A stretch of 64,000 nt of DNA from Gautieria morchelliformis. Lineage: Eukaryota; Basidiomycota; Agaricomycetes; Gomphales; Gomphaceae. Position 1 is the stretch's first letter. Each line of letters opens with the position of its first letter. The position numbers and the translations under genes are program-made. The stretch covers positions 186,001 to 250,000 of the forward strand of contig WHVA01000033.1 in NCBI GenBank assembly GCA_015179125.1, given 5' to 3'. This document shows, piece by piece, positions 1 through 64,000 of this stretch. Under the pieces are notes generated by a model, which saw only the letters and a program-made list of their open reading frames with translations, was not told where the DNA came from and ran no database searches.

Positions 1-384
1 AATCTGACAACCCCACGGGCCCGCATCTGACTCGAGGCTAAAAACTCCGACCTTGGATAGGATGGCATGAATGAATTGGTGAACAGGAGTGGTGAATTTA
101 GAGTTTACGCCATCTGCTCGTATCCCGAGAGAGACCCATTTCGACCGTGTCTGCCCACCCCAGCGACAGCAAAAGGTCACGCGCACGAAAACGCCACCAT
201 ACACCGAGCATGCACTCCAGTGATCGCTCGCAAGCTCGGGACAAGATAAACCTAGAAGACCTCGAACAAAGACACATCGAAACACCGCGCGAGACCGCGA
301 CCCCAAGTTAGCCCCTTCATCCGAGAACCATAACGACAGAATCCATAGGACGTAGGGATCGAAAGCGGAGGGGCGGCGTCTAGC
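1..384 (+). other. Window edge; possible 3' end of an unrecognised reading frame
   Basis: A plus-strand frame is open from about 108 to a stop near 311. It is rich in Arg, Lys, His and Ser and ends in T-P-R-E-T-A-T-P-S. It could be the C-terminal exon of a gene entering from the left, converging on the minus-strand HD-like gene that ends at 385. No domain is recognised, no splice site was confirmed, and chance openness is possible. Nothing else is seen in this stretch. Confidence 0.15.
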
Positions 385-873
385 CTAAGTGCTGCTAGAT
401 TTTTGGCGAGCCTCGAGTTCGGCTGCACGAGCCTTGGCGAGGGTCATGGCCTCCTCGGCCCAGCTGTCCAGCATTGCTTTGTATCCGCTGAGGAACAGAG
501 CATAGCACTCTTCCACGAGGTCTTCCGGCGGTGTCAAGCCCAGACCTCGCGGCCTAGTCGCGAGCGGCCCTGCCTCTATGCGAAACATGGTTTCAAGTGT
601 AGACTGCAGTTGCTCGGCGAACAGCATGTAGTCCCGCGATAGCTTTTGGGCCTCCTCTGGGGAGAGGCCCGTATGCAAGAGATCGGGGACCAACGGCTTT
701 GGAAGATCAAACTTGAAATGGCGAATGTCGATGGGGGCCGCGCGCGAGCTCCTGGAATTTTCTGGGGCAGCAGGAGGGTTGCGAACACTAATTAGACCAA
801 GTCCTTGAGGGATTTCATCTATAGTTTCGGTATCTCGCCTAGGGGGAGTGAAGACTGCCGGCTGCAAGGGCAT
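385..873 (-). CDS. HD mating-protein N-terminal-like protein, no homeodomain (162 aa)
   Basis: A complete open frame of 162 codons starts at the ATG at 873 and ends at a stop at 385. Residues 1-45 are Pro/Ser-rich. From about residue 47 comes P-I-D-I-R-H-F-K-F, then a Pro-rich turn and a G-L-S-P-E-E-A-x-K-L-S-x-x-Y helix, then further helices to a basic end. This layout resembles the N-terminal specificity region of agaricomycete HD1/HD2 mating proteins. Four other copies in the window align along its length and, where not truncated, stop at the same place, so the short form may be genuine. The first codons (M-P-L-x-P-A-x-F-T-P-P) and the promoter match the HD2 fragment at 53.96 kb, which is the main link to the HD system. 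No homeodomain is seen downstream. If made, it could be a partner-binding fragment. It could also be a truncated HD gene, or an unrelated family. Confidence 0.6.
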   Translation of the reverse strand: MPLQPAVFTPPRRDTETIDEIPQGLGLISVRNPPAAPENSRSSRAAPIDIRHFKFDLPKPLVPDLLHTGLSPEEAQKLSRDYMLFAEQLQSTLETMFRIEAGPLATRPRGLGLTPPEDLVEECYALFLSGYKAMLDSWAEEAMTLAKARAAELEARQKSSST

Positions 874-1740
874 GGTTGATCAAGGTTGAAGGAGAGCTGA
901 AATTTGAAAGGGCGCAAAGCGTGAAGTTTTTATAGCCCCGCCGCACGCCTATGGCACGGGCCCTCCGGGGCCCGGACTGGATTGGGATTCCGACACATTC
1001 AAAGAAAATTCCGACACGAGTTTAGAGAAAGTACAAGGAATATTTGAAAGAGACGACCATGAAGTCAGACCATGTCATTGTTGAACGTTAAACAACCAGT
1101 TCTAAGCCTCAGTAACAGTAAAATGGCAGATATAGACTTTAGTTGCTTTCTTGTTCCGCGCATTGACAGTGGACCGTGGACAGAGCTGCATGCCGCCGAA
1201 GGCATTAATTGAACTAGGCTGCACCATCCACAAATAGGCCGGTGCGTGGAGTACCCTTAAGCTTTGGCGTGTGTGCCATAATTGTTGTCGGACGTTTTAC
1301 CCCGAGAATTAGGCGGCTTCAGCGCCCAATATTGCTAAGTACACGTACATAAATATTAATTAAAGAAAAAGCGAACGACGGGACACAGTACTGTTGGAGG
1401 CAGGATGGATAAGCATAGGACGCAGGGCCGCGGCTGGTAACCCGCGACCCGGACTAATATCTACATAGGTTGTCTCGGTCATAGTTGACCGAGCTGGTAT
1501 ATCTAGTAGACACGTAGGTAGTAGTACCTCAGTGAAGTATCTATTCACTGAGGTACGCATCACTCTTTGTATATCGTCGAGTACGACGCTCACCGGCACC
1601 CCTGTGTAGCTTACACTACACAGCTACTGCGCAATAACCCTAACACACACGCCATAAAAATACACTGACGAGGAATCGAGACTGCACTGGTCAACGCTAA
1701 ATACTTATCCGGATTCCCCGCCAGAGTCCAGACGCACCTC
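874..1740 (-). promoter_or_regulatory. Promoter and upstream region shared with the 54 kb HD2 copy
   Basis: Read on the minus strand, a TATA box (complement at 926-934) lies about 55 nt before the ATG at 873. The stretch to about 1720 is closely similar to 53.96-54.53 kb, upstream of the HD2 fragment. Shared landmarks include the TATA region, a run around 990-1020, a run around 1085-1120 (54.16-54.20 kb), and a run near 1300 (54.36 kb). The 54 kb copy lacks several short pieces, including the hairpin at 1524-1556. Confidence 0.55.
1524..1556. repeat. Perfect 13-bp inverted repeat (hairpin)
   Basis: The arms GTACCTCAGTGAA and TTCACTGAGGTAC are separated by 7 nt. The core CAGTGAA...TTCACTG recalls the hairpin in the Copia-type LTRs of this window, but no LTR surrounds it. 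Confidence 0.6.
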
Positions 1741-1744
1741 GAAG

Positions 1745-2560
1745 TGCCGGTTGATACATGCACCAGACCATCTGCGCTCCTAAGACGTGAATCCTGTGCC
1801 GCTACGACACAACGGACGCTGCAGCGAGCCCAATTTCAAAGTGGGAGACAGCTGTTCAGTCTGCGACTCCAATGCGTCGACACCCATGCTGCATGCAGGC
1901 CTGGCTCCCCAGACGTCGGACGGGCCGTCGTGCTGTCGTCCCCGGACGAATCGCATGCATGCGGTCTCGGCCTCCATGTCTGCCTAATTAATGTCTTGGC
2001 GTCCGGAGAGGTTATAGTCCCACCGACGGGAGACGCAGCATACACCCGTATCTCGAGAGTACACGAGCTCGGTGCATCGAGATCAGCCTCGAGAGAACTC
2101 TCGCTCGACGTCGGTAGCTCGGTATCGGAGTATCGCCTTGACGAATACGATGATGCGCGGGATGCGGCCATCGATCGAGGAGACGTTGCGCCGCATCGAC
2201 GGACGAGGAACCTGTCCATCCGTCATCTTTGCGGTCGAATCCACCATGTTATCTTGCGGGTATACAGAGTTTCCTACAAGTATCGCGGAGAGTGATTTGG
2301 AAAATGGCATGACAATAAAAATAGATAGACGCAGGGCTCGTGAGCTCATGTACAGGAACATATAGCGTATTCTTGCAAATACGGAAACGAGAAGACATCG
2401 CCGTGCAACAGGAAGAAACCAGTTGGTCAGAAGAGAAAATACATGTGTACATAGAAACATGGCCAGCAACAGCAAGGAACTCAATCCTATGAAATAAAGA
2501 CACGGGATCCAACGCCCGTGAACATAATCCCCAAGTCTGGTAAGTCCTTCAGCCAAGGAC
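1745..2560 (-). pseudogene. Repeat block A: decayed HD-type C-terminal region plus spacer (copy 1)
   Basis: Near copies lie at 10.25-11.05 kb and, in parts, at 46.56-46.98, 54.52-54.90 and 55.55-55.89 kb. On the minus strand the part at about 2230-1780 aligns with the plus-strand gene at 52.50-52.85 kb: V-S-S, then A-I-L-R-x-R-A-x-D-V, then D-A-P-S-x-C-T and a Ser/Asp-rich end. In block A this homology is spread over two or three frames, so it is a relic. The right half (2250-2560) is open for long stretches and hydrophobic, but its frame is not kept between copies, so it is probably non-coding. Confidence 0.5.
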
Positions 2561-2571
2561 GAAACGTGGCC

Positions 2572-2831
2572 TCAAATTTCAGTCGAAGATAGCGCGGGTT
2601 TTGTTGGTAGATGTCCGACAGCCTCTTTGCCACCTCTGTGGTCAGGCCAATATCGACGAGTTGGGAATACAACTATCCTGGAGAATAAAAGTGGAAGTGG
2701 GAAATGTCGATTGGTGTGGTGGTCGACTCGGAAGTGGGATGGCTTGAGGGGGACATCGCCTCGAGTATTTTGGTTCCAGCGGCAGCCATCTCCCGAAGAC
2801 TTTGTGTGGTTGACTTGAAAGACCGTGACAT
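2572..2831 (-). pseudogene. HD N-terminal-like gene, truncated copy
   Basis: The start M-S-R-S-F-K-S-T at 2831 matches the start of the 12.63 and 56.37 kb copies. The frame carries P-I-D-I-S-H-F-H-F-Y, then shifts after S-P-G. It continues from 2672 in another frame with Q-L-V-D-I-G-L-T-T-E-V-A-K-R-L-S-D. The coding sequence stops matching after F-E-A-T-F-R, where it joins block A. The missing 3' half seems lost in one deletion between two ACGAAA sites. Upstream (2831-2910) it shares promoter sequence with the 12.63 kb copy, not with the 47 and 56 kb copies. A non-functional fragment. Confidence 0.55.
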
Positions 2832-2949
2832 GGCGAAGTGTCGACATGCATATAAGTAATAAGCATATAATACGAGGGTCCATAGAGTGGATTCGGTTCC
2901 AGACACGTAAGTCTATACAAGCCTCGCCTGCGCTTCGCTTCGGCGAGTC

Positions 2950-3640
2950 TTTTGGAAAAGAGGCCTTGACGACTTGTCAGATGATCACTGATGTCAGGGT
3001 GGAACATACACCTGACAATACGCACGAAACGGGGAATGAAAGCATCGGTCTTCACGCTCGAAGCACTCCAATTCATCTGCGAGTAGACCAACAGTGTATC
3101 CCATGAGAGGAATGTGCAGAACAATGTACATGATGTATTGGAAATAGTTGAAGAAAGGATGAGTAAGAAACCCAGCCATGAATGCAGGAAGAATCCCTCC
3201 TGTGAAAACGACAGGGTCTGGAGATGACTCGAAATGGGTGAACATAACAGAGGCGTTGACGACTTGTCAGACGATTGCCGATGTCAAGGGAAGACTATAC
3301 ACATACACTGACACTCTGAGGGTAGGAGGCGAGAAACAGCAAAGGACACGGCAGCGCGATCAGACCTGAGGGTCACGCGTTAACAAATCACGACGACTGG
3401 AAAATATGGGAGAGGAACGTAACTGTCAGATGGGATTGGCAGAATGGTGTCAGTGGATCCCATGAGAGGAACGCACGGGTCAATGTACGTGACAAATCGG
3501 AAAAACACAAAGAGAGGATGTGTAAGAAGCCCCCATGATAGAAGACAGAATCTGTAGACATCACAGGACAAAACAGGAAAAGGAAAACAACGGAGACCCC
3601 AGGTTTATGAAGGTGAGACATGATACGAAAAGACTGCTAA
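2950..3640. repeat. Diverged two-unit direct repeat
   Basis: Two pairs of similar segments occur in the same order: 2965-3015 with 3254-3305, and 3098-3185 with 3457-3545. This suggests an old tandem duplication of a roughly 300-350-bp unit. Hydrophobic minus-strand frames exist here (for example 2994-3245) but are short and poorly matched between units. The rest, to about 4250, shows nothing I recognise. Confidence 0.4.
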
Positions 3641-4798
3641 AGATATCGACGTTGTGAAACAATATAACACCGACAGCCATTGGAAGCCGTGAAATGATCG
3701 AGACACAGGTCATATGGTACCAAAACACGGATAAAGATATGCTGCAAACATGTATAGGTCAATTCAGGTTCAACTCTGGACATGCAATGCATTAGACTCA
3801 CCAGTGGGAATGACATCATAAGCCCAGGTACTATGCAACAAATGACGAAAGATGATCCAGAAGTATCAAGAAGGATGTATGTCTCGGAACACATAAAGTC
3901 CGAGGCACTGCATGACATGGGCACGTAAGCGGTGACAATGACAGGCAATGATACGAATGTTTAAACACATACTGCACGTTCTGAGATGCGGTCATATGGG
4001 AGTCTGTGAGAGGTGTTCTGTAAGTCGTTTGACGTATGGTAAGCATACTTTACTGAACCACTGACTCGCCCAAGCCCTCCATATATCAACGCCAAGAACA
4101 GTCCGTGGTAGGTGAGTGATGTTGCCGCTTTTCACCACTGTGATTCCTGAGAAAATTTGCACTGCTTCTGAAATGGGCCTCCGAGTCGCGTGCATCATGG
4201 TCGGTGGATCTTCACTGAGTCGAGCACCTCCCACCACGGATCTGTTTCCCAGTCAGCCAGTTAACTTAGAGCTAGCTTCGGGCGAGCACATTCAATTGCG
4301 CAGAGCATATATAGTACATACTTACCATTACGCCACGATGTATGCAACCTACCTACGGTACGTACCACATGCACCACCCCCGTAGATGAATGACTGACGA
4401 TCGTATACTACGCACATATACTGTACTGCGGGGCGTTTTGACCCATTTGTCTCACATCCGCAGTGCAGACAGTCATTGGAGACATCGTCGCCGCGATCAG
4501 ATTATTTATTTATCAGTAAGCAGTACCGGCCTGCGAGACTGGATGGAGACAAACTAAAATGTCTTGTCGCCTCCAATATTGTGTCATCTTGATTATAGGC
4601 ATAGTATCACTGTTTTACAGACCTTTCCACTTGATATCTAGTGCCTATCAGGCCGCCACAAGAAAGAATTGACCTGGTGATCGTAGGTGACATCGCATGA
4701 TGTGAGCATAGTTAGGGGATGGAATAAGTTAGAGAGAGAGAGAGAGAGAAGTTCAATTATTGTTCTTGAAGCGCCCAACGCTTATCGTGCACTGTATC

Positions 4799-5194
4799 TT
4801 ACTCACACATGATGGATACATGAGTTAAAGGTTGCCCGCAGATGCACCTGGCCCATCCAAGGGCGGGAGATACGATTATAACCTCCGCGCTTTTTAGGAT
4901 GTTAACATCCCTGGACTTTGTCTCTTGCCGCGGCAGGCAGACCGCCGCTGGTCCCCCAGCGGCCGTCGAAACTCCTCGCATCTCCAGTGCATCCGCGGGC
5001 GGTAAATGGGACAGCATGAATAGATACATCGAGCAGGCAAGAGAATTCACGAGCACGAGAGCAACACGAACAAAGAGGGCAAGCACGATAGCACATGTTT
5101 CTGACACAGAGGCGGAAATGCCAGGCAGGGTGAGACAAGTTAGAAGAAGAGTATAGACAAGAGAACGCACAGAGAAATAAGTCGATATCACCAA
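4799..5194 (-). CDS. Possible small membrane protein, unrecognised
   Basis: A 131-codon frame begins with a hydrophobic N-terminus (about residues 5-30, signal- or anchor-like) and has a second hydrophobic stretch at about 33-60. The C-terminal half is polar and low in complexity. No family is recognised. Single-exon coding potential is weak, and the plus strand is also open here (4842-5156). The stretch 4250-4798 holds a short (AG)n tract near 4731-4750 and nothing else recognised. Confidence 0.2.
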   Translation of the reverse strand: MVISTYFSVRSLVYTLLLTCLTLPGISASVSETCAIVLALFVRVALVLVNSLACSMYLFMLSHLPPADALEMRGVSTAAGGPAAVCLPRQETKSRDVNILKSAEVIIVSPALGWARCICGQPLTHVSIMCE

Positions 5195-5566
5195 GTCTCA
5201 GCTTTCAGGGTGCACGAACGGTCGGTGGTACTGGGGAAAGCCGTAGCCTAGACAAAGAGACCGACTGGGCTACCGAGGTTAGTTAGGTGGGAAAAGACTA
5301 GCGAAGAAATCAACTTGCCACCGGGATAGCGAGGGCGCCAGGTAGTGAATCTACGAGAGGGAGGGGAATGGAGATGAATAATGGTAGCCGTCTAGTCGTC
5401 AGTGAAAATCCGACTCTAGGATGGTATTGACTTACTGAGCTTGACCTGGACTCCAATTGGGTCACCGTCGCCGGAAGGTACATATTAAGAGTATGATGTT
5501 AGTATATTGTGTGATAATCGAACTGGAAGAACTCACGGGTGGGCCCTCCCCCCTTCCCGGCCCACC

Positions 5567-5764
5567 AATTTAGTCAGTTATAGTCCTACCCAAATATCGA
5601 ATTGACTTACCGCTCTTGACCAGGGTTGAGTCGCCGTAGAGGCCCCGTTGTTGGAAAGTAATGGCAATTTAGTCAGTTATAGTCCTACCGAAAATATCGA
5701 ATTGACTTACCGCATCTTGACCAGGGTTGAGTCGCCGTGGAGGCGCCGTTGTTGGAAAGTAATG
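5567..5764. repeat. Two-copy tandem repeat, about 98 bp per unit
   Basis: Units at about 5567-5665 and 5666-5764 differ at only a few positions. A diverged half-unit lies near 5410-5480. Each unit contains, on the minus strand, a consensus 5' splice-site-like GTAAGT (complement ACTTAC) at the same place after a short open segment. Confidence 0.65.
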
Positions 5765-5769
5765 GGAAT

Positions 5770-6212
5770 CCAGAGCAGCCGGAGCATCATGAACAGCGGA
5801 GCTGGAGCCAAAGAAACAGTGTAGCAGAGAGGAGCGAGACGACAAAGAGAAAACATCCGCCCCCAGTAGGCACCAGCACTGAGATGGGCAGGAAAGGAGC
5901 ACAGCGGAAATCATATGAAACCAGAGCAGCCGGAGCGACATGAACAGCGGAGCTGGAGCCAAAGAAACAGTGTAGCAGAGAGGAGCGAGACGACAAAGAG
6001 AAAACATCGGCCCCCAGTAGGCACCAGCACTGAGATGGGCAGGAAAGGAGCGCAGCGGAAATCATATGAAACCAGAGCAGTCGGTGCATCATCAACAGCG
6101 GAGCTGGAGCCAAAGAAACAGTATAGCAGAGAGCAGCAAGCGGGTACGACAAGCAGAAAACATCAGCCCCCAGTAGGCACCAGCACTGAGATGGCCAGCA
6201 GAAGCGAGCAGA
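5770..6212. repeat. Tandem repeat, 151-bp unit, about 2.9 copies
   Basis: The units begin at 5770, 5921 and 6072, a spacing of exactly 151 bp, and are nearly identical. 151 is not a multiple of 3, so successive units are read in different frames. Long open frames on both strands (5787-6152 minus, 5915-6226 plus) follow from the low stop content. I do not call a gene here. Confidence 0.8.
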
Positions 6213-7700
6213 TATCGTCGAGCTGAGGGATGGCAGCGATTAGAACTTCAGAGCGGTAGGAAGGCAGGGACGAGGCCCCCAGTGGAAAGAGGGAAGGGAG
6301 TCAGAGGCTGGCGGCAGAGGAAGAGCACGAGAGTGAGAGTGGGGGGAGGTGGAAGTAGGGAGTGGGGAGTGGAGAAGAACACGACCGTGGGAAGGGTCTT
6401 TATGTGAAACGGGAGGCTGACCATTAGATCAGCGGTCGAGCCCCGAAACCGGTGAATTGAAGAATAGCCATTACATAATTGCGCCATCCAAAAAATTAAG
6501 CGACTCCCGGATACTGATAAAGTTTGGATATACTGTCTGATTAAGTTCGGATACTGTCCAGTCATGGCTACATAGATTCCATTCGTAGCAAGCGGACGCC
6601 CGTCGAAGTTACACACAATTCAGACTTAAGGTGATGAAAGATTGGCGAAAGCCGCGGAGGCACCCTGTAGAGCATTGGCATCACGTGAGGACCGATAAGC
6701 AATCCAAAAACGAATAAACGGCAACTTGGGGGTTCGTCCCAAAGAAGAACCTGTCAGAATTCGAAGCCCGACTCTATTAAGGTTTTGATTAGTATTGTGA
6801 GCAGTTCTTTGATATCGTTAAATAGTCGATCGGGCATCACCACGAGGTCGGACGAAGCGTCCGAACAACTGCCCGTTGTGCGACCTGAGGTGGTGGACAT
6901 CCTTGTATTCCTACGAGCGAATGCGCTGCCTTTGTTTCGTAAGGCGTAGAAATAAGCGGGAGTATCTTCAGATCTCAGCCAAGAATTGGGTGGCGGGCGC
7001 TTATTCTGAATATGTGTCGGAGCTGCATCTTTCAGACGCAAATAGCCCGCCGCATGCCGAGAAACGGACAAATTAGAGGTGGCGGACACTGTAATTTTTT
7101 GGCTGGTTTTTCCCATCAGTTTAAGCGAGGGCAGAGGGTGGCATTCACTCACTTCCTGCCGCCTGCGTTCCGCTAGTGCGCTGTTGCACCGGCGATGCAT
7201 CCTGTCCCCTCACTCACCCTCCTTCCTTGAAGTCGTTCACCCCGCTCGCCTTTGGTGCGTGTTTGGGGCTGCAATAGTTAGTGCTCGGCTCCAGAAGCAG
7301 ACAGGCATGACTGAGAAGCAGCATCGCAAGCACAGAAAGAGAAAGAGATGTATAGAGTCGGTGTTGCGGCCACCTTGACCACCGGGGGGAAGATCCATGC
7401 CATCTTCATCATGATGTTGCTTCTGCGCAGCCGAATCCGATTCCTGCCGTTTACGGACGTCGGAGAGGCATTACAGAGTATACTCACTCACCTACCATGA
7501 CTGGAATCCTTACTGTAACCCTCCACTCTTTGCAGCGTGGAGAGGAATGTGATTATCACTGGGGACCAATCAGCTGCAAACAGCAAGCATGCGGCATAGT
7601 CACGTGACCAAAGTCACCACCTGAAACTCGATCATGCTACCCTCATCCTCAACAACCTCGGTGACCCTTTTCTGCCTCTTGCGTCCGTCTCAGTGCTTAT
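6213..7700. other. Stretch without a recognised gene
   Basis: The longest frame is on the minus strand at 6754-7200 (148 codons, basic, Ser/Arg-rich middle, Leu/Ile-rich end). It has no domain I recognise. No LTR, tRNA or repeat structure was found. Confidence 0.3.
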
Positions 7701-7710
7701 TGTTTTACAG

Positions 7711-7870
7711 ATGACCCTCAAGCGGATCCACCGAGAAATCTCTGATTTGAAGATAGAAGACATGAGTGGTATGACCCCACCTAACAGTCACTTTTCAATT
7801 GGTGCGGGTCAATTCCCGGCCCCAGCGCGTCGTGGCGGTAATGATGGCGACAACTTTGAAATACCGCCAA
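7711..7870 (+). pseudogene. Fragment of a ubiquitin-conjugating enzyme (E2) gene
   Basis: The first 20 or so codons from ATG at 7711 read M-T-L-K-R-I-H-R-E-I-S-D-L-K, the N-terminal helix of UBC4/UBE2-type E2 enzymes. In the next frame a matching continuation L-F-N-W-x-G-S-I-P-G-P follows, as expected for the first beta strands. The frame shift between them and the absence of the H-P-N motif and the active-site Cys region downstream show that only the 5' end survives. The sequence before the ATG ends in CAG, so the fragment may start at an exon border. Confidence 0.6.
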
Positions 7871-8439
7871 GACCAACAAGACGAAGAATGGGCCACGTGT
7901 GGGCTGTATTTTGCCAATATTAATCACCGAGTCTATATACAAAGAGAGGATGCTTACCCCAGTTAGAAGGAAAGGGAGAAGACTTATGAGGATGATGTGA
8001 ATACATCGCCCCGCGATATGTCAGAAATACTCCCGAACCCACAATCAAGTATCCGTAGTGCAGCTCAGACACATGGCCAGGTAAATGAACGGTGGAATGT
8101 CGATCATCGCACTCCTGATTTGGTCCTGAAATTCTAATACCTTGAATTCAGCAATCTAATACACCAGTCGCGATATGCTAGGGCCTCACAGTCACCTAGC
8201 CTTCCCTTTCGATTTTTTTTTTCTTCCTCTTCCTGCCAATTAACCCACCTAAACGATTTACCGTGACCTCTCCTGACTTCTTTTACGATTGTCCTTCGTG
8301 CTTTTTTTGTCGGACGAGGGTTATCACCTTCACCAGAAGACGGAACCCGCCTCTTTTTGGTCGGAAAGAGCTTCTCCTCTCGCTGTTTTGACTGAGACTC
8401 CTAGAATGATGGTAAAATCGCAAATGGACCAGCTATACC

Positions 8440-10250
8440 CTAAGACTTGCCTGTCGAATCCCTTCCTCCCGCTCTCCGCGGCGACGCACGACCTAGATAT
8501 TCGATTGAAAACTCAAGAACAAGGGAATGTCCTACCTTCTTCTCATCTTCTTCAAGCTATCGCAGTCGATCCTTCATCCGCCGCACCCTCGCTTCTTCCT
8601 CCTCATTCATTTTCTTCCCATGCTCCTTCTACTCCATATCCTGAAACAACTCCTTCCACCATCCCTGCATCAGGCCTTCCACACCAGGGTGCTTATTTGC
8701 CCAGCGGATAACCCTCAGCGCATCCGCATGCGACATCATCTCCAAGAATCCACAACTCTTGCTCCTCCCTTTGCCAGTGATAGGGTCAATCCGATCACAA
8801 ATCCTCACGATTTTGGCCTGCCGTACAGCTGTCTGTCGCTCACCACGCTTCCGCTTCCACTTCTTCGTAGACAATTCGGCATCCAACTCTGCAGTATCAT
8901 CACCATCTATCTCCTCAATTCGTCTGCAGTTAACCCTTCCCGGACACCGCTCTTGACTTCCTCTTCAAATGTGCGCACGGCATACACCGCCAGTCGTTCC
9001 AGGGTACGCTCCGTGACGAACGTCGGTAACTGACGCACATTTATACGAGCCTTCGATACGTATAATGAGGGGTTAGATCTCATCAACGTAAGCCGTGTGT
9101 TAGACGCCTGAACGCGTTTTTCAAGTTCTGCCGCAGAAAGCGTAGGTGCTGCAGGGGTGTCGGGGAATATTACTGTCGACAGTTCGAATCAACGTATTTA
9201 TGCCCCAACCATCTCACGGGTACTCACCTCCCTCACGCATGAGGTAAAGGTTTCGTTTGTCCTGTTTCTCGCGCTGTTTTTCGCCATCGGTCAGCTTCTT
9301 CACGGGTGACCGCTCGCGTTACGTCCAACGTCCGACCTTGAATTACAAGGCTCCGTGCAAGGGACGAGGATGGATCCGGTGTCAGAATTGACGTAAGTTT
9401 GAACGGATTTTTTTTAGCAGCTGTTGTGACCTCAGTGTAATTTAGCAGTGAAACGACTTGAACTCATACGACCGCCCACCTGTGTACCGCCCGTCTCTGC
9501 GGTTAATAGCTCGGCCTGTTGTATCGCCCTATCCGCATCCTCCTTGTACCAGAAGCATACAAAGCCAGTGCCTCGTGATCGTCCTGTTGCAGCGTCCAGT
9601 GTGATGCGTACATACTGCACAGGGCCGAACGAACGAAATCTACCAATAAATCGTGAGAAACGAGGATGATATCCATAAAATGACGTACAACGTCCTTAAC
9701 TCATCCTCCGTAGTAGCAAAGGGTACGTTACGAATAAAAGGCGTGTTCCCTGTCTCGGGAGGCGGCAGCAGCGGTCGCTCTGGAGCGGCATCGTTATCCC
9801 TGTCATCACTGCCTGATTCCTCTTCGCCTTCGCTCTCCGAATGCTCGTGGACTCCAACATTTTCATCTCCACTCTCATCCTGACTCATACCGCCGGAACC
9901 AGCATCATTACCCTTCCCGACGTCATCTTCCACTGTCTTCCCCTTCTCCTCTTCCCACCGCTCTTTGTTCAAAGCCCAGTCTAACGCGATAACACGCTCT
10001 TTCCCGTTACCGTGTGGATCTTCAGCATTATTGCCACCCATTGTGGCACCATTAGCTTCTTCAACTGCTTTTCAGCATCCTTTTTGCTCATTATCCACAC
10101 AAATGCGAATCCTGATCATGCTCCACAGTCTAGGAAACGTCAAACTGGTGTAAGAGGACAGAGCAAGTTGCCGCTCCTCCTTGATCGCAAACGAGACGTA
10201 TTCAACATCCTTGGACTTGCGGGTCTGTATGTCAAGCACGATGACCATCC
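8440..10250 (-). pseudogene. NOP4: NOP4/RBM28-type RNA-binding protein gene, 5'-truncated and decayed
   Basis: Read leftward from 10250, exon-like pieces match the order of a nucleolar multi-RRM protein of the NOP4/RBM28 family, which acts in 60S ribosome assembly. They are: an RRM end with A-L-D-W-A-L-N-K-E-R-W; an acidic linker (about 9940-9790); an RRM start with T-P-F-I-R-N-V-P-F-A-T-T-E-D-E-L; RNP1-like G-R-S-R-G-T-G-F-V-C-F after an intron (9600-9450); a region with R-L-T-L-M-R-S-N-P-S-L-Y near 9100; a last RRM with G-K-G-R-S-K-S-C-G-F; and a tail with L-V-L-E-F-S-I-E near 8500. In-frame stops occur in the last part. The 5' end is replaced at about 10250 by block A, so the first RRM is missing. 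Not functional as it stands. Confidence 0.7.
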
Positions 10251-11050
10251 GCGCTCCTAAGACGTGGATCCTGTGCCGCTACGACACAACGGACGCTGCA
10301 GCAAGCCCAATTTCAAAGTGGGAGACAGCTGTTCAGTCTGCGACTCCAATGCGTCGACACCCATGCTGCATGCAGGCCTGGCTCCCCAGACGCCGGACTG
10401 GCTGTCGTGCTGTCGTCCCCGGACGAATCGCATGCATGCGGTCTCGGCCTCCATTTCTGCCTAATTAATGTCTTGGCGTCCGGAGAGGTTATAGTCCCAC
10501 CGACGGGAGACGCAGCATACGCCCGTATCTCGAGAGTACACGAGCTCGGTGCATCGAGATCAGCCTCGAGAGAACTCTCGCTCGACGTCGGTAGCTCGGT
10601 ATTGGAGTATCGCCTTGACTAATACGATGATGCGCGGGATGCGGCCATCGAGGAGACGTTGCGCCGCATCGACGGACGAGGAACCTGTCCACCCGTCATC
10701 TTTGCGGTCGAGTCCACCATTTTATCTTGCGGGTATACAGAGTTTCCTACAAGTATCGCGGAGAGTGATTAGGAACATGGCATGACAATAAAAATAGATA
10801 GACGCAGGGCTCGTGAGCTCACGTACGGGAACATATAGCGTATTCTTGCAAATACGGAAACGAGAAGACATCGACGTGCAACAGGAAGAAACCAGTTGAT
10901 AAGAAGAGAACACACGTGTAGCAACATGGCCAGCAACAGCAAGGAACTCAATCCTACAAAATAAAGACACGGGAATCCAACGCCCGTGAATATAATCCCC
11001 AAGCCTGGTAAGTCCTTCAGCCAAGGACGAAAGGGACAGAGCCAAGAGAA
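10250..11050 (-). pseudogene. Repeat block A, copy 2
   Basis: Nearly identical to 1755-2560 over most of its length, with small deletions (for example near 10640). The left edge coincides with the NOP4 fragment border and lies at the point where the 54.5 kb copy also changes (CGCTCCTAAGACGTG at all three). Same mixed-frame C-terminal relic and hydrophobic spacer as copy 1. Confidence 0.6.
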
Positions 11051-11366
11051 CCTCGCGTGGCGGAGGCCACCTATCGTTCCCTGCGAGGTTACGCTACTTG
11101 GACTGAGTCCCGTTCGCCCGAGCAGCTAGATGGGAACGCGCGAGATCCATAGACTCTTTAGCCCAACCATCCGCAATGTCTTTGTATAATGTGTGGAGCG
11201 TGTCGAAGAACTCAGTCACAAGGTCTCCCACCCGCGTCAAGCGAGCTTGAGGCATGTTGGCCAGCTTCTCTACCGTAGTACGAAACGTGGCCTCAAATTT
11301 CAGTCGAAGATAGCGCGGGTTTTGTTGGTAGATGTCCGACAGCCTCTTTGCCACTTCTGTGGTCAG

Positions 11367-12443
11367 TAAGGTTTGCCGGAGGGGCACGGTCAAAATCAAC
11401 TCGGTCGGTCTTTTATGGGCCTGTCCACTGCTGCGGACCAGTTACTTGGTGACTAATACTGGTAGCAATAAGTACTATTTCGCTACTACAGACCTTTAAG
11501 TCCTGACAAAACCTAATTTGTCGAGGCCTTGACAACGATTCCCTCACTTCATCGTTCTAGCTGGTGGGTACAACGTCTCAAAGATGTCTCTCGATCAAGG
11601 TTATATACATAATATACTCTCGAGGGGAGTATTCTCGAGCTTACAGCAGTCTATGTTATGTTATAAGTGGCACAATGACGACAGCAAACAAATACGTACT
11701 GCAAATCTCCCGTGTTCGAGTGCATCATCTGCGATCTTTGTCAGGTGACGACACCGAGCACAAAGTCCGGCCGCGGTCTTTCGACTGAATATCTCGCCAC
11801 AGCCCTCGCCGGGGACATCAGTGGCACAACGGGAATTGTCTGGAGCACTTGCGGACATGGTTAGAGGAATGATGGATGTGGGGAAAGAGATATTTGTGCT
11901 ATAATTGTAGTGTTAGAATGTGGAGCGGAACATTGAAACTCAGTTTGGCTCACAAGACAATAACCACGGAAAATTGTGGCGGAGACAGACCGCCGTTCGT
12001 CGTGCCGGTGCGAGTGTGCTCCACCAGTGACGGGCAGGATCGGCGTACGCGCTAAGAGCTGAGACAGCGTGTGTGGTCGCGTGTAGGGACCTGTACACGT
12101 AGAAAATTAGTTCCAATCCTATAAATTCACATTATTAAAAGTTTTTTTTTTTTTTTTTTTTGGAAGTAACAGCGATAGTGGAGATTTGTATAACTCACCT
12201 CCTGGCAGGCAGAGATGAGAAAGCCATAGCGTCATCTTTAAAAGACAATTCCTTCCTGAGTGACGAAGTCGTAGGCTTATCGAGAACCAACAACGGCGAG
12301 CGGCTTCAATATCAATAATAACCTGTTCGAACGGACAGTATATGACATGGGTGATGACTGAAAATGGACTCAGTGTTAGCCGGTGTGGACAAAGCCGAGC
12401 GCCAACCCAGTTGATTTTGACCGTGCCCCTCCGGCAAGCCACA
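11367..12443. mobile_element. TIR DNA transposon, non-autonomous, about 1.08 kb
   Basis: The ends form imperfect inverted repeats of about 35-40 bp. Both contain the run GCCGGAGGGGCACGGTCAAA followed by ATCAACT. The outermost 6 bases differ at a few positions. The direct repeat GGTCAG flanks it (11361-11366 and 12444-12449), and the uninterrupted copies at 47 and 56 kb have a single GGTCAG/GGTCAC-like site there. No transposase is visible. The superfamily is uncertain: a 6-bp direct repeat is unusual, and mutation of a longer (8-9 bp) duplication cannot be excluded. Confidence 0.75.
11661..11858 (-). CDS. Short Cys-rich reading frame inside the TIR element
   Basis: The frame begins M-S-A-S-A-P-D and has C-x5-P-G-E-G-C-G-E-I-F with C-A-R-C-x-x-L, a zinc-ribbon-like spacing seen at the N-terminus of several mushroom hypothetical proteins. 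A likely intron begins after about 50 codons (GTACGT on the minus strand near 11696). It may be a captured host exon, or cargo of the element. No function can be assigned. Confidence 0.3.
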   Translation of the reverse strand: MSASAPDNSRCATDVPGEGCGEIFSRKTAAGLCARCRHLTKIADDALEHGRFAVRICLLSSLCHL

Positions 12444-12649
12444 GGTCAGGCCAATATCGACGAGCTGGGAATCCAACGATCCTTGAGAATAAAAGTGGAA
12501 GTGGGAAATGTCGATTGGTATGGTGGTCGATGAAGTGGGATGGTTTGAGGAGGACATCGCCTCGAGTATTTTGGTTGCGGCGGCAGCCATCTCCCGAAGA
12601 ATTTGTGTGGTTGACTTGAAAGACCCTGACATGGCGAAGTGTCGACATG

Positions 12650-13754
12650 CATATAAGTAATAAGCATATAATATGAGGGTCCATAGAGTGGATTCGGTTC
12701 CAGATACGTAAGTTCATATACTGTCTACATAGGTCTGGCTGTAGCAAAGCTTCGGTAGGAGATGAGGCCTTGAGGTCTCTCGTTTTTCAGCACAAGGTGG
12801 TGAGTTACCTTCAGTATAAACACTCGGATCAAGTACAGTAGTACTACCCTTTCCACTGTGTTTAGCCTGGTTAGGGTTAGGGGGCATCGACGAAATTAGT
12901 AGAGGGTTGCGCCTGATCCAGACCGCAGCGTGCCACATGGTTGACATAGATTATTTTGGTGGACTTCAACTTGAAAGGGATACGGGGAAGCCACCGGTTA
13001 CTGTAATTATTTTGCCTTGCATCACAATTGGCTAGTCTGATCAAAGCTTATAATAGATGCTATTTACGCTGATCGAGAGCACATGTCGGAGCCTCGGAGG
13101 AATCACGAGTCCAGACTCAAATGCTATGCTATAGGCTTTCTCTTCGGGAGCCATTGATATATATTGCATGCAGCATGAAGGCAGTTGTAGACTTACTGTA
13201 ATAATAATACTATCACGGTGACGCACTAGATAATTTGTGCTAGGAGTAGATGCAACTTGTACAGGCAGTCCAGTAGTACCAACTTAAATGATTAATTGAC
13301 ACATTATATATGTACTACAACTACTAGTAGTCCCAATATGTAGTATAATGCAATTCATAGGCCTTTATATCTGGATATACTGTATCGCGGCAATACACAC
13401 ACTTATATATATTCGTAGAAGAATATAGACTGTACTTATGTATTTGGATAGCTTGCTATGTATGGGTTTAGTCCCCTAATCTCTTTTCCTGATTGGTGAA
13501 TGACGAGTCCAGATGCAAACACTATGCCATAGACTTTCGCTTCGGGAGCTATTGATATTGCAGTGTGAAGGCAGTTGTAGACTTCAAAGTATATATGTTA
13601 TTAGAGGGAAGAAGGACATTTATCAGTCAGGACACTTCTGTTTTCTTTTATCACAAATGATTTCTAATGCATTCCATCACATCTCTCATTATTTCGAGTC
13701 GAGTCGAGTCGAACCGAGGCGCATATATGCGTACCATCGAGTCGAGGTGCATAT
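12650..13754. repeat. AT-rich stretch with a 95-bp direct repeat
   Basis: Segments at about 13085-13195 and 13500-13590 are similar (both contain GAGTCCAGA, then TTCGGGAGC and GAAGGCAGTTGTAGACTT). Near 13695-13760 there is a short run of GAGTC units and two GCATATATGC palindromes. No gene is recognised. Two TTAGGG-like units at 12873-12886 are not a telomere. Confidence 0.45.
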
Positions 13755-14124
13755 ATGCATATCACGGAGCCGGGGACTATTTCACCGGACATGAGTCAAG
13801 TCATTAACCCCTCCTACATTATTGAGTTGAGCCATCATTCCACAGGTCTGACATCATTTATTCCCTCATACACCCACATTTATCACCATCAAGTCAAACA
13901 TTAGCCTGCCTATCTCCTAGTACCATCATATTCCCCTCAATATTCACTCCTATTTCCCATTGCTTAAATACTTGGACCTTACACATGAATAAAATACGAT
14001 TTTATCACCTTTTCCCCTGCTAGCTGCAAGGTATAAGCTGCACTGGATTATTCTTGTTACAGGCTCAAATTTGTATTCCATTATCATCATTCAAAGGCTA
14101 CTTGACCTCACCACTGTTCCCACA
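13755..14124 (+). mobile_element. Probable LTR remnant, same family as 43.86-44.96 kb
   Basis: The part from about 13910 to 14124 resembles 44695-44962, including TTAAATACTTGGACCTTACAC and GCTGCACTGGATTATT. It ends in CACA followed by ATATA, and ATATA also lies before TG at 13755, so a 5-bp duplication is possible. The left boundary is uncertain. Confidence 0.3.
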
Positions 14125-14261
14125 ATATAAAGGCTACTCAACCTTAGTTCCATTCCATACTTTGAGCTCAAGCTAAGGCCCGCTCATTTCTACGGTTCAC
14201 TTTTCCCCCTTGGTTGTCCCCATTTCTTCCATTGCTGCTTCCGCTTTGCCTTTCAACAAGC

Positions 14262-15508
14262 TGTCATGACATGTTTATTCCTCATAACTCAGGTGCTCTG
14301 TCATGACATTTCTCACCCCATTTCCGTGTTCGTTCCGATCGCCATTGTCATGTTCGGCAACCGATGTTCGCTGATTCGACCCCGTTACCATCGCCCCGCC
14401 GTTGAACGCACGACCGACGGTTTTGGACTGACTTGACAAGTCATCACTGGGTCTACCACCTCCTCTGCTCGACCCTCTCCCGATGGTCTTCTGACAATCG
14501 GATTGTCACGACCTATGTATTTCCTGCACCTTGTTTCCCCCATTCCCTCGTTTGCTACTCCTCCCCCGTGTTCGCTCGGCTTCGCCCCTCCCTTTGGCCA
14601 TGCAACATCTACGTTCTCTCCGTTCACCCTTCACCGCATTTAGCCAACAAGGCACGCCATCAAAAAACGATCGATACCATTTACCCGGCATAATGATTCA
14701 TCACTAACCCCATCATCTTCTTAAATCCAACCCCTTTGGGTTTTCGTATGGCCAAAGTATGTTCGCGGAGCGTTCCTTCCGTAGGTTGTGTGGGATCGAC
14801 CCAGTGGACGAAGAGTCCGTGCAGGGTGACATATATGCGGGCCCCAAGACATGGTTTCGTACATAAGTACCTTCGCCACCTTTACTCTCTGTCATTTCAT
14901 GTTCGCACCCCTCCCTCACTCTATTGTATGTTTATTCCATCTCCTTAGTATCATGACTGCGCACCCCAATCCAACCCTGACTCGTGACGGCCTCTTTCCT
15001 ATTCGCCGATACCATACGAGCATTAGATATAAGTAGTTTACATTCACATGTATATTCCCCAGTTCAATTATCATACGTCATCCATCTTGTGCAAACTTGA
15101 CCTCGCTGTGATCATTGTCTTGAGCCTCTCCTTGAAGATTTCTATCTTTGACCAGCCAAGGACTTAGGCATCACTGGTGAGTTCTCATACTTCATCTTCG
15201 TTACCTTAGCCTTCAAACTACTTTCTGTGCTGTTGGCAAAGGGCTCCGAAGGAGCACCTTCGCCAGCGAAGGGACCGTCGAAACTTAGGCAGCCCTTCCG
15301 CGATATCTTGCACGTTACGTCGTCAAGTGCTGCGAGCTATTTCGCTATGACTGTAGATAGGGCGAGCCCCGTTTGGGCAACCCCTTTGTTTTGTGAACAT
15401 TCATTGGTTCACTTATTCGCCGAACGGCATACTTATTCGCACAAGTTATTCGGGCATTCGTTGTGTTCACTAATACACGATATTAACGCCTAAAAACCAA
15501 TCTTGACA
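14262..15508 (+). mobile_element. Solo LTR, family L1 (about 1.25 kb), TSD CAAGC
   Basis: The ends are TGTCATGAC...CTTGACA. The 5-bp duplication CAAGC is exact on both sides (14257-14261 and 15509-15513). Related copies lie at 19.40, 33.39 and 37.62 kb and a partial copy at 43.88 kb. No internal region is attached, so it is a solo LTR left by recombination. Exact TSDs suggest moderate to young age. Confidence 0.85.
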
Positions 15509-15914
15509 CAAGCGTCCGATCGCGCAAGTTGAATCCGACATCGCCACAATGGTTGTGAGAGCTATCATGCACTCTCCTCGTCCTCTTCCTCGATTTTCAT
15601 TCCAAATTCCCGCCTTCCGTTGTCGATGTAGACCACTCTGGATTCCGCGATCAACTCTTTCCCCGATTCTGGAGGATCGTTGACCAAAGCTTTGGTTAGT
15701 AGCTCTGTCTCACACCGCCTTCCTTGCCTGATTATTCTGTGTTCACTGCAGGCTATCCACATGGACCCTGATCTCATCTCTGCTATGACTCAGGTTGGTG
15801 AAGTGCCTGCAAATGCATTTAGAAGTCACCTAAGTGGCCGTGCTTGCACCGCATGAATAGAGCATCGCCGACGTTAATGTTAGGCTAGGCTTCCTGCGAA
15901 TGTGCTTCAACATA

Positions 15915-16357
15915 ATTGCCTTACTCTTCAAGAATACGGCGGATGCACTTATCGACCCCGATGTCCCCACCATTCTTGAGAGTTTTAATGACATCTTAAT
16001 TACCTTCAATGACATCCAGTCCACGATCATCAATGCCCTCAATGCCATCGTTGACCAAAAGCCCACGTTTCAAGGCTTGATTGGAGAGGTGGCTCTTGTC
16101 AAGCAGACCATCGAGGGTGCGCTGCAATGCAGTTAAAGCATTATGAGACTACAACTTGTGATAGGCTTTCAAGAGTGCCGTCTTCGCTGCTGCTGTGTGT
16201 ACTAGTTCTGATCAGTATAATTTGCTGACCCGGTCGACATTGCCATATCAGAAGGACCTACAGGCCGCCGCCACTGCCATATAGACAGCTATCGACACAG
16301 CGTTATCGAACGCCGTTGCATATGCTAATGCATAAACTGGTTCGGTTGCTTCCTAGG
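15915..16357 (+). pseudogene. Relic resembling a hydrophobic surface-binding protein A (HsbA) gene
   Basis: Exon-like pieces match the middle and end of HsbA-type secreted fungal proteins. These are a stretch with I-I-N-A-L-N-A-I-V-D-Q-K-P-T-F and L-V-K-Q-T-I-E-G-A-L (about 16030-16130), then after a gap A-I-D-T-A-L-S-N-A-V-A-Y at about 16290-16357. HsbA proteins bind hydrophobic surfaces and recruit cutinase-like enzymes. The pieces are in different frames, with at least one in-frame stop near the end, and no signal peptide was found in 15.5-15.9 kb. The family call rests on pattern recall only. Confidence 0.4.
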
Positions 16358-16359
16358 CG

Positions 16360-17544
16360 TCACATCGTTCGGGGGGACGTTCAAATCAAGAAGATGCATA
16401 GTTTTTTTTCAGGGGGTGGATTATTCTTTCCAGTGAATTCTTGGACGCTGTACCTACAAAACAAAACAAAACACCTTGGGAGAGCATCCAGAAACATAAA
16501 CAGAAACACACCACACACTGGGTTGTCGTCGGCTACTTCTTGCTTGCACGGACTCTGCAGACATAACTTTATGATGCTAAAGTACTGGTTTCAATAAAAT
16601 GACATACTTAAGCTCATCTTAAGCACCCCGAGGGTTTCATCCATGCTGTCCCCATGTGATCCGCCATGGGTCACTCTGGGCGGTATCATCACTAAAACCG
16701 TGGAGGTATGACCTTCACTGACCATGGTGCTAACAGATAATGACCATCAGTAACAGGGCTAAAAGAGGTGCAATGTGCGCCAATCATCAGGTACCAACCA
16801 GAGGTGGAATGTCATTGTGACACAAGTGCTGCCATCATGGAACAATCATTCCCATGACATGCCCGCACCACACAAAGCTGGCTGCTTCATACCAGACTGG
16901 TTGCACATTATAATATAAGGTATGGCATGCATGCTATGTTCCAAATATGCATTCATATAATTGTATAAAATCCACAATTATACACTCCACATTGTACTTA
17001 TCGACATCGGAGTCCTTATAGACCCTCTCCTCGACATCATTTATGCATACTCCTCCAGCCATCCCCTCCAGTCACTACCCTCGCCATTTCCCCCTCCTGC
17101 ATGGCCCCACTTCCACATTCTCGACACCCTGCCAATGCTCTAACTCTCGCCCATCCTCTGCATCCTTCCTGCACCCATACACCTCCATGCCCTGGCCCCA
17201 CTCACCGTCATCTCCTCCCGCGACCCCAAGTCTGCCATGGAGGAGTGCCGCATCTACCTTGTATCCCTCTCCTTCTCCCTCCGCCTCCCCGGTGCCCTCC
17301 ACAAGACCTGCTTTGTCACCGCCGATAGGTCAGTACAGTAGTACCCATACTGCAGAACACGCAACTTTAAGAACTCACATGTCTACACCGGCAACAGCTA
17401 CTGTGTACCTAGTCAGGTCACTACTATCTAGGATGAATTGCAATCAAGTGGAGCCTTAGATCTGCCATGAGTGACGGCAGTCAGGCTTCCACAAGAGCAA
17501 GTCGTCAATCTACGCCATTCTAAGTCTGGAACTTGTCAAGTTCT
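16360..17544. other. Stretch without a recognised gene
   Basis: A coding-like plus-strand patch at about 17185-17330 contains V-I-S-S-R-D-P-K-S-A-M-E-E-C-R and L-R-L-P-G-A-L-H-K-T-C-F-V and may be a gene fragment, but I cannot name it. 17.04-17.30 kb is C-rich and reads as low-complexity Pro/Ser. The rest shows no gene, LTR or repeat. Confidence 0.3.
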
Positions 17545-18033
17545 TGTTGGGTGCATTTATGCTCCTGCACCAAAATCAAGCATAATATGTTCAATTTATT
17601 GTGTGGTGTTTCCAATTGTTTCTCACATTGTTCTTGTACCATGCATCCATTTCTCTGCTTATTTTCGAAATTTTCCAGTCACTCCCTATCTCTCCATTCC
17701 ACTTTGTTATTTCTATTTTCACAGGCGGCTGCACCCAACGGAGTTTGAAATGACTTCGACGTGCGAGCTCTTGGGTGCTAAAGGGCCGGGTGCACGTATA
17801 TGCCTTCTGAGACAGGATTGTACTCCTCTCTCAGTGACAATAAATTCACTGAGAGAGGCGAGTAATATCTTTCATATTTACATAACAAGTTGACTGAAAA
17901 GCATGTAGTGTATTTGATTCTAGGTACTGTATTAATATATCAGTGACAATAAATTCACTGAGAGAGTGTATTTGATTCTAGCTTTCTAAGAACTCTACCG
18001 AACCTTCCCTGCCATAACACCTAGTTGCTAACA
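17545..18033 (+). mobile_element. Solo LTR, Copia-type family C1, TSD GTTCT
   Basis: The ends are TGTTGGGTGCA...CTAACA, 489 bp. The duplication GTTCT is exact (17540-17544 and 18034-18038). It is a diverged relative of the LTRs of the Copia element at 38.43-41.35 kb. It contains the X-spacer-Y-XY arrangement: X at 17832-17857, spacer 17858-17908 (begins GCGAGT, ends ATGTAG), Y at 17909-17923, and X and Y directly joined at 17941-17981. Confidence 0.85.
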
Positions 18034-19399
18034 GTTCTGACAAGCTCAGACAAAGAGATGCGAAATGTGACGCATGTCGGAAAAAGGTCAAAAAGGAGAA
18101 ACAGAGCTAGAACAAGCACAAAGACGACAAGAAGCAGGTAGTTGGATATCAACAAAGGAGGCTGTGGTGGTGCCAAGTGTTGTTTGTTTGGTTCCATACA
18201 TACTTCAGAGGGTCACATGCATCCCTTCGAGGTTTCGAACATCGGAGTTTGAAATGACATCCCGGAAAATATACGCAGACGCATAAATAATACATGCAAT
18301 CATATCTTGGCGGATGAAGCAGAGTTGGAAGACAATGAAACCATCGTGATGATTACTATAAGTCAGTCTTATTAGTAGTACAAGCAAGGATAGGATAAAC
18401 ATACCATTGTGTAGCCAGGCTGCCAGCCATGTGGATGCCGCCGACATATTACCACGGGCAGGACATTGGACGCCAGCATGCTCTACCATGGCTATGCGGC
18501 AGCCATGCCTGCTCTGTGATGGCCAGCTCATGGTACCAGATGCCGGAGATGCCCGTCCGGTGACATGACGGGCCGGGATGGACGCACGTGCCATATGTGA
18601 CCTGGTGACGTCATCACAGCGCACTTTTAGTGATGTCACTGTCAGCTGGATCTACGGTATGGTCAAATATGCATGGTGAGTCAGGTGAAGTGCCCAGCGG
18701 AAATCAACAAATGGCCGCCCTTCGAAGAGGGTTATAGTTGTCCTTTTGTTTATCGCTGGTATATTCTCGTCAAAGAGGCCTGAGCTGTCACTGGAAGCAT
18801 GTGGGAAGTGACCTGTCGAGCGCTGGCACTTAGCTCGGTCCATATTAGGGTGTTTCACGTTTGCATTTTAATGGCATTTTCGTCCAGGTTTTCGTCGGCG
18901 GTTTCGAGGCGTTTTGAAAAAAATGCCAGAAAAACGGGAATGGGAAGCCACTGGAGCCCCTTTCACGGCTTTTTTCGCCGTTTTTTTTTCACGGCATTTT
19001 TCAGGCATTAGAATGATACATGTGATTAAAAAAAGGTTTTACCAGCCTCTTATGTACTATCCGCCACTGTCCGTCTGGATGCCTAAAGCCAAGCCAACTG
19101 CCAGCTGCTACAAATCCTCCTAGTAAATCCCAACGCGTTATTCGACCCAGTTTCAAGGTCCGTAAAACCTCCGAGGATATTGGCAGTGACGAATCCACCT
19201 AACAACTCGAGGCAGAAGATAGTGATGATGGGGAGGCAGTGGAGGCTAAGAAAAAGAGGCACTCGACATCAAATGGGACTCTAATCACACATGGACTCAC
19301 TCCCTGATCCAGCTCCTCATTGACCCTCGTCGTGTCTGTCGGCGTCCTCGGTGGTGCCGAAGGCTTTCCACTGGTAGGGGATGGTAGGTCGGAGGTGTC
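18034..19399. other. Stretch without a recognised gene
   Basis: A short basic patch at 18060-18120 (K-C-D-A-C-R-K-K-V-K) looks like part of a zinc-cluster-type or similar basic protein but is isolated. The segment 18850-19020 is rich in T runs and CGTTTT-type motifs. A minus-strand Ser/Thr/Pro-rich frame at 19199-19405 runs into the LTR at 19400. No gene is called. Confidence 0.3.
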
Positions 19400-20431
19400 T
19401 GTCAAGATTGGTTTTTAGGCGTTAATATTGTGTAATAGTGAACACAGCGAATGCCCGAAATAACTTGTGTGAATAAGTATGCCGTTCGGCGAATTAGTGA
19501 ACCGATGAATGTTCACAAAACAAAGGGGTTGCCCGAATGGGGCTCGCCCTGTCTACAGTCGTAGCGAAACGGCTCGCAGCACTTGACGACGTAACGTGCA
19601 AGATACCGCGGAAGGGCTACCTAAGTTTCGACAGTCCCTTCGCTGGCGAAGGTGCTCCTTCGGAGCCCTTCGCCAACAGCACAGAAAGTAGTTCGAAGGC
19701 TAAGGTAATGAAGACGAAGTATGAGAACTCACCAGTGATGCCTAAGTCCTTGGCTGGTCGAAGATAGAAATCTTCAAGGAGAGGCTCGAGACAATGATCA
19801 CAGGGAGGTCAAGTTTGCACAAGGTGGACGACATATGATAATTGAACTGGGGAATATACATGTGAATGTAAACTACTTATATCGAATGCTCATAAGGTAT
19901 CAGCGAATAGGAAAGAGGCCGTCACAAGTCAGGGTTGGATAGGGGTGCGCAGTCATGATACTAAGGAGATGGAATAAACATACAATAGAGTGAGGAAAGA
20001 ATGCGAACATGAAACGACGGAGAGTAAAAGGGGGCGAAGGCACTTATGGACAAAACCATGTCTTGGGACCCGCATACATGCTACCCTGCATGGACTCTTC
20101 GTTTACTGGGTTGATCCCGCACGACCTATGGAAGGAACGCCCTGCGAACACACTTTGGCCATACGAACACCCAATGGGGTTGGATTAAGAAGATGATGGG
20201 GCTAATGATGAACCATCATGCTGGGTGATTGGTATCGATCATATTTGATGGCGTGCCTGCTGGCGAAATGCGCGAGTAGCGAATAGCGGTTCGGAGGATG
20301 GAGGAACAGCGAGTAGGGTAGACGTAGAGGAGGAGTGGTCGGTAGGTGCAGCGAACTCTGACGAAGATGCTAGGGAGTGACGAGGGGGAACATGGAGGTA
20401 GCGCGGTAGGAGAAATAAACCGGTCATGACA
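19400..20431 (-). mobile_element. Solo LTR, family L1, TSD GTGTC
   Basis: In plus orientation it begins TGTCAAGATTGG and ends GGTCATGACA. The duplication GTGTC is exact (19395-19399 and 20432-20436). It is about 240 bp shorter than the other L1 LTRs, so it has an internal deletion. Confidence 0.85.
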
Positions 20432-20554
20432 GTGTCCTCGTCGGAGATGTCCTCGTTGGTAGGTTAGCATGTTCTGCACGAACATTCTTTAGTGGGAGGG
20501 CTCAGACTGATTCAACTTCGAACTCGGGCTAGGCTCACGTACTAGCATGTCATT

Positions 20555-20957
20555 ATGCAGTGCACATTTGACTACTCGAAGGGCTTCGACCACATCGCCC
20601 CGCAGGCGGTTACGGCATTTTATGATGGTGATTTTCTTCAAAAGACGTCCAGGAGACAAGATCTCAAAATGGTTTCACGTTTCATGCTGACAAAGCGATC
20701 TCTCTCGAATGTGAACTCAAACAAGTTCGCATTCGAGAAAAATAGCTTCCCAAGCCGCGAAGACAAAAAGCACCTCGCATACATCTCCGGGATGTCTTTT
20801 CACAAAGTCAGCGTTTGGGTGAGTCTCTCCACAATAATCTCCCTTACTCGCTATAATCCTTGCGAACAGTTCCAAAACCGCCGCTGCCAACAAGCTTCCC
20901 ACGCCAAATCAAACCGTGCCAATGAAGGAACGTCTCGGCGACTCTGCGTGGGAGGTG
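20555..20957 (+). pseudogene. HD2-type homeodomain mating gene fragment, cut by a Ty3-like element
   Basis: The frame leads into a homeodomain whose middle reads F-E-K-N-S-F-P-S-R-E-D-K, then L-A-Y-I-S-G-M-S, then V-x-V-W. A 51-nt intron (20819-20869, GTGAGT...CAG) separates the W from F-Q-N-R-R-C, the recognition-helix core. Intron position and length are identical to the 53.65 kb copy. HD2 proteins pair with HD1 partners to form the transcription factor of the A/b mating system. About 45 nt after the intron the frame shifts (M-K-E-R-L-x-D-S-A, conserved with the other copy, is in a different frame). The gene ends at 20958 where an LTR begins. The N-terminal specificity region is missing. 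Confidence 0.7.
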
Positions 20958-23900
20958 CTGTAGACGCAGATCATGTCGAATAGAAGAAGATACGATCGTA
21001 GATCGCGTGAATACTGGTGAGATAACGCGATCACGTCTACAAGTATGAAGGACAAGACTAAGAAGGATCTGCGTCTCTCAGTGTAGTCTCCGCTACTGTA
21101 CAGCTTCTCAGATAGGGAATCCTGTATCCTCAACTACGGTGTGCTGCTGTGGGTGCACTGGCGCTAGATGCTGGGATGTGTGGGAGCTCATCCTGGCGTC
21201 TACACTCCCCCCTAAGAAAAGAGAACCAACTGTGAGAGTGGTATAGGGAAGAAAAAACGTTAGGGATTCGCTGGGTTTGTTCCCTTTGGGGCGTTGCCAT
21301 TGCCATTGTCATTTGGCTGTGTGGTTGATATACGGATTCGCCGCTGCTGCTGCTCACCTGTGGAGCCTATGACCTATGGGTTGGTATAGCTCCTCTGCTT
21401 CTTCTAGTTCAGCTTCTGACGATTCTTCTGGTAGCAGTCCTTGTTGTGCGACTTCCGATGTCTCTTGGGGCAAGAAGTTAAAGGGGAGTTCTTCTTCAGC
21501 GTCCTCTGGTATTTCCTCTAACGTTCGTAGCAGGGTGTCTTCGTGTTGTTCCGTTGTTGTGGCATTCGGTTCTTGGACTGGGTCATGTGTTCGTAGGTGG
21601 AATCTCTTGAGGCGGTTTGTGTGTATCTTTCCCATCGCTTTTCGACCTGATAGGCATTCTAAGTAATAGGAATTATTACTTCTCCCTGTGACTCTGAATG
21701 GTCCAAGCCATGGAGCTGAGAGTTTGTACTTGGCTTCTCTAGATGTGTCGAGCTTCGAGTTATGTACTAGTACGAGGTCGCCTATGTCGAAGGTTGTGGG
21801 CTTGGCCTTCCTATCGAACCACTCCTTCCTTTTTTCCTGAACGGCCTGTAAGTGTCCTCTGGTGACTTCGCGGTCTGCCTCTAAAAATGCAAATCTCGAC
21901 CCTGTGTTGAAGTCCAAGTCCATGACGTCGTCTATGTCGAATGACCCATCTATGGTACCGAACATGATGGCTTTGGGTGAGGTATTCAAGACCGGTGTTC
22001 TCCTCTTGTTCAGTAGCGAGACTGCTCTTGGCCATTTCTTCGGCCAAGCTGCTGTGATGCCCTCTGTGCGATTGGGCTGTTCAGATGCACACTCTTTCCC
22101 TAAGATTGAGAGTAGTTGTTTGTTTTCGTTCTCGATGAGGCCATTACAGTGTGGTGCATATGCCAGGGTGATCTCGTGTTCAATGCCGAACTCCTGTAAG
22201 ACTGTCGTCATGTGTTGCCCTCTGAAGTGGGATCCTCCGTCTGTAAGGAGGCGTTTCGGAGGTTGCCATTCGTGGCATATCGTTCGTAGTGCTGTCGCGG
22301 AGGCTAGGTTCGTTCCTGCTTTCTTGAGGATGACTCCCCAGACGTATCGCGTGAAAAAGTCCACGAAGATGAGCACTTCTGAGAAGCCTCCAACTCCTTT
22401 GGGGAGCTTCAGATAGTCGGCTGCAAGCATGTCGAACGGGTGTAACCGTATGATTGGTTGGAGCAAGAAATTCCGTAGGCGAGGGCCGAATTGTTGGCAG
22501 TTGGGGCATTCTGCGGGGATTTCTGTGAAATCCTTCCTTAGCTGTGGCCAATTGTAGTGTACGCGCAGCTCGAGGGTGAGGATATCTCTTGCCCAGTGTC
22601 CTATGTTTTTATGTACCTCCAGTGTTTTCGCTCGACCTTCTGTTCGTGAGAGTACCTCTACTGGGTGGGCTACTCCTGTTCTCAACCTCCAGAGTTTGTT
22701 GTCTTTGACGAAGTACTCTGCGGCTCGGCGCTTGATTGTCTCCCGTTCCCTCTCCGACGCGTCCTTCGGCAACGATAACATTAGGATCCAATTGAGTATT
22801 GCTGTGGTTCCAGGGTCCTCGTCCAACCTCGACATCAGGTCTCTGTGCTGGTCGTTTGGTGCTAGTATAGCACACTGTACCTCTTGTACTGAGTATAGAT
22901 TGTTGATGACGCCTCGTTCGTGTTCCCACCCTGGGTCTATCGGTTCCTTCTCTGGTGGTCCACGGGCTAGACCTGGGCGTGATAGACCGTCTGCTGGATT
23001 GTTCTTTCCATCTTGGTGTATGAAGTCCACGATGTCGTGTGCTAGGATTGCTTCTTTGTATCGAGCGTGGGTCGGGGGGAGGGACTTGTTCGAAACTAGG
23101 TCCTTTACTGCTTGACAGTCTGTCTTCAGAATGATTTGGTGTCCCCAGACAAACTTGTGAAACTTATCCAGAGCCCATTTTACCGCTTTCAGTTCTAGCT
23201 CGAAAGAGTGCTGCTTGTGTTCGGCTTCGGAGTTTCTTCGGGAGGCAAACACAATAGGGTGGAGGACGTCTTCTGGGGTTCCATCTGCATTGGAGGTCGG
23301 TTGGTACTGTGCGAGGTACGCAGCTAGCCCTTTAGCGCTGGCGTCCATTCCTATGATGAGTGGTCTGTCGTTCCTGATAGTGGACAGCACGGGGGCTTGT
23401 GTTAGCAGCCCTTTGAGCTGTGCAAATGCCTGGTCTTGTACGGTGGTCCATCTGCCTGCGAGTGATGTGTTGATCAGTGCCTTCTTGTACGCTCCTTTTT
23501 TCTGTTTTCTTGAAGTGTCTGTTTTGGCTACTTGGATGCCACGTATCATCTCGTATAGCGGGTCGGCGATGATTGTGAAGGCTGGCATGTATGATCGGAA
23601 GTGGCTGACGGTGCTGAGGAAGGCTAGCGTTTCGTGTGCCGTAGTAGGTGTGGGCCATTCCAATATGGCTGTGACCTTCGATAGGTCTGGGCGGATGCTG
23701 TCGGCAGAGAGTTCTACTCCAGCGCATCGTACATGTGTGCAGAACAGGGAGAGTTTCGATGGTGCTAGTACCACGTTCTTTTCTCAACACCGTTGAAAAA
23801 CCTTGGTTAACTTTTCGAACAGTTCTTCGAAGGTGTTAGACCCTTGACATATGTCGTCCATGTAGTGCTCTAAGTCCTGGCCTACCATTCCTTCGAATGC

Positions 23901-25399
23901 TTTGACCATCATCTCCAGGAAGGTGTTCGGTGCTCCTGTGAGTCCGAATGGCATTCTGACATACATGTAATATCCTAAGTCTTCTACTCTGAATGCCGTC
24001 AGTCCCCAGTCGTCCTGCCTGATGAGACACGCATGGTATCCCATCGCTAGGTCTAGCACGTTGTACAGCTTGTATCTGCTCATTTGGTGTTGTCTTCTCG
24101 TTAGATCGCCTACTGGGAACGGCGGGGCTTGCGTATGTTGTGCGCTGAAGTTATTGCACAGTCGCCACTGTGTGGGTGCTGGTGGTGGGAGGGGCCGGAC
24201 TAGTTTCTTGTCTGATGGTGCATCCGGGTGTGGTATGTCGACTCCTACTTCTTTGCACACAGCATTTGCTAGGATCTTGAGTTCTTCCAGGGACCTTGCT
24301 TGGTCGTGTCTCGGTTTTGGGGCCAAGACGATCGGGCTGACACATTGGACATCGTTGTACGGGATTCTTAGAACGATCCCTGCCTCTATGAGTTTGTGTA
24401 TGTGTTGATGTAACCATTCTCGCTGTGAGACTGTGAGTGGGCGTGACGTGTCGACCTTCGGTAGCTTGATGCCTTCCGGTATGTCGATGCGATGTTCGAT
24501 GAAGTCGATCGGTTTTACTTCACTCAATTGCAGCGCGAATATGTCTGCATATGCCTCTATTAGGTTCATTACCCGTCGTCTCTGCTCTGGTAGGAGCGTG
24601 TCGCCTAGGGTTACGCTTGCTTGGATCGTTGTTATGCGGTCGGGGTCGAATTTATCTTTCGCTGTGTCCGAGGGGCGTAACTGGTTGATGAGTTTCGCTG
24701 TGTCCGCTAGGCTCGGTAAGTCGTTCGCGGGGTCAAGGATGCTCTCTGTACTGTCGTTGGGGGTCGTCGGGGTGTCGAGGTGTGTTTGTTCTGTGTCTGG
24801 GTGTACTGACGGTGTTACTGCTAGGGTATTGGAGATCTTCGGAGGGGACTTTCGGAGCCTCAGATGTTTGAACGAGTTGGGGATGATGATTCTCTCGTCT
24901 ATTGTTTGCACTTTTAGCTCGTCTGTTGCGTAGTCGTGCACTGCAGAACATTGTCCTAGCCACGGCTTCCCAAGCAGGAGTTTGAAGGAGCCTCCTGAGT
25001 CAAGTATTTCTACTTGTATTTTTGTAGCGATCCCGTGTACGTTGATAAACAGAGTCATCCTCCCTATTGATTTCGTGACTGTCCCGTTCCCCATTATGCA
25101 TGCCAGCGGTGACGGCTCTAAGTCTCCTAGGGTCGCGTGCCATTGTCTCCAGAGGACGGAGTCTAGGGCGCAAAGTAGGCCACCATCGTCTACTGTCCCT
25201 TCCACTCGAATAGTTCCTTTGTTCTTGCCCATGATGTCTATCTTTGTTAGGAAAGGGTTTGTGTGGGAACCGTTGCTAATGGAAAAGCCTCGCGAAAAAA
25301 GGATTAAAATCGCTTTAAAACCCTGTTTTCCCAGCTGATAGTAGCTAATACACGTGGCTATTGTTGGGAGAACTCTATTCAAATATCCCTTAAATTTCC

Positions 25400-26570
25400 T
25401 CTTATTTTTTCGCCATTTAACTTGGCTTCCCTGGCTCAAAAACTCCTTATTCTGTCAGGCAGAGTTATGAACCCACGCACGTCCACAACTCTGCCACAGC
25501 CACACAGTTTCAAACTCCGACCGGAGCTTCCCACGAACCGTAAACTCGGAGTTGCAGGCACTCAAGCACCTACAACTCCGGTACCTTGGCTCACTCAAAC
25601 TCAGCCACTGAGACTGAATGTGTCCTCTACCGCTTACACAAGCCTGTGCAATTCAAACCCAGCTGGCACATGACTTGCATCATAGCAACCATGGCTGTGC
25701 AAGGCTGTGTACAAAGTCACACAAAGATGTACAAAGCCAAAACTAGGGTGCAGGTTTGATAAAGCCTATTGGATGAATGGATTCTCCAAACGCAATGCTA
25801 TGACACCAAATAGGCCCCTTGATGTCATAGCGGCTGTGTAGGGCTGTGCAGGGCAGTGCAAGGCTGTGTAAGGCTGTGCAAACCAGGGAAGGTGATTGGC
25901 TATCTATTTCCAATTTCTTTGCACAAACACGCCACAATAGTTACGAGGGTGTGTTTCAGCAGTGCAAATATTTACTTACGACATCACTCGCCTAATAGAT
26001 AGAAGAACCCCATTTTACGTAATCCTGTGTATTTTACAATATAAAAGGAGGCCATTCTGACCTCCTTGATCATTCTAGCAATCCAACATCTTCTATCCAC
26101 GTGACCTCGTGTGACTTGCATCTTACTAAGCTGCTAATCCCAGCTAGGGTTATTCACTTACTTTAGTGTCTAATTCCTTGTTAAGTAGATACTTTTCTGC
26201 TTAGCCACCTAGACTAATCCTCCGGGTGTAATTCTACAGAGTGAGTCTGTCAATTGATAGTCTTGCCATTTGCACTCCAATACCCGAGACGATCTGATCA
26301 GTCGATTTTCCTGATTAGAGACTTTCACAAGTCACTTCTAAAACTCGTTCATCCCTTGTTTTATTGCTGTGTGCTGGTAGATTATCAGGGCAGTCCATTT
26401 ATAAACTCGCCTGCTAAGTACATTCCTTTATATTTTGGAATACACTTGGACCCCGATAGTGTCCTTGAACCTACATTCTTTTAGTTTATTGTTCAGTGCT
26501 GCTAAGAAACGTATTGCCTTCCATCCGTATTAACTTGGACTAGTTTTTACGCGGATTGCAACCAAGGTAC
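25400..26570 (+). mobile_element. Insert within the Ty3-like element, probably a solo LTR
   Basis: The segment separates the Gag-side and protease-side parts of the Ty3-like element. It has a promoter-like TATAAAAGG at about 26041 in plus orientation, as expected for an LTR U3. A short array of GGCTGTGYA-type units occurs at about 25833-25880. I could not fix the ends or find a target-site duplication, so boundaries are approximate. Confidence 0.4.
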
Positions 26571-27665
26571 AAATATTAAATTATTTCCGGAGTTGTGCTG
26601 CAGCATTGTTTAATATTCTTTGAGTCTCGTAAACGACACGTTCTGATAGATTGAAGTGTTAGCAATAACACCAAAGTCTTGAAGGGTTCCAAAACAGGGT
26701 TAGAGAAAATGTCTTCTTTTTCTCTTGGTAGGAACAGTTGGACAACTTCTCTTTCTTCTACATCTGAGATGAGTCGACCGTTCGTTTGTACCCTTCTTAA
26801 CGCTTCCTGAGACGATCTCATGTCTAAGAGTGTTCTTTCTTCACCCATGTATCCAGAACTGGATATATTGTAATTCTCTAGATTGTTTGACATGCAGTTC
26901 ATGGATGGGGAAGAAATCGTGATCTTAGGGTTCTGACTGAGACATGTGCTGCTGTGGGCACCGGTGTCAAGAAAATTCTGATGGACGGGAAGTCGACTTG
27001 CTCTGGGCTGGATGGGGTATTCGTCTCCCGACGACGTCGATTCTCCTCGGGAGACCGTTGAAACGAAGTGTAAAGAGTCTTGGGGTGTAGGAGAAGTGCG
27101 GCTCTTCATACGCATTCTCCTCCACCATTTTCCGACTCGTCGTCTAATCCGCCATCTGTGCCTTCTAGTTGTGAGGTGTCTCCTGTCTGCAAGTACATTA
27201 GCATGTGTTGCTGTCCTTGTCGGTTGGCTCTCGCCATGGCACGTGATGCTGCTTTTCCTACGATCTCTTGGTATACCTGCTCTTGTCTCGGTAAGGTTCT
27301 ATGGGGGTTGCACGAAGGGTCGCCTTTCCTGTGTCCCTGTATGCCGCAGGTCCAACATTCTTGGCTGCCTGGGCTCGGGGATCCCAGGGACAATGGGAAT
27401 GGCTTGTCTAGAGACGGTACCGCATTTTGGCCATGGGTTGCGAAAAATGCCTTGACAGCTGCTTCGTACTTTCATTTTCCTTCTGTTGACTTGTCAAACA
27501 AGAGATCGACTGGCTTGGTTGAGCTTCCGCCTGGTGCTGTTGGCGGCTGGCGCTGTATCACGTTGTTCAGGGTCGTGAGTGATAGTTGGTGGTTCGATGC
27601 AGCTCCATTTCTTCTCTCTCTTTCCCATGCCTCCATCCTGGCTGTAGTACTGGCTAATTGGTGCC

Positions 27666-28371
27666 TGTCACGACTGTTCTGATCAACCATCTCCGCCACC
27701 TCCGCATATCCTCCACGCCACCTCCGCGCCACCTCCGACTCTATTCCGACATCCGCATCATCCGCAACATCCGCAATATCCGCAACCCTCCTCCCTTGTT
27801 CTTTCAGTACCCCTGGCCACCTCCAGACACCGGCCCCCATACTCGACCCTGAGCACAGCAAGATACCATTTCCGTAGTTCCGTTTCTTCCGATACCTATT
27901 GTACTTACCCGCCTTGTTCTTTGCCATTGTTCTACCTTACCCTGAACCCCCCCTTGTAGTCCCATTGTTCCCCATAGTTATTTCCCATGCATTGTCTACT
28001 CGACTTCCGCTTCCCCCGGAATTTGCTTAGTACAATACCATTACTTGTTGTTCTGCGCTTTGTATAAAACCCCCTCATGTATGTCTGTTATTCTGCAATC
28101 AGATAATCACCTTTGATACTTGATTTCCTTCGCTCCATCTCCTGTTCTTAGCACAGCGAGTCTAGCAAGATCTCAGTCTCTCTCAGTCTTCCGTCTTCCG
28201 CCTTCCGCCTCAATTCCGACACAAGTTCCGACCAAACCTCTGGTCCAGTACTTTCCGACTTCCGACTCAGTTCCAAAATACTTAGGACGATAGTTCATCG
28301 GGGGCGCAACCTATAAGTTGAAGCCACCGTCCTTTCCAGTTCCGACCTAGTGGAAATCTCGATACGTAACA
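27666..28371 (-). mobile_element. Solo LTR, family L2, TSD GTGCC, inside the Ty3-like gag
   Basis: In plus orientation it begins TGTCACGACTGTTC and ends TACGTAACA. The 5-bp duplication GTGCC is exact (27661-27665 and 28372-28376). Same family as 31003-31677 (opposite orientation) and the fragments at 46.10 and 57.37 kb. Confidence 0.85.
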
Positions 28372-29149
28372 GTGCCCCAGGTTGCTAACCTGGAAGTCAA
28401 TCGCTACCCTCATTGCGATCCGTTGGTGGTCTAGGTTCCGTAGCGCGAGGAGTAGAGCTTCGAAGCTCAGCATGTTCGAGTGGTCGAATGGGAGTGCTTC
28501 TTGGACGCACAATGGCAAATTCTGGAAGACGTAATGGGATTTCGTCACTGAGTCCATGCCTGTGAGTCTTGCACCTAGTTCACTCAGTGTTTGTGCGAAC
28601 TTCGCCAAGGCCCACACTGGTCTTTGTTCTTCGTCCACCGTCTTCGTTAACAACTCCGCTTCGGAGATATGCGCTTTCTGCCAGTCGCTGAAGGTCTCTG
28701 CTATCGTTGGTAAAATTTCGCGGCTTGGGTAGACCTCCTCCCGCTTCGCGGTGAATGCTGACCAGGACGTTCTGCAGGCGGGGTCCGACGACCTAAACTG
28801 GCGCAGTGCTTCGCCTGAGAGGCACAGTTTGAGGTATTTGAGTTTTTCTGCCTCGTCTGTGTCTATGCCTCTTTTGTAGCACACTTTCTGAAATGTCTGC
28901 AACCACTCGTCTCCATCTTGTCCTGGGCTGCCTTTGAAGATGCTGACTTTGGACGACATGTGAGTGGGGTTCTTTTGCGCAGTTTTTTTTTGTTGTACTG
29001 GCTAATGGGGGAAAGGCGATTCTTGATGTACGCGGGATGTGCGGTGGTGCGAGTTTTGAATTGGGTGCTAGTACTAGCGGTTGACCTAGTGGTGGGCGGT
29101 GTTGTGAAGGGGATAGGTGGGATAGGTGGGGTGGGTGGTCTCTTTTTCT

Positions 29150-30100
29150 AGTCCGGAGAGCAAGCGTGGGAATGGGAGAATTTGAGTGCGGGAGTGTGAG
29201 GGGGAGTGCCAATGCAAGAATGCGAGCGCGGGAATGCATGTCTGAATTGTTAGTGCCGGCAATGTACTCATCATTGACTGGTTCATTCTATCGGGTGTGC
29301 CGAAAGCACAAGTTCCAGAGGATATCAAAGCAAGTGAGCCCCGGGCGCAAGAGCTAGAATTTATGCAGTCTACTGAGATCCTCGGCAGATGAATCAGTCT
29401 CGATAAAAGTCTCGATGACTTGGTAAGGGTTTGGGTTACTGAGAACTGATATCGTAATACAGTTGTGTGAGAACATGTATTCGAGTGCAATTAATAAAGG
29501 CGACATTACTGTAATTCAGCACTCACGTCGACGAGTCTAGACAGTGAGGATGAATAATTAAAAATTGCTGATGAGGAATTAGATAGCGTGCTCGTCCATT
29601 GGGTCAGATGAATTTGATCATCCAAGGTCGTCCAAGCTTCCAGGAATCAGAGAGTTCAGTGATCCGAGTCAATCTGATCATGCAACTGCGAGTTGGAAGT
29701 GCGTTATGAGTTATGAGGAATCTGAATCCAACCAACTGGAGTAAGCAATTGAACATCGTATGAGATCTAGACCTTGAACCGGGGAACCATCATCTTGATA
29801 GAATTCATTGGCGCTACAGCTAGGGCTTCCAGCATCTGACGAGTCGCTTGCATGGCATAGTGCAGCTTGGACCCGCTTCCAGTGACATTGACATTGAACT
29901 CGTCCGAGTTCCTTGGTGCAAGAGGGTACGCAGAGGCACGATTCCTGTCCGCCGTGGATGATGGTCCTGGTGTGGGACTAGAATGCAGGGACTATAATGC
30001 ACTCATCTGTTACAGATTTTATTTCGAGCTCTGGAGTAACCCCAACCCCCAACCTCCTGTGCGGGACTAGAAAAAAAAGCTAATGTCATTTTGACTTCCG
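29150..30100. other. Stretch without a recognised gene
   Basis: The left part may be 5' untranslated sequence of the Ty3-like element. A minus-strand frame near 30000-29750 (S-D-A-G-S and related pieces) gives no family. No LTR matching 20959-21204 was found here. Confidence 0.3.
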
Positions 30101-30209
30101 CAGAGTTATATAAGCTCGTTCTTTCCCCGCACTCTCATCTTCATCACCCAAACCACCCCCCGCACTTTCACCTTCATCACATTCATCACTCCCCACACCT
30201 TGCTGCAAA
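30100..30209 (+). promoter_or_regulatory. Core promoter of the NACHT gene
   Basis: A TATATAAG box at about 30106-30113 is followed by a C/T-rich leader with CATCAC repeats, typical of basidiomycete start regions, and then an ATG at 30210. Confidence 0.45.
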
Positions 30210-33075
30210 ACCGATGACGTCCAGCTCGAGCTTGTATTCCTCAGAACAGGTTGAGCGTGCGTAATTTTACCTTCCTGCCGATCTTGTGTTCAGATTGCTT
30301 CTCTATCTCAAGTTGTTTCTCTCAGCGGTGTAAGGGTGTCCAAGCGGCAGAACGTACCGGCCCAAGGTTATCTGTGTGTTGCATCCCCCAGCATCCTTGC
30401 TCACTGGGGCAGTGTTGGTCCGGCGCAACTTGGTTCCGCTCCTGCTGTCGTTGAACCCGCGCCTGCTGGGGCGTCATATGGCACTGGTTTCCAGAGGAGT
30501 GGAGGAGGGATTTGCAAAGAGGTCAGTTACCAGGCACCCCATGTTAGTTGTGGTGCTTGATTCACATTATACTGACACATACGTCGTCCCTTGTAAAGAG
30601 AGACCCTGGGACAACATCTCTACAGCATCCGATCTGATGCAAGATGCCCAAACCTATAGTATATGCAATGATACCAGTGGGGTTGTTCAATATAACCCTT
30701 TCTCCTTCATGTCCTTCAAGAAAGATTTGGCGATAAGTGGAACGGCAACTGCATAATCTCGTGAGTAGCTAGCTGTACATCTGACTCCCAAACGTCTTAA
30801 TTTAACAGTCACGGCTTATTTTCAGGTACAAGAGCTTACAGGTGAATATCTTGACAACATGGGTGCATTGCACTCTGCATCAAGACTACACGGCCTGGTA
30901 ATATCAGTCTCCTGTTGGATGTGTTTGAGGTGGGTCATTATCTTCATCGTGCTTATTCAGAGATGTTCGGTTGCTTAACTCAGCGCAGATGGATACCCTG
31001 CTTGTTACGTATCGAGATTTCCGCTAAGTCGGAACTGGAAAGGACAGCGGCTTCAACTTATAGGTTGCTCCCCCAATGAACTATCGTCCTAAGTATTTCG
31101 GAATTGAGTCGGAAGGCGGAAAGTACTGAACCAAAGGTTTGGTCGGAACTTGAGTCGGAACTGAGGCGGAAGGCAGAAGGTGGAGAGACTGAGATCTTGC
31201 TAGACTCGCTGTGCTAAGAACAGGAGATGGAGCGAAGGAAATCAAGTATCAAAGGCAATTATCTGATTTTAGAAAGAGAGACATACATGACAGGCTTTTA
31301 TACAAAGAGCTGAGACAACAGGTAATGATATGATATGGTACTAAGCAAATTCCGGAGGAAGCAGAAGTCGAGTAGACAATGTGTGGGAACTAACTATTGG
31401 GAACAATGGGACTACAAGGGGGGTTCAGGGTAAGGTAGAACAAGGGGTCGGGAAAACATATCTGACAATGAATTACAAGGGTGGCCGGATATATGGTCTT
31501 GATGGACGGTGAGGTGGGTCCAGTGGGTCCGAGTAATAGAGTCGAAAGAACAAGGAAAATGTACAAGGGGCGGAATGTCGGAAATATCGGAGGGGCGGAA
31601 TGTGTTGCGGAAATATCGGAGGGGCGGAAGGTGTGGCGGAACTGAGGGTTGAAAGTCGGAAATGAACGGTCGTAACACTGCTCCACATGGATGTGAACGT
31701 GGCACAGCTTTTGCAGGTAACACCACCTTCCCCACCGAAACAGTTTTTGATCATTCAGTATTGAAATACTTTCTTTAGGATGATGTTTTTGTAAGCTTGC
31801 CGCTGCAATATGATGGGGTGGTTATTAAACGTGTATTTTTCAGGGAGTCTCAAGTCTGCTTATGATGTGTCTTACAAATCACACCGCAGACGGGGGAGCG
31901 AATTTGCAGGTTGCATGGAGGACACTCGTGTAAACGTCTTGGATGATCTAGAGAGATGGGCTGAGGATGACACAGCTCCTAATGTCTGTTGGCTCGGTGG
32001 GATGGCAGGTATAGGAAAGTCCAGCGTTGCTGTCACCTTCAGCGAGCGAATGGACAAGAAGCTGAAGCTGGGGGCCAGTTTCTTCTGTTCCAACTCCAAC
32101 TCATGTCGTGACGCACATCTCATCGTGCCTACTATTGGATGTATGCTTGGTCGAATATCCCCCCAGATCATATCAGCGATATGTGAGGTTCTCCGAAGCA
32201 ATCCTGATGTGGCCACCAACACGTTGCTTGAACAGTTCTGCTGTCTGCTTGTTCATCCATTTCGGGACGCCAGTCATGGATCTGTGGAGAGGCTTAAAAT
32301 TGTCGTTATTGGCGCTATCAACCAATGTACCGATCAGTCGACCGTGGAATCATTGATCAAGGCAGTTCTCACCCTTGAATCAGATATTTCCCTCAAATTT
32401 CTAATTGCAGGCCGACCCGAACCCCAAATACGGGACACCTTTCTCTCATCGCTGAATGTCAAGGTCGTTCAGCTGCACGAAATCCCCAAAGACCATGTGC
32501 AGGTTGATATTCAAAGATATCTGAAGAGTTCTTTATCAAAACTAGCCATGGACAAACGAGACTGGCCACCCGATAACGACTTATCAATCCTGCTCGAACG
32601 GTTGGACAAACTATTCATTTACGCAGCAACTGCCATGCGATATATCAGTGACCCTAGATTCGACTTTAAGGAGTGCTTGCAGCAGATCAACGCGCTGGTG
32701 TTGACTCGACCTACACCGTCGCAGACTGGCCCACTCGATCAGCTCTACAACAACATTATGTCCCGAGCATTCCCTCCCAGCGTGGAGGATTGGGAGGTGT
32801 CGAGAAGAATGGATTTACTGTCGGCAGTGATGTCTTAACACACCACTATCCAAGGCCGGCATTACGTCCCTGCTCCAAATGAAAGAATCTGCGACTGACA
32901 GGGATCTCTCCCAATTTCTTTCAGTATTTGGTATTCCTTATAAAGATGATGGCCAGGTGATGATTTTTCATGCCTCATTTCATGATTTCATTGTCGATCC
33001 GAAGTGCTGTGAGGCGCACGGGGTAGATCCTTCTGAATGACACTACAAACTCACCGTCAAGTGTCTTGAAAGCTT
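30210..33075 (+). pseudogene. NACHT-domain (NLR-like) gene, interrupted and decayed
   Basis: Proposed start ATG at 30210 (M-T-S-S-S-S-L-Y) with several short introns. The conserved core lies at 31845-32838. It has a linker S-A-Y-D-V-S, then W-L-G-G-M-A-G-I-G-K-S-S-V-A (P-loop), F-F-C-S (after the P-loop), and F-L-I-A-G-R-P-E-P (a sensor-like strand), followed by helical sequence. This is the architecture of fungal STAND/NLR proteins, proposed to act in non-self recognition and cell death. After 32838 homologous sequence continues in another frame or exon (F-H-A-S-F-H-D-F-I-V-D-P near 32970, then a stop near 33040, then L-T-V-K-C-L-E-S-L-N). The N-terminal effector region is not recognised, and no C-terminal repeats remain. 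A solo LTR at 31003-31677 lies in the 5' part. The P-loop region is well kept, so decay is fairly recent. Confidence 0.6.
31003..31677 (+). mobile_element. Solo LTR, family L2, TSD CTGCT, inside the NACHT gene
   Basis: The ends are TGTTACGTATCG...GGTCGTAACA, 675 bp, with exact duplication CTGCT (30998-31002 and 31678-31682). The target was an exon or exon border, as M-D-T-L-L before it and L-H-M-D-V-N after it are both open. Confidence 0.9.
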
Positions 33076-33387
33076 GAATATGCTTCAACGTTCCACTCGC
33101 TGTTGCCTCTTCACTGTATTCCGATAATCTTTCATCTCGCTCTCAATTGCTGATGCATTCTTGTTTTCCGCCACACGCGACTTGCTTTGGATATATTCCC
33201 TGCACGCATGACTTATCCTAGATGCCAAGCTCACTCGACACATCTCGATTCCCTAATCACTTCGATTCCCGGCACGTTCAACGATGACGCTCGACTCTGC
33301 ATGCCTGACTTGGACACTCGATTATCCATCTAGCTCTGATTTTTGCTCTCTATTCCGTACTCGATGTTCGCTCCTACGCTTTGCTAT

Positions 33388-34660
33388 TGTCATGACGCGT
33401 TTATTCCTCATACTCAGGTGCTCTGTCCTGTCATTTTCTCACCCCATTTCCGTGTTCATTCCGATCGCCATTGTCATGTTCGGCAACCGATGCTCGCTGA
33501 TTCGCGCCAATTACCATCGCCACACCGTCAAACGCACGATCGACGGCTTTGGACTGACTTGGCAGTCATCACTGGGTCTATCACCTCCTCTGCTCAACCC
33601 TCTTCCGATGGTGTTCTGATAGTTGGATTGTCATGACCTGTGTATTTCCTGCACCTTGGTATCCCCATTTTCCCTTTTGCTACTCCTCCTCAGTGTTTGC
33701 TCGGCTTTGCCCCCCACCTCGACCTCTCCTCCCCTATGTCATCTTGTTCGCCCTTCCTTGCATTTCGCCGAACGGCCATTCGCTGCTCGCATCATTCGCC
33801 AGCAGGCACACCATCAAATACGATTGATACCATTCACCCGGCATGATGGTTCATCATTAACCCCATCGTCTTCTTAATCCAACCCCATTGGGCATTCGTA
33901 TGGTCAAAGTATGTTCGCAGGACATCCCTTCCATAGGTCATGCGGGATCAACCCAGTAGACCAAGAGTCCGTGCAGGGTAGCATGTATGCGGGTCCCAAG
34001 ACATGGTTTTGTCCATAAATGCCTTCGCCACCTTTACTCTCCATCGTTTCATGTTCTCCCCCTTCTCTCATTCTATTGTATGTTTATTTCATCTATGTTG
34101 TATCATGACTGCGCACCCCTATCCAACCCTGACTTATGACGGCCTCTTTCCTATTCGCTGATACCTTACGAGTATTCGATATAAGTAGTTTACATTCGCA
34201 TGTATATTCCCCAGTTCAATTATCATACGTCGTTCATCTTGTGCAGCTTTGACCTCACTGTGGTCATCGTCTTAAGCCTTCTCTTGGAGATTCCCATCTT
34301 CGACTAGCAAAGGACTTAGGCATCACTGGTGAGTTCTCATACTTCATCTTCGTTACCTTAGCCTTCGAACCATTTTCTGGGCTGTTGGCAAAGGGCTCCG
34401 AAGGAGCACCTTCGCCAGCGAAGGGATTGTCGAGACTTAGACAGCCCTTCCGTGAGACCTTGCACGTTACATCGTCAAGAGTCACGGGCTATTTCTCTAC
34501 GACTGTAGATAGGGTGAGCCCCGTTTAGGCAAACCCTCTTACCTTGTGAAATTCATTGGTTCACTGATTCGCCGAACGGCATACTTATTCGCACAAGTTA
34601 TTCGGGTATTCGCTGTGTTCACTAATACACGATATTAACGCTTGAAAACCAACCTTGACA
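33388..34660 (+). mobile_element. Solo LTR, family L1, TSD GCTAT
   Basis: 1273 bp, TGTCATGACGCG...AACCTTGACA, with exact duplication GCTAT (33383-33387 and 34661-34665). The best-preserved full-length reference copy of this LTR family in the window. Confidence 0.9.
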
Positions 34661-34699
34661 GCTATGTGATCGCCTCCCCTGTATTTATGACCTGAAATA

Positions 34700-36270
34700 A
34701 AGTTCATTTGTGGCTACATACAAGTCCCAAAAGCACTGGGATACTGCGCAAAGACCGCTGCTGGCAAGCCACTAAATGCGCTAAAATGTTCATGATCACT
34801 ACTGAATTTCAGGGTGTGCCGATCAGAGGTAAAAAACTTGAGGTAGCTGGTTCCAAGCTCCTTTTGAACTTCTTAGCAGTCCTTATGAACTGATTCTCCA
34901 GGCGCCGAATGTACTGATTTTCAGGGGGTGCTGTTCCTGCAGTGGAGTGTGACGCGTCATCGTGCCGAAGTGCCGCCCGGATCTCCAGATCGTGTTTATG
35001 AATTTAGACGTTCGGGATTACACGGTCAAATTGCAGAAGCATGGGTAATTCAAATGGCGTCATTCGAGGCTGTCATTGAATTGGGAATTGACAGGTTTTC
35101 TGATGGGGGAGGTTAGCAAGGACTCTCATATTGGGTTTTTGGGAGATCAGATGTCATCGGTATTTACAGGACAGGGGTAAGTTATGCAGCTGGAAAATTT
35201 TAACACATTCATTGGAACATGTTTGATCTCAGGAAGACACCAAAGAAAAATCAAAGGAGTTAATGAAGCTAAAGTTAAAATTTGCTTTTGACTTCCCAGT
35301 GTCTGTGGAAGATGATTTGAGTGTGGATGTGAAGAAAATGTTCAACAAACAGCTTCGTTTTTTGGACAGATTGGAATGGCTTGCTGAAGGGAAACCGTTG
35401 GATGGTAATGCCAATGCGTCATCTGATGACACTGTTAAACCATACAGTGTACATTCATGGTTAATGTCGCTGGAATTGCCAAACTGTCCAAATAAACAGT
35501 TATGTATTCAAGCAGTGACACCTGTGTTGTGAAAGGCATATCGTCAGCAATCTAAGGAGTTGTATCTGTATAAGGAGAAGCCAAAAATGGTGTGTGTTTG
35601 TATGGTTTAAACATCAAGCAATTTATTTATTTAACCCATTGTAGTTATAAAGGAGTCACAATCTGGATGAATGAGTCAAGTTGTTTATCAACCGTATGGT
35701 AGTGGAATCGTGACAAATAATTGGTTGGTAAATGACGATATCGATGCAGTTGATTTGTACGGAAAGGCTGTTAATCCTTTGGAAATCCACAATATTTTTA
35801 GTCCCTGTTCTTGGGTTGTGGCTCAAGTGACACCTACCTTGTGAGAAATCAATTGACCATCATGTGAATTTTATGTTTTAATAGTTAACTAGGTGGGATA
35901 TAACAACACAAGAGGGAGGAACCCCTCATCATACCAAAGCATATCAACTTGTTATCAATTGCATCCAATTGGCATTAAAACCCATGGATGATGTCGAAAC
36001 AGATTGTCTTGAAGGGTCATCCTCCTCAGTTTTCAAGCATGGATGTGAGGATGATGTTCAGCGCAAAGAATCTCCACCATTGGCACCAGCTCCCAAGTGT
36101 ATGTTATTGGGAGCGGGGACATTCTCATCTTCTCCATCTCCTAGCACCAAAATGCCATCCTTCAAAAAGAAAGTTAGTAAAAATTTCCTTTCAATATGTT
36201 AACAAAGGGTGTGGCATGTGCAATGATTGCAGAAAGAATAAAGGACATGTATACACAACATCTATGTATA
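34700..36270 (+). CDS. Unrecognised AT-rich multi-exon-like region
   Basis: Several plus-strand open pieces in the same direction are separated by intron-like gaps: about 34.80-34.89, 34.93-35.11, 35.23-35.53 (K-L-K-F-A-F-D-F-P-V-S-V-E-D-D), 35.66-35.84 (V-V-Y-Q-P-Y-G-S-G-I-V-T) and 35.89-36.20 kb. The base composition is more AT-rich than the surroundings. The open pieces are hydrophilic and of natural-looking composition. I do not recognise a family. It may be a lineage-specific host gene or the remains of an unknown mobile element. The right end is abutted by an LTR at 36275. Confidence 0.3.
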
Positions 36271-36274
36271 ATAT

Positions 36275-37220
36275 TGTAAGGGCAACCCTAGTTGGCTGTG
36301 GAGGTCACACTACCACACAACTGACAAGGGGAAATCTGAAGTATACATATAAATGAACAGAATACACAAGAGAGGGGATTCTCACCTGACAAGGGGAAAT
36401 CTGAAGAGAAAAGTCTAAGGACCCCCCAATGTCAGCGAGCCGGTACTATACTACCCTAGTCCGCAGCCAGGACAACACTCAGCACTCGCCATCAACCCTG
36501 CATTGCCCTGACCCCTGACCCCTGACCCTTGATGCCACCTACTACACAAGTCGCTTGACTCCCGACACTGTTCTGAAGGTAGGAAGTCGGAGAGTGGAGC
36601 GGAATTGGCAAAGTGAACGGAACTGGTGAGAGCTCCCCCAGAAGCAGAACCATTTCCAAAAGCGGAGTCGGAGATGGAACCGGAGTTGGAAATCGAGTTG
36701 GAACTTAGGGTGCTGTCATAACTGGGAAACAGGGTGTTGTAAGGGCAACCCTAGCTGGCTGTGGAGGTCACACTACCACACAACTGACAAGGGGAAATCC
36801 AAAGTATGTATAAGAGTATACAAGAGAGGGGATTCTCACCTGACAAGGGGAAATCCAAAGAGAAAAGTCTAAGGACCCCCAATGTCAGCAAGCCTGTATT
36901 ATACTATGCTAGTCCACAGCCAGGGACAACACTCGGCACTTGCCATCAACCCTGTATCCCCCTGACCTCCCTGACCCTTGATCGACCCTTGATGCCACCT
37001 ACTATGTGAGTCACTTGACTCCCAACACTGTTCTGAGAGCAGAAGTCAGAGAGTGGAGTGGAATTGGCAAGGCGAATGGAACTGGTGGAAGTTCCCCCAG
37101 AAGCAGAACCATTTCCAAAAGCGGAGTCAGAAATTGAAGTGGAACTGGAAGTGGAGTCAGAAATGGAGTCAGAACTTGGCATGGTGTCGGAACTGGAAAA
37201 CAGGGTGTCCCCTGACATCA
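36275..37220 (-). mobile_element. Two head-to-tail LTRs of the chromovirus family
   Basis: Copy 1 is at 36275-36737 and copy 2 at 36738-37220. Each begins TGTAAGGGCAACCCTAG in plus orientation. Copy 2 ends CCCTGACATCA next to a polypurine tract (complement of CCCCCCCTCTAGC). Copy 1 lacks about the last 12 bp. A third copy is at 57878-58288. The 3' end of the pol frame overlaps the LTR in both chromoviruses. Confidence 0.75.
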
Positions 37221-37616
37221 CCCCCCCTCTAGCATGCTGCGTCCTCGAAGCATGGGACATAAGGGATTGAAAGGCCAGCGAATGGATTCGACGAGGGGCA
37301 CCAGGGTGTGTCCTGTAGAACTTGTGGAGTTTGTCCAGAGTGGAGATATCCCACGAATTCTCCTTGTACCCATATCCTTCCCATTTCATGAAGAATTGGA
37401 GTCATCCTTGCACAAACCTGCTATCCAGGATCCATTCCACCACATAATGCTCTTCCCCATCTACGATGGAGCAGGGGGATCTGGAGACCGGAGAAGAGCC
37501 TACGGCTCGCAGCTGTGCCCTGGTGAGAGGCAAGAAGGGATGATGATATAATCTATGTGACAGTGACTAGCTACAGGTGCCCGGCTCTCCGGCTCTCTCT
37601 GCTGTACCAAGGCCTC

Positions 37617-40600
37617 TGTCAAGATTGGTTTTTAGGCGTTAATATCGTGTATTAGTGAACACAGCGAATGCCCGAAATAACTTGTGCGAATAAGTATGCC
37701 GTTCGGCGAATTAGTGAACCGATGAGTGTTCACGAAACAAATGGGTTGCCCAAACGGGGCTCGCCCTGTCTACAGTCGTAGCAAAACGGCTCGCAGCACT
37801 TGACGACGTAACGTGCAAGATACCGCGGAAGGGCTGTCTAAGTTTCGACGGTCCCTTCGCTGGCGAAGGTGCTCCTTCGGAGCCCTTTGCCAACAGCACA
37901 GAAAGTGGTTCGAAGGCTAAGGTAATGAAGATGAAGTATGAGAACTCACCAGTGATGCCTAAGTCCTTGGCTGGTCGAAGATAGAAATCTTCAAGGAGGG
38001 GCTCAAGACGATGATCACAGCGAGGTGAAGTTTGCACAAGATGGACGACGTATGATAATTGAACTGGGGAATATACATGTGAATGTAAACTACTTATATC
38101 GAATGCTCGTAAGGTATCAGCGAATAGGAAAGAGGCTGTCACAAGTCAGGGTTGGATAGGGGCACGCAGTCATGATACAGCATAGATGAAATAAACATAC
38201 AATAGAATGTGAGGAGAGGGGGAACATGAGACGACGGAGAGTAAAGGTGGCGAAGGCACTTATGGACAAAACCATGTCTTGGGACCCGCATACATGCTAC
38301 CCTGCACGGACTCTTGGTCTACTGGGTCGATTCCGCACGACCTATGGAAGGGATGCCCTGCGAACACATTTTGACCATACGAACGCCCAATGGGGTTGGA
38401 TTAAGAAGACGATGGGGTTAATGATGAACCTGTTGGGTGCATTGATGCTCCTGCACCAAAATCAAGCATAATATATCCAATTTGTTGTGTGCTTTCTCAA
38501 TTTCTTCTCATGTTGTTCTTGTATCATGCACCCATTTCTCTGGTTATTTTCGAAATTTTCCACTCACTCCCTATCTCTCCATTTCATCTTGTTATTCCTA
38601 CTTTCACAAGCGGCTGCACCCAGCGGAGTCTGAAATGACTTCGCGACGCGCGAGCTCTTGGGCGCTAAAGGGCCGGGTAGTAGTACATGCGCAGTGGAAC
38701 ACATTTCCCCCTCTCTCAGTGACCACTAAATTCACTGAGAGAGGCAAGTAAATTAGTCTAGTAGTCTTTGCATTTACTGACCTAGAAATCCTCTGTAGTG
38801 AATTGATTTCTAGGTAGTGTATAATATATTTAGAGTGACCACTAAATTCACTGAGAGAGTGAATTGATTTCTAGTCTATTCTTTTGAATAACAAGTCCAT
38901 ACCTACTGCCTATAATTCCTGTCCACAACACAGCGAAGAGGCAAAGATCGAAGAAATTGATGAAAATGCACCAGAGGAATATCTTGAAAAGCTGCAACCT
39001 ATTCAGGGAGTTGATGACAGACCTAGAGAAGCTGAACCGATAAGGAGAAGCGAAAGGATCCGTCAACAACAAGTGCAGCCGGCCCCATCAGGTCCCGTAA
39101 CAAGATCTCAAACCCAGAGACAAGCTGGGGCATATATGACTACGCTAGCTTACGAGGACGTTGAGGACCATAAAGAAGTTTTATTCGACCAAGAATTATC
39201 CTCCGAGATTGATGGCATCAGTAGCTATGAGTGTGCCATCAGTGCGTTTCTAACCGACGGTCAAAACAATAACAAGGCGCCGGATTTGAGTCAAATTGAA
39301 CCTAGCAATGCAGACGAAGCTCTGAATAATCCTATATGGAAGAAATCAATGGACAAAGAGTATGAGGCCCTAATCGACAAGGGAGTGTGGGAACGAGCCA
39401 AACCACCTCCTGGAGCCAATATTGTCGGTAATAAATGGGTCTACCTTTGGAAGCGTAATCCAGAAGGGAAACCAATAATGCCTAAATCGAGAATGGTCGC
39501 CCAAGGCTTCACACAGAAGTTTGGAGTCAACTATGATGAGACATACTCACCTGTTGCTCGGTTATCCTCCCTACAGATCATATGCGCCATTGCTGCTAGG
39601 AATGACTGGCCTATCCATCAAATGGACGTGGACTATGCATACCTCAATGCTACACTACCTGAACCTATTTACATGAAGCAGCCGTATGGATATGAGTCTA
39701 GAGACAAAGACGAAGTGCTACTTTTGAAGAAAGCACTCTATGGCCTCAAACAATCTGGAAGGGAATGGTACAAACGTCTAAGTGGTGAATTCCACAAATT
39801 AGGATTCACTACGTCAGCCACAGATGGGGCTGTATTTTATAGACGTGGCGGAAAGGGGCATGTGATCATTGCAACAGCTGTGGATGATCTCACCATCACA
39901 GCTGAGAATCAGTCAGTCCTGGACGAAGTCAAACGAGATCTTGCTCAGGTCTTCAGTATGAAAGATCTAGGCGAGATTCATTGGCTATTGAATCTCAAAA
40001 TCGAAAGAGACTGGCAGAAGAAAACTATTGCAATTTCACAACCTGCATACATCGAGAAGATCATCAAGAAATTCAATCTCGAAGATGCAAAGACTTATGC
40101 TACGCCCCTTGATCCAGCTGTTAAATTATCAAAAGACCAGTGTCCTTCTACAGAGAGAGGCAAGAAAGCCATGTCGAAGTTTCCATACAGGCAAGCCATA
40201 GGATCACTGATGTGAGCAGCCGTAGCCACTCGACCTGACATTGCATTTGCGGTGTCATTGCTTTCGCAATTCCTCGAAAATCCAGGTGGCACACATTGGA
40301 ATGCAGTCAAACGTGTCTTCAAATATTTGAAAGGCACGAAGCATTACAAGCTCACACTTGGAAGAAATCGAGACGGCTTGATGGGGTATTCAGATGCGGA
40401 TTGGGGTTCACAGAGTCATAGGCGTTCGTATTCGGCATACTTATTTCAGATTGATGGAGGCACTGTTTCATGGAGTTGCCAGAAACAGTCGATAGTAGCC
40501 CTCTCATCAACTGAAGCCGAATTCGTCGCCCTGACCCATGCGGGCAAAGAGGCTCTTTGGATGCGCCATTTTATTTCTGAAATATTCCAACCACTGAACA

Positions 40601-41815
40601 GACCCATCAAAATTTATTCAGACAATCAATCAGCCATTGCCATCACGTATGGCACTCAACAACACACGAGAACCAAACATTTCGACATTAGATTATATTT
40701 CCTTCGAGATATAATCAAAAATCAACAAGCCAAGCTCGTTTATTTGCCAACCGAACAAATGTTGGCAGATATCCTCACCAAAGGACTTCCTAGTCCTAGA
40801 GTGAAGATCCTCAACGAACAAATCGGAATATATTAAGCTTGAGGGGGCGTGTTGGGTGCATTGATGCTCCTGCACCAAAATCAAGCATAATATATCCAAT
40901 TTGTTGTGTGCTTTCTCAATTTCTTCTCATGTTGTTCTTGTATCATGCACCCATTTCTCTGGTTATTTTCGAAATTTTCTACTCACTCCCTATCTCTCCA
41001 TTTCATCTTGTTATTCCTACTTTCACAAGCGGCTGCACCCAGCGGAGTCTGAAATGACTTCGCGACGCGCGAGCTCTTGGGCGCTAAAGGGCCGGGTAGT
41101 AGTACATGCGCAGTGAAACAGTTTCCCCCTCTCTCAGTGACAACTAAATTCACTGAGAGAGGCAAGTAAATTAGTCTAGCATTCTTTCGATTTATTAACC
41201 TAGAAATCCTCTGTAGTGAATTGTTTTCTAGGTAGTGTATAATATATTTACAGTGACAACTAAATTCACTGAGAGAGTGAATTGTTTTCTAGTCTATTCT
41301 TTTGCGCAAGAAGTCCATTCCTACTGCCTATAATTCCTGTCCTCTACAGAACCATCATGCCGGGTGAATGGCATCGATCGTATTTGATGATGTGCCTGCT
41401 GGCGAATGATGCGAGCAGCGACTAGCCGTTCGGCGAAATGCAAGGAAGCGCGAACAGAGGTGGCCTAGTGGAGGAGAGGTTGAGGTAGAGGGCGAAGCTG
41501 AGCGAATACCGAGGAGGAGTAGCGAAAGGGAAAATGGGGATACCAAGGTGTAGGAAATACACTGGTCATGGAAATCCAACTATCAGAACACCATCAGAGG
41601 AGGGTCGAACAGCGGAGGTAGTAGACCCAGTGATGACTTGTCAAGTCAGTCCAAAACCGTTGGTCGTGCGTTTAACGGCGTGGCGGTGGTAGCGGGCGCA
41701 AATCAGCGAATATCGGTTGCCGAACATGACAATAGTGATCGGAACGAACACGGAAATGGGGTGAGAAATGTCAGGACAGAGCACCTGAGTTATGAGGAAT
41801 AAACGCGTCATGACA
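37617..41815 (-). mobile_element. Solo LTR, family L1, TSD GCCTC, split by a Copia element
   Basis: Ends TGTCAAGATTGG...CGTCATGACA in plus orientation, with exact duplication GCCTC (37612-37616 and 41816-41820). Without the nested Copia the LTR is about 1.28 kb, matching 33388-34660. It lies in the left LTR of the gag-only element. Confidence 0.9.
38431..41348 (+). mobile_element. Ty1/Copia retrotransposon, internally deleted, TSD GAACC
   Basis: 5' LTR 38431-38930 and 3' LTR 40850-41348, with exact duplication GAACC (38426-38430 and 41349-41353). A polypurine tract (TTGAGGGGGCG) precedes the 3' LTR. The internal part keeps only the pol end: an R-R-S-E-R-I-R linker, reverse transcriptase with Y-G-L-K-Q-S-G-R-E-W and a V-D-D box, and RNase H (S-D-A-D-W; L-S-S-T-E-A-E; D-N-Q-S-A). 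Gag, protease and integrase are lost. About one further break is seen. The two LTRs differ at roughly 20 of 500 sites by eye, mostly in their 3' halves. It is the youngest layer of a four-level nest. Confidence 0.9.
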
Positions 41816-43860
41816 GCCTCCTCCCTGGCCTCTGGCCTACTCTGCTACCCCAGGAGCTCCCGCTCCAGGTTCCCCCCCTCGAGGGAACGCATGCCCTCAT
41901 GCATCTCTCCCGTCGTAACCAGCCCTCTATCATCCAAACTGAGACGCGATCCTGTGTAGGTGGCAGGTGGGGTGACCAGAATTGGTAGCTGGTCCAAGTA
42001 GTGGTGATTGATGTCGGATGGGAAGGGGGTGCTTTGTGCTGTGGGTTGGGAGGGTGGCGTGTGCGGCATCGCAAGCTTCTTGAGGGTTGGGCGCTGCTCA
42101 TCCGAAGGCATGATAGGTCATGGGGGGTTGTCGGTTGTGTGGGGCAGGCGGTGTGTGCGTGGGTCGTCGTTTGCATGGTCGCACGGGTCCCGCTGCTCTG
42201 CGGCCATCGTTTGTGTCTGCGTCGCTTGTCCTGTCATGTGCACATGTGGGTCCTGCTTCGTGATGTGTGAATCCCGTGGTTGCGAGGGCGTTGTCTCGCG
42301 TGCCCATTGCATGGCGTTGTTCGTGCACGTTGCAGGCTCGCGAGTCGATGGCGTTGTGGCTGCAGGTGGTATGGGTGGTGGCTGTGTGTGGAGCTGCGTG
42401 TCCTCAGTCAGGTTCACGGTCTTGGTCAGGGTCGTGGGGGCGTGGTGCTGCGTGGCTGTGGCCGTCTCATGTGTCTTTGACGCATCAGTGTGCATCTGCA
42501 TGGTTGTAGAGCGCATCGGTGCGGGTGGCTGTGGTCCAGGGGGCATGTACGTCATCTGTGTGGTTGCGTCACGCATCAGGCTTCTACTTGTGCCCGTCTG
42601 CACGTCCGTATTGCATGTCCGTGTCTCATTCTCGCGGGTCTGTGGCATGGCGTCGTTCGTTTGTGTCCCAGTCTCATGAGTCGGCGTATAGGTCGTCCTT
42701 ATTAGGGTGGCTAGGGCGTGGGTGGCAGCGTGGAGGCGGGTGTGTATCTGCGCTATAGTGCTGCGCTGTGTCACATCCTTGGCGATCTCCATTGCTGTAT
42801 CACACGTCTGCGTCTGCGCAGTCACTTGTGTCATGTAGGTCATGGTGTGGAGCTGTGTGGGTAGCCGTGATGCATACGTGTGCAGCGTGTCTGTCCGCAC
42901 CGTGTCTGTCGTGTGTGCGCGTGGGTTCAAGTTCTGGATGCGCGTGCCGCACATGTGGCAGGTAGTGCAGTGCGCTGGTGCTGCAGAAAGGGAACGTGGG
43001 GCTGGTGGTGCCGACATCACATGTGGATATCGTGCTGGCTGGGTCGTGGTGCAGGCACGTGCGCTCTCCTTTTCCATCCCCTGGTCTGTCTCACTGGCTA
43101 GTCCTTGGCCACCTCTGTGCTCATGTCCGTGCCCGTTTTCTGTCTCGCACCTGGCTTCCCTGGTGTTCTCGAGTTCTGCACCCTGTGTCTCTTGCAGACT
43201 TTCGTTCTGTGGTGAATGCCGGTCGTTGTCGGCTGTGTTCTCTGCTTGGCTGTGTACTTCCTGCTCCAGCCGTCTTTTCTCGCGTTCTCTAGCCTGGCGT
43301 GCCTCATTCTTTTTCTTCGACATCTGCTGAGCTTTTGTGGTCTGGCCTGTGCCCTGTGGCCCTGTGTCATCTGTGGCTGCTTTGGGCCGTGTTCCCCACC
43401 TGATGAAGGTGGTCCTGATTGCCTGGCAGTTGGTTCGGTCTCCGACGTATGCTGTTTCCCACCATTTCTTTGCTTTGGTGTTTTTCCCAAGATGTGGCAT
43501 GAAGAATTCAATCTTCTGTTCTTCATTGAATAGATAATCTGTGCGGGCTTCGAAGTTGCTCAGCCAAGCTGCCGCATCCTCAGTGTTTCCTGAAAAAAAA
43601 ACATGTTGGAGCAGGTATTAATCAGGATAGGATTCCCTCAGTGTCACCACGTGGAGCAGGGGGATCTGGAGACCGGAGAAGAGCCTATGGCTTGCAGCTG
43701 TGCCCTGGTGAGAGGCAAGAAGGGATGATGATATAATCTATGTGACAGTGACTAGCTACAGGTGCCTGGCTCTCCAGCTCTCTCGCTGTGCCAAGGCCTC
43801 CTCCCTGGCCTCTGGCCTACTCCACTACCCCAGGAGCTCCCACTCCAACGATCTCTGGTG

Positions 43861-44962
43861 TGTTATTGGAGGAGGTGTCATGACGCGTTTATTTCCATAC
43901 TCAGATTCTCTGTTCTCCCATTTCTCACTCCACCTCCGTGTTCGTTCCGATCTCCCTTGCCATGTTCAGCAACCGATCTTCGCTGTTCGCGCCATTTACC
44001 ATAGCCACGCCGTCAAAGCACGATCAACGTCTTTGGACTGACTTGGCAGTCATCGCTGGGCCTATCACCTCCTATGTTCAACCCTCTTTCGATGGTGTTC
44101 CTATGATCGGATTGTCATGACTTGTGTATTTCCTGCACCCTGTTATCCCCATTTCCCCTTTCCCCACTCCTCCCCCATGTTCGCTCGGCTTCGCCCTCCA
44201 CCTCAACCACTCCTCCCCTATGTCATCTCCGTTCGCCCTTCCTCACATTTCGCTGAACAGCCATTCGCTGCTCACATCATTCGCCAGCAGGCACACCATC
44301 AAATCACAATCGACATCCCTACCCGGCATGATGGCTTGTCAGTAGCTCCATCAGCTTCTCAATCCAACCCCCTTTTGGTGTTCATATGAGCAGGGTGCGT
44401 TCGTGGGACGTTCTACCCATAAGTCGTGTGGGATCAACCCAGTAGATGATGAACCCGTGCAGGGCGGTGTATATGCGGGCCCCAAGACATGATTTCGTAC
44501 ATAGGTGCCTTCGCCACCTTCACTCTCCGTCGTTTCATGTTCTCCCTCTTCTCTCACTCTATTGTATGTTTATTCCACAAAAATTTTTTTACATAAAAAA
44601 CACTAAAAATATTTGGAAAATCTTTACAGTTTTTTGCCAGTTTTTCAGACAAGAAAACTTTTATATGCCTGCAGTGTGTTATGATCCTATCCCCTAGTAG
44701 CATCATATTTCACATGATTATTACTCCTCACACATGATTATTTCCCCTGTCCCATACTGTTTAAATACTTGGACCTTACACCAGAATAAAGCAGCCATTT
44801 TATGATCTTTTTCCTCAGCAAGCTTCGAGTTGAAAGCTGCACTGGATTATTTTCGTTTCCTCCTCACTCTCAGTCTCAGAACTCCAAATCACAGATTCAA
44901 ATTCTTATTCCATTATCATCCTTTTAAAGCAACTGACACTCAACCTCGCCACTGCAACATCA
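43861..44962 (+). mobile_element. LTR (family L3) with an inner partial L1 LTR, inside chromovirus copy A
   Basis: It begins TGTTATTGG and ends CAACATCA, flanked by TGGTG (43856-43860) and TGGCG (44963-44967), a near-exact 5-bp duplication. Its 5' part is occupied by a truncated L1 LTR (43876 to about 44575). The 3' part (44.7-44.96 kb) has TTTAAATACTTGG and resembles 13.9-14.12 kb. Boundaries are moderately certain. Confidence 0.55.
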
Positions 44963-46101
44963 TGGCGGAGGTGGCAGATGAGCCCTCTGGCATGGAATTG
45001 GATCCTCTGGTGCCAGGAGCAACTTCACTACGTTGAAGACAGGGTGGAGGCAGGACATGGAGTTTGGAAGTCGGAGGCAGTACGCATTCTGTCCAACCCT
45101 CCGCATCACTGTGAAGCGCCTGAGGTAGCAGTGGGAAAGCTTCTGTGAAGGGCATGTGGTGTGGATGTCACTTGCATCTAAATATACCTTGTCTCTGACT
45201 TGGTACTCCGGGGCAGGAACCCGGTGTTGGTTGTAGTACCTTGCCATGTTGTCTTTGGCCTTTGCAAGGGCAGACTTGGCTTCCAAAAGGGTGGAGTCCA
45301 TGCGGTCTCAGAACTCATTGACTATCTCAAGTTGGGACTCTGCCTGGTGTGGCTCAAAGCCCATCTGTGGGTGTCATCCAGAGTTGAGCATGAAGGGAGT
45401 CTGCTGCATGGTGGAATGTACATGGTTGTTATATTGGAATTCTGCCAGTGGAAGTAGCTCATCCCAGTCATCTTGCCTCTTGTTGATGAAGAGGCGGAGA
45501 TATTGCTCTAGCTCCTGATTGACCCGTTCCATCTGTCTGTCACCCTGCAGATGGTATGCTGTGGTGGCAGCCAGCTTTATTCTGAGCAGGCGGTAGAGCT
45601 CCTGTGTCAGTTCCATGATGAACTGTGGACCTTGGTCAGAAACGACTTGCTTTGGGAGCCCATGCAACTTCCAGACATGTGCAAGGAATAGGTGGGCCGC
45701 TCCGAGGGCCATGATCATCGTGTGCATCAGAATGAAGTGGGACACCTTGCTTACTGAGGCTGTGACATTTATGATTGCGTCACAGCCATGAGACTCTGGG
45801 AGTTCAATGATGAAGTTGACACTGATGGTGTCCCAGTGGGATTCCAGAATTGGGAGTGGAACCAGCTCTCTGATGGGTGGATGTCTCTGTGCTTTGGTCC
45901 GGAGGCAAAGGTCACACGTCTTCATGTACTGTCCAATGTAGTGGGACATAGGCCACCAGTAGTTCAGAGCCACTAACTCCAGCGTCTTCCACCTGCCAGT
46001 GTGCCCTGCGACCCAGGTGTCATGGTGTTGGGACACGATGTGGCGGTGGTGGAGGTCTGCCCCGTCTGGAACATAGACCCTGAAGTGGAGCAAGCCAGCA
46101 A

Positions 46102-46211
46102 TAAAGTCAAAAGAAGAAGGGATAAAACAAGGGGCGGGAGTGTCAGAATTATCGGGATGTCAGAAAGGAGGTGGAACTGAGTGTCGGAAGTCAGAAATGT
46201 ATGGTCCTAAC
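46102..46211 (+). mobile_element. Fragment of an L2 LTR end
   Basis: It resembles the last 110 bp of 31003-31677, including the GGCGGGA/GTCAGAAAT pattern and a final CCTAACA. It is fused to the truncated side of chromovirus copy A. Confidence 0.5.
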
Positions 46212-46224
46212 AGAAATACGGATA

Positions 46225-46470
46225 TCAATTGCTCAATGCAACTGTACATTTCAGAACTGATATGTAAGAGTACCCTAATATCTGATATGTGAAGAAAAAC
46301 ATAGTGTATACCATTGCCACACCGTCTGATGTAAGTTGATCATGAAACAAATTGATGAAAAATCTGTCATACTTCTCCAAACATGTGTGTTCATCAAAGT
46401 CCAACTGTCCTACATCACCTTGGGGATACTGTAACAAGGGGGCATGGTTGTACATGGTTGTACACTCCAT
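46225..46470 (-). CDS. Unrecognised open fragment
   Basis: An 81-codon frame with natural-looking composition (Y-P-Q-G-D-V-G-Q-L-D, then F-I-N-L-F-H-D-Q-L). No family is recognised. It is probably an exon of a host gene or element cut by the neighbouring repeats. Confidence 0.25.
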   Translation of the reverse strand: MECTTMYNHAPLLQYPQGDVGQLDFDEHTCLEKYDRFFINLFHDQLTSDGVAMVYTMFFFTYQILGYSYISVLKCTVALSN

Positions 46471-46559
46471 TCAAAGCCCATGTGAAGGACATTGAAGCGG
46501 CCAAGTCCCGTAGTCTAAACCGACAGCATGCCCAGGCTTTCAGCCCATCGACCGTCTGG

Positions 46560-46985
46560 CAACAAGTTATTTTGCGGGTTACAGGAGTTTCCTACGAGTA
46601 TCGCGGAGAATGAATAGGAATACGGCATGACAATGAAATAGATAGACACAGGACTCGTGAGCTCACGTACGGGAACATATAGCGTCTTCGTTGTTTTCGC
46701 AAAATATAGGGACGAGAAGACATCGCCGTGTGGTCAAACAACAGGCAGCAAGCGTAGCCCGCGATTTAACTAAAACACGTTAGAGATACCAATACAACGA
46801 GACAAGCAACAGGAAGAAGCCAGTTGATCAGAAGAGAACAAACATATGTAGAAACATGGCCAGCAACAGCAAGGAACTCAATCCTACGAAATAAAGACAC
46901 GGGAATACAACGCAAGTGAACATAATCCCCAAGCCCGTCCTTCAGCCAAGGATGAAAACGACGGATCCAAGAAAACCTTGCGTGG
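46560..46985 (-). pseudogene. Repeat block A, copy 3 (right half only)
   Basis: Matches 2250-2560 and 10730-11050, with a 60-bp insertion near 46700-46800. The C-terminal relic part is absent here; unrelated sequence begins left of about 46560. Confidence 0.5.
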
Positions 46986-47018
46986 CGGAGGCCACCTATC
47001 GTTCCCTGCGAGGTTACA

Positions 47019-47476
47019 CTACTTGGAATGAGTCCTGTTCGCCCGAGCAGCTAGATGGGAACGCGCGAGATCCCTTGACTCTCTAGCCCAACCATCCACT
47101 GTGTCTTTGTATAATGTGTGGAGTGTGTCGAAGAACTCGGTAACAAGGTCTTCCACCGGCGTCATGCCTGGAGCTTGAGGCATGTTGGCCAGCTTCTCTA
47201 CCGTATTACGAAACGTGCCCTCAAATTTCAGTCGAAGATAGTGCGAGTTCTGCTGATAGATGTCCGACAGCCTCTTTGCCACCTCTGTGGTCAGGCCAAT
47301 ATCGACGAGTTGGGAATCCAACGGTCCTGGAGAATAGAAGTGGAAGTGGGAAATGTCGATTGGTGTGGTGGTCGAGGGAGTGGCATGGCTTGAGGAGGAC
47401 ATCGCCTCGAGTATTTTGGTTGCGGCGGCAGCCATCTCCCGAAGCACTTGGGGGTTGACTTGAAAGACCTCGACAT
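47019..47476 (-). pseudogene. HD N-terminal-like gene, copy with an altered start
   Basis: The body is open from 47447 to the stop at 47019 and closely matches the 56 kb copy: L-R-E-M-x-A-x-A-T-K, P-I-D-I-S-H-F-H-F-Y, T-T-E-V-A-K-R-L-S-D-I-Y, P-V-E-D-L-V-T-E-F-F-D and a basic end. The family start codon at 47476 (M-S-R-S-F-K-S-T) is one base out of frame with the body, so either the gene is broken at codon 10 or translation starts at the Met at 47447, giving about 142 residues. Promoter sequence to the right (47.48-48.04 kb) is shared with the 56 kb copy. Confidence 0.55.
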
Positions 47477-48045
47477 GGTAGAGCGAGAGCTAGGCTGAAT
47501 GAAACCTGTAGCACGAGCAGCTTTTACGCAAAGAGTCGCTCCGCGTGTTTAACGACTCCCACGGATCGAGCCGAATCATAATCGGATCGATCTCAATTAC
47601 GCTCCAAGGGCTTGAGTTCTGCCTGACATTCTTGACAACCAGATATCGTGCTGAGCTCGTGGGGGACTTGCGCCGTGAATGCCGGCAATGACTCAGAGAA
47701 TTCGTGAACCCGTCATTGGCAGAAGCAGAGAGACGCCCCTCCTTTGGGGCTGAATTTGCCAAAACGCCACCAACACGAGGCACTTGCAGCGATTTAACCA
47801 CGAGTTTTCAACGTCGAATGCACTAGATGGAACAGCCTTTCTACTGATACCGATCGTGATCAGTGGTCCCCGTAATGTTGGAGCTATTCGGGTACGAAGC
47901 TTTAGTGGCTCTAGCAGAGATAAGTGGACAAAGGAGTCACGCGAGTGCGTGACGTGAGCGCTAGGACCGACGGCCCGGTACGTTGTAAGTAGGAAGTTGC
48001 CGTCACTTCGTGCAGCTGAGTCAGCCGATCTCAGACCCTAACGAA
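47477..48045 (-). promoter_or_regulatory. Upstream region shared with the 56.4 kb copy
   Basis: Similar to 56370-56870 through most of its length, including GAGTTCTGCCTGACATTCTT and GCAGCTGAGTCAGCCGATCT. A part absent from the 56 kb copy (47938-47964) contains GAGTGCGTGACGTG followed by CGCTAGG, which recurs upstream of the plus-strand gene at 52.26 kb (52064-52087). Confidence 0.5.
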
Positions 48046-48060
48046 CTAACGAAGTATATG

Positions 48061-48370
48061 TCCCGCATCCACTTCAAACCATGTTCAACACTCCTTCAAA
48101 CACGTCCAATCCTCCTCCTTGCCAATTAATACCTCGCGATCACTGGCGTGGTTCGAGGCTTTGCTAACTCTGGCAGAGTCCGCAAAGCCTTCAAACCACG
48201 CCATCTCAACCGTGATAAATGGGTTACAACTCCATATGGACGGTCAGTACTTCAGTTTCAAGCACTGCAGAACAGGATGGGTGCTATGGAGAACAATATG
48301 TGTGCTATAAAGAACAGGATGATTGGGCTGGAGAAAACGATACAGACTATCCTGGATATGATGTGAGCGA
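48061..48370 (+). CDS. Unrecognised small frame
   Basis: Open pieces at 48119-48310 and 48148-48366 (the latter ends in a Met-rich helical pattern, R-M-G-A-M-E-N-N-M). Possibly one small spliced gene. No family, low support. The stretch to 48.97 kb holds nothing recognised. Confidence 0.2.
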
Positions 48371-48974
48371 GATCTTGATAAGCATGACGGGAATACGAGA
48401 TCGAGCGACTGCGACGTGCGTTAAGAGTTCCTTTTTTTCTTTCTCGTCTATTTATTCGTCCTCAGGTGAATGCGTAAGAGTGTAGCCTAGAGTGCAAGTG
48501 AGTGTGTTGCACGTGCATCCTGCTTGTCTCCCCGCCATCCTCTCATTCGCACGTCTCTGAGGACACGCTACTTATTCGACAGGAAATCCCTTACTTGTGG
48601 GACGCAAAGTGTCGCGCCATGGTTTGCAACCCCCGCTCATCGATATCGGCGTGGTCCTTATCGTACGGAACGCGAGAAGGCGCTGATACAAAGTGTGAGC
48701 CGCACACGTCAATATTACAGTATACAAGAAGGCGATCGCTTTTCTTTCGGGCCTACACTTATCCTTAGGCTTGTAATCTTTTAAGTGAGGAATAATTATG
48801 TGAGAAATAGACACATACAGTCGTCCCTTCCATCCATTCAAACAGAGGCAGATGCTGTGGCGCGGGAAGAGGCGAGGTGGTGCTTAGGTAGCACTGCGTC
48901 TCGTAGGCCTGCGAGAATGGGTCAGGCTGTTGACCTCCTCGTGGCCGACGGGGTGGACAGAGGTGTCGGATGAC

Positions 48975-49320
48975 ATCAAGTAAAGGAATAGCATCCCTTA
49001 CTGAGGGAATTCAACTTAGCACGGAAAACGAGAAACGACTCGGAAGGATTGTCAAGGAAAAATATGACACCGACTACTTCATCATTGACAAGTTCCTCCT
49101 TGAGCTACGTCGTTTCTATACTATGCCCGACCCAAATGACCCCGTAGGCCTCGTCCCTCGCGGATAGAGTACATGCTGTAAGACTTCTTCATGCGCGGCG
49201 AAGAGATCCTCTCAGGGGCACAGTGTATTCACGAGCCAAACCTACTTATCGAGAAGATGCATATAAAAGGCATCGAGCCTGGTTCAAAGCAGGGCTGTGT
49301 GGACACATTCAGGCTTGGCT
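48975..49320 (+). pseudogene. Fragment of a cytosolic aspartyl-tRNA synthetase gene
   Basis: The first piece has L-S-T-E-N-E-K-R-L-G, T-D-Y-F-I-I-D-K-F and F-Y-T-M-P-D-P-N-D-P, signature parts of the class II catalytic core of eukaryotic AspRS. After a frame change the expected continuation F-M-R-G-E-E-I-L-S-G-A-Q appears, with I-E-K-M-H-I-K-G-I-E-P-G and V-D-T-F-R-L-G-C. The final catalytic motif (G-x-G-x-E-R) is absent. The N-terminal anticodon-binding domain and the rest of the core are missing, so this is a short 3' fragment that cannot charge tRNA. Confidence 0.75.
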
Positions 49321-49557
49321 GCCGATGACACGCTGGTCAATTTGCCAGATATTATACCGAGTCCTGGCCATTACTATAAGTAGGCACAATAAGTAAGCCA
49401 AACCTTAATTAGCAACAGAGACCCTCCTGTTTCAGACTGCCACCGTATAATGAAACAAGGTTCGGCTCCGAACTAAAGCGATGAAGCGCATGCAAGCTTA
49501 TAATGCCGTGGCATGACGAGTGAGCTTGTCCAGCGATTTAAGTCTCCCTGCAGTCGA

Positions 49558-50990
49558 TGGCGGATTCTGGGACCGCTGAATTCTACAAGTACGTCGCCGC
49601 TACACCAGTACTACCGTGACAGCTCACATCCTCATATGACAGCCTTCTCTATTTCTACGCTATACTCACGTCCTGGGGTGACCTTTCGTCCTGAGCCTCC
49701 GATAGTTGATGAATGCTCATATTCCATCTCAGTTATACTATTCTATGATCACCTTCTCCAATTCGGCCGTGAAGTAGACCTCGTCTGGACGCGCTTGTCT
49801 TTCCCTCGCCTCTCTCTCCCAACCATTTTGTACCTCTTGACCCGGTTTACCAATCCGGTTGTGTATTTGGTCAATTTAGATTATGACCTCAGAGCCGTGA
49901 AGGTGAGTCTAGCCAGCTTGCATTCCATATACGTCTTACCCAGATCACTCCCCACAGTGAGCGGTCCTCTCCCTACTCTGAAGCTGTTGAGCATTTGCTG
50001 ATGTCTCGGAGGTCCCCTGCTCTGCGCGACACAAAAGTCCCCGTTGCGTGTGTATTGATTCTTAGCCAGAGCATCATAGCAGGTTACTTGTGCTCCACAT
50101 AGATTATCCATACGGTATGCTCACCGTCGCTGCTCTCAGTGGTCCTGGGGCTGCGCACATATGCTATTTGGGAACGAAACCGTCTCGTCCTCCTCATCCT
50201 TGTCTGTATAGGCGCATCCATACCTACAACCGGAATCGTGTGTCTGTTTATGCGTCTGAACGCTTCGTCACTTAGAGCTATACCCATAGCTCATGATTCT
50301 AGCGTATAAGCCAGGTTCACATACGGCTCAGGTTACGCGTGAGGTCCCGTTCAGTACGCACTTCTACTTCTTTCACCTACCTCTCTTCACATTCAGCAAC
50401 ATCCAGGGAGCATGCTACAGTCGTTGATGGCTCTCATATTTGATACAACTGTGATTATACTCACAGTTGCGAAATCAGTGCAGAGCCGAAAAATGTACCG
50501 GTACCACCCCCGTGGAGGTTTTCTAGATATGATCGTCCGTGACGGTATGTACACAGGCTCCTGCCAGGTGTTTTTACTAACCCAAGATTTGTGGGTACGC
50601 CAAGGTTGCATATACTTCTTGTAAGAACATGCTCAACGACTTGCATCTGTCCTCCCATTCACAGCTACATCAGCGTTTTGGCTACCACACAATTAATCAA
50701 CGCCCTGATTTATTGGGTATGAATTTGTATCCATGTCGTGCCTGTTAAATTTAATTTCATATGCCTACACAGCTCGCGCCGGTACTAAACGTCACCCTCC
50801 CTTGCATATAACTCTTGTCACTGATTTCTGCCCCAGGAAGGACTCGTAGGCATCTCTGTCCCGCCATCGCGCGCGTGGGTTGAACTAGCCCATTGGACTG
50901 CTGTGCTACTGATTAATTCGGCTCTGACCTAGACTTTCCATGGTTTTGACTGCACGGTTTCTGCTGAACCTTCGGGAACTCTACTATGCC
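49558..50990 (+). pseudogene. DUF6533-type multi-pass membrane protein gene, probably decayed
   Basis: A start ATG at 49558 gives M-A-D-S-G-T-A-E-F-Y. After an intron comes I-L-F-Y-D-H-L-L-Q-F-G-R-E-V-D-L-V-W, the hallmark of the basidiomycete DUF6533 family, followed by a membrane span. Further exons give L-R-T-Y-A-I-W-E-R-N and a hydrophobic helix (about 50.14-50.28 kb), then R-G-G-F-L-D-M-I-V-R-D-G split from C-I-Y-F-L by an intron (50546 to about 50604), then more hydrophobic sequence to about 50.99 kb. Function in the cell is unknown for this family. Some joins need frame changes I cannot place, so I call it probably decayed; a correct intron model might rescue it. Confidence 0.55.
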
Positions 50991-52050
50991 AGGAGCACGT
51001 ATGCTAGCGAGATCGAAGGGTACAACACTATTACGTGTGCAGAATTCTACGTATAAGGGGAGATTTTGTATACCTACCCAGTGATGCCTTTCAAGGTGGA
51101 GAGTCTGTGACTCAGCGAGACCTAGGTACAGTAGTGGTTTACATGATCTAGGGTCAACCCTAGTGAGGGGACTGATGGCAGTCGATGTACTATTATCGAT
51201 ATCGTTGTATAGTCTAATTTCACAAGGTAGCAGAGTAGTATGATCGATAGAATATAATTAATAGCTCGTGGCTTGCCGGTCATGTCTGCTCCCGGCCAAT
51301 TACATATACAGTACCCTTCAATTCCGCATCCAACATCGTCTTGCTGCATGGACACGAAAACACCTGTCGCCGCGGCGGGCCGCAGTTCAATAGTATGGTT
51401 AGTCAGCTTGTACTAAGGAGCTTGGGATGAAGCCTCGCCGTCCTCTGACTAGCGTACCACCCAAACGTACACTTCCCGCTGGTGGGTCACGAGTGCCGTG
51501 GCGGCCTCTGTGGATGGCTAAAGGCCCCGTTCACGCGCACGGACCGTTTACTCCCACCAGTCGCAAGGCGCAGAAGTAGTGACTCCTAAACAGGACTGGA
51601 AGGGGGAACGGTAGGGGTGGCGGTAGAGAGTTTTCGTCGGCTCGAAACCGCTGCACATCCGTCTCCCGCGGCAGTTGAACCGTCTTCCCTAGCTAACAGA
51701 GCCCAATCTTCGGAGATGGCTGGTGCAAAGGCTGTGGTCTGACGAGCGGCGCTCTGCTGGACGCGGCTGCCTGCTCACAGGCAGCATGGCTAACGCCTCT
51801 GTCCTGTCGACCACAGTCCCGCTATGGTTACATAATTGCTGTCCATGCCGAGTCGTAACGATCGATCGACTGTCACTGATTGTTAGGCGCGAGGGATTGG
51901 ACAGATCTATGACACGAGCCACGTGACTCCTTTCTCCACGCCACAATCATTTCTATTGTTCCAATGCCAAGTATATAATCTCCACATTCCACAGTCTCTG
52001 TGGCCGAGTAAGCATTTTGTTGCTGATCGGCGGATGCGGCGATGCGCGCA
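50990..52050. other. Stretch without a recognised gene
   Basis: No domain, LTR or repeat was recognised. A TATA-like TATATAAT at 51972 lies upstream of the next gene. Confidence 0.3.
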
Positions 52051-52259
52051 GAGTTCGCCACACGAGTGCGTGACGTGCACGCTAGGCGCGGTACGTCATT
52101 CCATTAAAAGATGCGCCCCGTGGCGCGCGAGGCCGAACTCGGCGATGCTGCTTTTAACTTCCGACTGGAAGGTAAGATTGACATACTGCACATACGTACA
52201 ACAAACCAAGAAAAAGCGAACAACTAGTGATACCAGAGTGGGATAGACAATAAGACATA

Positions 52260-52857
52260 TTGATGGGGGTGCAGTGCATGCATGGTGAGATCGAGCCTAG
52301 CGAAATACTTATCCTGGAACGCCGCATATCGAAGCGTGGCTTCATACAGCAGACCACCCGTGGTCGCGCCGCACGCGTGGCTCCGGACCGTCGGGCAAAC
52401 ACGAGGGAATCCATCGACGCCACGGCGGAAGCGGTGGCGGATATACTGAGTGGATTTGACCGTATGGACGTCGACGAGCCGTCCGAAAAGATGAAGGGCG
52501 CACGGGTCCCGCGCAATGTCTCCTCGGAGTTGTATGGGATATGGTACTCGAGCGAATCGACTATCGCACTACCGTGTTCGTCGAGGGCTGGATCGTCTCC
52601 GCTATCCTCCGAAGCCGAGCGCCCGATGTCAAGCTAGAGTGCTCTGGAGGTCACGTCGATGCACCGAGCGCGTGTACTGTCGAGATGCCGGAGAATGCTG
52701 TGTCTCCCGCCAGTGGCGCGTCCCTGGACCCCGAGGCCAAAATGGAGGCCAAGACCGCGTGCGATTCGCCTGGGGACGATAGCATGACGTCCGGTCCGTC
52801 TGCTGCGAGACTGAAGAATCAAGCCAGGATCGCCGACTCCCCAAAATGAGCCGGCGT
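52260..52857 (+). pseudogene. Probable C-terminal part of an HD-type gene, parent of block A
   Basis: Frame 1 from 52260 runs through a basic patch (R-G-R-A-A-R-V-A-P-D-R-R) and D-R-M-D-V-D-E-P-S. From about 52541 a second frame reads V-F-V-E-G-W-I-V-S-A-I-L-R, then D-A-P-S-A-C-T-V and an acidic Ser/Asp/Pro-rich end with a stop near 52847. The second part aligns with the minus-strand relics of block A. No homeodomain is visible upstream. A link to HD proteins is inferred from its place beside block A, the HD N-terminal-like genes and HD2. The change of frame near 52.54 kb is either a lesion or an unrecognised intron. It could instead be an unrelated gene caught in the same duplications. Confidence 0.4.
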
Positions 52858-52938
52858 CTCTGGGGGAACTTGCTCGCTGCTGCGTCCGTTGTGTCGTAGC
52901 GGGGCAGGATTTGACACGGCATACGTATTAGCAGCGTG

Positions 52939-53165
52939 TCTTCAAATATTTGAAAGGCACGAAGCATTACAAACTCACACTTGGAAGAAATCGAGATGGC
53001 TTGATAGGGTATTCAGATGCGGATTGGGGTTCACAGAGTCATAGGCGTTCATATTCGGCATATTTATTTCAGATTGATGGGGGCACTGTTTCATGGAGTT
53101 GCCAGAAACAATCGATAGTAGCCCTCTCATCAACTGAAGCCAAATTCGTCGCCCTGACCCACGAC
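52939..53165 (+). mobile_element. Copia RNase H fragment without LTRs
   Basis: It is nearly identical to 40312-40545 of the Copia element (for example S-D-A-D-W-G-S-Q). Both ends are abrupt, with no LTR or target duplication. It lies between the two convergent HD-derived pieces. The close similarity suggests a recent origin. Confidence 0.75.
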
Positions 53166-53325
53166 GAAAGAGTCGGATGTAAGCTGGGATGGCTCGTAGA
53201 CAGCTGGGTAGGCGTGAACCAACGTTGTGGGAGGGTTGAGGGGGTTGTCGATGTGTGGCACGGGTGTATGCTCCTCGACCGACGTGGGAAGTTGGTATAC
53301 CGCAGTCCCCTATCGCGTGGCGTGA

Positions 53326-53963
53326 TTAGGAATGTTGCAAAGCTATAAAATGAGCTGAAACTCGCACCAAAAGTCCGTAGTCTGTCAACTCAACACGCTC
53401 GTCAGAACACGACCCAGGCGATGGCGCGTCCTCTGTAACTCCTGGCGATACAACGTGCGTACTCGACTCAGGTGGCGTGTCACCATGGTATTCAGTAGGG
53501 TCTGGATTCTTCTTCACGAGTGGGTTTGCCTTCGACAGCGCCCGCGCAGAGTCGCTGAGACGTTCCTTCATCTCTTCGAAAGGCTTGGGAGAGGGCGTGA
53601 CGCGCTGTGATTTGGCGCGGTGGAGTGTTCGGCAGCGGCGGTTTTGGAACTGTGCGCAAGGATTATAGGAAGTAAGAGGGATTATTGTGGAGAGACGCAC
53701 CCAAGCGGTGATTTGGCGAAGAGACATCCTGGAGATGTGGGCCAGGTGCTCTTTGTCTTTGCGGCTTGGGAAGGGATCTTTCTCGAACGCTAAAATTAAC
53801 ACGGGTAGAAAATCCTGCCGGACATGTCAGCGTGAAGCGATAAACCATTCTGAGCTCTTGCATCGTTAAATTTTCTTTTGGACCGTGACTTTTTGGGAAG
53901 AATTTCCCAGTCGTCAGTTTCGGTATCTAGAGGGGGAGTGAATCTTGCCGGCACCAAGGGCAT
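53326..53963 (-). pseudogene. HD2-type homeodomain mating gene, internally deleted copy
   Basis: The start ATG at 53963 gives M-P-L-V-P-A-R-F-T-P-P, the same first codons as the 0.39 kb gene. A basic NLS-like P-K-K-S-R-S-K-R-K follows almost at once, so the roughly 100-residue specificity region is missing. The homeodomain has F-E-K-D-P-F-P-S-R-K-D-K, M-S-L-R-Q-I-T-A-W, a 51-nt intron (53650-53700) and F-Q-N-R-R-C-R. Beyond it lie M-K-E-R-L-S-D-S-A-R and a Pro/Ser/Asp-rich tail ending at 53326. One frame change is needed between the NLS and the homeodomain (about 53.80-53.87 kb). The DNA-contacting W, F, N and R of helix 3 are all present. Best call: decayed HD2, not able to pair normally with HD1 because the N-terminus is lost. 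Confidence 0.75.
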
Positions 53964-54520
53964 AGTACGTAGAACAAGGTTGAAGGAAGAGCTGAAAAGC
54001 GCCACACGTGAAGTTTTTATAGCCCCGCACGCGTATGGCGCGGCCCCTCGTGGCCCAGACTGGATTGGGATTCCGACAACTTCAAAGAAAATTCCGACAC
54101 GAGTTTAGCAGCTAAAGTACAAGAATTGAACGAGACGACCGCGAATTCAGATCATATTAACGTTAAACAACCAGCTCTAAGCCTCAGTAACAGTAAAACA
54201 GATATTATCTTTAGTGGCTTTCTTGTTCCGTGGATTGACAGTGGACAGAGCTGGATGCCGCTGAAGCAATTGATCTAGGCGGCACCATCCACAACATAGG
54301 CGATGCCGTAGAATGCAGGTTCGCTTTCGGTGCCAGAATTGTTGACTCGGATGTTTTACCCCGAGAATTAGGCGGCTTCAGCCAGCAATCAAATTGCTAC
54401 ACATAACTACATATTAATCAAAGAAAAAGCGAACGACGTGACACACGCCATAAAAATATATTTACGAGGAATCGATACTGCACTGGTCAAACGCTAAATA
54501 CTTATCCGCGGCAGACGCAC
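53964..54520 (-). promoter_or_regulatory. Promoter of the HD2 copy
   Basis: TATA box (complement of GTTTTTATA at 54013-54021) about 50 nt before the ATG. The region is closely similar to 0.88-1.72 kb but shorter. Confidence 0.55.
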
Positions 54521-54900
54521 TTCGAAGTGCGGCTTGATACAGGCACCAGACCATCCGCGCTCCTAAGACGTGGATCCTGCACCGCTACGACACAACGGAC
54601 GCTGCAGCGAGCCCAATTTCAAAGTGGGAGACAGCTGTTCAGCCTGAGACTCCAATGCGTCAACACCCACGCTGCATGCATCAATGCATGCAGGCCTGGC
54701 TCCTCAGACTCGTAGCAGACGGATCGGCCGTCGTGCTGTCGTCCCCGGACGAAACGCCGGTATCTCGAGAGTACACGAGCTCGGTGCATCGAGATCAGCC
54801 TCGAGAGAACTCTCGGTAGCTCGGTATCGGAGTATCGCCTTGACGAATACGATGGTGCGCGGGATGCGGCCATCGAGGAGACCGTTCTTCATCGCCTAGC
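54520..54900 (-). pseudogene. Repeat block A, copy 4 (left part)
   Basis: Matches 1745-2190 with an internal deletion between about 54760 and 54810. It continues the same order as at the window start: promoter, then block A. Confidence 0.55.
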
Positions 54901-55100
54901 GCTGAGCACTCCGGCCTCACCAATGCCAAATGTCATGTTTGTCACCGGTGGGCTCGGAGTGCATGTGCACGGGCAGCACGGTTGAATCGGTTGCGTCTCT
55001 CAATGACCTTGCCGAAGTTCTTGCAGTATGCGTCCAAATTTCTCCCTTCATCCGTTTGATGCTCTTTGACACTACACTCTTCATCCCCGTCGCTCTTTTG

Positions 55101-55162
55101 AACCCGCCACATGGCCGCCACTGACAATACGAAGACCAATGGTGGCGGCCATGTGGCGGGTT
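55101..55162. repeat. Perfect 21-bp inverted repeat
   Basis: The arms are at 55101-55121 and 55142-55162 (AACCCGCCACATGGCCGCCA plus C, and its exact complement), with a 20-nt loop. The flanks 54900-55550 show no gene. A small transposon or a structured RNA is possible; nothing decides between them. Confidence 0.8.
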
Positions 55163-55553
55163 GGAATTCCACTTGCCTTTGCTCTCCTTATGTCATGCTC
55201 TCCCATACCGCACATCCGTGTATATATATAGTTATGTAATAGTCATTTTGATTACACAGATACCGTATGTCAAACGACTTACATCGTAAGTGTAAGGTCT
55301 ATTTGGGTCCGCACTGTGTTTGGGTCCGCAATGCCAGTAGTGGATAGCCGAGGTTATAAGTGTGTCTCAGCGGCGAAGCCTTATCGGTACCTCCCGAGGG
55401 ATTACGGAACCTTGTATAGGTGGTGTATGAGGCCTCGTAAGGTGATATATAAGGGTCATGTATATTATGCATATTATATGTTATACACCCTTATAAGACC
55501 GTTGTAAGATCGTTGTAAGTTTTTTGCGGTTTCGCCGATGACGTTGCGCCGCA

Positions 55554-55895
55554 TCAACGGACGACGAACTGTCCACCCGTCATCTTTGCGGTACAATAAA
55601 GATGGATAGACGCAGGGCTCGTGAGCTCATGATGTACGGGAACATATAGCATATTCTTGCAAATACAGAAACGAGAAGACATCGCCGTACAACAGGAAGA
55701 AACCAGTTGATCAGAAGAGAACATGCACACATATGTAGAAACATGGCTAGCAACAGCAAGGAACTCAATCCTACGAAATAAAGACACGGGAATCCAACGC
55801 CCGTGAATAAAATCCCCAAGCCCGGTAAGTCCTTCAACCAAGGACGAAAAGGACAGAGCCAAGAGAACCTCGGGTGGCGGAGGCCACCTATCGTT
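55554..55895 (-). pseudogene. Repeat block A, copy 5 (right part)
   Basis: Matches 2330-2560 and 10800-11090, directly downstream of the HD N-terminal-like gene at 55.91 kb. The parts of block A on either side of 54.90-55.55 kb were separated by unrelated sequence. Confidence 0.5.
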
Positions 55896-55910
55896 CCCTG
55901 CGAGGTTATA

Positions 55911-56369
55911 CTACTTGGACTGAGTCCTGTTCGCACGAGCAGCTAGATGGGAACGCGTGATATCCACGCACTCTCTAGCCCGACCATCCACTCTGTCTTT
56001 GTATAATGTGTGGAGCGTGTCGAAGAACTCGGTCACAAGGTCTTCCACCGGTGTCATGCCTGGAGCTTGAGGCATGTTGGCCAGCTTCTCTACCGTAGTA
56101 CGAAACTTGGCCTCAAATTTTAGTCGAAGATAGTGCGTGTTCTGTTGATAGATGTCCGACAGGCTCTTTGCCACCTCTGTGGTCACGCCAATATCGACGA
56201 GTTGGGAATACAGCGGTCCTGGAGAATAAAAGTGGAAGTGGGAAATGTCGATTGGTGTGGTGGTCGAGGGAGTGGGATGGCTTGAGGAGGACCTCGCCTC
56301 GATTACTTTGGTTGCAACGGCATCCATCTCGCGAAGAACTTCGTTGGTTGACTTGAGAGACCCCGACAT
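55911..56369 (-). CDS. HD N-terminal-like protein, best-preserved short copy (152 aa)
   Basis: I choose the start M-S-G-S-L-K-S-T at 56369 because three other copies share it; an in-frame upstream ATG at 56408 exists but lies in poorly kept sequence. The frame is uninterrupted to the stop at 55911. Residues 1-25 form a helix (E-V-L-R-E-M-D), 26-40 a Ser/Pro linker, then P-I-D-I-S-H-F-H-F-Y, the G-V-T-T-E-V-A-K-S-L-S-D-I-Y helix, L-R-L-K-F-E-A-K-F-R, P-V-E-D-L-V-T-E-F-F-D-T-L and a basic tail. No homeodomain follows; block A does. The promoter is shared with the 47 kb copy. Likely role, if any, is binding an HD partner; this is inference. Alternatively it is the first exon of a larger HD gene, though no donor site is evident at the stop. 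Confidence 0.6.
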   Translation of the reverse strand: MSGSLKSTNEVLREMDAVATKVIEARSSSSHPTPSTTTPIDISHFHFYSPGPLYSQLVDIGVTTEVAKSLSDIYQQNTHYLRLKFEAKFRTTVEKLANMPQAPGMTPVEDLVTEFFDTLHTLYKDRVDGRARECVDITRSHLAARANRTQSK

Positions 56370-56870
56370 GGTAGAGCGAGAGCTAGGCTGAAGTAAAACC
56401 CGTAGCACGAGCAGCTTTTATTGCAAAGAGTCACTCTCCGTGTTTAACGACTATCACGGATCGAGCCGAATTGTAATCGAATCGATCTCAATTACGCTCC
56501 AAGGGCTTGAGTTCTGCCTGACATTCTTGGCAGCTAGATATCGGGGGGGACTTGGGCCGTGAATGCCGGCAAAGACTAAGAGAATTCGTGAGCCCGTCAT
56601 TGGCAGCAGCAAAGAGAAGCCCCTCCCTTCAAGTGGGACTGAATTTGAACGCCACGAACACAAGGCACTAGATATACCTTGCAGCGAGTTTCCAACGTCG
56701 ATAGCCCCTATATGGAACAGTCGTCTTAATGATACCGATCGTGGATCCCTGTAATGTTGGCGCTTTCGGGTGTGCATGAAGATTTAGTGGCTCTAAAAGA
56801 GATAAGTGGACAAAGGAGTGTCGTCAGATTACTGGCTGGCGAGCAGCTGAGTCAGCCGATCTCAGCACTA
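56370..56870 (-). promoter_or_regulatory. Upstream region of the 56 kb HD-like gene
   Basis: Shared with 47477-48045 up to the GCAGCTGAGTCAGCCGATCT run at 56846. It lacks the GAGTGCGTGACGTG motif found at 47943. Confidence 0.45.
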
Positions 56871-57877
56871 GCCAATAGACCCGTGCTTCGCACGGGTTAC
56901 ACAGGCACTTAACATAGACTGAGTATGATGGCCAATTTACTATACTCAGCGTGTGGAAACCAGCATGAGCTCGGTTGGAGCTCGGTCGAAGCCCGACCCC
57001 AAAGTCCGCAACTGAGTCCAGTGCAGGTTGGAGCTCAGACTGGGCGTCTCACGCTGCCGCGAAAAAATAATATTAGAATTAGCTATTGCATATAATTTTA
57101 GTAGATTAGCTCTATCTCTAGCTCCTACTGGGTGTCATGATTCATTTATTCTATGAACCAGACATCAACATTCAGCAAATGAACATCCCCGCTGTTGGAC
57201 CTTCAAACCTTTTGCCAAAGGATTCTTCACGGTAGGCCTTTCATATTCACTGATCCCATCATTCCTGTCAGGACCCCGGTCCGTGAAGCCATCATCCATC
57301 ATAGAACCCATCATCTGTTAAACTCCCACTCCATGAAACACCCACATGCTCAGGATACATTTGGACAGTGTGTTACGTATTGAGATTTCTGCAAGTCAGA
57401 ACTAGAAAGGACAATGCCTTCAACTTATGCACTGCACTTTGAACCAAAATACCTCCTTAAGAAATTTGAGTAAAACTCCAAATATCTTCTGAGTATGTGC
57501 CAAATATCTCCTATTGAGATATTTAGCTTATATGTGAGCCAATATTCCAAATATTATCCAAGTCTCTGCCGGGGATATATGTGGGCTTGTTGTTTTTGCT
57601 TGCTCAATTTCTATAGTAGTGTAAGTAATACACCATATACATACATAATTATATATTGCAGGCATGCACATCACGATCACCCTTGACGTGTTATTGACAC
57701 GTCACTCTTGCACAAAAAGTCCGACGTGCCGATTGCTACATTGTTCTACCGTCAACGCACATTCATGCATCCCTGCACCCTGCCATTGCAGGGACTGCAG
57801 GGACTGCAGGGGCCATTTGCTTCAGATGTCTGGCACCCGTAAGTGTCACCTCGAGGTAGACGAGGTAAACCAAGCAC
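56871..57877. other. Stretch with an L2 LTR fragment; no recognised gene
   Basis: A short hairpin CCCGTGC-TTC-GCACGGG lies near 56891-56907. A start-end fragment of an L2 LTR (TGTTACGTATTGAGATTTC) occupies about 57370-57435. An open frame near 57663-57880 ends where the chromovirus LTR begins, with no family recognised. Confidence 0.35.
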
Positions 57878-60137
57878 TGTAAGGGCAACCCTGGCTGGTT
57901 GTGGAGGTCACACTACCACACAACTGACAAGGGGAAATCCAAAGAGAAAAGTCTAAGGACCCCAATGTTAGCGATCCCGTATTATACTACGCTGTGCAGC
58001 CAGGGACAACACTTGGCACCCACCATCAACCCTGCATCCCCCTGGCTTCCCTGACCCTTGATCGACCCTTGATGCCACCTATTATGCGAGTCACTTGATT
58101 TCCGACACTGTTCCGAGAGCGGAAGTCAGAAATTGGAGTGGAACTGGAAAAGTGAATAGAACTGGTGGAAGTTCTCCCAGAAGCGGAATCATTTCCGAAA
58201 GCGGAGGTGGAGATGGAATTGGAACCAGAACCGGAGTCGGAAATGGAGTCGGAACTAGAAATGGAAAACAGGGTGTCCCCTGACATCACCCCCCCTCTAG
58301 CGTGCTGTGTCCTTGAAGCAGGGGACACGAGGGATTGAAAGGCCAGTGAACGGATTCGGCGAGGGGTGCCAGGGTGTGTCCTATAGAACTTGTGGAGTTT
58401 GTCTGGATTGGAGACATCTTGCTCTGGGACCCACGAATTCTCCTCATACCCATACCCTTCCCACTTCACGAGGAATTGGAGTCGTCCTCGTACAAACCGG
58501 CTGTCCAGGATCCGTTCTACTACATCGTGCTCTTCCCCATCTACAATTTCCGGTGGAGGTGGCAGACAAGCCTTCTGACCTGGAATTGGGTCCTCAAGTG
58601 CAGGGAGCAACTTCACTACATTGAAGATGGGGTGGAGGCAGAACATGGACATCGGAAGTCGGAGGCGGTACACATTTCGTCCAACTCTCTGCATCACTGT
58701 GAAGGGCCCAAGGTAGTGGTGGGCAAGCTTCTGCCAAGGGCGTGTGGTGCGGATGTCACTTGCATCTAGATACACCTTGTCTCCAACTTGGTACTCCGGG
58801 GCAGGAACCCGGCGTTGGTTGTAGTACCTTGCCATGTCATCCTTGGCCTTTGCAAGGGCAGACTTGGGCTTCTGAAAGGGTGGAGTCCATGCGGTCTCAG
58901 CACTCATTGACTGTCTCAAGTCAGGACTCGGCCTGGTGTGGCTCAAAGCCCATCTGCGGGTGTCGTCCGGAGTTGAGCATGAAGGGAGTCTGTTGTGTGG
59001 CGGAATGTACATGGTTGTTGTATTGGAATTCTGCCAGTGGAAGTAACTTGTCCCAGTCATCCTGCCTCTTGTTGACAAAGAGGCGGAGATATTGCTCCAG
59101 CTCCTGATTGACCCATTCTGTCTGTCCATCACCCTGTGGATGGTATGCTGTGGTGGCAGCCAGCTTCATGCCGAGCAGGCGGTAGAGCTCTGGAGTCAGT
59201 TCTGCGACAAACTGCGGACCTCGGTCGGAAATGACTTGCTTCGGGAGCCCATGCAACTTCCAGACATGCGCAAGGAACAGGTGGCCACTCCGAGGGCTGT
59301 GATCATCGTGTGCATCGGAATGAAGTGGGACACCTTGCTTACCGAGTCCACGATGTTCATGATTGCGTCGTAGCCGTGAGACTCTGGAAGTTCAACGATG
59401 AAGTCGACACTGATGGTGTCCCTGTGGGATTGTGGAATCAGGAGTGGAACAAGTTCTCTGACAGGCGGATGTCGCTGTGCTTTGGTCCGGAGACAAACAT
59501 CAGACGTCTTCACATACTGTCCAATGTAGTGGGACATCTGAGGCCACCAGTAGGTCCGAGCCACTAACTCCAGTGTATCCACCTGCCAGCATGCCCAGTG
59601 ACCCGGGTGTCATGGTGCTGGGACACAATGCGGCGGCGGAGGTCCACCCCACCTGGAACATAGACCTTACCTCTGAAGAGGAGCAGCCCATCACGTTCTG
59701 ACCACTCCGCTGCCCGCACAGACCGTGAGTGCCCTTTCTGCAGTTCCTCACCGCCTTCACCACCGATTCCTCCTTCTCTCCATTCCGGTACTGCCTCCAG
59801 ATGTCCCGGAGCATTTCCGCTTCTGCCCCAACTGCAGTCACTCCTTCGAGGGCGCAGATTGCAAAGAGCTTGGGCGGAGCAGTGTCATGTCAGCATTGTC
59901 GCCGTTTCTGCTTCCATGATCCGCACGGCGGGATAGGGCATCAGGCTTGCCCATGGTGCGGCCGGGGCGGTGGTGGAGCATGAAGTCGAACTGGGACAGG
60001 TGCAGGGACCACCATGCTTGTCGTCGGTTCAGCTTCTTAGACGTGCGGAAGTACTCAAGGTTCTTGTGGTCTGTCCAGATCTCAAGTGGGCATAGAGCAC
60101 CCTCGAGGAAGTGTCGCCACTCCTCCAGCGCTCGGAT

Positions 60138-60634
60138 TGTTGGGTGCATTGATGCTCCTGCACCAAAATCAAGCATAATATATCCAATTTGTTGTGTGGT
60201 TTCTCAATTTCTTCTCATTTTGTTCTTGTATTATGCATCCATTTCTTTGGTTATTTTCGAAATTTTCCACTCACTTCCTGTCTCTCTATTTCATTTTGTT
60301 ATTCCTACTTTCACAAGCGGCTGCACCCAGCGGAGTCTGAAATGACTTCGACGCGCAAGCTCTTGGGCGCTAAAGGGCCGGGTAGTAGTACATGCGCAGT
60401 GAAACAGTTTCCCCCTCTCTCAGTGACAACTAAATTCACTGAGAGAGGCAAGTAAATTAGTCTAGCATTCTTTCGATTTATTGACCTAGAAATCCTCTGT
60501 AGTGAATTAATTTCTAGGTAGTGTATAATATATTTAAAGTGACAACTAAATTCACTGAGAGAGTGAATTAATTTCTAGTCTATTCTTTTGAGCAAGAAGT
60601 CCATTCCTACTGCCTATAATTCCTGTCCTCTACA
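60138..60634 (+). mobile_element. Solo LTR, Copia family C1, TSD CGGAT
   Basis: 497 bp, TGTTGGGTGCA...CCTCTACA, with exact duplication CGGAT (60133-60137 and 60635-60639). Very similar to the 3' LTR at 40850-41348. X is at 60421-60447, spacer 60448-60502 (GCAAGT...CTGTAG), Y at 60503-60517, joined XY at 60538-60578. Confidence 0.9.
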
Positions 60635-60901
60635 CGGATGATTGCCAGCATATCCTTGTTGTGGATCTCATAGTTCCGCTCCACTGGACTAAGAGTCTTA
60701 GAGAAGAAGGCAATTGGATGCCACCCCCCCCATCTTCCGATGACTGCTGTGACAAGACCGCTCCGGTGGCTGTGTCGGAAGAGTCCGCCTCGACTCGATA
60801 AGGGTGAGAGTCGTCGGGAAAGACCAGGACTGGGGCAGAAGTGATCAGCTCCTTGAGTTTGTCAAAGGAGGCCTGTTCCAGCTCCCCCACCGCCATCCAA
60901 C

Positions 60902-61444
60902 TGTAGTAACTCGGTTTGAGAAAGTAGGAAGTTATATGCCAGATATGAACGATAGGACTTGCAGGAGATTAGTAAACTATTTAATGTTCTCCTCAGTGAT
61001 AGTCAACACTCGTAATATAAAGGAATGCTACCTATTTAATGTTTTACATGTTTTTTCAGTTTCATACTATGAAAGTACACTATTAAACTCACCTCCTCAG
61101 TGATAGTCAACACTGAGGAGGGGAGGCTGCGCATGGGCTTGTTTCACTCGCATATACGAAGTTCTGGCACTTAAGCGCCCTTGAGGCACTGGTGTGCCGT
61201 GCTAAGCGCCCATAGAACCTAACACGTTAGTGAACAGCTGTAGTTCAAAAAGGAAACTTGTCCACAAGCACCCACAAAGGGTCGGTTGGACAGAACATGA
61301 AAAGGAGTAGTAATACAGGCTCGAAAAAATCAAAGAAAATTGTGAAAGGCATAGAATGAATGTCAGCATAGTTTCAGGTCAAAATCGAGAGAAAGAACAA
61401 CAGAAATGTTAGGTTTGGAGTCTGGTGCACATATGCACCCAACA
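60902..61444 (-). mobile_element. Solo LTR, Copia-like family C2, TSD CCAAC
   Basis: 543 bp; on the minus strand TGTTGGGTGCATATG...GTTACTACA. Exact duplication CCAAC (60897-60901 and 61445-61449). The sequence is largely unlike C1 but has the same layout: X (61093-61114), spacer beginning GTGAGT, Y (61032-61043), joined XY (60977-61010). Confidence 0.9.
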
Positions 61445-62571
61445 CCAACCTCCTTCTTGGTGAGGTCGAAGAGGGCATGGGCATGGCGGGAGAAGTCCTT
61501 GATGAACCGCTGGTAGAAATTGACAAACCCAATGAAGGACTGGACCTCCTTCTTGTTCCACGGCACAGGCCATTCCGATACACCGGAAACTTTGACTGGA
61601 TCCATTTCCACCTTTCCTTCCAACACGATCACCCCAAGACACTCTATCCACGTCCGCTCAAATTCGCACTTTTCTGGCTTGAGACACAGGTTGTACTCCG
61701 GAGCCGTTCCAGCACTCTCTGCATGACCTCCCAATGTTCCGACATTGTTTTTGTGAAGATGAGGATGTCATCGAGGTAGACGCAGACAACCCCTTCTGCT
61801 ATCATGTCATGGAAGATGTCATTCATCATCGTCTGGAATGTGGCAGGACTGTTGGTGAGGCCAAAGAACATGACCTGTGGCTCAAAGAGTCCTCGGTTGG
61901 TGTGGAATGCGGCCTTCCACTCGTCTCCCTCATGGATCCGAACATTATTGAAGCCCCAGCAGACATCCAGCTTAGTGACGTACCTTGCCCCACGGAGTTG
62001 TGTGATCAGTTCGGAAATGAGTGGAATGGGGTACCGGTTCTTGATCGTGATCGCATTCAAGGCCCGGTAATCCTGCACGAGTCTGAGTGAGCTGTCCTTC
62101 TTCTTGATGAAGAACACAGGAGATGCGATGGGTGACTTGGAGGGCAGATCCTCCCTGTATGGAGGTTTTCCACAAGGAATGCATCAAGCTCTACCTGCTC
62201 CTTGGGTGACAGCGGGTAGACCTTGCAGTTGGTGGGCTTTGACCCAGGCTCCAACTCAATGGCATGGTCCCACAGCTTCCGTGGAGGCAGGGCATCAAAT
62301 GACTCCTTGGCAAAGACGTCCTCGAACTCCCGCAGGTACCCCACCTCCACTTTATCATGCTTCCTGGAGGCTTCAGCGAGGTGTTGTGAAATATTTCCGG
62401 TGGTGCGGATGTGTTCCGCTTCCGGTGGAAGGTTTACGTACAGCAAGCGCTCCCCCTCCGCCAGAGTGTCTTCCGGGCCAAGTGGGACGACATCGGAGTC
62501 GGAATCGGAATCGGAAGTGGAAGCTGGTTTAAATTCCGCTTCTGAGTCTTCTTCTGCAAGCAGTGGATGGG

Positions 62572-64000
62572 TGTAAAGATGTCTATCTTAAGCCTTGAGT
62601 CACAAGAGCACGGCAGAACTTGACCAATGTGTGGTATTCTGATGCTACGTAGTGACAGTGTAAGGGTAAGATGCGATGGGAACCGCTGACCAGTTCCCAT
62701 GCATAAACTATACAGTGGGTCCCTAAGGGGCCCACTGGGATTATGTAATAACTAGTATACATGTATTATATCTAGGTTATTTACACCCTCCCCCTCTACA
62801 GACAACTATAGGGGCCCAACTACGATTCATAGAGGGCATCCATGATGGAGTCCTCTAATGTTTCCGATACGATGACATCGTCATCGTACGGGGCTGATGG
62901 AGCACGTGACTCCTCTGGGGGCACCTCCGCGTCCACGGGGTTGGTTGGGTGAGGCAGAACGGTGGTTTCTGCTTGGGTGATGGGGCCTGCATCCTCGCGG
63001 AGCATAGCCTCGACGGCTGGATCCTCAGTCTGGGGAGGGGGTCGGAAGCGCGCCAGCTCTTGATCAAGCTGAGCGTGGGTGAGCGGTCGTGGCACCGCGG
63101 CCCTCACATGGCTGGTCTCGAGGACCTTTTGTTGGCCCTCTCAAGCGGTGGCACTAAATGCCGCGCTGGTGAGGCTGCGCTGAACATATTGTTCAATGCG
63201 TGTTGCTCGCTCGCGAGTGACTCCGGCGTAGCGGGCCAGCCATTGCACGATCTCGGCGAGCGGGATGTCGGGGCCAGCTTGGCCCCCCATGGGGTATGGG
63301 CCCGTGATGGAGAGCCGCAGGCTGGTGCTCTGCGGTGTCAGGCATTCCCTGGCATCGACGAAGCTCGACCATTGGTCGGTTGAGCCGAACAAGTTGAGAA
63401 GTCTCGACTTGAGAGGTGATGCGACCCCTTTAACACGGGGCGCAAGGGCCTTCAACCACATCCAGACGTCCATGTTGTCTAGGTTGAAGGTTCCATCCGC
63501 GTTATCACGGATGGCAGACGGGATTCCTTCGGGATTGTGTAACCAACCCCTTAGGATGGCGGCGATGTCGTGTGGGGTACCGCTCGCTATCACGAGACAA
63601 TCCCTTTTGGGATTGCGAGTGCGTTGTTCGCACTCGATGCATTTGAACACGCTGATCATCTCGTGTGTGCGCGTGAGTTGCGGCGTTTCTTTTGCCCACG
63701 CTATAAGCTCAATGAAGCAGGGGTCGTCGAGCGGGCAGACGTTGTACCATTGAGTACAACGCTGCTGGGCCTTTCCTACTGGTCATGGTAGGAGGCCTGT
63801 CTCGGAGATCGGTGGGTCTCCGAGTGGTATGATCATCCCCTCCCCTGGGTAGGGAGGGTGAACTGTCCCCGCCGGTGGTGGCAGGACCACGTGAGGCCCG
63901 ATGTACTGGGCCTCAACCAATGCTACCTGCCGTTGTAGGGCAGGGTCATTGATCGTGTGTGATGGTGACGCCGCCAGGTATATGCCAATCGCACTTTCCC
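62572..64000 (-). mobile_element. LTR element of unknown family, 3' part; continues past the window
   Basis: A 214-bp LTR at 62572-62785 (TGTAAAGATG...GTTATTTACA) is next to a polypurine tract (complement of CCCTCCCCCTCTACAG). The body lies to the right, with coding sequence on the minus strand at 62820-63760. That region has a Cys-rich start (C-x-x-W-x-x-V-C-P-x-x-D-P-C and, further on, C-I-E-C), then D-N-M-D-V-W-M-W-L-K, a helical middle and an acidic C-terminal end. I do not recognise the protein; it is not RT, RNase H or integrase. It may be a Gag-like or accessory product of a non-autonomous element. It looks mostly whole, with about one break. It cut chromovirus copy B. Confidence 0.5.

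Follow-up and report, generated by a model that had tools for sequence, protein, structure and literature searches.

Several families of Copia LTR retrotransposons of Gautieria morchelliformis probably replicate from an RNA whose R region undergoes splicing. Their LTRs carry an apparently intron-interrupted segment followed by a joined copy of the same segment, and the two copies change in step. What the DNA shows is the layout, the joint variation of the copies, boundaries that look like splice sites, the distance of the TATA boxes and a variable join; from these we infer the start site, the splicing and the strand transfer.

Results

Copia LTRs with a repeated, interrupted segment

The window (the whole 64,000-nucleotide stretch of DNA that was analysed) contains a Copia-type reverse transcriptase at 38875-40212 (PF07727/RVT_2 profile match, E 2.1e-66). 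By this reverse transcriptase, paired TG..CA LTRs and a short target duplication, the elements are Ty1/copia LTR retrotransposons. Of 10 LTR pairs compared (two further pairs fell outside the comparison), seven with TG..CA ends had identical 5-bp flanks (L129/130, L133/134, L135/136, L137/138, L141/142, L002/003 and L004/005), and no matching 5-bp flanks were found for L131/132, L145/146 and L147/148.

Four LTRs of family C1 and one of family C2 in the window have the order X-spacer-Y-gap-X-Y (Table 1). The preliminary description had reported an interrupted and then a joined X-Y in the four C1 LTRs, with a 51–55 nt spacer, and both points were borne out: X and Y are exact internal repeats in all of them, and the spacers (55, 55, 55 and 51 nt) start with GCAAGT or GCGAGT and end with TGTAG. 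Measured as exact repeats, X spans 26–27 nt in C1 and 22 nt in C2, and Y spans 17 nt (15 without a shared AG) and 12 nt, respectively. For C2, the shared layout and the GTGAGT spacer start stand, but a final AA does not hold as a family trait; since the G of AG is present in 29 of 31 C2 copies, the AA of the window copy is a private mutation.

Table 1. Coordinates of LTR features in the window; introns and RNA 5′ end are predictions.
LTR	Feature	Position	Strand	Basis or remark
C1b, 17545-18033	X1	17833..17857	+	exact repeat with X2; CTCTCTC/A context; TATA at -36
	RNA 5′ end	~17833	+	CTCTCTC/A context, TATA at -36
	intron 1, GCGAGT..TGTAG, 51 nt	17858..17908	+	repeat boundaries
	Y1	17909..17923	+	exact repeat with Y2
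	intron 2, GTACTG..CTAG, 58 nt	17924..17981	+	repeat boundaries; gap 17924-17941, X2 17942-17966, Y2 17967-17981
C1a, 38431-38930	X1	38718..38743	+	exact repeats
	intron 1, GCAAGT..TGTAG, 55 nt	38744..38798	+	repeat boundaries
	Y1	38799..38813	+	exact repeats
	intron 2, GTAGTG..CTAG, 61 nt	38814..38874	+	repeat boundaries; gap 38814-38833, X2 38834-38859, Y2 38860-38874
C1a, 40850-41348	X1	41136..41161	+	exact repeats
	intron 1, 55 nt	41162..41216	+	repeat boundaries
	Y1	41217..41231	+	exact repeats
	intron 2, 61 nt	41232..41292	+	repeat boundaries; gap 41232-41251, X2 41252-41277, Y2 41278-41292
C1a, 60138-60634	X1	60422..60447	+	exact repeats
	intron 1, 55 nt	60448..60502	+	repeat boundaries
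	Y1	60503..60517	+	exact repeats
	intron 2, 61 nt	60518..60578	+	repeat boundaries; gap 60518-60537, X2 60538-60563, Y2 60564-60578
C2, 60902-61444	X1	61093..61114	-	exact repeats
	intron 1, GTGAGT.., 49 nt	61044..61092	-	acceptor AG = AA in this copy
	Y1	61032..61043	-	exact repeats
	intron 2, GTAGCA..ATAG	60977..61031	-	exact repeats; boundary also scored in L045, a sister copy; gap 61031-61011, X2 61010-60989, Y2 60988-60977
Further family, from 1392	X1	1531-1552	+	by eye
	intron 1, GTACGC..TGTGTAG	1553-1609	+	by eye
	Y	1610-1623	+	by eye

The LTR that starts at 1392 belongs to a further family. By eye, its X1, intron 1 and Y fill 1531..1623 (+ strand), Y runs straight into the U5-like sequence CTACTGCG, and no gap, X2 or Y2 was seen. 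The start of its U5 is similar to that of L099. A branch-point-like ACTGAC was noticed by eye in intron 1 of the LTR at 38431-38930.

Across the genome there are 1,086 exact matches to the C1 Y1-gap sequence. Beyond C1 and C2, four more Copia families have the X-spacer-Y-gap-X-Y order, each with its own X and Y, and three more have a one-intron form, E1-gap-E2. When 20 RVT_2 matches with surrounding DNA were checked for adjoining LTRs, the two-intron layout adjoined 11 and the one-intron layout six; neither was present in L100 or L106, which are of another Copia type. The layout is real and spread more widely than the preliminary description reported.

The two copies change in step

The claim that X1 and X2, and likewise Y1 and Y2, change together was upheld with few exceptions. 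The Y1 and Y2 cores, which fall into three alleles, were equal at all 54 loci obtained by joining two pattern listings (shuffle mean 18.5, maximum 32), a count that leaves out 18 further readable Y2 loci with no exact Y1-gap partner. Among 46 complete C1a LTRs, with the same-locus pairs L072=L129, L075=L135 and L086=L141 counted once, copies 1 and 2 agreed at X site 7 (A/C) in 46/46, at Y site 7 in 45/46 and at Y site 8 in 44/46. In the pairs L094/L095, L097/L098 and L101/L104, X and Y are not the same in the two LTRs, and two of the changes are indels, yet inside each of these six LTRs the X and Y copies are exact repeats. A few LTRs depart from this pattern: in L085, Y1 and Y2 belong to different classes, Y1 of L136 has a one-base deletion, and several LTRs have singletons in one copy only. 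The two Y copies of L103 are also one base apart. E1 equals E2 in just two of six LTRs of the one-intron families (L090 and L092), with one or two differing sites in each of L089, L091, L093 and L107.

Repeat ends coincide with intron-like boundaries

With boundary anchors placed by hand from the repeat ends, the repeats end at GY..AG intron limits for intron 1 in 12/12 and for intron 2 in 11/12 two-intron representatives. The families are mutually related, so that agreement between them is partly non-independent. Intron 2 runs from a GT that follows Y1 up to the AG closing Y2; L097 has no GT at donor 2. In the simpler families it is the sole intron, and all four evaluated boundaries fit GY..AG there. 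Overall, 27 of 28 evaluated boundaries are GT/GC..AG, with intron lengths of 48–61 nt; both ends and length are typical of spliceosomal introns. Because GY..AG removal is possible for 1.5% of random 45–62 nt stretches of these LTRs, chance is not a good account of the boundaries. A search for the exon-skipped X-U5 junction, which repeat recombination should not create, gave no match with one mismatch or fewer. From these DNA signals we infer that both introns are spliced.

Predicted start site and variable join

A TATA box lies 32–34 nt upstream of copy 1 in 8/11 families (F3–F6, G1–G3 and the window LTR at 1392, where it is at -33), and transcription should for this reason start at copy 1. 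Identity between the X copies starts with the A of CTC/A or at most three bases upstream of it. The LTR DNA holds two R-like copies with the predicted start at the first; a canonical U3-R-U5 LTR has a single R, the same at either end of packaged RNA.

X1 is preceded by C in 46/46 C1a, 30/30 C1b and 31/31 C2 LTRs. In C1a and C2 the position just before X2 exceeds all others of the X1-Y2 stretch in entropy; among the matches listed, 100 C1 loci had T in 44, C in 33, G in 16 and A in 7, and 14 LTRs identical elsewhere over X1-Y2 had C in four, T in four, G in three and A in three. C1b has no such variability (29 C, 1 T). In the seven LTR pairs with matching target duplications, this site agrees in six and differs in L129/L130.

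A proposed replication cycle with a spliced 5′ end

In the proposed cycle, RNA would start at the A of X1 (or at E1 in the simple families). The 5′ LTR copy would lose intron 1 (the spacer) and intron 2 (gap, X2 and Y2), leaving RNA that begins X-Y-U5; in the simple families, which would represent the core of the scheme on its own, removal of the single intron (gap and E2) would give E-U5. Strong-stop minus-strand cDNA would then have full homology solely with X2-Y2 (or E2) and U5 in the unspliced 3′ LTR, where it would anneal and be extended, so that the new LTR would combine U3-X1-intron1-Y1-gap from the RNA 3′ end with X-Y-U5 from the spliced 5′ end. Each cycle would rewrite X2 and Y2 from X1 and Y1, and the copies would therefore stay matched. 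Transcription from X1, splicing at the 5′ end, strand transfer and an unspliced 3′ end were already part of the preliminary description; they remain the best explanation, with independent support from the TATA boxes, the variable join in C1a and C2 and the recurrence of the layout in other families. That outline was incomplete, however, in that it removed the spacer alone: the RNA would keep gap-X2-Y2 and the LTR would grow by one unit per cycle. Spacer-only splicing was therefore rejected as the regular cycle, and a second intron is needed.

Irregular LTRs occur as well. L110 reads X-spacer-Y-gap-XY-gap-XY, and L109/L111 read XY-gap-XY, with intron 1 missing exactly; these arrangements fit products of partial splicing and look like rare outcomes of splicing of the spacer alone. 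In 68 LTRs, X-Y directly follows CTCTCT. Transfer of spliced cDNA to X1 is an unlikely source of these X-Y-only LTRs, because the base before X is C in 68/68. Tandem units of 116 bp and LTRs with collapsed X1/X2 or Y1/Y2 were also found, so exchange between the repeats, by slippage or recombination, must take place too.

Possible stems near the predicted splice donors

As a weaker, added proposal, family-specific stems reaching towards the donors may account for splicing at the 5′ end only. Their upstream arms would be U3 sequence before the start site (hairpin 1, donor 1) and intron-1 sequence (hairpin 2, donor 2); with these arms missing from the mature 5′ end, the stems would restrain splicing of the 3′ copy. 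Permutations were run with two representative sets, containing the better-pairing F3 and F6 copies and then the other copies. Over 11 families, summed pairing of the U3 arm is best with the donor-1 region of the same family (0/20,000 permutations as good, with either set); over seven families, that of intron 1 is best with the same family's Y1/donor 2 (9 or 36 of 5,040 permutations as good; p 0.0018 rising to 0.0071 on the swap). Taken singly, families mostly gave non-significant hairpin-1 shuffle tests, and among family representatives hairpin 2 is missing from C1b, C2 and L094, and in L099 it is weak. At donor 1, the 3′ copy has the lower computed accessibility in 10/17 representatives, but in just 1/5 of the one-intron ones. 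At donor 2, the 3′ copy has the lower value in seven of 12, the same value in one and the higher value in four.

Alternative explanations

A spliced cDNA end might have made X2-Y2 once, with gene conversion or reverse-transcriptase slippage keeping the copies alike thereafter and no splicing in each cycle. Exchange between X copies is real, as the tandem units and collapsed LTRs attest, but simple repeat exchange deletes or adds units, and a joined X-Y derived from separated X1-spacer-Y1 needs separate conversions of X and Y. Nor would a single origin lead one to expect that copies identical elsewhere carry a random base at just the position before X2, or that almost all representatives have GT..AG at both introns, and we consider it unlikely. 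The same hypervariable base in C1a and C2 is what an ordinary LTR with its RNA start at X2 would show, the base being the usual cDNA-end join and X1-spacer-Y1 a duplication within U3. We judge this very unlikely, given that the TATA boxes 32–34 nt before copy 1 in 8/11 families lie roughly 80–145 nt upstream of copy 2, where copy 2 exists, and that such an LTR has no means of holding Y1 equal to Y2. It is most improbable that both copies are binding sites coinciding through shared selection. X does keep its hairpin form across the two-intron families; selection for one factor would, however, give conservation and not co-variation, and the sequences of X and Y vary both among families and inside them, indels included, yet match inside most LTRs.

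Discussion

Weighing these points, we lean towards the fuller reading, in which a group of fungal Copia elements would replicate through a packaged template spliced in R, with the 3′ copy kept unspliced by stems that require sequence upstream of the start site, the processed R rewritten into each new LTR and the introns maintained. The elements resemble other Ty1/copia (Pseudoviridae) members in their RVT_2 polymerase, TG..CA LTRs of ~0.5 kb and 5-bp target duplications, but differ in that their R region is apparently split by one or two introns and occurs in two copies, of which the second is in spliced form.

Ty1 and retroviruses add non-templated nucleotides at the strong-stop end, leaving a random base at the strand-transfer join. 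That join lies at the U3-R border by the start site, whereas the variable base in Gautieria marks an internal second copy. HTLV-1/BLV and foamy viruses, like the Gautieria LTRs, have a splice donor between start site and U5, in R; their spliced RNAs are messages, the genome is unspliced and, to our knowledge, they have no duplicated, spliced R. Introns are expected to be lost when spliced RNA is reverse-transcribed. In BARE, a barley Copia element, one element has two RNA fates, one RNA being spliced; R and packaging belong to the unspliced RNA only, and the study's authors state that retrotransposons need to avoid reverse transcription of spliced RNA (PMC3735527). BARE packages unspliced RNA, whereas here the spliced 5′ end is the putative template. 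Literature searches gave no LTR element with introns in the LTR or R among the matches listed.

If the proposed cycle is true, a Copia element preserves its spliceosomal introns across reverse transcription, a step that normally removes them, and carrying both forms of R, one renewed from the other, would be its answer to intron loss. Such a replication design would be new among LTR elements. The DNA would hold a natural record of transcription starts and splice junctions, and the elements would offer a test case for one RNA spliced at one end and unspliced at the other.

LTR layout in the window and beyond

Exact-repeat analysis confirmed that all five window LTRs of the Copia families C1a, C1b and C2 carry segments X and Y twice, in the order given in the preliminary description: X1, a spacer (intron 1), Y1, a gap, then X2 and Y2 joined directly, followed by U5. 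The C1a and C1b spacer measures 55 or 51 nt (GCAAGT or GCGAGT to TGTAG), Y1 15 nt and the gap 18–20 nt. The AA in place of AG at the C2 spacer end is present as described, but is private to the window copy rather than a family trait (G in 29 of 31 C2 copies).

Features of the window (window positions)
Feature	Start	End	Strand	Observation
C1b LTR	17545			exact repeats
C1a LTR	38431			exact repeats
C1a LTR	40850			exact repeats
C1a LTR	60138			exact repeats
C2 LTR	60902	61444	minus	layout as in C1a/C1b
LTR of a further family	1392	about 1655
ORF	31795	32835		NPHP3_N domain; 73% identity to a Gautieria morchelliformis protein

The further-family LTR has a TATA box, X1, intron 1 and a Y joined straight to U5, without gap, X2 or Y2; it is either a form free of intron 2 (gap, X2 and Y2) or a collapsed copy.

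We examined 20 of 150 listed Copia 3′ ends adjacent to RVT_2, coining the family labels F3–F7 and G1–G3. The two-intron layout was present in 11 (L094–L099, L101–L105; L105 is C1a), and six (L089–L093, L107) had a one-intron layout, E1-gap-E2-U5 with GTAT or GTAC after E1, the intron being gap plus E2. L108 has a single E. Neither layout was detected in the examined stretches of L100 and L106; in both of these Copia elements the LTR is of TGTTATTGGAGG type and a TCGAGTCGAGGCGCA motif is directly repeated. The detector required exact repeats, so strongly mismatched LTRs could escape it. Among the matches listed, the open-licence literature yielded no description of such an LTR.

Genome-wide there are 1316 exact matches to the X2Y2 motif, some of them in collapsed LTRs, and 1086 to the Y1-gap motif. 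We parsed 131 distinct C1a, C1b and C2 segments (134 before dropping three duplicates), of which 107 were complete (46, 30 and 31, respectively). Among the 24 set aside, 17 (L112–L128) had been chosen deliberately as Y1|U5 forms and L109 and L111 as XY-gap forms; the third XY-gap locus, L110, was scored complete, and omitting it alters nothing of note. The C1b and C2 copies and first C1a loci were mostly best BLAST matches to window copies, a bias towards similarity; 20 further C1a loci were taken from a motif listing in contig order.

The two copies change in step

The proposed matching of Y1 and Y2 within each LTR held in all 54 loci present in both motif listings (cores GT 21, AA 19, GA 14), against a mean of 18.5 and a maximum of 32 matches on shuffling. 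This count covers 54 of 72 readable Y2 loci; the 18 without an exact Y1-gap partner include a genuine class mismatch (L085) and a Y1 with a one-base deletion (L136). At shared C1a polymorphisms the copies agree in 46/46 (X7), 45/46 (Y7) and 44/46 (Y8), and at C1b Y site 2 in 29/30. Singletons are mostly confined to one copy, as mutations after insertion would be. Members of the pairs L094/L095, L097/L098 and L101/L104 differ within X and Y, by indels too in the latter two pairs, while the copies match inside each LTR. In only two of six one-intron LTRs does E1 equal E2, and each of the remaining four shows one or two differing sites, so the evidence for in-step change comes from the two-intron families.

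Across X1–Y2, variability peaks at the base before X2 in C1a (T19, G12, C9, A5, one gap) and likewise in C2, and the base before X1 is constant in both; this pattern is not seen in the 30 complete C1b copies. Across 100 listed loci the counts are T44, C33, G16 and A7, and all four bases occur in a set of fourteen copies that share the rest of their X1–Y2 sequence, a set in which some elements are represented by both LTRs. Seven elements have target duplications that match, and in one of them the base differs between the two LTRs: this pair, L129 and L130, is distinguished by just two sites in all, this base included. Such variability before X2 is the pattern that would be left if strong-stop cDNA ended in nucleotides added without a template or derived from the cap.

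Splice signals and a proposed two-splice cycle

The X1–Y1 interval reads GY..AG in 12 of 12 two-intron representatives, and the stretch that follows Y1 and runs through Y2 reads GT..AG in 11 of 12, the GT being lost in L097. One-intron boundaries fit in the four LTRs evaluated, L107 lying outside this count. Anchors were placed by hand at exact-repeat ends, and 1.5% of random stretches fit by chance. Branch-point-like sequences were seen by eye in the G1 and G2 gap (CTACTAAT or CACTAATA) and in one C1a spacer (ACTGAC). TATA boxes lie at −32 to −34 from copy 1 in F3–F6, G1–G3 and the further-family window LTR, at −36 in C1b and at −42 in C2; none was found ahead of copy 1 in C1a. X identity sets in with the A of CTC|A, or at most three bases earlier.

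Splicing of the spacer, as first suggested, would be one step, but is insufficient alone: a single splice would yield X1-Y1-gap-X2-Y2-U5 and an ever longer LTR. Two splices would give RNA starting X1-Y1-U5, whose cDNA would match X2-Y2-U5 of the 3′ end, rebuilding an identical LTR; the one-intron families would represent the second step by itself. The rare LTRs L110 and L109/L111 fit incomplete splicing. The collapsed forms (62 Y1|U5; 68 with X-Y after CTCTCT, two being XY-gap loci) can equally be explained by slippage, an alternative source also compatible with the 116-bp tandem units (12 matches). Matches 116 bp apart occur in G000 C245:146672-146938, C233 and C571, a spacing that suggests LTRs with additional tandem X-spacer-Y-gap units.

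Immediately downstream of the 5′ LTR end, L112 has GGGTTATGGGCCCCGGAGAC, which looks complementary to the anticodon arm of initiator tRNA, as in the half-tRNA priming of Drosophila copia.

Stems that may restrain splicing of the 3′ copy

The two-splice cycle would confine splicing to the 5′ copy. In the eight two-intron-type representatives, U3 just before the start prolongs the X stem so that it reaches the first donor base or goes beyond (in L104, GTCTCACCTC with GAG|GTGAGAC; in F3, only CCTC/GAGG), and this U3 arm is contained in the 3′ copy only. The one-intron stem ends three or four exon bases before the donor. Summed over families, this hairpin's own pairing was matched by none of 20,000 permutations, and the own partner beat the mean of other families' in 9 of 11; single-family shuffle tests were mostly non-significant. 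A second hairpin, between intron 1 and the terminal part of Y1 adjoining donor 2, forms in C1a, F3 (L095), F4 and F6, weakly in F5, and is absent from C1b, C2 and L094; summed over families, 9 of 5,040 permutations were as good (own better in 5 of 7), or 36 of 5,040 with alternative representative copies (6 of 7). Only 10 of 17 representatives for donor 1, and 7 of 12 for donor 2, had the lower computed accessibility in the 3′ copy. Our proposal is that stems needing the upstream arm would hold back splicing of the 3′ copy.
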